From: a virus
Length of the DNA: 33,303 nt
Virus record (IMG/VR): IMGVR_UViG_3300033148_002998
Coordinates: 1 to 33,303 of that record
Strand: one strand, 5' to 3'
Part shown: piece after piece, positions 1 to 33,303 of the stretch
Layout of the letters: each line of letters opens with the position of its first letter
How positions within the stretch are numbered: position 1 is the stretch's first letter
The notes under the pieces: generated by a model
Databases searched by the model: none
Seen by the model: only the letters and a program-made list of their open reading frames with translations
Told to the model about the DNA's origin: nothing
Program-made: the position numbers and the translations under genes

Positions 1-287
1 TCGCCGTCTGCTTCTGTACTGATACTAAAATGTCCATTTACACTTCCTACATCAAATAAAATAGATGCACTTCCATTTTGAGGTATTTCATAGAATGTTG
101 AACCAGCTGAATAAGATAAACATTTAGTAGTTCTCCAATGTCTATGAGTCATTACAATCAGCCCTTGTTCAAGGACAGATACTCCACTTATTGTACTATC
201 ATAAACAGCAAGTTTATTATCTTCGGTAACTTCTGCTCTGTGAGTAGTTCCTGTTACACTTCCAGTTGTTCCTTCTATACCAGACAT
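1..287 (-). CDS. Partial CDS, unknown; possible virion protein
   Basis: An open frame begins with ATG at 287 and runs off the left edge, leaving 95 codons. It is preceded by a GATGATATT ribosome binding site. The visible N-terminus (MSGIEGTTGSVTGTTHRAEV) is rich in Gly, Thr and Ser and reads like a beta-rich virion or adhesion protein. It also contains HRHWRTTKCLSY, which I do not recognise. It is the last gene seen in the leftward packaging-portal operon, so a head decoration, protease or capsid-associated role is possible from position alone. No function is assigned. Confidence 0.7.
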   Translation of the reverse strand, partial: MSGIEGTTGSVTGTTHRAEVTEDNKLAVYDSTISGVSVLEQGLIVMTHRHWRTTKCLSYSAGSTFYEIPQNGSASILFDVGSVNGHFSISTEADG

Positions 288-302
288 AATATCATCTTTG
301 AT

Positions 303-321
303 TAAACTTTTCTAAAGTTTA
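303..321. repeat. Stop-codon hairpin, TAAACTTT core
   Basis: TAAACTTTTCTAAAGTTTA is a perfect 8-bp stem with a 3-base loop (AGA in the leftward transcript). Its first three bases on the minus strand are the TAA stop of the zinc-ribbon gene at 319-474. An identical copy lies at 4681-4699. It belongs to the dispersed CTTTT/AAAAG hairpin family described in the findings. Confidence 0.85.
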
Positions 322-474
322 CTCTTCTAATAGTATTTGTTCTTTGAGTTTTTTTACTCGTTCATTTACTCTAATTAGACAATGTCCACATAACCACATT
401 CCATTGACCAATGTAATCGCTTCATTACCACATCTATCATAATTATGGCATTTAGGTTTATTTAGTATCTTCAT
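319..474 (-). CDS. Zinc-ribbon miniprotein (51 aa)
   Basis: This 51-residue protein starts at ATG 474, overlapping the portal stop codon as TAATG. Cysteines at 9, 15, 29 and 32 (CHNYDRC and CGHC) form two knuckles that could bind one zinc. The C-terminal third (RVNERVKKLKEQILLEE) is a charged helix or short coiled coil. Translational coupling to the portal gene suggests it is made together with it. It is one of several tiny zinc-ribbon proteins in this genome. The molecular function is unknown; nucleic-acid or protein binding is an inference. Confidence 0.75.
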   Translation of the reverse strand: MKILNKPKCHNYDRCGNEAITLVNGMWLCGHCLIRVNERVKKLKEQILLEE

Positions 475-1772
475 TATTTTCTCATCTCTTTAATATAATC
501 ACTAAATTCTTTATCTACTTCTTCTGGTTCTTTCTCTTTTTCTGGTTTTGCTAAATAATTATGAGCTTCTTCTAAATTAAGTAGTGTTGCTATTTCCAAT
601 TCCGCCATTCTTCTCAATGGTTCCGATGTAGATACATTATTTCCTAATAGCTTACTTAATTTATCTATCCTACTATTAATCTCTTCTTCTCCTGGAAGAT
701 TCCATATAAAATCAACTTCATCGTTACTTCCACTTGCTTCGAGTAATGGTTTAAATATTTGCTCTTCTATAATACTTTCTATTTCTTCCTGTATAACAGA
801 CATCTTTTTCTGGAACATCTCTTTTTGTGCTTTCGCTAATCCTTCGGGGATATTACCACCACCGAAAAGGACGATTGGTATTTCCATTCCATAAGCAACA
901 ACCAACATATTATGGTCAAGTGCATCTATTAGATTCTTACCTATTTCACCGAAATCTATAACCTTCATCCTTACATTAGAATCTGTTACCCATTCTGTTC
1001 TATTATTCATAACTTGTAAACTTGTCTTAAAATCATCAACATCTGTTGTATTAACTTGTTCTCCCTCAACACCAACTGCTGCATGAATAGGCGCACCAGC
1101 TTTCCTACTTATGAGTTTCTGTAAATCGTTTTCATTCATGACCATATTTTCTATAGCTTTCTCATTTTGTGATATAATACCGATACCATAAGGTTCTCCT
1201 GCTATTTTATTAATCTTAAGATGAGCAACTTGATACGGCTTAAATACAGTCAATTTTGATTTATTATTTCTTGTGGTTCCTACAAAGTTCCCTATCCATT
1301 GATTATAAGCCACGACATTAGCTTTATCATCACGTTCAACATACATATCATTTGCATTTAGAACTTTGATTCCTTTTCCAACAACATCCAATTCTAAAAA
1401 TCCATTCCCTTTTACAAATCCTTCTCTTATCCATTCCCTTAAAACAGATGTGAAATTTGTATTCTTGACAAAGTCATCTATAATATTATAAGCTTTCTTT
1501 GTTTTCGTCTTGAAGGAAAATTCTCCAACGACTGAATCAGTAATCTTATTAATTCCACCTGTTATAACACCGACAGTTTTATAAACCTTTTCTGCATCCT
1601 CGAAATCAAACGGATGTTCTGCACCTAATGATTTCGGGAATGTTACCAAAGTGTCTCTAACTTCGCCCTTAAATGCTTCCTTTAATACTTCGTTCTTAAC
1701 AGACATATACCCCATTCTTTTATCTGCATCTGTTTCTATTTTCTTTGAATTAAATACATTCTTAAAATTCAT
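474..1772 (-). CDS. Portal protein (HK97-like)
   Basis: About 432 residues. The portal is the dodecameric ring at the capsid vertex through which terminase packages DNA and to which the tail attaches. Family features visible are the N-terminal stretch with TVGVITGGINKITDSVV, a central segment YQVAHLKINKIAGEPYGIG, and a C-terminal region with GMEIPIVLFGGGNIPEGLAK followed by a long helix (QKEMFQKKMSVIQEEIESII), as in HK97-type portals. Length fits the family. The frame extends to a GTG at 1781, but ATG 1772 is the more ordinary start; ribosome binding is weak and the leader looks very short. It lies downstream of terL with a DUF559 gene between. The C-terminus is acidic. Confidence 0.85.
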   Translation of the reverse strand: MNFKNVFNSKKIETDADKRMGYMSVKNEVLKEAFKGEVRDTLVTFPKSLGAEHPFDFEDAEKVYKTVGVITGGINKITDSVVGEFSFKTKTKKAYNIIDDFVKNTNFTSVLREWIREGFVKGNGFLELDVVGKGIKVLNANDMYVERDDKANVVAYNQWIGNFVGTTRNNKSKLTVFKPYQVAHLKINKIAGEPYGIGIISQNEKAIENMVMNENDLQKLISRKAGAPIHAAVGVEGEQVNTTDVDDFKTSLQVMNNRTEWVTDSNVRMKVIDFGEIGKNLIDALDHNMLVVAYGMEIPIVLFGGGNIPEGLAKAQKEMFQKKMSVIQEEIESIIEEQIFKPLLEASGSNDEVDFIWNLPGEEEINSRIDKLSKLLGNNVSTSEPLRRMAELEIATLLNLEEAHNYLAKPEKEKEPEEVDKEFSDYIKEMRK

Positions 1773-1782
1773 AAATAACACA

Positions 1783-1847
1783 TACCGTATATTGGTTTAA
1801 ATAGTATTTATAAGTTTGCTATAAAGCCAACAGCAAACCCAAAAAAG
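1783..1847 (-). promoter_or_regulatory. Probable portal promoter
   Basis: Reading leftward, CTTATAAATAC lies about 37 bases before the portal ATG and is a good archaeal TATA candidate, giving a leader of roughly 10 bases. Just upstream is GCTGTTGGC, a weak match to the ACTGTnnGCG motif seen in other intergenic regions here. The assignment is from sequence pattern only. Confidence 0.5.
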
Positions 1848-1923
1848 TACCCCTGTTAATATAAACACAACCCCATGCCCTAAATATACATAGTTTGGTT
1901 TAACTTTTAAGATATAAAGCGCA
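1848..1923 (-). repeat. Element F copy 1, beside DUF559 gene
   Basis: Read on the minus strand this segment aligns with 30115-30189 read on the plus strand. Shared blocks in order are CTTTATAT, TAA-AGTT, AATATTTA or equivalent, GGGGTTGT, TTATATTAA and AGGGGTA. It lies 17 bases past the stop of the DUF559 gene at 1941-2360. CTTTATAT resembles a TATA box. It could be a promoter, a small RNA gene or a remnant of the sequence that moved with the endonuclease. Confidence 0.6.
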
Positions 1924-1940
1924 CACGGTAAGCTTATAAT

Positions 1941-2360
1941 TTAAAAATACTTCATCCAGCCACAAATTTTTAAAATTTTAATTTTAATTTCCTCCCAATC
2001 ATCTTCTATATTATTATAATCAATATTGACAACTAACCAACCTTCTGATTTATATGCTATTGATTTTATTTTGTCTCTTAACTTACATTCTGGTCTATTA
2101 TGAATACCACCATCTATTTCTATTACGACTTTCTCTTTTTTGAATACAAAATCTGCTATGTATCTACCTATCTGATATTGCCATATTGGATTTAGTCCTC
2201 TAGATTTGAATAGTTTATATATTAATAATTCATCATCTGTTTTGAATCTTTCTAAATTTTCAAATTTGTATATTTTTTGTTTGTGTATTCCATTATCCAC
2301 TTTCTCTCTTTGTTGTCTATATCTTTTTCTATATTTAATATCTTTATCTTTTATTTTCAT
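1941..2360 (-). CDS. DUF559/Vsr-like endonuclease, copy 1
   Basis: 139 residues with a PD-(D/E)XK-type core: GRYIADFVF (Asp70), VVIEIDGGIH (Glu81, Asp83, His87), the signature of DUF559 and Vsr-like nucleases. The basic N-terminus (KYRKRYRQQREK) probably contacts DNA. It is inserted between terL and portal with a GATGTGATTATAA ribosome site before ATG 2360. It is clearly paralogous to 29707-30066, sharing GLNPIWQYQIGRYI and EIDGGIH. Free-standing nucleases of this kind within virus structural operons often behave as selfish, homing-like genes; that role is inferred. Nicking or double-strand cutting specificity cannot be read from the sequence. Confidence 0.8.
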   Translation of the reverse strand: MKIKDKDIKYRKRYRQQREKVDNGIHKQKIYKFENLERFKTDDELLIYKLFKSRGLNPIWQYQIGRYIADFVFKKEKVVIEIDGGIHNRPECKLRDKIKSIAYKSEGWLVVNIDYNNIEDDWEEIKIKILKICGWMKYF

Positions 2361-2382
2361 TTATAATCACATCTTAACTTAT

Positions 2383-3732
2383 TTATACGGATATGTAAGG
2401 TTTTATTGGTTGCCTTAATTCAAAGAACATTCTCATCATAAATGTATCTCCTATATCTGTTGACCTCTTTAAATCCTTTTTTAAATTCTCTTTTGTTATA
2501 ACTCTAAATGGTTGGTCTTTTCCTACATTAATTTGTTTTATATGGTCTAAGTCTTCTGTCAACTTGCTTTTATTTTCTATTGTTATATCTCTATAAACAC
2601 CAACCATTCCTGCATTAACATGAGAAGATAGTGTATCCCAACATTGAGCTTTCAGATTGGCATAATTTGTCTCTATCTTCTTCTGGTCGATTTTCTCTCT
2701 TTTCTCTTTTATAGGAGAAGCATTATTTACAAATCCTTTTATTCCTGGAAGGTCTTTGACTAATCCGAATCCGACACCGTCTTCATCTGCCAAGCATCGA
2801 CTTCTTGGTATTCTTTCTTTTAATAATATATCATCGAGTTGAGTATTGCTTATACCTTCTTTGAAAGTCAATATGTTATAAACATATAAACCATCCCATA
2901 AAGATACCACTGCACTATCCCTACCTCTACCTGATTGGTCTACTACACAATATTTTATACCCCTCTTTGCTTCGTTTGTAAACATGTCTATAATAGAATC
3001 GTATTCAAATAGTTTAGTTGGGTCGTCATCATAATTCCAATTACCTTTTAATAATCTTTCTCTTGTTGCCTTTTCTGCTCTTTCTAAATTCTGTATATAA
3101 TATGGAGATATATAAGGATTGTCATAAACTAAAGCTGGTAAGAATCTTCTATAACTCGGTAATTTATTCTCTTCACTGGGTTTATAAAAGTCAGAATATA
3201 AAAAGTTCTTACAAGGATTAGATGCTAAAAGAAGTTTAGGTATAAGTCCAAACTTATCTAATTTATATCTTATTCTTGTTGCTACTATCTCTTTTGCTTT
3301 GGATGATACTTCTGAACATTCATCTATAAAAGCACCAGTATATTCAGTTGAACCCAAACTATCAAAGTCTGGGTCTGTAGGATATAACTTTAAATCCTTT
3401 AAATATATTTCTGCACCATTATAAAATGTTATAACTCCATCTATAATATTATAATTATATGTTTCTCCTTTCTTCAATCCCCATTCTTTGCATATATCAA
3501 AGAATGATAATAGTGTCGTCTGTTTGAGTGTCTTGAGTACAGCTCTACCCATGAGCCATCTACTTTCTGGATATCGTAAACATTGGATTATAAGCCATGC
3601 GCAACATAAATATGATTTACCTCCTCCTGCGCCTCCACCATATAAAAGTTCAGTAGTTTCTTTATCCATTAGTATATTCCATGCAATCATTTGTTTCTTT
3701 GATGGTTTCCAATCTATGTTTATTTCTGTCAT
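2383..3732 (-). CDS. terL: Terminase large subunit
   Basis: 449 residues. This is the ATPase-nuclease motor that cuts concatemeric DNA and pumps it through the portal. The N-terminal ATPase shows Walker A GGAGGGKS (33-40), Walker B AFIDE (134-138) and a coupling motif ASNP (170-173). The C-terminal RNase H-like nuclease shows VVDQSG (Asp265), ADEDGVG (Asp316-Asp318) and TDIGDTF (Asp426, Asp429). Length is normal. The start is ATG 3732. Upstream, instead of abutting the small subunit as usual, lies a 241-base intergenic region carrying a duplicated element and ACTGT motifs, so terL probably has its own promoter. Confidence 0.95.
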   Translation of the reverse strand: MTEINIDWKPSKKQMIAWNILMDKETTELLYGGGAGGGKSYLCCAWLIIQCLRYPESRWLMGRAVLKTLKQTTLLSFFDICKEWGLKKGETYNYNIIDGVITFYNGAEIYLKDLKLYPTDPDFDSLGSTEYTGAFIDECSEVSSKAKEIVATRIRYKLDKFGLIPKLLLASNPCKNFLYSDFYKPSEENKLPSYRRFLPALVYDNPYISPYYIQNLERAEKATRERLLKGNWNYDDDPTKLFEYDSIIDMFTNEAKRGIKYCVVDQSGRGRDSAVVSLWDGLYVYNILTFKEGISNTQLDDILLKERIPRSRCLADEDGVGFGLVKDLPGIKGFVNNASPIKEKREKIDQKKIETNYANLKAQCWDTLSSHVNAGMVGVYRDITIENKSKLTEDLDHIKQINVGKDQPFRVITKENLKKDLKRSTDIGDTFMMRMFFELRQPIKPYISV

Positions 3733-3774
3733 ATACTCACAATTTATAAATTTATGGTTACTGTTGGTGGTTTT
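3733..3774 (-). promoter_or_regulatory. terL promoter with ACTGT-type site
   Basis: Reading leftward, AAATTTATAAATT sits about 20 to 30 bases before the terL ATG and could serve as a TATA box for a leaderless or short-leader transcript. Directly upstream (3758-3774) is a TACTGTTGGTGGTTTT motif, one of about ten copies in the window. The position just upstream of a TATA box is where archaeal activators and BRE-proximal factors bind. The regulatory role is inferred. Confidence 0.45.
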
Positions 3775-3912
3775 ACGATAGTTCCCCTTTTATTACTTAA
3801 AAATTTAAAATTTCTTATTATATAGATATAAAGTGGGAACTTTCGTTCGACTGTTAGCGGTTTTTCGTTTCTGCGTATTTTTTAGTGGCGACTGGTTGCG
3901 GTTTGTAAAAAC
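3775..3912 (+). repeat. Duplicated intergenic element L, copy 1
   Basis: This segment aligns with 17865-17990. Nearly identical blocks are AGTTCCC, TTTTATTACTTAAAAA, ATTATATAGATATAAAGT, GGAACT, TCGTTCG and GGTTTTTCG. The AT-rich centre is flanked by inverted arms (ACGATAGTTCCC on the left, GGGAACTTTCGT on the right). It is followed by two ACTGT-type motifs at 3848-3865 and 3889-3905 and ends in a GCGGTTT-AAAAAC tail shared with copy 2. Possible roles are operator, bidirectional promoter, replication origin or small RNA. Confidence 0.75.
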
Positions 3913-3973
3913 TTAACTTTTTGCCATATAATTTTATTTGGGTATGGGTAAATGGTAATTCCATACAAAAGAC

Positions 3974-4486
3974 TTAATCAATATTAATGACTTCTTTCGG
4001 TATTTCTTTCGGTTCATGTATTGTTACAGTAACTGATTCTATCTTAGCTTCAATCTTTTGTTTCGTACCATGAATAGTTCTATGAGCATCATTCATTGCT
4101 CTAAGTAATTGTATTCTTAATCCTATAGTTAAATCTTCATTGTCATTAATCAATTGAACCATTCGCATAATAGCCACTGCCGATGCTTTTGGGTCTGTAG
4201 CTAATTGTAATGCTCTCTTTTCTAGATTTTCTGGTGTTATTGCATTTGGTCCAGTTCTTGTAAGTACATTTAGTTGTTGTGCTAACTTTCTTTTATCACT
4301 CGAACTACCTTTTTGTCTAGCTCTTAGTGCATCGCTTCGTGGGTCTCCTTTTGGTTTCAAAGATATTAAATTCGGATATTTTCTTTTATTCTCGAGTCTT
4401 TTGGCTTCTGAAACTTCTTTCTTTATTATTGGTTCTTTTTTCGGTTTATATCTTGCTGCAATTATATCTTTTTCATCTATTTGCAT
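3974..4486 (-). CDS. Terminase small subunit candidate
   Basis: 170 residues, mostly charged. The N-terminal 55 residues are lysine-rich and probably disordered. A helical middle (TPENLEKRALQLATDPKASA) and an amphipathic stretch (VAIMRMVQLINDNEDLTIGL) follow, with an acidic tail ending VINID. No canonical helix-turn-helix is obvious. The assignment rests on its position as the next gene upstream of terL, its size and its helical DNA-binder-like composition. The 241-base gap to terL is unusual for a terS-terL pair. It overlaps the zinc-ribbon gene upstream by 14 bases. Confidence 0.45.
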   Translation of the reverse strand: MQIDEKDIIAARYKPKKEPIIKKEVSEAKRLENKRKYPNLISLKPKGDPRSDALRARQKGSSSDKRKLAQQLNVLTRTGPNAITPENLEKRALQLATDPKASAVAIMRMVQLINDNEDLTIGLRIQLLRAMNDAHRTIHGTKQKIEAKIESVTVTIHEPKEIPKEVINID

Positions 4487-4661
4487 TATTATCTACCTCT
4501 TTGAATATAAAAGGGCGTTTATCTCCTTCACTTGTTTTTATAAACAATCTTTCACAACCATAACAGATGTAAATTACGTCATGGGTTTTACCATCCCTTA
4601 TAAGGAACTTTACTTTCCTCCCACATCCATAATTACACCAGTATAGTCGCTTCTTTCTCAT
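4473..4661 (-). CDS. Zinc-ribbon miniprotein (62 aa)
   Basis: 62 residues starting at ATG 4661. Cysteines at 9, 13, 33 and 36 (CNYGC and CYGC) form two knuckles separated by a short beta-type segment, typical of a zinc ribbon. The rest is basic. The 3' end overlaps the next gene by 14 bases, so the two are probably co-translated. DNA or RNA binding near the packaging genes is plausible; an HNH-like nuclease role is unlikely because no HNH histidines are present. Confidence 0.7.
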   Translation of the reverse strand: MRKKRLYWCNYGCGRKVKFLIRDGKTHDVIYICYGCERLFIKTSEGDKRPFIFKEVDNNANR

Positions 4662-4680
4662 CTATTCTCGCCGTTTTGAT

Positions 4681-4699
4681 TAAACTTTTCTAAAGTTTA
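4681..4699. repeat. Stop-codon hairpin, second TAAACTTT copy
   Basis: The sequence is identical to 303-321: an 8-bp stem and 3-base loop. On the minus strand the stem begins with the TAA stop of the gene at 4697-5227, and the following gene starts about 20 bases later. The identity extends outward to TTTGAT, suggesting a copied unit rather than chance. Confidence 0.85.
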
Positions 4700-5227
4700 T
4701 TTATATCTTTCACTTATCTTTTCTGCGCCGGACTTTTCTTTATATTCTACTTGGTCATACTGTGCCTTTGTTCTCCTTACTGCTTCTGTCTCATCTTCCA
4801 TAACAGATATGTTATAATCTCCTTCTCTTCCATAACCGGCGTATTTATATCTAAATACCTTTACGAATACATCAAATGGAAACTTCTTGGATATGTTGGC
4901 ATCTCTCTGTTCAGTTACTTCGACCAATTTGATATTAGTAGGTGAACTGTATTTATCCCAATTCATTTTAATTGTTTTTATATCTTCTATCTTTACGAAT
5001 CCATTCTTTCTCATAGAATTCTTGACTTCTATTTTATAATGTTCTTCAAAGTCATCCATTGCTGCTTTTTTCATGAATGGTATTTTCAATTTGGTTTTTT
5101 CTGCCCTTTTATGTGCCAATTCTGTAAGAAAGTTTGTCTTTGCGTCTTTCTTCTTATAAGGTCCAATATCTGTAAAGTTCTTATTTTCTGCTATTGTTGG
5201 TAGTCTATAAATTCCTGCTTCTGCCAT
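4697..5227 (-). CDS. Hypothetical protein (176 aa)
   Basis: This protein is not recognised. It has a basic, helical N-terminal two thirds and a segment with alternating hydrophobics (FPFDVFVKVFRYKYAGYGRE) suggesting a small beta sheet. An acidic-basic tail (EDETEAVRRTKAQYDQVEYK) follows. No cysteines, signal peptide or membrane segment are present. It starts at ATG 5227, four bases after the stop of the coiled-coil gene upstream. It is co-directional with the packaging genes, so an accessory packaging or scaffold-type role is possible from context only. Confidence 0.65.
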   Translation of the reverse strand: MAEAGIYRLPTIAENKNFTDIGPYKKKDAKTNFLTELAHKRAEKTKLKIPFMKKAAMDDFEEHYKIEVKNSMRKNGFVKIEDIKTIKMNWDKYSSPTNIKLVEVTEQRDANISKKFPFDVFVKVFRYKYAGYGREGDYNISVMEDETEAVRRTKAQYDQVEYKEKSGAEKISERYK

Positions 5228-5231
5228 TTAA

Positions 5232-5525
5232 TCACCCTTTTATTTCTACACCATTTTTTACTTGGTCGTGTAGATTATTTACTATTTCCTCTTTGCTCTT
5301 CAAATCTTGTCTCATAAGTGCCATTGTTTTATCATCTTCAATCTCTTTCTTTTTCTTAAGATAAGGTCTTATATAGTCTTGATATTCTGCTTGGACTCTT
5401 TGAAATTCGATTGTATTTATATTGAATTCAATACTGTCTCCGAGCTCAATAATCTCCTTATCCAATCTTGCTATGCCTTTATTGGTTTTTTCAAGTTCAT
5501 CTTCTGATAGTTTTCTCATTGTCAT
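5232..5525 (-). CDS. Coiled-coil protein (97 aa)
   Basis: Almost entirely charged helix with heptad-like spacing (DELEKTNKGIARLDKEIIEL, then YLKKKKEIEDDKTMALMRQD). A break at DSIEFNINT suggests a helical hairpin. A strong GGAGGTCATAAT ribosome site precedes ATG 5525. It heads the packaging group, just downstream of the broken HNH gene. Short coiled-coil proteins near terminase genes sometimes act as scaffolds or adaptors; nothing here fixes that. Confidence 0.7.
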   Translation of the reverse strand: MTMRKLSEDELEKTNKGIARLDKEIIELGDSIEFNINTIEFQRVQAEYQDYIRPYLKKKKEIEDDKTMALMRQDLKSKEEIVNNLHDQVKNGVEIKG

Positions 5526-5545
5526 ATTATGACCTCCTTTATATT

Positions 5546-6100
5546 TTAATTATACTTACTTAATTTCATTTGTTTATTATCAAATTTGTTAATCCGAATC
5601 TTTGAATCTTTTAAATGTTCTATAGTGTGACAATTTCTACAGAGTATCTCGAAATTATCTATTTCATTATTTTTTCTATTTCTATCCTTATGATGGACTA
5701 ACAAAATTCTTATATCTTCGATGGGACATCTATTACATTTAATACCATAATGTTTTAATGCTCTTTTTCTATAATCTCCAATTCCATTTTTATAACTCAA
5801 ACTCGCTTTTCCTTTTGGATTATTTCTTTTTCTACCATACATAGGATTTCCTTTTCCGACATAACTTCTTCTATTATCGACTATTTTTCTCTTAGTTGAC
5901 TCTGAATGATGTTTGTCTTTCCAATAAGGTATCAATTCCCCCGAAATATATTTTTTCTTTAATGTTTCTGAAATCTTTTTGTTGACGTTCGCGCTTTTTG
6001 GTTTCCCTTTATGAGCTAATCTTATTAAATTCTTAGTTGTTTATGAATGCGTTCTACCTAAATTTGTCTTATGTCCTTTTTGAAATACTATATCAAACAC
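5546..6100 (-). pseudogene. HNH endonuclease with NUMOD3 motifs, broken by in-frame stop
   Basis: The intact frame downstream of the stop encodes a NUMOD3-like DNA-binding segment (KHHSESTKRKI, GKGNPMYG) and an HNH nuclease core (LLVHHKDRNRKNNEIDNFE, then CRNCHTIEH). The zinc cysteines CNRC and CRNC are kept. The same frame continues upstream through another NUMOD3 motif (LIRLAHKGKPKS, and KGHKTNLGRTHS before it) but is interrupted by TAA at 6041-6043, where GAA would restore the usual S-E-T-T-K pattern. The upstream frame reaches a GTG at 6100 just past the glycosyltransferase stop. A shorter product from the TTG at 5935 is possible. It looks like a decayed homing-type gene. Confidence 0.75.
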
Positions 6101-6102
6101 CT

Positions 6103-7194
6103 TTATATTAAAGATTTAATTTTCTGAGCCACCTTCTCCCAACTGTTTTCTCTTGCCGTTTTTAATGCTTCCTTTCCCATCTTCTTCATCTCTTCTGGAT
6201 GTTCATAAGCATATCTTAGTTTTTTTCTAAGGTCGGGTATAGATGGTATTGCCCAAGATATTCCCTCGTACATGACTTCAAATTCTACCTCTTCAAGTTT
6301 GTAATCGATATATAAACCATTTACCTTATCTTTAATATAATCTACTTGACCTCCATATCCTGTCACAATGCAAGGAGTGCTTGTCGCACACGCTTCTATA
6401 CAAGGAAGATTATATGCTTCTGCTCTTGTTGGGCTTACAAATACAGTCGCAGAATTATATAAATCAACCATCTTATCATAAGGGATATTGTTTGTATTTA
6501 TATTTAGTTTCGGTAATCTATCAGGAACTGTTTTATATTCTTTCTTAGGAACTAATTCTTCGATTAGTTTGTTCAAATCAGGTATTCCATAAGCAGGGTT
6601 TATTTTTAATGTTAACTCTACATTATCTTTATCGGTAAACTCTTCAAAGTATGCCCTTATAAGATATTGTATCCCTCCTCTGTCCTGTAAGTTCCTAAAT
6701 CCTTTATTGGCTAAGAATACACACTTATCTGGTTTCTCTTTTGGATAGAACAATTTAAGGTCTACTCCATGAGGAATAAGTTTCACTTTGTCCATAAGTT
6801 TCATTCCTATTAATGGTGTTTCCATGAGAGTTTTCTTCAATGCATCTATTACATGTTTGCTTGGAACGAATATGTACTCTATATCCTTATCCATACATAA
6901 CTCTACATAATGCTTTGGTATCTTATCTCCTTCTGCAATCAAATAAACCCAATTTCTTTTGGCATTTAAATTAAGTTTCCAATATAAGGGATTGGTCACA
7001 CATAAATTAATTTCGTCGTTTTGTTCAACCTTTTTTAAAAGGTTGAGTTCTTTATCATCTACCATTCGTTCCCAATTTGGAACTCCGCCAGTAGTAACTC
7101 TTACATCAGTAATCTTATCTAATGCTCTTACTAAATTCCTTGTATGGTTTGAATAACCATCACTTCCAAAAAAACTTCCTATTACATTTATCAT
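6103..7194 (-). CDS. GT4-family glycosyltransferase
   Basis: About 363 residues of GT-B fold. The C-terminal nucleotide-sugar half has the family signature FVSPTRAEAYNLPCIEACAT followed by GYGGQVDYI, with the E-x7-E arrangement, and IPHGVDLKLFYP in the linker. This predicts retaining transfer of a sugar from an NDP-sugar to a glycan, lipid or protein in the cytoplasm. No membrane segment is present. ATG 7194 has GGGGATGAAA in front; ATG 7200 is the alternative. It overlaps or abuts the GT2 gene upstream, so both belong to one operon. A CTTTT/AAAAG hairpin lies inside at 7025-7046. Confidence 0.88.
   Translation of the reverse strand: MINVIGSFFGSDGYSNHTRNLVRALDKITDVRVTTGGVPNWERMVDDKELNLLKKVEQNDEINLCVTNPLYWKLNLNAKRNWVYLIAEGDKIPKHYVELCMDKDIEYIFVPSKHVIDALKKTLMETPLIGMKLMDKVKLIPHGVDLKLFYPKEKPDKCVFLANKGFRNLQDRGGIQYLIRAYFEEFTDKDNVELTLKINPAYGIPDLNKLIEELVPKKEYKTVPDRLPKLNINTNNIPYDKMVDLYNSATVFVSPTRAEAYNLPCIEACATSTPCIVTGYGGQVDYIKDKVNGLYIDYKLEEVEFEVMYEGISWAIPSIPDLRKKLRYAYEHPEEMKKMGKEALKTARENSWEKVAQKIKSLI
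7025..7046. repeat. Intragenic hairpin in GT4 gene
   Basis: TCAACCTTTT and AAAAGGTTGA form a perfect 10-bp inverted repeat around two T bases. In the gene it is read as codons for L-N-L-L-K-K-V-E, the same register as the other coding copies. Confidence 0.8.
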
Positions 7195-7196
7195 TT

Positions 7197-8099
7197 TCAT
7201 CCCCTCATTATTAAGTTAGTCTCTTTTAATAAAGCCAATTCACTTGGAGTATTGTCTTGATTGAACTTTTTTAAAAGTTCATCTTTATGTTTCCTTGTAA
7301 ACTCTTCAAATACCTTTTGATTAAACACAGTTAAATCTCTACTATCTTGGAATCGTTCTCCACCGCTTGGAGTCATCTGATGATAGTTTACAGCAAGAGT
7401 GTCCACACCTATCTTATATCCTTTCATCTGTGCAGTATAACTGAATATTTGCTCTTCTCTAAATCCATGTTTACTGAACTTTGTTGGATAGTATTTCACC
7501 TTTTCATGAACTTCTTTCTTTATAAGGGCGCAACTTCTAAAATGGTGTGCTGGTAATATCATTGATTCTGTATAAGCCCATCCACAATCATCGCCATTCA
7601 TGATATGATTGCCATCTTTGTCCAATATAACTCTATTCACTATACCATTCAAATGTTTTGGGTCTCTTTTGAATATCGGTCCAGTCATAGGACATGTAAC
7701 ACCACTTGCTATATCATATCCTTTATTGATTACTTTAAACAACCGTTCTATATAATCAGATTCCAATATAACATCATCATCTACTCTAAGCAGGTATTTA
7801 TAATCTCTTTTTGATAGTGCATAATCTACTATTACTTGTCTTGCTCTACTTACACCATGTGGAAAGTCTGTTCTTTTTATAAACACATTATGGTCTTCTA
7901 ATTTCATTCTTGTCATTATACAGTTAAAGAAATGGTAATTGCTTAATGGCGTACCAGAACAATCATCCAATATAACCACATCAAAATTCTGATATGTCTG
8001 TGTTCTCAAACTTTGAAGTAATAAAGACAATTCTGTAGGTCTATCCTTTACACATATCAACACCGCAGTTCGATTATTTTCTTTCATATTTTTTTCCAT
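7197..8099 (-). CDS. GT2-family glycosyltransferase
   Basis: 300 residues of GT-A fold. The N-terminal Rossmann half has TAVLICVKDRPTELSLLLQS and VVILDDCSG. The metal-binding DXD motif is LLRVDDDVILESDYIE near residue 120. A later acidic motif HGFREEQIFSYTAQ may hold the catalytic base. It is probably an inverting transferase using an NDP-sugar. The start ATG 8099 lies inside the 3' end of the HNH gene and has an AGGTGATACATT ribosome site supplied by HNH codons. Its stop overlaps the GT4 gene. Confidence 0.88.
   Translation of the reverse strand: MEKNMKENNRTAVLICVKDRPTELSLLLQSLRTQTYQNFDVVILDDCSGTPLSNYHFFNCIMTRMKLEDHNVFIKRTDFPHGVSRARQVIVDYALSKRDYKYLLRVDDDVILESDYIERLFKVINKGYDIASGVTCPMTGPIFKRDPKHLNGIVNRVILDKDGNHIMNGDDCGWAYTESMILPAHHFRSCALIKKEVHEKVKYYPTKFSKHGFREEQIFSYTAQMKGYKIGVDTLAVNYHQMTPSGGERFQDSRDLTVFNQKVFEEFTRKHKDELLKKFNQDNTPSELALLKETNLIMRG
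7262..7281. repeat. Intragenic hairpin in GT2 gene
   Basis: TGAACTTTTTTAAAAGTTCA is a perfect 9-bp stem around two T bases. It encodes D-E-L-L-K-K-F-N near the C-terminus, in the same codon register as the other coding copies. Confidence 0.8.
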
Positions 8100-8754
8100 A
8101 ATGTATCACCTGATGACACCAATAACACAATGTCACACCATTTTTTAATTCTAATATTAATTCGGGATAATCTTTTATTTGTTTAATATGATGAGATTGT
8201 AATATATCCTTATTTTCACATCCGCAATTCTGACAAATGTAATGGTCTCTTTCTTTAATATCTTTTGACCATTTTGCCAATTTTGAGGATATATGCGATT
8301 TAAATTTCATCCATTCTTTGGTTTTACCTCCTTGCCAATTTGGATTTAATTCAAATGGTAATCCTTTCTTCTTATTTATTTCATCGGAATACGTTTTACC
8401 TAAATTCCATTGTCTTATTTTCTCTCTTACTTCTGGTCTCTTAGATGGATTATTATCTCCTTTAACTCTTTCGCTCAATCTTTGTTTATATTCATCTGTG
8501 TGTTTCATCCAACCTTTCAACCCTTTATTCCATGCTTTGCGTCCTTTTTGTGATTCACTTAATTTAGATTTTTGTTCTTCGGTCCATTTTATCCCCGTAC
8601 TTCCACTCGACTTCCCAATTTTTGACTTATGATAACATTCCATACTACAATAATTCCGTTTAACAGATGGAAATTCTAAATGTATTTTTCCACAAGTCTT
8701 GCATATTTGTTCTATTTTGTGTATTTTTCCTTTATTCCATGCAATTCTTTTCAT
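8074..8754 (-). CDS. HNH homing-type endonuclease with NUMOD3 and zinc motifs
   Basis: About 226 residues. The N-terminal zinc motif has C-x2-C (CKTCGK) and NYCSMEC. NUMOD3-like repeats follow (TEEQKSKLSESQKGRKAWN, then EYKQRLSERVKGDNNPSK and EVREKIRQWNLGKTYSDE). The C-terminal HNH core is CQNCGCENKDILQSHHIKQ and CYWCHQVIHYG. This is the architecture of phage free-standing homing endonucleases. ATG 8754 is chosen because GAGGTTGGGAAT precedes it; ATG 8772 is possible. The reading frame is intact, unlike the other HNH gene. The downstream GT2 start is embedded in its end. Confidence 0.85.
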   Translation of the reverse strand: MKRIAWNKGKIHKIEQICKTCGKIHLEFPSVKRNYCSMECYHKSKIGKSSGSTGIKWTEEQKSKLSESQKGRKAWNKGLKGWMKHTDEYKQRLSERVKGDNNPSKRPEVREKIRQWNLGKTYSDEINKKKGLPFELNPNWQGGKTKEWMKFKSHISSKLAKWSKDIKERDHYICQNCGCENKDILQSHHIKQIKDYPELILELKNGVTLCYWCHQVIHYGKKYERK

Positions 8755-8871
8755 ATTCCCAACCTCTTTCATAAGTTAATATTTCTTTCAGATGTGTTAC
8801 AAATTCTTTTATATCCTTTTTTGTTAATGTTCCCATAGTTGCTATATGTAGCACCTTTCCATTTAGTTCAT
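8732..8871 (-). pseudogene. Small ORF, apparently frameshifted at its start
   Basis: A good ribosome site and start (GAGGCGAT then ATG at 8871) open a frame that stops after two codons. The neighbouring frame runs on as LNGKVLHIATMGTLTKKDIK, then EFVTHLKEILTYERGWEYEK, ending at 8732 inside the HNH gene. A single-base change near 8866 would join them into a protein of about 46 residues. Alternatively translation begins at GTG 8854 or ATG 8836. The protein-like composition suggests a real small gene, now broken or with an unusual start. The call is weak. Confidence 0.35.
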
Positions 8872-8886
8872 ATCGCCTCTTTTGCC

Positions 8887-9008
8887 GAATTAAACGGAAT
8901 AGGTTATAATTTTTGTTTAAGCATACCTAAATGATAAACATTTTAAAAACATGCCTACTGTGTGCGTTAATGGTTAACTGCAATACCGCCTACTGTATGC
9001 GGTTTTGT
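8887..9008 (+). repeat. Duplicated intergenic element E, copy 1
   Basis: It aligns without gaps to 18788-18908. Shared blocks are GAATTAAACGGAATA, ATAAT, GTTTAA, ATACCTAAATG, CTACTGT, GCGTTAAT, TTAACT, CAATA and a second CTACTGT. Two ACTGT-type motifs lie 35 bases apart at 8953-8970 and 8988-9006. The second can fold as ACCGC/GCGGT followed by TTTT. Reading leftward, a TATA-like AAAATTATAACC near 8903-8914 lies about 36 bases before the ATG at 8871, so this copy may be the promoter of the HNH-GT2-GT4 operon. An imperfect palindrome (8915-8932, TTTAAGCATACCTAAA) sits just upstream of that box. Confidence 0.8.
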
Positions 9009-9020
9009 AATTTATACCAT

Positions 9021-9149
9021 TTATAACACAGGTTTAAACCCCATTGATTCTATCAGATATTTTCCTTTCTTTTTACAATTCTTTGAACAATATCTGTATG
9101 ACTTATCTTGATGGATGAGTGGTGTCCCACAATATAAACAATATTTCAT
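9021..9149 (-). CDS. Zinc-finger miniprotein (42 aa)
   Basis: 42 residues starting at ATG 9149 in a TAATG overlap with the GT2 stop codon. Cysteines at 4, 7, 21 and 25 (YCLYCGTP and YCSKNCKKKG) form a treble-clef-like or FCS-type zinc finger, followed by a basic stretch. The size is close to the minimum for a metal-stabilised domain. It is coupled to the glycosyltransferase upstream. DNA or protein binding is likely; the partner is unknown. Confidence 0.7.
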   Translation of the reverse strand: MKYCLYCGTPLIHQDKSYRYCSKNCKKKGKYLIESMGFKPVL

Positions 9150-9802
9150 TATATCAACTTATGTTTCTTTCTAAAATATCTTGCCATTCGTACCTTTGTT
9201 TCTTCATCATCCACATTTCCATGTTCTGTTAATCTATGGTGTTGTACCCAATAGTCTATAACCCCAATGCCCATTCCTGCTTTAAATGTTCTATAACTAT
9301 AATCAACATCGTTACCTGTACTCATATTCTCATCAAATAAACCTATTTTATTTATAGTTCTTCGTGGTATATAATTACTCCATGTACCAACCCATTTTAA
9401 CTTATCATAATATTCCTTTGTTGATTCTCCATAACCTGCAATAGTTGTAACTTGTCCAATATTTTCTCTTTTTGAACCCATACTTAATTCAGCTAACCAA
9501 TCTCTTCCCAGCATCTTAAAATGAATAACATCGTCTTGTGTCAAATAAACATCCAAATTACCCGCTTTTTTAATTCCATAATTTAGCGCATTAGTCATTC
9601 CATTTAGGGGTATATGATACACTTCAACATTATTCTTTTTTGCTAACTTATCACAGTATTCTTTTGTGCCATCTGTACTCTCGCTTTCTATAAGAAGCAA
9701 TTTAAATGGGTGCTGTGTCGATTCAAATAATGATTCTGTAGCAAACTTTATAAATGGCATACTATTCATACATGGTAATATAATCGCAGTTTTCAATCTC
9801 AT
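9149..9802 (-). CDS. GT2-family glycosyltransferase (217 aa)
   Basis: This is a compact GT-A enzyme. The N-terminus is AIILPCMNSMPFIKFATESL, then LLLIESESTDGTKEY as the nucleotide-binding loop. The metal site is VYLTQDDVIHF, a TQDD version of DXD, and FDENMSTGNDVDYSYR is the usual acceptor-side E/D-x-D motif. No transmembrane segments are present, so it acts in the cytosol. The ATG at 9802 overlaps the radical SAM stop (ATGA), implying translational coupling. It likely adds one sugar in a pathway with the neighbouring transferases. Confidence 0.85.
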   Translation of the reverse strand: MRLKTAIILPCMNSMPFIKFATESLFESTQHPFKLLLIESESTDGTKEYCDKLAKKNNVEVYHIPLNGMTNALNYGIKKAGNLDVYLTQDDVIHFKMLGRDWLAELSMGSKRENIGQVTTIAGYGESTKEYYDKLKWVGTWSNYIPRRTINKIGLFDENMSTGNDVDYSYRTFKAGMGIGVIDYWVQHHRLTEHGNVDDEETKVRMARYFRKKHKLI

Positions 9803-10887
9803 ATTAACATCCTATCCATTTTGTCTTTTATAAATATCTGTTCAAAGAATTCATTATATGCAGTTAGGGTACATCTATCACAATTCTTTTTAAAGTTAAT
9901 CTTGTTCACTTTATAGAAGTGTGATTCACTACCCCAATAATCTATAACATTCTTTGGGTTGGGATAATGGTCAACCAATTTACTCCAATTGTTTCCCCTT
10001 GAATCAGTACACATATAAACACTTCCATCTGCCGCCCATGTCGATGTCAGCATTGTTGCTCGGCACTTTTCAAACAGATGCTTTCTTGATAGATTGGAGT
10101 TGAATTTATGCTGAACTCCGAATACCTGATAATCATCTGACTCAAAATCTCTTTGAGCATTATTTATCTGTTGCCATATATTATCTATTTCACCCTCACT
10201 ATAAACATAATTATCTATAGCGGGTCTAAATTGAAAATGGTTGCATCCAATGTCTCTTCCTATCTTAGCTGCTTTATAGATAGAGTTCTGGTTATAACGG
10301 TCTAACAGAAATTTATATCCTATTTGAACATTTCCCTTAGTATCTGCTATTCCTTTAAGGTTAGCGATTACTTTATCAAACTGTTCCGCCTTTACTCCTT
10401 TCACTTTTGCATAATCCTCAGGTGTTCCGGCATCTATACTGAATCCGACAAATTTACAATGTTGATTTATGAGTTTCCACCAATTCTCATTTACCAAATA
10501 GCCGTTGGTAACAAATCCTAAGTCTAATCCATTCTTACCACATTCTTCTATAAAGGGTCTGCAATCTGCGTGTAAAGTTGGCTCACCACCTCCAGCCAAA
10601 CAAACCGCTTTAACTCCCCATTCTTTCCATATCTTGGGTAATTTCAATGAATATTTCAAAGGTAAACTCGCATTTCCGAATCTGTGGTCTTGCGATTGCT
10701 TATCCATTCTTTCCCTTTGTCCGCCGAACATACAGAATCTGCATTTATAGTTACACTTGTTGGTTAAGTCTATGTTAATTACTATAGGAGGTAATGGCTC
10801 TCCTTTCAATATCGCTTTAAAATGTTCGGCATGAGTCAATGCTTTCCAACTATTAAAGGGGTTGTATTTATTTGTCCACTCCTTCAT
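9799..10887 (-). CDS. Radical SAM enzyme with SPASM-like C-terminus
   Basis: 362 residues. The canonical C-x3-C-x2-C cluster motif is LTNKCNYKCRFC (Cys45, 49, 52) and binds the 4Fe-4S cluster that cleaves S-adenosylmethionine. The SAM-binding GGGEP follows at 99-103. C-terminal cysteines at 275, 293, 336 and 339 (KCRATM, YMCTDS, CDRC) suggest a SPASM or twitch auxiliary cluster. Such proteins modify peptides, sugars or cofactors; the substrate here is unknown. The gene is locked by ATGA overlaps between a methyltransferase and a GT2 transferase, which favours a role in building or modifying the same glycan or glycoprotein. Confidence 0.88.
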   Translation of the reverse strand: MKEWTNKYNPFNSWKALTHAEHFKAILKGEPLPPIVINIDLTNKCNYKCRFCMFGGQRERMDKQSQDHRFGNASLPLKYSLKLPKIWKEWGVKAVCLAGGGEPTLHADCRPFIEECGKNGLDLGFVTNGYLVNENWWKLINQHCKFVGFSIDAGTPEDYAKVKGVKAEQFDKVIANLKGIADTKGNVQIGYKFLLDRYNQNSIYKAAKIGRDIGCNHFQFRPAIDNYVYSEGEIDNIWQQINNAQRDFESDDYQVFGVQHKFNSNLSRKHLFEKCRATMLTSTWAADGSVYMCTDSRGNNWSKLVDHYPNPKNVIDYWGSESHFYKVNKINFKKNCDRCTLTAYNEFFEQIFIKDKMDRMLI

Positions 10888-11339
10888 TTAACCGCCCTCA
10901 AAAGAAATTTTAGTTCTCTTCCTTCATTAAACATTTGTTCATTTATCGTTTCAAATTCTGCACCCTTTGTTACTGTAGACCAATTCTCAACAATGTTTTT
11001 ATTCGGATGTAATTCTCGAGGTGTCCATATCTCAAAGTATCCTGGTCTAATAAATCTTTTATGATGGGGTTGAATCGCCCAAAAAAGAAAATAACAACAT
11101 GGCGCAATTATAATCACTTCTGCATTTGGTTTGCATACTCTCCATATTTCATGCATAAATTCAAGCACATCATCTACATGTTCTATTACATGAGAACAGT
11201 AAATGTTATCTACCGAATCATCTTCAAATGGAAATCTTTTATTTAAATCAACCACCTTATCAGGACAACATGTTTTATCCGAATCCACATTTAACCATCC
11301 TTCCATTGGTCTATTTCCACTACCTAAATTTACTTTCAT
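10884..11339 (-). CDS. SAM-dependent methyltransferase (class I)
   Basis: About 151 residues. The SAM-binding motif I is MKVNLGSGNRPMEGWLNVD at the very N-terminus, then a motif IV-like FEDDSVDNIYCSHVIEHV with the acidic-to-hydrophobic pattern of methyltransferase type 11 enzymes. The fold seems short, missing the usual N-terminal cap. ATG 11339 is favoured because GGTGA lies six bases upstream; ATG 11345 is the alternative. It overlaps the fusion gene upstream and the radical SAM gene downstream. It probably methylates a sugar, lipid-linked intermediate or small molecule of the island. Confidence 0.85.
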   Translation of the reverse strand: MKVNLGSGNRPMEGWLNVDSDKTCCPDKVVDLNKRFPFEDDSVDNIYCSHVIEHVDDVLEFMHEIWRVCKPNAEVIIIAPCCYFLFWAIQPHHKRFIRPGYFEIWTPRELHPNKNIVENWSTVTKGAEFETINEQMFNEGRELKFLLRAVK

Positions 11340-12622
11340 TTGCATTCACCTATCAACATTTGTTTTCCATACATAAATTCTTTGGGAACATCCATAACTT
11401 TAAAGAATTGGTTTAATTGAGTTATCCACCATTCCTTTGATTCCTTTATAATATGAGTAGAATCTAATTCGAGGTTCGGGTCTCCTATATAAGGAATACT
11501 AAATAGGAATTGAGTTCCATAATTAGATATACATTCGAGTGTTCTGTCTAATTCATTATAATTCAAATGTTCCAATACATCAAGTACCAATACTAAATCA
11601 TAATCTTTGAAATTTTGCTCTTCTATTATATCTCCTCGTTTTATATCTAGATGTTTATAAACAGTATTGTCCACAGCCCATTGTGATTTCTCCATTCCTG
11701 TATAAGTTACACCATAACTATCTAAAGCATAACCGAATAACCCCACTCCACATCCTAAGTCAAGAACCTTTAATGGTTTAAAATCTTCGTGTCCAAAGTA
11801 GTCTATCCATTGTTTTGTCATTATATAATGTTTTGTCTCTAATCTATTATGTGTACTATAATAAATCATGTCTTTATCTATATGAAACTCATTCAAAATA
11901 ATATTAGGTATCTCCATTGCATTTATCCTCTTTTTAGGATATAATCCAAATAAGTGAGCATAATACCAATCATCAAGATATTCCTTTGAGTGCATTTCTG
12001 ACTTCTTTATATGATTTTTATATCGTTTCCTTATATCAAATATCCCCGGGCAATAAGCAAGATGCCATATTGTAGTTCCATTGAAATATCCAATCTTACC
12101 AAACATATCCTTCTCCGCTATTGGTTTATTATCTTTTGTCTCCCATAAAACAGCATGTTCTGTTTCTGAATATATAAGCTCTTCTTTGATTTTGAATAGT
12201 CTATGTGGAACATAATGTGTTTCCATAGTAACATCTTCTTGTCCAAGGTTCTCTATAAAGTGGCGCATCTTAACAGATATGATATCTCTCATATCTTTAG
12301 GCGGGTTATCAATAAACTCTCTAATCTTTGTTATATCATCTACAACTTCATCAGCATCCAATACTAACACCCACTCTCCCATGTGATGTTTCTTGAGGTA
12401 GTCTAAATAATAATTTCTTTGTTTGCCATTCATCCCCTTATCTTCTTGATTGTATGTATTCTCTATAACAACTGCGCTATATTCAATAGCCAATTCCACA
12501 GAGTTATCTGTAGAACCGCCATCACAATAAATAATATTATCTGCGTCTTTTACACTCTTTAGACACATAGGTAAAAACTTCTCGCAGTTTTCGCCCATCA
12601 CACACACATTGAGTTTATTCAT
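11336..12622 (-). CDS. GT2 glycosyltransferase fused to methyltransferase
   Basis: 428 residues and two enzymes in one chain. Residues 1-240 are a GT-A transferase: NVCVMGENCEKFLPMCLKSV, YCDGGSTDNSVE, and the metal motif LVLDADEVVDD (Asp89, Asp91). Residues about 265-428 are a class I methyltransferase with VLDLGCGVGLFGYAL (motif I, 286-300) and YDLVLVLDVLEHLNYNELDR (motif IV). The fusion suggests sugar transfer and methylation happen in sequence on one product, such as an O-methylated terminal sugar. A GAGGGGTTATT ribosome site precedes ATG 12622. Its end overlaps the next methyltransferase. Confidence 0.88.
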   Translation of the reverse strand: MNKLNVCVMGENCEKFLPMCLKSVKDADNIIYCDGGSTDNSVELAIEYSAVVIENTYNQEDKGMNGKQRNYYLDYLKKHHMGEWVLVLDADEVVDDITKIREFIDNPPKDMRDIISVKMRHFIENLGQEDVTMETHYVPHRLFKIKEELIYSETEHAVLWETKDNKPIAEKDMFGKIGYFNGTTIWHLAYCPGIFDIRKRYKNHIKKSEMHSKEYLDDWYYAHLFGLYPKKRINAMEIPNIILNEFHIDKDMIYYSTHNRLETKHYIMTKQWIDYFGHEDFKPLKVLDLGCGVGLFGYALDSYGVTYTGMEKSQWAVDNTVYKHLDIKRGDIIEEQNFKDYDLVLVLDVLEHLNYNELDRTLECISNYGTQFLFSIPYIGDPNLELDSTHIIKESKEWWITQLNQFFKVMDVPKEFMYGKQMLIGECK

Positions 12623-12741
12623 AATAACCCCTCTTTTTTATAATCTTCTACTTCTGTGCAACCTTCACAAATGGGATTTTGTCTTTCCCACGGAAATAAA
12701 TAAGACCCACATCTTTCACACTTTTCATATTCCTTATTCAT
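12619..12741 (-). CDS. Zinc-ribbon miniprotein (40 aa)
   Basis: 40 residues. CERCG and CEGC knuckles (Cys8, 11, 25, 28) flank a short linker with FPWERQNP. It starts at ATG 12741 inside the stop region of the gene upstream (ATGA) and ends in an ATGA overlap with the GT2-methyltransferase fusion, so it is translated in a chain with both. No catalytic residues are evident. It is probably a small adaptor or nucleic-acid binder. Confidence 0.75.
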   Translation of the reverse strand: MNKEYEKCERCGSYLFPWERQNPICEGCTEVEDYKKEGLL

Positions 12742-13025
12742 TTTAAATCATCCTCTGTTATATCGAATAAATATTCTAACTCTCTAATAACAGCACCTTT
12801 TTCTTTCAAACTTACATGATTCTGTCCTTTAGATATTCCCTCTCTTGATTTTCTGTAAAGTTCTGAAGACTTCATTATTGCTCCTATCTCTGATGATAAT
12901 TCTTTCATTCTATTTATAACCTTCTTCTTCAATAATTCCTCTGTTATAGTATGATTGGTTCCACAGTTATCACAAATACTTCCTTCAATTCCTGTTCTTT
13001 TGTTACATTCAAATAATTTATTCAT
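12738..13025 (-). CDS. Zinc-finger plus helical protein (95 aa)
   Basis: 95 residues. The N-terminal metal motif has Cys7, Cys18 and Cys21 (CNKRTGIEGSICDNC) with His25 as a possible fourth ligand. A long helical region follows (EELLKKKVINRMKELSSEIG and ELYRKSREGISKGQNHVSLK). The C-terminus is acidic. An AGGTGTCGAA ribosome site precedes ATG 13025. The name is not recognised. It lies between a 48-residue protein and the zinc miniprotein in the glycan operon. Confidence 0.75.
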   Translation of the reverse strand: MNKLFECNKRTGIEGSICDNCGTNHTITEELLKKKVINRMKELSSEIGAIMKSSELYRKSREGISKGQNHVSLKEKGAVIRELEYLFDITEDDLK

Positions 13026-13168
13026 TTCGACACCTTCAATCTCCTCATCGCTTCATCAAATGGTACATGTTTACAGTTGCCTTCTTTATCTCTACTAAAA
13101 TAACCTTGCCCATATACTAATACATCTATATTTATCTTTCTTTGTTCTTTTGGTGGTATGTTATTCAT
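13022..13168 (-). CDS. Hypothetical small protein (48 aa)
   Basis: 48 residues from ATG 13168, ending in an ATGA-type overlap with the next gene. It reads as a mixed small domain: INIDVLVYGQGYFSRDKEGN then a short helix (FDEAMRRLKVSK). It has a single cysteine, no signal peptide and no membrane segment. It lies just downstream of the tRNA, so the mature mRNA probably starts at the tRNA 3' end. It is unrecognised. Confidence 0.65.
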   Translation of the reverse strand: MNNIPPKEQRKINIDVLVYGQGYFSRDKEGNCKHVPFDEAMRRLKVSK

Positions 13169-13181
13169 ATAATCATCTCTA

Positions 13182-13254
13182 TGGAATCGGTAGGATTTGA
13201 ACCTACGTCACATGGTTCCAGACCACGAATGATACCAAACTACACCACGACTCC
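13182..13254 (-). tRNA. tRNA-Pro(UGG), with C at position 33
   Basis: 73 bases fold as a cloverleaf: a 7-bp acceptor (GGAGTCG with CGATTCC, one G-U), a D arm with AGTTTGGTA, an anticodon stem CGTGG/CCATG with loop TCTGGAA, a short variable region TGAC, and a T arm GTAGG-TTCAAAT-CCTAC. The discriminator base is A and no CCA is encoded. The loop places UGG as the anticodon (proline CCA codons) but puts C where U33 is nearly universal. The tRNA 5' end directly abuts the TAA stop of the GT4 gene with no spacer, so RNase P and tRNase Z processing would cut the operon transcript here. Confidence 0.85.
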
Positions 13255-14475
13255 TTACTTCAATAACTTCTCCCATGCAGGGGCTACTATGTTCTGGAAA
13301 TCATATTTCTTCATAACAGCAGCTCTACCATTCTTACCCATCTCTTTACATAGTTTTGGACTACTGTATAAGTTAGATACCATCTGCATAGCATCTTCTA
13401 TATCACATATACCACGTTCTACTTCCCAACTACCTGTCATAGTACCATTCACTACCTTATTATCATAATCTCTCGAATGTAAGTCAAATAAATTAATTGA
13501 TTCACAACCAGCTAATGATATCCCATATCCAGCCTTGTTCTTTTCTACTAACTCTTCAGTTGTTGTATATCTTGTTGCTACAACTGGAACTTCACATGCC
13601 ATTGCTTCTATAATAGGTATTCCAAATCCTTCTCCGCTGGTCGTTAATAAGAAGCAATCCATTAGATTGTAGATATTAACCATCTCTTTATCAGGGAATC
13701 CCTGATGTGCATTCATACCTGAAAAGACTACTCTATTCTCTAAATTGAACTTCTGTATAAGACTTCTCATCTGCCATATAGGTTGAGCAGGGTCATCTGG
13801 GTCACAGTGCATAAATAACATTGCATTTGGCATCTTATCCTTTATAAGGGACATCGCTTTGAATGTCCTATCAAGATTCTTTCTTGGTTGATTCCTTGCT
13901 ACTACACCTATAACAAACTTGTCCTGTAATCCATACTTGGCTCTTAATTCATTTCTTTTTGTTTGGTCAAGCTTTTTAAAAGCTTGTGTGTTAACGCCAT
14001 GTGGTATATGTTCCACATCCATATTATGATAATCTTTAACTTGTTTCTGTCCAAATCGTGATATGCAAACAGGTGCATCTATCTTTCTAAGAATATTCTC
14101 GCATCCTTTTGGTAGACCTCCTCCACCATCAGTTGGAAACCAGAAGAATGTCTTTGCTGGTGCTGTATCTATATCCATAAACCACGGAAATAACATGAAA
14201 GTATCCAATAGAATTATAAATCTATCAATCATATTAGTCTTTAGTATGTGTGATATCTGATTCTTGAAATAACTATGCTGTAATTCACCATATAATTTAA
14301 AGTTACATTTCGTGCCATCATAAAGTTCAAAGTTATTAAGTGTCATACCCATATAAGCATTACCCATATAATGAACTTCGTGTCCTTTCTTAGTCAAATG
14401 TTGTGCAAGTTGGAGACTCTGGTTTCTGTATCCAGTTGGTATCATTGGACTATCACTTAAAATTGCTATTTTCAT
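13255..14475 (-). CDS. GT4-family glycosyltransferase (406 aa)
   Basis: GT-B fold. The N-terminal half begins KIAILSDSPMIPTGYRNQSL, with the glycine-rich acceptor loop. The linker has HIPHGVNTQAF and the donor half FVIGVVARNQPRKN. The E-x7-E signature is TTSGEGFGIPIIEAMACEVP. It predicts retaining sugar transfer from an NDP-sugar in the cytoplasm. ATG 14475 has GGTGAATAAA in front; a GTG at 14484 is less likely. The RBS overlaps the peptidase stop codon, so the two are coupled. An internal hairpin lies at 13968-13986, and the stop codon touches the tRNA. Confidence 0.9.
   Translation of the reverse strand: MKIAILSDSPMIPTGYRNQSLQLAQHLTKKGHEVHYMGNAYMGMTLNNFELYDGTKCNFKLYGELQHSYFKNQISHILKTNMIDRFIILLDTFMLFPWFMDIDTAPAKTFFWFPTDGGGGLPKGCENILRKIDAPVCISRFGQKQVKDYHNMDVEHIPHGVNTQAFKKLDQTKRNELRAKYGLQDKFVIGVVARNQPRKNLDRTFKAMSLIKDKMPNAMLFMHCDPDDPAQPIWQMRSLIQKFNLENRVVFSGMNAHQGFPDKEMVNIYNLMDCFLLTTSGEGFGIPIIEAMACEVPVVATRYTTTEELVEKNKAGYGISLAGCESINLFDLHSRDYDNKVVNGTMTGSWEVERGICDIEDAMQMVSNLYSSPKLCKEMGKNGRAAVMKKYDFQNIVAPAWEKLLK
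13968..13986. repeat. Intragenic hairpin in second GT4 gene
   Basis: CAAGCTTTTTAAAAGCTTG is a perfect 9-bp palindrome around one T. It encodes Q-A-F-K-K-L-D in the same register as the other coding copies. Confidence 0.8.
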
Positions 14476-14476
14476 T

Positions 14477-15109
14477 TTATTCACCCATATAAATTAATGC
14501 TCTTTTATAATACATCTGTTCAAACTCTTCTATTGTATGTTCATGATAATAATGGTTTGGGTCTGCTAATCGTATAAATTCTTCGTCTATACTATCAACA
14601 ACCGAAAAATGTAAATCCGAACTATTATCATATCCCATAACATGATATAATACAATGTCACCAGTCTTTAATTTATCGATATCATAATTCCATTCTTCCG
14701 ATGTATCTATACCGAGTTTTGCCGCACATGCTTTTAATTGATAAACATAAGTCCACTCATCTTTATTTCTGTAGGTACATCTGTCATAATATTTTTGGTT
14801 TTTGTATGGTTTATCCAACCAATCCATAACCATCGCAAGTGAAATCGGTCCACATGCTGGACCAACTTGAGTTCGTAGTGGAATATTCCCAATCTCTTTG
14901 ATTATAACTCTTTCTTTATTTTTCTCTAAAGGTTGGAGTATAGCACCTCTTGGATTGTGTTCCCATTTTATTGTTATTGTTCTATTCATTTCCATTTTGT
15001 CAACTTTTTCTAAAAGTCGAGGTTCTATATGATTTATGTATTCACTCACAGATACAATCCCATAAATGAGGGATATAATCAAACATGTCAAAAGTATTTC
15101 GGTTTTCAT
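14477..15109 (-). CDS. Membrane-anchored C39-like cysteine peptidase
   Basis: 210 residues from ATG 15109 (GATGATATA before it). Residues 4-25 (ILLTCLIISLIYGIVSVSEY) form one membrane segment or uncleaved signal anchor. The soluble part has QVGPACGPISLAMVMDWL with Cys86 as the likely nucleophile, SSDLHFSVVDSI with His167, and RLADPNHYYH with Asp183. This Cys-His-Asp order and the DPN motif match papain-like C39 peptidases. If exported it could cleave host envelope proteins, virion precursors or peptide cross-links. It heads the glycan operon, downstream of a palindrome-rich promoter region. Lysis or entry roles are inference. Confidence 0.78.
   Translation of the reverse strand: MKTEILLTCLIISLIYGIVSVSEYINHIEPRLLEKVDKMEMNRTITIKWEHNPRGAILQPLEKNKERVIIKEIGNIPLRTQVGPACGPISLAMVMDWLDKPYKNQKYYDRCTYRNKDEWTYVYQLKACAAKLGIDTSEEWNYDIDKLKTGDIVLYHVMGYDNSSDLHFSVVDSIDEEFIRLADPNHYYHEHTIEEFEQMYYKRALIYMGE
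15001..15018. repeat. Intragenic hairpin in peptidase gene
   Basis: Read leftward, CGACTTTTAGAAAAAGTTG pairs over eight positions with one G-U wobble and an AGA loop. It encodes R-L-L-E-K-V-D just after the membrane segment, matching the register of 17672-17690. Confidence 0.7.
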
Positions 15110-15239
15110 TATATCATCTTTTATCCTTAAATTTCTGTTGTGTTTATATGGTAATAACACAAAAAACGCATACAGTAAAGCGTTTGTTAGGGGTTCCTAA
15201 CATTGTTAGGCATACCTAACATTATTAGTTCGCATTTAG
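15110..15239 (-). promoter_or_regulatory. Palindrome-rich promoter region of peptidase operon
   Basis: Two perfect-ended 16-bp palindromes, GTTAGGGGTTCCTAAC (15186-15201) and GTTAGGCATACCTAAC (15205-15220), repeat with a 19-bp period, roughly two helical turns. Next toward the peptidase gene is an ACTGT-type motif read leftward at 15165-15182 (CGCTTTACTGTATGCGTT), then CATATAAAC as a possible TATA box. The same ATACCTAA palindrome half appears in elements at 8887 and 18788. This looks like an operator set; the AbrB-like or ribbon-helix-helix proteins nearby are candidate binders. Confidence 0.6.
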
Positions 15240-15356
15240 TTAAATCTTCAACTCATCACAATACCTCTTGAAGTCATCATTAATCTCAATTCCCTTAGTG
15301 CATTGTTTTTTGATATTATTACAGTGTTTATTAATTCTTTCTAATAGTTTGTTCAT
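15240..15356 (-). CDS. Hypothetical small protein (38 aa)
   Basis: 38 residues starting two bases after the AbrB-like stop, with GGTGAATTAAT in front. It is mainly helical and charged (MNKLLERINKHCNNIKKQC, then DDFKRYCDELKI), with three cysteines (12, 19, 33) that do not form an obvious knuckle pair. Co-transcription with the AbrB-like gene suggests a partner or modulator of it. It is unrecognised. Confidence 0.65.
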   Translation of the reverse strand: MNKLLERINKHCNNIKKQCTKGIEINDDFKRYCDELKI

Positions 15357-15357
15357 A

Positions 15358-15519
15358 TTAATTCACCTTTATAATCTTTATAATCTCAACAGGGTCACCA
15401 TCTTCAAGAGTCTTATCTTCTTTAGGTACAGTTATAACCCTCTGTCCATTGTTAAAACTTCTCACTTTTGATATAATCAATTTGTCATTCTTCTCGTTTG
15501 TCTCATTATCTTCACTCAT
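15358..15519 (-). CDS. AbrB/SpoVT-like DNA-binding protein (53 aa)
   Basis: 53 residues. After a charged N-terminal arm, KVRSFNNGQRVITVPKEDKT followed by LEDGDPVEIIKI matches the swapped-hairpin AbrB fold (x-G-Q-R-V-I-T-V-P-K-E then L-x-x-G-D-x-V-E-I). Such proteins dimerise and bind AT-rich promoter DNA; small ones are also antitoxins. No toxin gene is adjacent: the neighbour is a 38-residue helical protein. It diverges from the helicase operon at 15669, so it is well placed to regulate the shared intergenic region. Confidence 0.78.
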   Translation of the reverse strand: MSEDNETNEKNDKLIISKVRSFNNGQRVITVPKEDKTLEDGDPVEIIKIIKVN

Positions 15520-15668
15520 ATAAACCACAATTTTTTAATTTAAATTATTTATGTTATATTTATGCACACTAACCTTTAAATAGTTGCGCAAGCATACATA
15601 TATAAAGCTATGGGTGCATATAATAGTTATAAGTTTTATAAAAAATATAAACGATATGAGGTGATATT
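15520..15668. promoter_or_regulatory. Divergent promoter region
   Basis: 149 bases separate the leftward AbrB-like gene from the rightward helicase operon. For the rightward side TATATAAA at 15599-15606 is a TATA candidate, with a GAGGTGATATT ribosome site before ATG 15669. For the leftward side ATAAATA-type boxes lie near 15543-15563. Possible operators are an inverted pair TATGCAC (15561-15567) and GTGCATA (15614-15620) and the palindrome TTGCGCAA between them. Confidence 0.55.
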
Positions 15669-15791
15669 ATGAATGATATGACAACAGTAGCAATTCCAAA
15701 GGAACTATTAACCAGAATAAAGAATCATGGGAAACTTGGAAATAAATGCTGGGAAGTAATAGATAAAATGGAGAAGAATTATAAAAGGTGA
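15669..15791 (+). CDS. Ribbon-helix-helix-like miniprotein (40 aa)
   Basis: 40 residues. TTVAIPKELLTRIKNHGKLG followed by NKCWEVIDKMEKN fits a minimal ribbon-helix-helix: a beta strand (TTVAIP), helix one (KELLTRIKNHG), a turn and helix two (CWEVIDKMEKN). Members bind DNA as dimers through the strand and serve as repressors or antitoxins. It is the first gene of the rightward block and ends in GGTGA, which supplies the ribosome site of the next gene. It could repress its own promoter. Confidence 0.68.
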   Translation: MNDMTTVAIPKELLTRIKNHGKLGNKCWEVIDKMEKNYKR

Positions 15792-15796
15792 TTAGT

Positions 15797-15979
15797 ATGT
15801 ATGTAGAAGATATAAAAATGTATGAAGGAAAGAAAGTATTATTAATTCTTTCTAATAAATTTAAGTACACGACAATCTTACCAAAGATTGAAAGGAACAC
15901 GTTTACTATAAAAGATAAATATAAACACTTAGTAACGATAGACTGTGAATTAATCCATCTTATAACAGAGGTAGATTAA
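15797..15979 (+). CDS. Sm-like small protein candidate (60 aa)
   Basis: 60 residues from ATG 15797, with AGGTGATTAGT overlapping the previous stop; an in-frame GTG at 15788 is less likely. The pattern MYEGKKVLLILSNKFKYTTI, LPKIERNTFTIKDKYKHLVT, IDCELIHLITEV gives five successive strands with the Sm1-like G-x-x-V-x-L-x-L and a final I-x-x-I strand, as in Sm/Lsm or related SH3-like barrels. If correct it could bind U-rich RNA, of interest because this genome has many U-rich hairpins. The stop TAA is followed directly by the helicase ATG. Confidence 0.5.
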   Translation: MYVEDIKMYEGKKVLLILSNKFKYTTILPKIERNTFTIKDKYKHLVTIDCELIHLITEVD

Positions 15980-17857
15980 ATGATATTGTTATACACTGGT
16001 GCGCCAAGAACAGAAAAAACAAGAAGCGTGATTGCAGAAATTAATAAAAGCAAGAATAAAAAGTTTATATATGTTAGTCGTACCATTAATACTATTAATA
16101 ATGTAGAATCACAAATAAAAGACAAGAAAGTAATAAAGGTCATTCAAAAAGAAGAGATATGTGAACACTTTAGAAAATATAAAGACACTATAAATAACAA
16201 GATGAACTATGGGATTATGTCTATGATTATATGTAAAAGAATGTGTTCACATGAAGAATGTAAATATGAAGAAATGAAAAAACAAATAAAAGATGCGGAT
16301 GTAATCTTAACTACATATACATCTTTTAGAATTATAAAAGATATCAAACCAGATGTGATTATATTTGATGAAGCAAGACATATAACCTCACAGAATATAA
16401 TCAGAGAAGAACCTATGTCACGAGATTTAACCTATAAGAATCATAAACAAATACTATCTAATTATGTTAAAGAAGTCGGGAAGTTAAAAAATGATATAAA
16501 CAAAATGAGAAATATATTAAAAATACAAACAATAGAAGCATTAAATCATAGTCTGTCTATTTATATCGGTCACATCCTAACATTGACAGAACCAGAAATA
16601 GATACATGGGAATCAGAAATGTATGTTACAACAAAAATAGATGGAGGTCAAGATTATATACTCAATAGTACACATATTAAGGATATAAAACAGAACATAA
16701 TTACAGATGAAAATATTGAGATTATAAGAATACTAACATTTGCAGAGAAGATACAATATATAAAACATAATAGATTATGTGTTGATATAATAAGTAATAA
16801 TAACGGTGAAAATAATATAAATGTTATAATAGAAAATACAAATTATAGAGAAGATTATACCAATATGATAGATAATACAGATAGAGTTATATTAATAGAT
16901 TCAACACCATTTCCTAAAGGATATAGGAAGTTTTGGCTTGGAAAGAATTATAATATGAAGGAAGTAATATTTAAACCAAAATATCTATTCAATATAGTTA
17001 TAGAATGCAAAGTAAGAAGACAAAGAGATATATGGGGTGCAAAGGTAAATATAGAACGAGAAATGACAATAGAATCAAATATTATAAATAAACTAATAGA
17101 TAATAATCTTATTGGTATAAACAATAGGAAATATCATATATTTACGAGAAGTAAACACGAACAATATAATCTCAATAATGAATTAAAACATAGAATAAAG
17201 AATTATAATGAATGTGTAGAAATACATGTAGCAAGAGGAAAAGAATCAGAAGGAATACAATTATTCGGTTATGTATGTATTTGGGGACTTCCACTACAGA
17301 ATATTCATAGTGAGCGTTATAGATTTAATGAATTTAAAGAGTATTTAGGACATAAATTAACAATAGTTAAACAAAAATATCATAGTACAAAGGCATATCA
17401 AGAACTCTTACAGTGTGCATTTAGGACAGCATATTATAATGAACAGGTAGGATGTATATTAAGACACATACCATCGAATGTTTATAAAGAAATAGAGGAA
17501 AACTTTACATGGTTAAAGAGTGAGAATATAAGTATGTTGCGTCTTATAGAAGAGGGTAGTATAAAGAATCTAGATATAAAAACAAGAAGTGATTGGTTAT
17601 ATGATGGAATGACATTAGGAACAATACCCAAATATACATCAAATGAACTAAGAATAATGGAAGACATAAAACAACTTTTAGAAAAAGTTGAAAAAATAAC
17701 AAAGAGTGAATTGATAACATCATTACGAGGAAAGGTTACAACCAAAAGAAAAGTATTGAATATAATGATAAAGGAGAAAACAATAATAGAAACAAAGACT
17801 AAAATGGATATAAAACCGTACTGGAAAAAGGTATTAAAATTACCTATAAAACGGTAG
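15980..17857 (+). CDS. XPD/Rad3-like SF2 helicase with Fe-S cysteines
   Basis: 625 residues. The helicase order is clear: motif I at 7-14 (GAPRTEKT), Ia FIYVSRTINTINNVE, four cysteines at 61, 85, 89 and 94 leading into KDADVILTTYTSF, motif II VIIFDEARHI (130-133), motif III-like VILIDSTPFPKG, motif V HVARGKESEGIQLFG with WGLPLQN, and motif VI QCAFRTAYYNEQVGCIL. Cysteines between Ia and II are the XPD/DinG 4Fe-4S signature. Motif I has Glu12 where Gly is nearly invariant, one G-to-A change from GGA, and box II reads DEAR. It is presumably a 5'-3' DNA helicase for virus replication or repair, unless the Glu kills ATP binding. Confidence 0.82.
   Translation: MILLYTGAPRTEKTRSVIAEINKSKNKKFIYVSRTINTINNVESQIKDKKVIKVIQKEEICEHFRKYKDTINNKMNYGIMSMIICKRMCSHEECKYEEMKKQIKDADVILTTYTSFRIIKDIKPDVIIFDEARHITSQNIIREEPMSRDLTYKNHKQILSNYVKEVGKLKNDINKMRNILKIQTIEALNHSLSIYIGHILTLTEPEIDTWESEMYVTTKIDGGQDYILNSTHIKDIKQNIITDENIEIIRILTFAEKIQYIKHNRLCVDIISNNNGENNINVIIENTNYREDYTNMIDNTDRVILIDSTPFPKGYRKFWLGKNYNMKEVIFKPKYLFNIVIECKVRRQRDIWGAKVNIEREMTIESNIINKLIDNNLIGINNRKYHIFTRSKHEQYNLNNELKHRIKNYNECVEIHVARGKESEGIQLFGYVCIWGLPLQNIHSERYRFNEFKEYLGHKLTIVKQKYHSTKAYQELLQCAFRTAYYNEQVGCILRHIPSNVYKEIEENFTWLKSENISMLRLIEEGSIKNLDIKTRSDWLYDGMTLGTIPKYTSNELRIMEDIKQLLEKVEKITKSELITSLRGKVTTKRKVLNIMIKEKTIIETKTKMDIKPYWKKVLKLPIKR
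17672..17690. repeat. Intragenic hairpin in helicase gene
   Basis: CAACTTTTAGAAAAAGTTG is a perfect 8-bp stem with an AGA loop. It encodes Q-L-L-E-K-V-E, the same register and nearly the same codons as copies at 15001 and 18416. Confidence 0.85.
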
Positions 17858-17864
17858 CAGTAGA

Positions 17865-17990
17865 ACGAAAGTTCCCGTTTTATTACTTAAAAACCCAAAA
17901 ATCCTATTATATAGATATAAAGTAGGAACTATCGTTCGCTTGTATGTGGTTTTTCGGTTTTTGGGTTCGCTTGTATGCGTTTTTAAAAAC
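17865..17990 (+). repeat. Duplicated intergenic element L, copy 2
   Basis: It begins just past the helicase stop and aligns with 3775-3912. It keeps the inverted arms (GAACGAAAGTTCCC and GGAACTATCGTTC) around ATTATATAGATATAAAGT. Two GCTTGTATG(T/C)G motifs follow 31 bases apart (17937-17954, 17968-17984), ending in TTTTTAAAAAC. A reversed ACTGT-type motif overlaps the helicase stop at 17849-17866. It could be the promoter of the gene at 18045 or a second functional site of the kind found near terL. Confidence 0.75.
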
Positions 17991-17998
17991 AGTATCAG

Positions 17999-18017
17999 TG
18001 ACCTTTTCTAAAGGTCA
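17999..18017. repeat. Leader hairpin upstream of 18045 gene
   Basis: TGACCTTTTCTAAAGGTCA is a perfect 8-bp stem with a TCT loop on the plus strand. It lies 27 bases before the ATG at 18045, with GAGGTGTTATATAA as the ribosome site after it. The stem sequence differs from other copies but pairs perfectly. Confidence 0.8.
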
Positions 18018-18044
18018 AACAAATATAAATGAGGTGTTATATAA

Positions 18045-18266
18045 ATGACAATAAAAACAATAGTAGTAGGTACCGAAACAACTCCAGAGTGTGATTTCGA
18101 AAAAAAGTTAGAATCAATGTTTGATTGCGAAGTAGACAAATATGAAAAAGAAGGATATAATATTATACCAAATACGTTTAGGATGTCAGAGTCTTCAGTA
18201 GCATATTCAGACGATGAAGCTCATAAACTTATAACTCTTGCTATATTGATGGAGAAGGTGTTATAA
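18045..18266 (+). CDS. Hypothetical protein (73 aa)
   Basis: 73 residues after a strong GAGGTG ribosome site. A short strand (TIKTIVVGTE) is followed by an acidic helix (CDFEKKLESMFDCEVDKYEK) and a C-terminal helix (DDEAHKLITLAILMEKVL). It is acidic overall, and its two cysteines are too far apart for a knuckle. It starts a three-gene rightward group with 18267 and 18380. It is unrecognised; small acidic early proteins of viruses often inhibit host factors, but nothing shows that here. Confidence 0.65.
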   Translation: MTIKTIVVGTETTPECDFEKKLESMFDCEVDKYEKEGYNIIPNTFRMSESSVAYSDDEAHKLITLAILMEKVL

Positions 18267-18383
18267 ATGGAAGATATAAATATCAAGATATTAATGGAAC
18301 TCAAACAAATGAACAGAACATTAAATTCAATAGATAAGAGTTTTGTAAACTTTTATAAAAAGTTCGAGGTGTATGAAGAATGA
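18267..18383 (+). CDS. Helical miniprotein (38 aa)
   Basis: 38 residues directly after the previous stop (TAA then ATG). The whole length is one amphipathic helix pair (NIKILMELKQMNRTLNSIDK, then SFVNFYKKFEVYEE). It overlaps the next start as ATGA, so expression is coupled. A family hairpin lies inside at 18348-18364 and overlaps the region that encodes NFYKKF. Its function is unknown. Confidence 0.65.
   Translation: MEDINIKILMELKQMNRTLNSIDKSFVNFYKKFEVYEE
18348..18364. repeat. Intragenic hairpin in 38-aa gene
   Basis: AACTTTTATAAAAAGTT is a perfect 7-bp stem with an ATA loop, read as codons for N-F-Y-K-K-F. It lies about 16 bases before the next ATG and could affect its translation. Confidence 0.75.
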
Positions 18384-18769
18384 AGACAAAAACTATAAAA
18401 GGAAATAACATATTACAACTTTTAGGAAAAGTTGATGAAAACTATAAAGCAAAGAGAGAAGAAGACGGTTTAGATAAACTCGGTCAAAAAGAAGGGTGTT
18501 TTATATTATATGAAACGCTTAAAGTAAATGAAGATATGAGTTGGAGTGCATCGGCAGTTTGCTCAAGCTTTGAAAAAGCTTGTGAGTGGGGATTCAAAGT
18601 TCCTCCTAATGAGGTTGATTTGGATATAATCAGATTCCAACTATCTCGTTCATCAATAGAATTTGGTCGCTTTTATATAAATCACATGCGCAAGAAAGCA
18701 CCACAGACTTATGCCCTATTAGTAAAGAGATGTCCCAACGTGAAGCAATATGCGAGGGAAGGGGAATAA
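18380..18769 (+). CDS. Hypothetical protein (129 aa)
   Basis: 129 residues, last gene of the rightward block. It is a mixed alpha/beta protein with GCFILYETLKVNEDMSWSAS, SFEKACEWGFKVPPNEVDLD and a basic C-terminal half (IIRFQLSRSSIEFGRFYINH then MRKKAPQTYALLVKRCPNVK). It has no recognised motif or membrane segment. It contains two of the dispersed hairpins (18416-18434 and 18564-18582). A T-rich terminator candidate follows the stop. Confidence 0.65.
   Translation: MKTKTIKGNNILQLLGKVDENYKAKREEDGLDKLGQKEGCFILYETLKVNEDMSWSASAVCSSFEKACEWGFKVPPNEVDLDIIRFQLSRSSIEFGRFYINHMRKKAPQTYALLVKRCPNVKQYAREGE
18416..18434. repeat. Intragenic hairpin, AGG loop
   Basis: CAACTTTTAGGAAAAGTTG is a perfect 8-bp stem. 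It encodes Q-L-L-G-K-V-D and differs from the helicase copy only in the loop. Confidence 0.85.
18564..18582. repeat. Intragenic hairpin, GAA loop
   Basis: CAAGCTTTGAAAAAGCTTG is a perfect 8-bp stem with a GAA loop, encoding S-S-F-E-K-A-C. It is the second copy inside the 129-residue gene. Confidence 0.8.
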
Positions 18770-18788
18770 TCCTCCCTCCTTTTTATTG
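18757..18788 (+). terminator. Terminator candidate of rightward block
   Basis: GGGGA and TCCTC can pair across the TAA stop codon with one G-U, and CTTTTTATT follows a pyrimidine run. T-rich tracts are the usual archaeal termination signal. It sits between two convergent transcription units. Confidence 0.5.
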
Positions 18789-18908
18789 AATTAAACGGAA
18801 TATAACATAATTGCCGTTTAACTATACCTAAATGGCACACATAAATAAATAGTGGCTACTGTTAGCGTTAATTATTAACTACAATAGTGGCTACTGTTAC
18901 CGTTTTTG
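18788..18908 (+). repeat. Duplicated intergenic element E, copy 2
   Basis: This gap-free partner of 8887-9008 has the same block order and the same 35-base spacing of its two GGCTACTGT motifs (18854-18871, 18889-18906). It lies between convergent gene ends, so it cannot be a simple promoter for its flanking genes. That argues for a role as a binding platform, replication site, terminator region or antisense/small RNA source. The palindrome-like GTTTAACTATACCTAAAT is at 18816-18833. Confidence 0.8.
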
Positions 18909-18926
18909 GATTTTTTGGCATTAAAT

Positions 18927-18951
18927 GTTTAAGCTTTTTTAAAGCTTAAAC
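18927..18951. repeat. Longest stop-codon hairpin, terminator-like
   Basis: GTTTAAGCTTT and AAAGCTTAAAC form a perfect 11-bp stem with a 3-base loop. It contains the TAA stop of the collar protein gene and is the last structure of the long leftward virion operon, so it may also mark the mRNA 3' end. Confidence 0.85.
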
Positions 18952-19359
18952 TCTTACTTTTATGAAAAATACCAGTTCATAATATGGTGGCTCATTTCCA
19001 GTGTGAACATGTGCTCCATGTGTTCCTAAATTAAATGAACCTCCAGGACTCAATACATCAAATGCATCTATTCCGGCGGTTGGATTTCCAGTACTTGTAC
19101 TTCCGCCTGTTGTTCCACTTGTTTCATTGTCACTTGCTTTTATAAACTTATTCTCCAAATTAGGTGTAGTTGCCGTTATAGTTGGTTCTGTTACTCCTTG
19201 GCTGCTTGCTGTTGTTCCATCGCATATTGCCCACCCTCTTGTTTGAAGTGTTGCTTTGGTTACCGCTCCTGTTATAGTAAGAGCGAACATTCTCACTTCT
19301 CCAAGGATTCCATCTGGGGGAATCCCAAAAACCGGTCCATTACTCGTCATTTGTACCAT
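18946..19359 (-). CDS. Tail collar-domain protein (fibre tip)
   Basis: 137 residues. GEVRMFALTITGAVTKATLQ, then RGWAICDGTTASS and TPNLENKFIKAS match the phage tail-collar pattern (small turn, G-W-x-x-C-D-G, P-x-L-x-x-x-F). The ending NEPPYYELVFFIKV is the common C-terminal motif of collar fibres, and HGAHVHTG resembles the His-rich metal-binding tips of such trimers. It probably sits at the distal tail for host recognition. GGTGAATCAAT precedes ATG 19359. The stop lies in the 11-bp hairpin. Confidence 0.85.
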   Translation of the reverse strand: MVQMTSNGPVFGIPPDGILGEVRMFALTITGAVTKATLQTRGWAICDGTTASSQGVTEPTITATTPNLENKFIKASDNETSGTTGGSTSTGNPTAGIDAFDVLSPGGSFNLGTHGAHVHTGNEPPYYELVFFIKVRV

Positions 19360-19384
19360 ATTGATTCACCTTTATAATTTTAAT

Positions 19385-19403
19385 CAATCTTTTTAAAAGA
19401 TTG
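19385..19403. repeat. Stop-codon hairpin after 19393 gene
   Basis: CAATCTTTTTAAAAGATTG is a perfect 9-bp palindrome around one T. The TAA stop of the gene at 19393 lies in its centre, and the collar gene starts 26 bases further on. Confidence 0.85.
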
Positions 19404-19764
19404 TCATTGTTCCAGATATCAAGCTTCCGGTACTTGTTGCCAAACTTCCATTGGTTTGATACCAAAATACTTGTTTTATAGTACTTCCTATAGAAGCACC
19501 GCTGAATATAATTTCTATTGGATTCTCATTTATATTATAAGAACCTATTACTGTATAATGCTGAGTCGGTCCACTTATAGTAGCCGATGTCAAGTTTCCC
19601 ATACTATTAGTAGTATAAGTCATATCTTGAGCCTGTGGAAAATTAAATAATCCAAAGTTCATTCTACCAGTTATATCATTTAATCCGCTTACTCCTGTAT
19701 TAGTTCCAGTTGTTCCTGCTGTAAGCATGGCTCCACTGCCAAATTGTTCATGTAATAATCCCAT
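19393..19764 (-). CDS. Tail-tip structural protein (123 aa)
   Basis: 123 residues, rich in Gly, Thr, Ser and Asn with beta-type alternation (NPIEIIFSGASIGSTIKQVF, TGSLISGTMTIF), lacking Lys and nearly all charge. The composition is that of a fibre or tip protein. It lies between the baseplate-linked gene and the collar protein, all co-directional. The ribosome site is GGTGAGATGATATAA before ATG 19764. Specific family not recognised. Confidence 0.7.
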   Translation of the reverse strand: MGLLHEQFGSGAMLTAGTTGTNTGVSGLNDITGRMNFGLFNFPQAQDMTYTTNSMGNLTSATISGPTQHYTVIGSYNINENPIEIIFSGASIGSTIKQVFWYQTNGSLATSTGSLISGTMTIF

Positions 19765-19795
19765 TTATATCATCTCACCATTTGTTATTTTTGAT

Positions 19796-19816
19796 TAAAC
19801 TTTTTCTAAAAGTTTA
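19796..19816. repeat. Stop-codon hairpin after 19814 gene
   Basis: TAAACTTTT and AAAAGTTTA form a perfect 9-bp stem with a TCT loop. The minus-strand stem starts with the stop codon at 19814-19816. The sequence is the 303 copy with one extra base pair. Confidence 0.85.
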
Positions 19817-20188
19817 CGCTCCGCTTATTCCAAATCTTATTGTTGCTTGTATTTGTAGTTCCAAATCTCCATCAAAACATATGCTCCCTACAGTAGGCAT
19901 AGTTTCGCGCATAAAAAGACTACCCGCCGTTTCTGCATTGAGTAATCCCCATTCTGCAAATACTGTTCCACTTACTCTTGTCGAACTATAATCTGCTATG
20001 TAAGTCACATCTTTGGCTACACTCAAATCTATAGAAGTGAGAGGATTTCTAAGATTTTCTGATACCAATACAGTATTTCCTGATACTGGTGTCGTACTTC
20101 CTGCTCCTAATGCTATATAGGAAGGAATTGCACCAGAACCTCCCATTAATCCTGCTAATGATTTCAAACTATCTGTTGTTAATGTCAT
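19814..20188 (-). CDS. Tail fibre or tip-associated protein (124 aa)
   Basis: About 124 residues from ATG 20188, chosen because GGAGGATATTAAT precedes it; the upstream start at 20206 lies inside the hub gene. PSYIALGAGSTTPVSGNTVL, then VTYIADYSSTRVSGTVFAEW and WGLLNAETAGSLFMRETMP are beta-rich patterns seen in phage fibre-like small proteins (the I-A-L-G-x-G-T-T-x-x-x motif followed by E-x-G-L). A C-terminal strand is LQIQATIRFGIS. It likely attaches to the hub upstream. Confidence 0.7.
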   Translation of the reverse strand: MTLTTDSLKSLAGLMGGSGAIPSYIALGAGSTTPVSGNTVLVSENLRNPLTSIDLSVAKDVTYIADYSSTRVSGTVFAEWGLLNAETAGSLFMRETMPTVGSICFDGDLELQIQATIRFGISGA

Positions 20189-20189
20189 A

Positions 20190-21758
20190 TTAATATCCTC
20201 CTCCACTTGCTACAAATACACTTCCGAGTATTCCTTGCTCTAAGTTTCCTACACCTATCCTACTATCTTCGCTTTCTATAAGACCATGTTTAGCTGAATG
20301 AAATATAAAATTATTTCCTACGTCTGCTTTCCATACTTCCCAATGTTGGTCAACATCTACATATTTCGTTGTTGTTTTTAGTGTAGTGAAGTTTCCTTCT
20401 AATGGTCCGACTTCCACATTTCTCATCCTTAACATTTGGTCTTTTAAAGTATCTGTGAAATCGCTTATCTTTTTATTAACTTCTAATGTTAATACTTTAT
20501 TTGTCAGATTATTTGATTTATTGAATGAATATGATGCAGACAATATAGTATAGGTTTGATTATTTATACCATGCCACGGAAGGTCTACTATACAAGTATT
20601 TCCAGCATCAATATTTATAACTCCTTTTAAGTTTATACTTCCTTGTATTTTTGGGTCTTTATTATTAGCAATAAAAGTTGCTGCTCTATCATTTGCTTCA
20701 ACATAACTTTTGATATTATTATCTTTTATAATCTTTGTCTTTGGACCATAATCTGTTATACTATCTGTGTCTTGTCTAAACTTCATTATAGGAGTACTCC
20801 TTTCATAATCGATAGTTATCGGTAAAGTTCCACTTACTGGTATGTTATCTCCGGCTGCTGCTCCAGAAACGAATATTATTTCTTTTTCGTTAAAGTCTAC
20901 AACATACTTAGAGTCTTGAGTTGCGGGGTCTGTCATCCCAAAAATACCTCCAGGTTGTATAAATACATCATGAGATGTAACTCTTGTATTATGAGGTTTG
21001 TCTTCTAATGAAAACACAGAACCTGTTCCGTCAGCAGCAAAAGATTCTGTTTTACCAGTTAAAACTCTGTCGCCATAAACCCATACTTTATTAAATACTT
21101 CTTTGTCATCTTTTATAAAGTTTGCATTATAAACACTATTCTTATCGAATGTTCTATAGGATGGCACTGATTCTTTTGCTATAAAATGTACATCTTTATT
21201 CACATCGACATAAAAATAACAATCCGATAATTCAGCCAATTCTTTTAATGATTCAAATATATTCTTATGATTAAATCCTATCTTTTCGATAGTAGTTCCT
21301 GTATTAATATCTACATTATTTGTTGTTACTATGTTTTCTGCATTCGTTGCTATTATAGTTCTTGCTATCAATCCAGCATCCTTATTCTTAAAAATAATAG
21401 GTTGGACTGTCATATCTTGTAATACTGCACCGTAATCACGTCCAGTTAATACAAGTCTTTCATCTTCTGCACTACCACTAAAGTCTATCTTTTCTATTAT
21501 GCCTGTAAATATCTTAGTTGTTGGAGGATTAGTTCCTATATCTGCATAAATTATAACTTCATCATTTAAACTAAATGTGTCTTTATAACAACCTATAAAA
21601 TTATCAAATTCTATAGTGAAGTTTGAAGTTCCATTATAATCACCAATACTTTTTTCTACATTAATTTGATAGACATCTGAATATGTCGTTCCATCTATAG
21701 TAAGTTTGGTATAGGTGGTTCCTACTACAGGAATAAATTTTGGATTGAATTTCACCAT
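20190..21758 (-). CDS. Baseplate hub / late control D-like tail protein
   Basis: 522 residues. TKIFTGIIEKIDFSGSAEDE and RLVLTGRDYGAVLQDMTVQP are the hallmark F-x-G-x-I...L-x-G-x-D-Y of gp27/gpD-type hub proteins, which form the ring at the tail tip around the spike. A middle FESLKELAELSDCYFYVDVN and YTILSASYSFNKSNNLTNKV fit the second half of that fold. The C-terminal 90 residues (after DVDQHWEVWKAD) are extra and may hold a small fibre-docking domain. GGTTGATATAA overlaps the stop of the gene upstream. Confidence 0.82.
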   Translation of the reverse strand: MVKFNPKFIPVVGTTYTKLTIDGTTYSDVYQINVEKSIGDYNGTSNFTIEFDNFIGCYKDTFSLNDEVIIYADIGTNPPTTKIFTGIIEKIDFSGSAEDERLVLTGRDYGAVLQDMTVQPIIFKNKDAGLIARTIIATNAENIVTTNNVDINTGTTIEKIGFNHKNIFESLKELAELSDCYFYVDVNKDVHFIAKESVPSYRTFDKNSVYNANFIKDDKEVFNKVWVYGDRVLTGKTESFAADGTGSVFSLEDKPHNTRVTSHDVFIQPGGIFGMTDPATQDSKYVVDFNEKEIIFVSGAAAGDNIPVSGTLPITIDYERSTPIMKFRQDTDSITDYGPKTKIIKDNNIKSYVEANDRAATFIANNKDPKIQGSINLKGVINIDAGNTCIVDLPWHGINNQTYTILSASYSFNKSNNLTNKVLTLEVNKKISDFTDTLKDQMLRMRNVEVGPLEGNFTTLKTTTKYVDVDQHWEVWKADVGNNFIFHSAKHGLIESEDSRIGVGNLEQGILGSVFVASGGGY

Positions 21759-21763
21759 TTATA

Positions 21764-24568
21764 TCAACCTGTGGAGTTCACTCCTATTATATTCAATTCG
21801 GGATTCCATATTGATTGTAGATTATTGAAATCAGCCCAAGTCCATAAATATCCTGTTCCGCTTATTGATAAGTTATCATAAATCAATTGATATGTCGTAT
21901 TTATGGAAATGGAATTATCATAATTATATTCATTATCCAATTTCAATGTAACCCCTAATGTTGTTTCACTTAATTTAGCATAAATGTCTATAGTATAAGT
22001 GAGATTGTTATTAATAGTAAACATTCCTTTAGTTGATGTTTGTCCATAAGGTTCTATCTCAGTCTGGACAGGTTGTGAAGCATAATAATATTCATAACAT
22101 TCTGTTGAATCTGTTATGTCAAATGTTCCATCTGGACATGCACCCGCTGTAGTTCCTGAACAATATACTTTATACATTTCTTCTGAACATGTTACTCCCG
22201 TTGAGCCACCCACACTACTTCCTGGACATGAATAAGCATGACTATCACAACTTCCACTGCCATCACAATATCCTTGAGTATCATTCATATAAAAACATGT
22301 AAATGTAGCATTCCATCCATAATAATAAGGTGTAGATGCATCTCCATCACATTGTACTAATCCACAATAATTATTAGTATTTTCGGTACATGAAGCTACA
22401 TTTTCAGTAGTTGCTATAGATACATTTTGAGCTACGTTTGCATCTGTTCCTTTAGATTGCCAATTTGTCACAGTACATGAAGTACTTCCATCAAATCCTG
22501 TATAATATTCTGGTTTCGTACATGCCTTTATAACACATTGATACCATATAGCACAATAACAACTTTCTGCATCTCCGCTTCCACAGTTAGAGTTTCCATT
22601 TGAATTTATATTATCTCCATCTTTACAAACATAGCCAGATTGAACAGCGAGTGAATTATCATCGATATCACACGCACCAGCGCCATCACATAATCCATCT
22701 GGTCCTCTTCTTGTATATTGATTATCACAATCATCATAGGTAGCAGTACACTCGTCTTTTAAATCTTCTGAATCAGTTTGAACCACACAATTTTCTGTTA
22801 TACATTTATAACATAAATTACAATCTGCATTAGTTGAACATTCTGCCGTCACATAACTATAAGTCGAGCTTGAAGCCCAGTTATCATTTGTATCGTTTGC
22901 ATATACTTTCCACTGAATTGTAGTTCCCACTGTTGTATTAGAATGTTTCGTTACCGTGATAGTTTCTGGATTACTACTAAACGCTGTCCACGTATCATTT
23001 GTAAATGAACCCGTGCCGTTGTCGAATGAAAAGATGTATCCACTCAAACCCGAATTATCCGTCCATTTCAAACTATGTAGTATATCTTTTCCTGCCGCTG
23101 TCGTGTTTGTCGAATTATCAGAATATGTTGGATTTGTTGTATCTGGTGAATATGTTATATTTAAATATGGTCTTGTTGCTGTTGTAGTATGTTCTTTTGA
23201 GTAAATCAAAAGGTTATTATAAATTAATTTATGATATCCTCCCAATATGAGATATGTATTATCGTAAATACCGTCTACGGAATTAATATTATAATCTGGG
23301 TCTTCGGCGCCGATAGTGACCATTTTATTCATCAATGTCCATTCATTACTTACTTGTGTTGTAACATTAAAACTTTTCCATCCAACTGAACTCACTATTG
23401 TTTGTGAATTATCAACATCTGTTCGTGTTCCCCACGCTGTAGCAGCATTACTTCCTTCTGTCCATGTTTGGTGTGATATTCGATAAATATTCAAATCTGT
23501 ATCTGTTAAACCATCTTGAATATCGTAAACATAAAAATTAAATGAAGATGCATCTATAATATTACCATCTGGAACACTTGACATATTAAATTTAATCATT
23601 ATTGTAGACCTCTCATTTGCAGCCATGACTTCTACATCTTCTAAGTTTTCAGTATCTGCGTCTTGAAGTTGTATTGTGGTTGAATTATATCCAAATTCTA
23701 TAATACTACCGACTTTAAAATCATAAGTCTTTATTTCTTCTTGGTTTAATAATCCAAAGTTAATCCTCTCATCTTTGTTTTTTTTATGAGTTTTCTTATA
23801 ATTTGAACTATTTTTAATATCTCCTTTCCATATTCTTATAGGAATACTTTCATTAAATGTCTTTATTCCCTTTGGATTAAGTTTGACAGTTATAGAAGTA
23901 TAATTGAAATCCATAACTTCTATAGGGAATTCAATATCGTTTTCTAAAACAACAACTTTAAATCCTTGTCCTTTTAAACTTCTTGCATCTTCTACATCTT
24001 TCCATTTATTGTCTTCATAAATATGTTTGGTTCCTGAATATAATGCTGTCCAACACTTACCATTATCATCACATTTTGTTTCTGTTGAACGAGTATAACT
24101 TCTATCTTTTATACCTTTCCATAATGGGTCGAGTTCTGCACCACTTGTTCCAATACTCCACTTAACACTATCTTCTGGATTGTGTTTATAACCAACAAGT
24201 TTGAACTTCTTTATACTATATCGTGGAAATACAAAAGAATATTTCCTATCCTTTGGAATGTTTCCTAATCTTGTTTCCATAGTAAAGTTAGTATAATGCC
24301 ACTTTCCATAGTATAAAACATATAAATTATATCCTTTTATATCAGGCGAGAAGTTTAATTGAACCTCATCATAATTATAAATATAAATAGAACGTGCAGT
24401 TGGGTTTCTTACTTCAAAATATGATACACAGGGGTCATCAATAGTTCCTGCGCATGTTATATCACCAGTGGTATCTACTATCTGTAAACCGATTGCTGTT
24501 AGAATCATAAATAATCCTATTAATGATGTTCCTGCGCCAATATATATTCTTTTATATTTTCCAGCCAT
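21764..24568 (-). CDS. Large membrane-anchored cysteine-rich surface protein
   Basis: About 935 residues from ATG 24568. A hydrophobic segment (GTSLIGLFMILTAIGLQIVD) near residue 15 is a signal anchor. After an N-terminal domain of about 260 residues, VEVMAANERSTIMIKFNMSS and WKSFNVTTQVSNEWTLMNKM resemble DNRLRE-type stalk domains. An Ig/Fn3-like domain follows (KWTDNSGLSGYIFSFDNGTG, WKVYANDTNDNW). Residues about 580-810 are cysteine-rich, with many C-x2-C and DGxGxCD-type turns. Many N-x-S/T sequons could be glycosylated. It lies between tape measure and hub, where receptor-binding tail proteins sit; the membrane anchor is odd for a virion protein. Confidence 0.7.
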   Translation of the reverse strand: MAGKYKRIYIGAGTSLIGLFMILTAIGLQIVDTTGDITCAGTIDDPCVSYFEVRNPTARSIYIYNYDEVQLNFSPDIKGYNLYVLYYGKWHYTNFTMETRLGNIPKDRKYSFVFPRYSIKKFKLVGYKHNPEDSVKWSIGTSGAELDPLWKGIKDRSYTRSTETKCDDNGKCWTALYSGTKHIYEDNKWKDVEDARSLKGQGFKVVVLENDIEFPIEVMDFNYTSITVKLNPKGIKTFNESIPIRIWKGDIKNSSNYKKTHKKNKDERINFGLLNQEEIKTYDFKVGSIIEFGYNSTTIQLQDADTENLEDVEVMAANERSTIMIKFNMSSVPDGNIIDASSFNFYVYDIQDGLTDTDLNIYRISHQTWTEGSNAATAWGTRTDVDNSQTIVSSVGWKSFNVTTQVSNEWTLMNKMVTIGAEDPDYNINSVDGIYDNTYLILGGYHKLIYNNLLIYSKEHTTTATRPYLNITYSPDTTNPTYSDNSTNTTAAGKDILHSLKWTDNSGLSGYIFSFDNGTGSFTNDTWTAFSSNPETITVTKHSNTTVGTTIQWKVYANDTNDNWASSSTYSYVTAECSTNADCNLCYKCITENCVVQTDSEDLKDECTATYDDCDNQYTRRGPDGLCDGAGACDIDDNSLAVQSGYVCKDGDNINSNGNSNCGSGDAESCYCAIWYQCVIKACTKPEYYTGFDGSTSCTVTNWQSKGTDANVAQNVSIATTENVASCTENTNNYCGLVQCDGDASTPYYYGWNATFTCFYMNDTQGYCDGSGSCDSHAYSCPGSSVGGSTGVTCSEEMYKVYCSGTTAGACPDGTFDITDSTECYEYYYASQPVQTEIEPYGQTSTKGMFTINNNLTYTIDIYAKLSETTLGVTLKLDNEYNYDNSISINTTYQLIYDNLSISGTGYLWTWADFNNLQSIWNPELNIIGVNSTG

Positions 24569-24573
24569 TATAA

Positions 24574-24786
24574 TCAACTCGTTATTTTATAATAAATATC
24601 ATCTAATTCTTCTCTCGTTTTACTGAATTCTTTTTCGATGTAATCTGTTGGGTATCTTTCGATATGTGTTGTACTTGTTATTCTTTTTGCTCTTCTATAA
24701 AGAGAATTAATCTTTGCTTGTGATTTATAAAATGATGAAATACTTGTTTCTGCTTCTTCTAAAATAGATGGTACAAAATCTAACAA
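24574..24786 (-). CDS. Small helical protein after tape measure (70 aa)
   Basis: 70 residues, helical and charged (VPSILEEAETSISSFYKSQA, EKEFSKTREELDDIYYKITS). The only start available is TTG 24786, five bases after the tape measure stop, so the start is uncertain. Its stop overlaps the alternate TTG of the next gene. It is possibly a tail chaperone or a small tail-tip component. It is unrecognised. Confidence 0.55.
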   Translation of the reverse strand: MLDFVPSILEEAETSISSFYKSQAKINSLYRRAKRITSTTHIERYPTDYIEKEFSKTREELDDIYYKITS

Positions 24787-24791
24787 TCTTG

Positions 24792-26885
24792 TTATTTCTG
24801 TAGTTTATTTGCTATATCTCTTGCATTAAAGCCGTTAAGATTGTTTATATTTATAGTTACTCCACCTTTTCCACCTAAGCTTCCTGGAGTTTTAGTAGCT
24901 ATAATGGTATCTTCTGGGTCGGTTTCTATTACTTCTCCCTTTTTTGTTATAATAGCATCGAATACCTTTCTGCTTTGAGGTAATTTTCCTGTGAATATTT
25001 TTGATGGGTCTTCTCTTTTAAATATACTTTGTAATTTTGATGGGGAGAACATAGCAAGTGGATATGTAAGCATTCTTTTTGCTTCTATTTTTTCTTGTTC
25101 TTCCTTAGTCAGTTCTTCTGGTATTGCTGTTCCTAATTCACGTCTTCTTTCTATAGCAGTATCGTATCTTGCTATTAATTTATCAATTTTAGCTATTACA
25201 TCATCGGTTATATCCAGTTCTTTTTGTAATGCTTCTTCTTTGGATAATTGATTTTTACCAAATGCTTCCATCATTAAATCATGAGATTCTTTGATTTCAT
25301 CATTTTTTATTTTTATATCATTTTGTTTGGTTAATTCATTATCTAATGCAGTCAATGTTTCGGAATTATCTGTTAAAAAATCACCATGACTTATAGCTCT
25401 AAATTGCTCTAATCCTTGTTCTGATTCAGAACGTTTTTCTAATTCTAACTCATTTTCAGCTGCTTTAATTGCTCTATCATTGGCATATTTATCTTGTTCT
25501 AATCTAAGCGTAGATAATTTATCCTTTTCTGCTTTTAATTCATCTTTTGTATTGTCGAGAGTTTTATTAGACATTTCTTCATTATGTTTAAATTGGTCTT
25601 TTCTTTCCTTATCTAATTTTTCAATGTCTTCTTTTTCCCTTTTTCTTTGTATTCTCATAATAGACATTAAGTCTCTTTCTTTACTAATTTCATCATTTAT
25701 TTTTCCTCTTTCGTCTTCTTCTGCAGCTAAATATTTTAAAGTTAAATCATCTATCGTTCTTTGTTTATTCACCATTTCTTTTTGTAAGTCAGTTTCTGTA
25801 TCCATCAAAGAAATAAATTCTTTTTTTGAGGGAATCAATGCTTCTTCTGTTTTCTTTCTTAGTTCTAAGACACGAATCGTTTCTTTTTGTTGTGCTATAT
25901 CTAACTTCTTTTGTCTTTCTCCTACAAATGTAATATCCTTTAAATTTAGTAAAGAATCTATAAGTCTATCTACTTCTGCAGTAGATGCTTTATATTCTTC
26001 TGTTAATTTTTTTTGAGCATTAAAACTTGCTAAAATTGCTTCTGATACTTCATCATAAGTTCCTGGCACTCCAACTAATACATCGATATTATCTCTTATT
26101 GCTTGTTCATTAGCATATGTTCCATCTGCATAATCCAACATAGCCAATAATGCTATTCCCACCGCATCCTTAAGATTATCCCAACCCGTTACCAATTTTG
26201 CTATTTTTTCTGCATGAGTATCCATTAAAAACGCTTGAGCCTGAATCAAACCTTCACTGTCTTCTATAATGGCATTTGTTATGGCGGCTTTCTGTTCAAA
26301 ATTGGTCAATTCATCTGCTGTTTTACCAAGAGTTACCGCATATTCGGCATATACTTTTTTTAAGTCTAATATGATACCAAGATTATCAAGTATCATTCTT
26401 GATTGTCTTCCAATACCTATCGTTAAATCTTCAAATGCTTCTGTAGTTGTTCTTCCAAACACTTTTGCTCTTGCCGTTGCTGCTTCTAATAGTTTTGGTA
26501 TATCAGTTTTACTTATTCCTAAAGCCAGTGCCTTATTTGCACCTGTAACTAAATTGAAATCAGAAATCATTCCATGACTTGCATCCTTCATATCTTTTAG
26601 CATTATTTCTGCACTATCTCCTAATGCTAAATTGAATTGTTGAAATGCTACTTCTGACTTCAATGCCGATTTAACCGACTCTATACCAAATGCTGTTATT
26701 GCTCCTGCAGCAGCTATCGCGAGTATCTTATGTTCATGAAGAGTATTTCCAAGTTTTTGAAAGCTGGTTTGTTGTTGTTTTATACCTTTGTCTACTTTTT
26801 TAAACTCTTTACTATATTTGTCTATAGCTTCAATTATATAAGTTATACCTGCGCTACCTGCCGCCCCGCCCATTATTCCTGTCAT
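24792..26885 (-). CDS. Tail tape measure protein
   Basis: About 697 residues. It sets tail length by spanning the tube. The N-terminal half has the typical pattern EAIDKYSKEFKKVDKGIKQQ, a hydrophobic patch ILAIAAAGAITAFGIESVKS, and AFEDLTIGIGRQSRMILDNL as in tape measure proteins. A second hydrophobic patch (AVGIALLAMLDYA) comes near residue 245, then a long coiled coil from about 290 to 560. The C-terminus is Gly- and Asn-rich (GGKGGVTININNLNG). Its length implies a tail near 100 nm by the usual 0.15 nm per residue rule. ATG 26885 is preceded by GTTGAAT; TTG 26891 is the alternative. It is preceded by the G/GT chaperone pair. Confidence 0.88.
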   Translation of the reverse strand: MTGIMGGAAGSAGITYIIEAIDKYSKEFKKVDKGIKQQQTSFQKLGNTLHEHKILAIAAAGAITAFGIESVKSALKSEVAFQQFNLALGDSAEIMLKDMKDASHGMISDFNLVTGANKALALGISKTDIPKLLEAATARAKVFGRTTTEAFEDLTIGIGRQSRMILDNLGIILDLKKVYAEYAVTLGKTADELTNFEQKAAITNAIIEDSEGLIQAQAFLMDTHAEKIAKLVTGWDNLKDAVGIALLAMLDYADGTYANEQAIRDNIDVLVGVPGTYDEVSEAILASFNAQKKLTEEYKASTAEVDRLIDSLLNLKDITFVGERQKKLDIAQQKETIRVLELRKKTEEALIPSKKEFISLMDTETDLQKEMVNKQRTIDDLTLKYLAAEEDERGKINDEISKERDLMSIMRIQRKREKEDIEKLDKERKDQFKHNEEMSNKTLDNTKDELKAEKDKLSTLRLEQDKYANDRAIKAAENELELEKRSESEQGLEQFRAISHGDFLTDNSETLTALDNELTKQNDIKIKNDEIKESHDLMMEAFGKNQLSKEEALQKELDITDDVIAKIDKLIARYDTAIERRRELGTAIPEELTKEEQEKIEAKRMLTYPLAMFSPSKLQSIFKREDPSKIFTGKLPQSRKVFDAIITKKGEVIETDPEDTIIATKTPGSLGGKGGVTININNLNGFNARDIANKLQK

Positions 26886-26887
26886 AT

Positions 26888-27327
26888 TCAACGCCGTTTA
26901 TTTTTTCTTGAATTCTTTCTTGTTATCCTATTTTTATCTTTTATCTCTTTATTTATAATCCGAATAATAGAGCTTCTTTCGAATATTGTTAATTTATTAA
27001 CATCTTCAAAAGTCCAACCTTTCATTTCTCTACATATGTCTACATTGGTTTTTATGTTTGAATGTCTTATTTCTTCTTCTCTACATTCGGTTTCTGAAAA
27101 CCCTCAGATTTCCATCCATTCAATATTGCCATGGCATCTTGTATAACACCACGTTCTTTTAGGGTAAGTGTTGAATAATCTGCATCTGAAAGGTCTGCAC
27201 TTTTCTTTATAGTATCTACAACTCTTTTTGTGGTATCTTCTTCTTTTTGAATCTCATCAAAATCTATAGCTAATAGTTCATGTATTACAAAAGTCTTGCT
27301 TCCAATCTTTACTTCTTTTTTGTCCAT
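26888..27327 (-). CDS. Tail assembly chaperone G-GT fusion by -1 frameshift
   Basis: The gene at 27067-27327 and the next frame to 26888 join if ribosomes slip -1 at GGGTTTT (27097-27103). The fused product would be 146 residues: 77 shared, then 69 from the -1 frame with REMKGWTFEDVNKLTIFERS and a basic tail (RITRKNSRKNKRR). The -1 frame has a TGA immediately before the heptamer, so it opens exactly there. Long and short chaperone forms are a conserved feature just upstream of tape measure genes in tailed phages. The extension could alternatively be made separately from ATG 27025. Confidence 0.78.
27067..27327 (-). CDS. Tail assembly chaperone G-like (86 aa)
   Basis: 86 residues. KVGSK-type strands near the start (VKIGSKTFVIHELLAIDFDE) and an acidic-helical body with LKERGVIQDAMAILNGWKSE fit the small chaperones that coat the tape measure protein during tail assembly. 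It ends in KPNVEKKK if no frameshift occurs. GAGGCGAA precedes ATG 27327. The start overlaps the gp10-like gene by 19 bases. Position (tail tube, G, GT, tape measure) is the classic order. Confidence 0.8.
   Translation of the reverse strand: MDKKEVKIGSKTFVIHELLAIDFDEIQKEEDTTKRVVDTIKKSADLSDADYSTLTLKERGVIQDAMAILNGWKSEGFQKPNVEKKK
27097..27103 (-). other. Programmed -1 frameshift heptamer GGGTTTT
   Basis: In frame the codons are GAG GGT TTT CAG, so the heptamer fits X XXY YYZ with X=G and Y=Z=T. Slipping gives GGG TTT TCA. The zero-frame stop follows ten codons after the slip, while the -1 frame stays open for 69 codons. No strong downstream pseudoknot was noticed by eye. Confidence 0.8.
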
Positions 27328-27689
27328 TTCATTTCGCCTCTTTTATTTCTTATATTTAATCCTATAATATCTTTCATTTTATTTTTATTTCTATCTGCAC
27401 TGTTATTAAAGTGTCTTCTTGGTTTTATTTTACTCGTTCCATGTTCCAATATCTTCGCTTGTTTCGCATCACTTGATACAATTACAGTTTTGTTTTCTGT
27501 ATGAACCTCAACCGAATTAAGAAACTCACCAGTATCCACACTTCTTTTTTCAGCTCTAAATCCTCTTATAGATTGTTTGACCTCTTTTTTCAAATACTCT
27601 CCTGCATTGGCTAATCCATCGCTGACATCCATATTCAATTGAATATGCTTGCCAGCAACAAATCTTCTCGTTTCTTTTGCGCCAATCAT
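27309..27689 (-). CDS. HK97 gp10-like head-tail connector, copy A
   Basis: 126 residues. EYLKKEVKQSIRGFRAEKRS, then VDTGEFLNSVEV, SSDAKQAKILEHGTSKI and RRHFNNSADRNKNK follow the gp10 pattern (T-G-x-L-x-x-S, then Y/H-G-T, then R-P/H-F). Such proteins form the tail-completion or connector ring. It is a paralogue of 30234-30596: R-S-V-D-T-G-E-F, S-D-x-x-Q-A-K, E-x-G-T-S and R-R-H-F-N-N-S are shared. It lies after the tail tube here, unlike the usual connector position, so one copy may have changed role. Confidence 0.78.
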   Translation of the reverse strand: MIGAKETRRFVAGKHIQLNMDVSDGLANAGEYLKKEVKQSIRGFRAEKRSVDTGEFLNSVEVHTENKTVIVSSDAKQAKILEHGTSKIKPRRHFNNSADRNKNKMKDIIGLNIRNKRGEMKWTKKK

Positions 27690-27712
27690 TCTATATTTAA
27701 AAGGTATTTAGC

Positions 27713-28756
27713 TCACCATGGATTGTATTTATGTGTTCTGTCCCATACACTTCCTGCTACTGTTTGTGGTCTTATTTCTACAGAAGTTTCGGTTGTATCT
27801 GCATCTGCTGAACTTGGGTTGTCCATCGAAGTTACTTGGCATCCACTCATTATAAGGGTAGTGTGTTTACTTCCTACTGCTGTAATGTCTGCATTCATAT
27901 CCAAGTTTGCATTGAACGTACTTCCACCTCTATAACACTCTTCATACAACCACATTGCATCTTGTCCATCCAAGTCCATTGTAACATTTAGGGTATAATC
28001 TTTCTTGCTACTATATGGTACACCTATAACCTTACTTCCATTTATATAATGAGGTGCGTTCATATACGAATTAACTTCAAGACTTATTTCTTTTGCTGTG
28101 TCCATAACACTACCTGCAAGAGTCAATAAACAATCATCCCACATATAAGGGGTTAGATATTGTGTCCCACTATTTACAAGAGTCGTTGTTGTTCCTGAAC
28201 TTGGTATTATGTGTTCTGCTATATAATCCACATCCATTGTTGCCTTTTCACCTTGTGATAGTGTCAAAGTAGTTGTATTGTTCACAGTTCCTTTTATAGT
28301 TCTAACAAAGTTTCTACCTGTTCCAACAGACTGTTTTGAATCTTCTATTGTAAAACTCATTGGAGCTGGATGTGTATCTGTTCCTGATATAAATGGACTC
28401 TGCCATACATCACTATTCACTTCACTTACAGCATGAGTACATGTTGTCAAAGTCGCACCTGATACTTCTACTATTGAACCAATTGCATAAAACAACATTC
28501 TCATATCATGTGGATGGAATGTCAATGTCCCTGTATCATCTTTTGGTCCTTGTTCCATTGTATCATATGTTCTTTTACCAGTTCCCATATATCTATCATC
28601 TGAATAATTCTCTGCATCATCTATACTGTTTTCTGTAACTTGTCCTATCCAAAATGTACTTCCTGCTACCCCATCTGCACCTGCGCAGTTATGAGCATAA
28701 GTTCCAGATTCATGTATTCCTACGACTTTATTCTGGTCTCCTATAAATCTTGCCAT
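27713..28756 (-). CDS. Major tail tube protein candidate
   Basis: 347 residues. It is beta-rich, with Thr/Ser/Gly and few charges, and has repeating strand-turn patterns (RTIKGTVNNTTTLTLSQGEK, KDYTLNVTMDLDGQDAMWLY) reminiscent of tail tube folds. It has the strongest ribosome site of the operon (AAAAGGAGGTAATTAAG), as expected for the most abundant tail protein, and lies just upstream of the chaperone and tape measure genes. Three cysteines are scattered. A capsid role is less likely from its place in the operon. Confidence 0.75.
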   Translation of the reverse strand: MARFIGDQNKVVGIHESGTYAHNCAGADGVAGSTFWIGQVTENSIDDAENYSDDRYMGTGKRTYDTMEQGPKDDTGTLTFHPHDMRMLFYAIGSIVEVSGATLTTCTHAVSEVNSDVWQSPFISGTDTHPAPMSFTIEDSKQSVGTGRNFVRTIKGTVNNTTTLTLSQGEKATMDVDYIAEHIIPSSGTTTTLVNSGTQYLTPYMWDDCLLTLAGSVMDTAKEISLEVNSYMNAPHYINGSKVIGVPYSSKKDYTLNVTMDLDGQDAMWLYEECYRGGSTFNANLDMNADITAVGSKHTTLIMSGCQVTSMDNPSSADADTTETSVEIRPQTVAGSVWDRTHKYNPW

Positions 28757-28757
28757 C

Positions 28758-28976
28758 TTAATTACCTCCTTTTATTATATTTATTATCTTTTCCACCCTA
28801 CCTTTTTCGTATTGTGGAATATCTGTTATACCTTTAGATTTAAGTATCTTAATTTGTTCTGCTTTTGTCAAATCATAAAGCTCTTGTTCTGTAAAGTTTA
28901 GTTTCTTCATTTTTGTGTCTTTTAGTCTCCATGGTTCGTATTTTTCAATCCAATCTATCTCATCTCTATCAGACAT
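28758..28976 (-). CDS. Small HeH/Rho-N-like helical protein (72 aa)
   Basis: 72 residues. FTEQELYDLTKAEQIKILKS followed by KGITDIPQYEKGRVEKIINI reads as helix-extended loop-helix: L-T-K-A-E-Q-x-x-x-L-x-x-x-G-I, then K-x-R-V-E-x-I-I. This fits the LEM/HeH/Rho-N group of small nucleic-acid or protein binding folds, often seen near phage head-tail genes. GGTGAGATT precedes ATG 28976. It abuts the tail tube gene. Confidence 0.65.
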   Translation of the reverse strand: MSDRDEIDWIEKYEPWRLKDTKMKKLNFTEQELYDLTKAEQIKILKSKGITDIPQYEKGRVEKIINIIKGGN

Positions 28977-28980
28977 AATC

Positions 28981-29154
28981 TCACCCCTTAATCATTTTAC
29001 TTGCATCATATTTATTGATTCTAAGTTCATGTGCAATCTCTTTTGTATTAAGTCCTTCTTTCGCCAATCTTTTCGCTTTTGTTTTTATACTTACCTTTTT
29101 CACTTTCTTTACAGGAACTGATTCTTTCTTTACCTTTCGTATAATATTTTCCAT
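28981..29154 (-). CDS. Basic helix-turn-helix miniprotein (57 aa)
   Basis: 57 residues. A lysine-rich N-terminal arm (about 20 residues with KKVKK twice) is followed by KAKRLAKEGLNTKEIAHELR and INKYDASKMIKG, a textbook helix-turn-helix (A-K-x-G-L-x-x-x-E-I-A-x-x-L). A ribosome site AAAGGTGATATA precedes ATG 29154. It probably binds DNA or RNA. Its place inside the tail morphogenesis genes is unusual and suggests a late regulator or DNA-condensing role. Confidence 0.72.
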   Translation of the reverse strand: MENIIRKVKKESVPVKKVKKVSIKTKAKRLAKEGLNTKEIAHELRINKYDASKMIKG

Positions 29155-29178
29155 TATATCACCTTTATTTATTTTGAT

Positions 29179-29198
29179 TAAACTTTTTTAAAAGTTTA
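29179..29198. repeat. Stop-codon hairpin after 29196 gene
   Basis: TAAACTTTTTTAAAAGTTTA is a 9-bp stem around two T bases, with the same TTTGAT-type flank as 303 and 4681. The stem starts with the stop codon at 29196-29198 on the minus strand. Confidence 0.85.
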
Positions 29199-29648
29199 GA
29201 TGTTATAAAAATTATATTGTATATTTAATATTCTCGACTTTGGTTGATTATCTCCTTCTTCATCCATTTCTATTGCACTTATAAATTTAAAATTATAAAG
29301 ATAGTTCGCTACACTTCCAGTATTATCTGTGAATTGTAAATCTCTAAGAATTATAAAACAATTATTAGCAAGTTCATCTTTCTCTTTCTGGTTTCTACCC
29401 CAAGCTCTTACTTCTATAGAAGCAGTAATATCCATAGCATTTGTTTGCATTCCTGCAGATGTTCCAGAATAATTAGTGAGTTTGATTGTTATAAGGGGAT
29501 AGTTAGTTAATCTGTTCGGATAACTTGTCATTATAAATTTAGATGATTTGTTTCTTGTTCCAGAAATAGGGTCTGTAACTCCAGTAGTAAGACTATCCTT
29601 TACAAAGAATAATATATCTCTTATGAATGTACCTGATTCTACTGTCAT
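29196..29648 (-). CDS. Tail terminator-like protein
   Basis: 150 residues. RDILFFVKDSLTTGV, then RLTNYPLITIKLTNYSGTSA, TASIEVRAWGRNQKEKDELA and ILNIQYNFYNI follow the small tail-terminator pattern: a strand with Y-P-x-I-x-I, then x-x-I-E-V-x-x-W, then a helix of E-K-D-x-x-A-N-x. It caps the tail tube and joins it to the connector. GAGGTGATAGATA precedes ATG 29648. Confidence 0.6.
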   Translation of the reverse strand: MTVESGTFIRDILFFVKDSLTTGVTDPISGTRNKSSKFIMTSYPNRLTNYPLITIKLTNYSGTSAGMQTNAMDITASIEVRAWGRNQKEKDELANNCFIILRDLQFTDNTGSVANYLYNFKFISAIEMDEEGDNQPKSRILNIQYNFYNI

Positions 29649-29706
29649 TATCTATCACCTCGCTTGGTGTTATAATCTCATTCTCGCTTAAATGGGACTT
29701 TGTACT

Positions 29707-30066
29707 TTAATATTGTTTTTCTCTTATAATGTATGCTATATCTGCTATTTTTCTTTCTATATCATCCCATTCCTTTTTGAAATTGTTGTATTTTACTCTA
29801 ATTACTGTATATTTGTTTAATCTATATGTATAATCTTTAATTCTATCTCTGATATCAGAATCAAATGCTCCATGAATTCCTCCATCTATTTCCACACATA
29901 CCTTTTCTTCTTCAAAGACAAAATCACATATATATCTTCCTATTTGATATTGCCATATAGGATTTAATCCTAAATCGTTAAATAATTTTAATATGATACC
30001 TTCTTCTATGGTTTTGAATCTTTCTAAATTTTTATGTTTCCATATCTTATTCTTAGCTTTTTTCAT
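29707..30066 (-). CDS. DUF559/Vsr-like endonuclease, copy 2
   Basis: 119 residues. The core is GRYICDFVF (Asp48), VCVEIDGGIH (Glu59, Asp61, His65), and LRFKT-type N-terminus KNLERFKTIEEG. It is paralogous to 1941-2360, with LNPIWQYQIGRYI and EIDGGIH identical. The N-terminal basic extension of copy 1 is missing. It is inserted between connector and tail-terminator genes, with element F copy 2 upstream. CGGTGTTAAA precedes ATG 30066. A homing-like role is likely but not shown by sequence alone. Confidence 0.8.
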   Translation of the reverse strand: MKKAKNKIWKHKNLERFKTIEEGIILKLFNDLGLNPIWQYQIGRYICDFVFEEEKVCVEIDGGIHGAFDSDIRDRIKDYTYRLNKYTVIRVKYNNFKKEWDDIERKIADIAYIIREKQY

Positions 30067-30114
30067 TTTAACACCGAAACCCTATTTCTGAAAATTATTT
30101 TAAACGCAACCAAT

Positions 30115-30189
30115 GGCACTTTATATTAATAGTTTGGGTTAAACTTTAAATATTTATGTATGGGGGTTGTTGTTATATTAAAGGGGTAT
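30115..30189 (+). repeat. Element F copy 2, inverted
   Basis: This is homologous to 1848-1923 but in the opposite orientation. It lies 49 bases upstream of the DUF559 copy 2 start. Key blocks are ACTTTATATTAA, GTTAAACT, AATATTTATGTATGGGG, GTTATATTAA and AGGGGTATA. Downstream of it the plus strand has G-rich runs (GGTGGGGGTAAGGG). Function unknown. Confidence 0.6.
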
Positions 30190-30233
30190 AATATTATGGT
30201 ATGTGTTAATGGTGGGGGTAAGGGTAAACGGTT

Positions 30234-30596
30234 TTAAAGGTTTTGTTTAAATATTTTTACTATCTTATCTTTATTTCTATCTTTTGAATTATTAAAATGT
30301 CTTCTTGCAGCCATTCTTGATGTTCCATATTCTAATGATTTGGCTTGTTCAACATCACTAAATATTGTAGCTGTGGTCTTTGAAGTTATAACATCAACTG
30401 AATCTCTAAATTCTCCTGTATCGACACTTCTTGTTTCACTACGTTTTCCTTCAATTGATGCCTTTACTTCGTCTTTTATAAATGAACCAGATTCTTTTAT
30501 ACTTTTTTCAATATCATTATTTATTTCTGCTATCTTACTTATAATAGCAGAACTCACTTTGCTTATACCCAATACTTTAACATCAAATCCTTTCAT
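30234..30596 (-). CDS. HK97 gp10-like head-tail connector, copy B
   Basis: 120 residues. KESGSFIKDEVKASIEGKRS, then RSVDTGEFRDSVDVITSKTT, SDVEQAKSLEYGTSRMAAR and RHFNNSKDRNKDKI match the gp10 family. In this position (between the head-closure candidate and tail terminator) it is the normal tail-completion protein; 27309-27689 is the extra paralogue. GGTGAGAGTTA precedes ATG 30596, in a TAATG overlap with the gene upstream. Confidence 0.8.
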   Translation of the reverse strand: MKGFDVKVLGISKVSSAIISKIAEINNDIEKSIKESGSFIKDEVKASIEGKRSETRSVDTGEFRDSVDVITSKTTATIFSDVEQAKSLEYGTSRMAARRHFNNSKDRNKDKIVKIFKQNL

Positions 30597-31027
30597 TAAC
30601 TCTCACCTATAAGGGAGCCATTTGTCAAACTTCTTATATAAGTCTTTTTATAAACTTGTGTATTCTCAACTTCATAAGGTATGCCACCCAACGGCACAAG
30701 AGTATAACTGTCCGTTCCCATTACGATTTTCACGCTAAGATTACTGCCTACTCCTGTGAAGTTGAGTGAACCATTAACATATAACTTTTGGTCTTGTGTT
30801 CTTAGTTTACCTTGTTCTACTAAATTAACATCTTCTGATGAATATTTATTGCTCAACGGCATAACAATTCCAGACGTTGTTATTTGTGAACCCGCTATTT
30901 CTGTTAGAGTTGTATCATCATCCCATACACTTCCTGTGACTTGTGAAAAATACTTTATAGTTATAGGTTTCCCTGCTTTTTCCATAAGGGAACTAAATCC
31001 CGAACTCAATGTATCTGCTGTACCCAT
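30596..31027 (-). CDS. Head-closure / head-tail adaptor candidate (143 aa)
   Basis: 143 residues. It is beta-rich: KPITIKYFSQVTGSVWDDDT, SGIVMPLSNKYSSEDVNLVE, RTQDQKLYVNGSLNFTG and VENTQVYKKTYIRSL. It has the size and pattern of the stopper-type ring protein that follows the connector (a strand, then an acidic loop, then T-Y-x-V-x-P-L). Position before gp10-like copy B fits. Low similarity makes this a position-supported call. Confidence 0.6.
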   Translation of the reverse strand: MGTADTLSSGFSSLMEKAGKPITIKYFSQVTGSVWDDDTTLTEIAGSQITTSGIVMPLSNKYSSEDVNLVEQGKLRTQDQKLYVNGSLNFTGVGSNLSVKIVMGTDSYTLVPLGGIPYEVENTQVYKKTYIRSLTNGSLIGES

Positions 31028-31393
31028 TTATATCATACTCTTTGCGAATTGTATCTTTTTACCAATACTTCTTAGTTTTATATTACCCATAAGTCTAAAC
31101 TGCTTTGCGTTCATTGTATCGCCACTATCATCTATAGATAGTTCACCGAGTTTTAATTTCTCTCCACCAGATTGTGATTGTTTTAAATCTATTGCATCTG
31201 CACTGGCAAAATCTACAATCGCTGGTTGATATGTAGCAATAATGTTATTTGAACCGATAGTCACTCCTGCGTAATTTGCTACAAATTGTCTTGACATATC
31301 GACTATTTCTACCATGTTACCCGAAACTGTTGATGGTAATGATAGTGTATTATCTAAATGAATTGCTATTGAACCAATTGTATCTAATGCCAT
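31028..31393 (-). CDS. Hypothetical structural protein (121 aa)
   Basis: About 121 residues from ATG 31393, chosen because GAGAGGATTATA precedes it. It has the polar beta-type region IGSIAIHLDNTLSLPSTVSG, then VEIVDMSRQFVANYAGVTI and a basic C-terminus (QFRLMGNIKLRSIGKKIQF). It lies between a 49-residue protein and the adaptor candidate. It is possibly a connector or decoration protein; not recognised. Confidence 0.65.
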   Translation of the reverse strand: MALDTIGSIAIHLDNTLSLPSTVSGNMVEIVDMSRQFVANYAGVTIGSNNIIATYQPAIVDFASADAIDLKQSQSGGEKLKLGELSIDDSGDTMNAKQFRLMGNIKLRSIGKKIQFAKSMI

Positions 31394-31542
31394 TATAATC
31401 CTCTCCATCTATCCCTATAAATCATCTGTTGTTCATATTGAGTTATATAATCCGACATTCTACCTAAACATTTAAACGCTTCTAATTGGTCTAAATTATT
31501 TGTGATTTGTTCAACATCGAATGTTGTAAGATATCTTTCCAT
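31393..31542 (-). CDS. Small helical protein (49 aa)
   Basis: 49 residues from ATG 31542, ending in a TAATG overlap with the next gene. It is helical and mixed-charge (MERYLTTFDVEQITNNLDQL, then MSDYITQYEQQMIYRDRWRG). GGTGACTAGA is the ribosome site. Its position next to connector genes suggests a small assembly factor. It is unrecognised. Confidence 0.6.
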   Translation of the reverse strand: MERYLTTFDVEQITNNLDQLEAFKCLGRMSDYITQYEQQMIYRDRWRGL

Positions 31543-31543
31543 T

Positions 31544-33303
31544 CTAGTCACCTATTTCTACAGGTTGTTCATAGCAGATTCCAGTATCGTTATAAACCCA
31601 TCCATTTTCGTTTATTCTATATATCTTATAAGTTGTATCGTTTACGTTTGCTGTTAATTCTGTTCTATCAAGTATTTCTGTTATATTAACTGGAAGTTCT
31701 ATAACAACATTTGCAGTTAGGTTTTCTTGTATCGTGAAGAATGTTCTGTATGTGTTTTCTTCGTATCTCTGCGGGAATTGCCATAGTCCTATATTTTGTT
31801 TTTCTTGATACCCGTAGAAACTATTTTCCATTGGATAACTTATACAATAAGTACCATTTTTATGAGTGCTTATATCTGTTGTGTTCAATGCTTCAAATGT
31901 ACCACAACTTGTATCATAGCTACTCATACCAGACCCATCAAAAGCGAAGTCTATTGCCCAAAATGAAAGTTCTGTTGTACTCACGCTTGGTTTCATTACT
32001 ATTCTGTTGGTTGCTATACTGGAAACACTACTGTTCTGCACGAATATATCCCAATCTGTTCCTGCTGTTACTCCGCCCTCTTGGTTTGGCATGATTCCCA
32101 GCCGTTCTTTGCCTGCCTCGTAGCTTGATTTTATCTCGCTGGCTGATAATGCACGGTTGTGGATTCTTACCTCATCGATTGTACCGTTGAAATAGTTATC
32201 TCGTGTATGAGAGCTTCTATCCTCATAGCAACCGATTACTTCAGCATCAGCATTACCGGGCATATTTATTGTTCCCGTACCATCAGCAGTTCCATCAACA
32301 TATAAAGTGCCTATATCCGATGCCCATGTCAATACAACATAAGTCCAAGTTAATTCTGATATAGTCTCAATACTTGAGAATGCTACATTTCCATCTCCAT
32401 GCCCAAATAAAGTACTATCGGCATTTATTCCAAAATAAAGCCTATCAGAATAATCACCGCCAGTATATATATTCATAACAGATCCAGTTATGCAATAAAT
32501 CCATGCGGATATTGTCCCAGTACTGGATTTGTCAACAACGTTATTAGACGATATTTCAACATAATCATCAACACCGTCAAAGTCCAGAGCGTTACCGTAC
32601 TTGCCCGAAGTTGTCCATGTCGGGCAACTATCGCCTGTGCATGAGCCGTCATTGTTCTCGTCCGAGCCGTCTTTCATATCATCGCCTTGATTCTCCTCGA
32701 ATGGCAGACATAGAACCTGTCCTGTGGTGTTGCCCTGACTGCACGAGTCAAACCATTGCGTGTAGTCGCTTGTGTCTTTAAGGGTGCTGTTGTCGGTGTT
32801 GCCTGTATACCTTGAATACCACACGTTCTGGACATTATTTACATCATCATAATACTCTGAGAAGTTGAAACTCAATAAGTCATACTGGTTCATTGCATAC
32901 GGGTTTGTTATTCTTATTCTTGTTAAATTCTGCTCGCCCAAGTACTCGCTTGTCACACTCACGGTTTCCTGCCCGAACCAGTCACTATTTGTTGTGTTCA
33001 TGCCGCTTTCTATCATAGTAAGATTAGTTGAGATGTAGGTCGGAGTTGCACTTATCAGGTCGCCTGTTTCCGGTACTTTGAAGATGTATGAGTTATTTGT
33101 ATTTGAGACTGTGTCAAACGTGCAAGCACTGTCTGTCACGCTGGTGTAGTTGGTTATGTATTTTGAGGCGTCGAGTTCCCACAAGGCGGTTATCTCATCC
33201 TGATTTAATGCCCTGCTGTAGATTCGGATGTTGTCAATTGTGCCGTTGAAAGGTCTTGAATAACCTGTTTGTGTATGTTCACCAATAAAAAGATTGTCTG
33301 AAT
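31544..33303 (-). CDS. Partial LamG-domain surface protein (two LamG repeats)
   Basis: The frame is open at the right edge, so about 585 residues are seen and the N-terminus is missing; the apparent TTG start at 33184 is internal. RPFNGTIDNIRIYSRALNQD near the edge is the end of one LamG domain. A complete LamG follows with LCLPFEENQ, GNALDFDGVDDYVEISSNN, WTYVVLTW, GTLYVDGTADGTG and NGTIDEVRIHNRALSASEI. The C-terminal 220 residues are beta-rich with many N-x-S/T sequons. LamG domains bind sugars or proteins, so host-receptor or virion adhesion is likely. Base composition over 32600-33300 is noticeably more G+C-rich than the rest. Confidence 0.8.
   Translation of the reverse strand, partial: SDNLFIGEHTQTGYSRPFNGTIDNIRIYSRALNQDEITALWELDASKYITNYTSVTDSACTFDTVSNTNNSYIFKVPETGDLISATPTYISTNLTMIESGMNTTNSDWFGQETVSVTSEYLGEQNLTRIRITNPYAMNQYDLLSFNFSEYYDDVNNVQNVWYSRYTGNTDNSTLKDTSDYTQWFDSCSQGNTTGQVLCLPFEENQGDDMKDGSDENNDGSCTGDSCPTWTTSGKYGNALDFDGVDDYVEISSNNVVDKSSTGTISAWIYCITGSVMNIYTGGDYSDRLYFGINADSTLFGHGDGNVAFSSIETISELTWTYVVLTWASDIGTLYVDGTADGTGTINMPGNADAEVIGCYEDRSSHTRDNYFNGTIDEVRIHNRALSASEIKSSYEAGKERLGIMPNQEGGVTAGTDWDIFVQNSSVSSIATNRIVMKPSVSTTELSFWAIDFAFDGSGMSSYDTSCGTFEALNTTDISTHKNGTYCISYPMENSFYGYQEKQNIGLWQFPQRYEENTYRTFFTIQENLTANVVIELPVNITEILDRTELTANVNDTTYKIYRINENGWVYNDTGICYEQPVEIGD

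Follow-up and report, generated by a model that had tools for sequence, protein, structure and literature searches.

Results

Hairpin copies in the viral genome

Fifteen short hairpins with a CTTTT/AAAAG core are dispersed over the window, i.e. the whole stretch of viral DNA analysed here (IMGVR_UViG_3300033148_002998, 33,303 nt), and every copy listed in the initial annotation was recovered. The virus genome is AT-rich (32% GC). Fourteen hairpins are perfect, with stems of 7 to 11 bp; the one at 15001, also described as perfect, contains a G-T pair (TCGAC/GTTGA, read on the tail strand). E-values given below were obtained with a covariance model trained exclusively on 41 genome-contig copies, no viral ones among them.

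In six genes, all on the minus strand, the stop codon was correctly placed within the stem. The hairpin TAAACTTT-AGA-AAAGTTTA is found at 303 to 321 with the tail ATCAAAGA (unit 295–321, ORF 319–474, E 0.0047) and at 4681 to 4699 with the tail ATCAAAAC (4673–4699, ORF 4697–5227, E 7e-5). An 11-bp hairpin, GTTTAAGCTTT-AAA-AAAGCTTAAAC, with a weak tail covers the stop of the gene 18946–19359 (18927–18951, no model match at E ≤ 1). The three others are CAATCTTT-TAA-AAAGATTG followed by ATTAAAAT (19377–19403, gene 19393–19764, E 0.002), TAAACTTTT-AGA-AAAAGTTTA with the tail ATCAAAAA (19788–19816, gene 19814–20206), which is the top match to the host model (E 2e-7), and TAAACTTTT-AA-AAAAGTTTA with the tail ATCAAAAT (29171–29198, gene 29196–29648, E 1e-5).

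Seven copies, not the eight counted previously, are located within called genes. The copy at 7025 (TCAACCTTTT-AA-AAAAGGTTGA, tail AACAAAAC; 7018–7046, minus strand, E 2e-5) lies in a glycosyltransferase gene (6103–7200, peptide LNLLKKVEQN), and that at 7262 (TGAACTTTT-AA-AAAAGTTCA, tail ATCAAGAC; 7254–7281, minus strand, E 4e-4) in a second one (7197–8099, DELLKKFNQDN). Also on the minus strand are the copy at 13968 (CAAGCTTT-TAA-AAAGCTTG, tail ACCAAACA; 13960–13986, gene 13255–14484, E 0.05) and the imperfect one at 15001 (TCGACTTTTAGAAAAAGTTGA, tail CAAAATGG; 14994–15021, gene 14477–15160, E 0.04). On the plus strand, CAACTTTT-AGA-AAAAGTTG with an A-rich 3' flank is found at 17672 (17671–17698, gene 15980–17857, QLLEKVEK, E 0.009) and CAACTTTT-AGG-AAAAGTTG followed by ATGAAAAC at 18416 (18415–18442, gene 18380–18769, E 0.007). 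The latter gene harbors a second, antisense copy at 18564 (CAAGCTTT-TTC-AAAGCTTG, tail AGCAAACT; 18556–18582, minus strand, no model match at E ≤ 1). A single codon register had been proposed for the intragenic copies; it holds for five of the seven (7025, 7262, 15001, 17672 and 18416), which encode L-L-x-K-[V/F], but not for 13968, encoding A-F-K-K-L, or 18564, which is in a different frame with its tail antisense to the gene. The two remaining copies are TGACCTTT-TCT-AAAGGTCA with the tail AACAAATA (17999–18025, plus strand, E 0.12), flanked by two plus-strand genes, and AACTTTTTATAAAAGTT with the minus-strand tail TACAAAAC (18340–18364, minus strand, E 0.03), shortly upstream of the plus-strand gene starting at 18380.

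The hairpins are real and not a product of chance. Thirteen perfect CTTT…AAAG cores with stems of at least 8 bp were counted in the window versus a mean of 0.067 (maximum 2) in 300 dinucleotide shuffles, and six hairpins in coding sequence versus a mean of 0.072 in 500 protein-preserving codon shuffles, none of which reached six. These shuffles rule out that AT-rich sequence and the coiled-coil peptide LLxKV produced the hairpins as a by-product, despite the low GC content and the five copies encoding this peptide; they also exclude intrinsic terminators. The hairpin-tail unit is also common in a genome with 47% GC. For terminators, the 3' flank is A-rich instead of T-rich, no T-run follows and terminator-like matches stayed at the shuffled level, so that next to no weight is left for this explanation.

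Architecture of the unit

Directly 3' of the stem follows a conserved tail, A-N-CAAAA, which the initial annotation had overlooked. Most of the approximately 15 viral hairpins carry a matching A-rich tail, and its position on the 3' side gives the element a direction. A direction could be assigned to 14 viral copies (18564 judged by eye), 12 of which are co-oriented with the local genes. The complete unit comprises about 28 nt and reads w-x-A-z-C-TTTT, a 3-nt loop and AAAA-G-z'-T-x'-w', followed by the unpaired tag A-n-C-AAAA, where w and x can be any letters provided that their partners match.

The tail mirrors the 3' arm, and the length of its A-run follows that of the T-run in the stem. A stem C goes with a tail G in 8/8 cases and a stem G with a tail A in 10/12; z=A goes with n=T in 290/301 and z=C with n=A. 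With relatedness of the copies left in, tail and stem were correlated in four of five sets (rho 0.60, 0.82, 0.57 and 0.49) and not significantly in the G007 set (p 0.15). Concerning a possible third strand, the tail follows the stem in both run length and letters at the level of sequence.

That changed but still matching arms reflect selection on structure was strongly supported by host copies not selected for pairing. In G001, an Aenigmatarchaeota genome, the outer pairs of unselected copies are Watson-Crick in approximately 95–97% at each position; all four pair types occur at pair 4 and G-T accounts for about 1%. Pairs 3 and 4 change together with almost no exceptions, and stem sub-families with alternative complementary residues are present in the unselected set as well as in a set selected for perfect stems.

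Distribution in archaeal genomes and viruses

In DPANN and other archaea, members of the family are scattered and unevenly distributed; high density is reached in this virus and in L018, a second archaeal-like virus contig, in which the tagged unit occurs nine times. Each of 10 genomes, of which six are known DPANN archaea, contains 6 to 55 copies matching the tagged pattern exactly, whereas a reversed-pattern control gave none. With the genome-trained model, 13 of the 15 hairpins in the window were recovered at E-values from 2e-7 to 0.12, and nine places in L018 matched; nothing significant was obtained in nine related viruses (L005–L013). The G001 family is patchy, with 55, 14 and then at most 5 copies per genome and none in 8 of 19 genomes. 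The virus is probably archaeal; a host search with its terminase in 371 plus 87 genomes of two DPANN phyla gave one partial match (44%).

A G001 contig of 918 kb contains 88 units with stems of typically 9 bp. They show a strand bias of 67:21, of which gene direction explains only part (genes are longest-ORF calls, replacing a codon-score caller that assigned only 34% as coding). Replication strand was rejected as the cause, as the bias does not switch cleanly along the contig and the GC skew is not usable. Of 41 copies located downstream of a sense gene, 18 begin within 3 nt of its stop. Overall, copies at stop codons are mostly sense (41 versus 6 antisense). Away from stop codons the orientation comes close to random, with 58:44 for copies between co-directional genes and 43:24 for those in ORFs.

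Gain of copies

The two glycosyltransferase copies at 7025 and 7262 lie in genes that align to their orthologues without indels and have the same length (L006 and L007 for 7025); judged from these alignments, both were probably formed in place and not inserted. In the Pus10-like gene of G001, approximately 7 extra amino acids (+21 nt) are present at the copy compared to G020, and 12 of 12 compared homologues are shorter at this position. A length difference of about +19 nt was seen at one further G001/G020 site, and copies are present or absent at others. Absence of the hairpins at orthologous places in relatives, named in the initial annotation as an observation that would refute its reading, was found; it indicates recent gain and not accidental hairpins.

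Search for an enzyme or a parent element

The Y1 transposase family (PF01797) was not found in seven of the 10 copy-bearing genomes (G001, G003 and G006–G010; bins for which completeness is not given). Three genomes encode Y1 genes, and no copies are located at these loci. Self-comparison of G001 around the copies, searching for an autonomous parent element, gave only gene-free repeats of approximately 100–130 bp, and none of the repeats covering copies resembled IS200/IS605, in which two hairpin ends flank a transposase or cargo. A regular-expression scan of the G001 proteins for HUH motifs gave no convincing candidate. Rfam searches at the gathering threshold and under permissive settings assigned no family to the hairpins, only tRNA and rRNA reaching threshold, and megablast against a phage collection gave no match. 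In the literature on drum and skipping-rope RNAs, DPANN palindromes, archaeal triplexes and archaeal-virus repeats, no description of the hairpin-tail unit was found.

Discussion

The unit has a REP-like architecture with a new tag. Bacterial REPs have tagged ends, alternative complementary stem residues, loops of 2–3 nt, repeat-supplied stop codons and intragenic copies, and one class is without a known transposase (Di Nocera et al. 2013, PMC3733652). The archaeal family resembles the GTAG and CGTC REPs in all these respects: the palindromes are 20–40 bp long with an unpaired tag at one end and short loops, are dispersed and uneven among species, lie near gene 3' ends and are in part intragenic. 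Stems within the 5–13 bp used to define tagged REPs and many dispersed copies are likewise found. It differs in its unpaired end (A-N-CAAAA, or TTTTG-N-T on the other strand), in a tag that follows stem sequence and length, in the rarity of G-U pairs, in head-to-tail tandem units and in its occurrence mainly in DPANN, other archaea and archaeal viruses. The survey of tagged REPs names the GTAG and CGTC kinds only, and the words archaea and virus or phage are either missing from it or confined to the titles of its references (PMC3733652). The family has not been listed before and is mostly without the usual enzyme. Clostridia multi-hairpin repeats (e.g. L095 and the virus contigs L014 and L016) share the hairpin and tail (TGAACTTTT..AAAAGTTCA-ATCAAAA) with varying arms that still pair, but there the unit is embedded in a compound repeat of greater length, which contains additional hairpins and often carries ACTTT as a 3' extension. 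This likeness may reflect either kinship or convergence.

The initial annotation is partly supported. Among its proposals, a mobile mini-palindrome tolerating coding sequence fits best, given the dispersed, patchy host copies that are present or absent at orthologous sites. A signal for RNA processing or mRNA 3' ends that is purely viral is not supported as such, given the cellular occurrence of the family, the many antisense copies and the scarcity of G-U pairs. A broader version, possible though doubtful, is a structured RNA at mRNA 3' ends that holds the tail in a groove (as a minor-groove A triplex or a minimal H-type pseudoknot). It would protect transcripts, take part in their processing or have a role at the stop codon, and would evolve in place where coding allows. 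The sense bias at stop codons (41:6) and in the virus (12/14), the indel-free origin of the copies at 7025 and 7262 and the way in which tail length and letters follow the stem all favor it; near-random orientation elsewhere, the low G-U frequency in G001, the chromosome-strand bias, the extra residues in Pus10 and the lack of an Rfam family above threshold argue against it.

Movement by a Y1 HUH transposase (RAYT), with the copies being IS200/IS605 ends or relics or classical REPs, is improbable. Hairpin size and the unpaired tag would match, and the subterminal hairpins of IS200/IS605 elements (TnpA Y1) are likewise small single-stranded DNA hairpins with an adjoining unpaired tetranucleotide, which, like the cleavage site beside the hairpin foot, is recognised via base interactions and triples (PMC6006769). 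Y1 genes do occur in three genomes; however, none was found in most copy-bearing genomes, the repeats do not flank the existing Y1 genes, no element body separates two ends, the tag differs from both GTAG and CGTC, and IS200 is the sole Y1 subclass reported in archaea. Still less probable is that a dimeric DNA-binding protein uses the copies as dispersed operators (e.g. phage stoperators). Such sites could be dispersed, directional, close to gene ends and dense in virus genomes, as the copies are, but half-sites of a double-stranded operator need no covariation, yet pairs 3 and 4 covary, and the tail follows stem length.

At about an even chance, the hairpins belong to a family of tagged mini-palindromes working like bacterial REP elements. 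The tag would run beside the stem to form a third strand, and a putative trans-acting factor would recognise the folded unit in the form of single-stranded DNA, and perhaps of RNA, and would spread or fix it; the virus may have acquired or evolved its copies because this factor would also be encountered in its host. More tentatively, the mirror-image 3' tail may fold back as a third strand into a compact triple-helical unit served by non-Y1 machinery common to DPANN hosts and their viruses, arising in coding sequence by substitution alone and also spreading between sites.

In bacteria, repeats of the REP kind influence genome structure, mRNA ends and genotyping. A third tag family, in which the tag tracks the stem and the usual transposase is mostly missing, points to a so far undescribed factor handling single-stranded DNA or RNA. 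As the unit is about 28 nt long with exact rules, it is directly testable in vitro, and it could serve as a signature for pairing uncultured archaeal viruses with their hosts.

Hairpins of the virus record

All 15 CTTTT/AAAAG hairpins of the initial annotation, located between 303 and 29198, were found at their positions. Fourteen of them are the perfect inverted repeats described, while the one at 15001 contains a single G-T pair. Hairpins include the stop codon of six genes, as had been reported, and seven copies rather than eight lie inside called genes; the common codon register proposed for these holds for five (L-L-x-K-[V/F]), with the other two differing. The window contains 13 core hairpins with stems of at least 8 bp, where dinucleotide shuffles average 0.067. 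The excess expected over codon-preserving shuffles, which keep every protein, was borne out as well: six were observed in coding sequence versus a mean of 0.072, and 0 of 500 shuffles reached six. The hairpin set is real, beyond chance, and not purely viral.

A covariance model built exclusively from 41 genome-contig copies, without viral ones, matched 13 of the 15 window hairpins (E 2e-7 to 0.12, 12 of these at ≤0.05); those at 18564 and 18927 were not reported. Across nine related virus loci it gave no significant match (best E 0.44); in L018, an archaeal-like virus contig encoding a TFIIB zinc ribbon and an ERCC4 nuclease, it matched nine places. Further virus contigs carry a few copies. 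The window has approximately one unit per 2.2 kb, versus one per 10 kb on the contig of G001, an Aenigmatarchaeota genome. Judged from these sequence matches, the window hairpins are members of a genome-borne tagged family. Compound palindromic repeats of the Clostridia type (virus contigs L014, 8727-8830, and L016, 2930-3030; Clostridia example L095, 852-871 and 1788-1807) end with a hairpin and tail matching this family, and their 3' ACTTT permits an alternative hairpin.

The window is a linear virus record (33.3 kb, GC 32%) encoding portal, large terminase, tape measure and tail completion proteins, several glycosyltransferases, a radical-SAM protein and tRNA-Pro. The inferred surface-protein style and a single weak, partial terminase match from the phylum Woesearchaeota hint that the host may be archaeal, possibly a member of DPANN. 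Two similar small DUF559 (endonuclease-like) type genes are located amid structural genes (1941-2360 and 29707-30066); together with HNH/NUMOD3 genes (5546-5935 and 8074-8772), they make the virus rich in probable homing endonucleases. Adjoining the packaging genes, glycosyltransferases, a methyltransferase and a radical-SAM protein form a cassette (6103-14484) that suggests surface glycan modification.

Unit architecture

Seen on the transcript strand, the best copies take the form w-x-A-z-C-TTTT / loop / AAAA-G-z'-T-x'-w', immediately followed by A-n-C-AAAA (w, x and z, variable bases with primed partners; n, variable tail base). This directional tail had been overlooked in the initial annotation. 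Many loci harbor several copies that differ in their stems, and some of these adjoin one another head to tail with a spacing of 27-29 nt.

The selection on structure previously deduced from changed but matched arms was upheld: in units chosen on core and tail only, with the outer pairs left free, 281 of 292 outer-pair cells of G001 are Watson-Crick. Pair 4 occurs as CG (17), TA (17), GC (27) and AT (9), pair 3 as AT (38), GC (16) and CG (15). The share is lower at some positions in other sets (e.g. pair 1 in G003/G007, 48/65), where AT-rich chance matches are likelier. Stem length in G001 is exact, pairing past pair 4 being near chance level as read off the unit list. By this pattern of substitutions, the hairpin structure is under constraint.

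The tail mirrors the stem. Its A-run lengthens with the T-run of the stem (rho 0.60 in G001, 0.82 in G010, 0.57 in G003 and 0.49 in mixed loci; not significant in G007, rho 0.23) in a permutation test that ignores relatedness among copies. Where the paired stem runs on past the T-run, a C there goes with G in the tail (8/8) and a G there with A (10/12). Likewise, z=A occurs with n=T (290/301), z=C with n=A (15/20) and z=G with n=G or C (9/10). A mirrored 3' arm that runs in parallel with the 5' arm has third-strand geometry; going by the letters, the tail may lie as a third strand along the stem. In the G001 unit list, CCN loops co-occur with tail CAAAAGGG, CAN loops with CAAAACGG and GCTGCTC loops with CAAAAGAGG, which may represent either sub-families or loop-tail pairing.

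Distribution and gene position

The TAAAC-type unit with tail was found in at least 119 stretches of bacterial and archaeal genome contigs. Among the matches listed, most were from DPANN (Woesearchaeota, Aenigmatarchaeota, Diapherotrites, Micrarchaeota), Methanophagales and Methanosarcinales, and some from Clostridia, Spirochaetia and Aminicenantes. Each of ten genomes tested, including six DPANN and one Spirochaetia, contains between 6 and 55 exact copies, and a reversed control pattern occurs in none of the ten. These are mostly metagenome bins, in which individual contigs could be misassigned; a general artefact is unlikely, since copies occur across many bins. Copy numbers in the G001 family are patchy (55, 14, then ≤5; zero in 8 of 19 genomes). 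The 918-kb G001 contig C2 harbors further dispersed multi-hairpin repeats of 100-160 bp (L155-L174, L190-L215; e.g. 606620-606780 and 641280-641400), unrelated to the CTTTT core.

The Pus10-like gene of G001 is longer than that of its nearest relative G020 (78% identical) by about 7 residues, located precisely at the unit, and each of the 12 homologues compared is shorter at this point. At several other G001/G020 orthologous sites the unit is present in one genome and absent from the other, and one site has it in both; beside a tRNA-like sequence, each genome has a copy with arms changed yet matched. The window copies at 7025 and 7262, in glycosyltransferase genes (6103-7200 and 7197-8099), align with loci L006 and L007 with zero indels (peptides LNLLKKVEQNDE / LELIKRKPVKDE and DELLKKFNQDN / VELNKIFNKDN). 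Units therefore appear to arise both with and without length change.

In G001, 18 of the 41 units downstream of a sense gene start ≤3 nt from its stop codon. Over all sets, based on mechanical ORF calls, sense outnumbers antisense 41 to 6 for stop-codon units, 58 to 44 between co-directional genes and 43 to 24 inside ORFs. The main rival reading, a role at mRNA 3' ends, may coexist with a REP-like one. G-T pairs amount to only about 1% in G001 units, which favours DNA, or very strict RNA. On contig C2, 67 of 88 units are on the minus strand and 21 opposite, with gene bases near balance (48% plus); no clean switch was seen along the contig, and the bias is possibly replication-linked.

Comparison with known repeats

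The nearest kind are the tagged REPs of bacteria. These short palindromes carry an unpaired GTAG or CGTC at one end, have 2-3 nt loops and stems whose alternative residues remain complementary, favour gene 3' ends, supply stop codons and include intragenic copies (PMC3733652). The present family works in a REP-like manner, but its tag is neither GTAG nor CGTC. Unlike GTAG REPs with their HUH transposase RAYT, it lacks such a link in most of the ten copy-bearing genomes: a Y1 transposase was not found in seven, and in the remaining three no unit copies lie at the Y1 loci. The CGTC class has no known transposase either (PMC3733652). IS200/IS605 hairpins use base interactions and triples to recognise an adjacent tetranucleotide (PMC6006769), which makes them the nearest precedent for a tag interacting with its own hairpin. 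The units are probably recognised as folded single-stranded DNA, and are best read as REP-like mini-palindromes of archaea and their viruses that carry a third type of tag, a self-matching tail.
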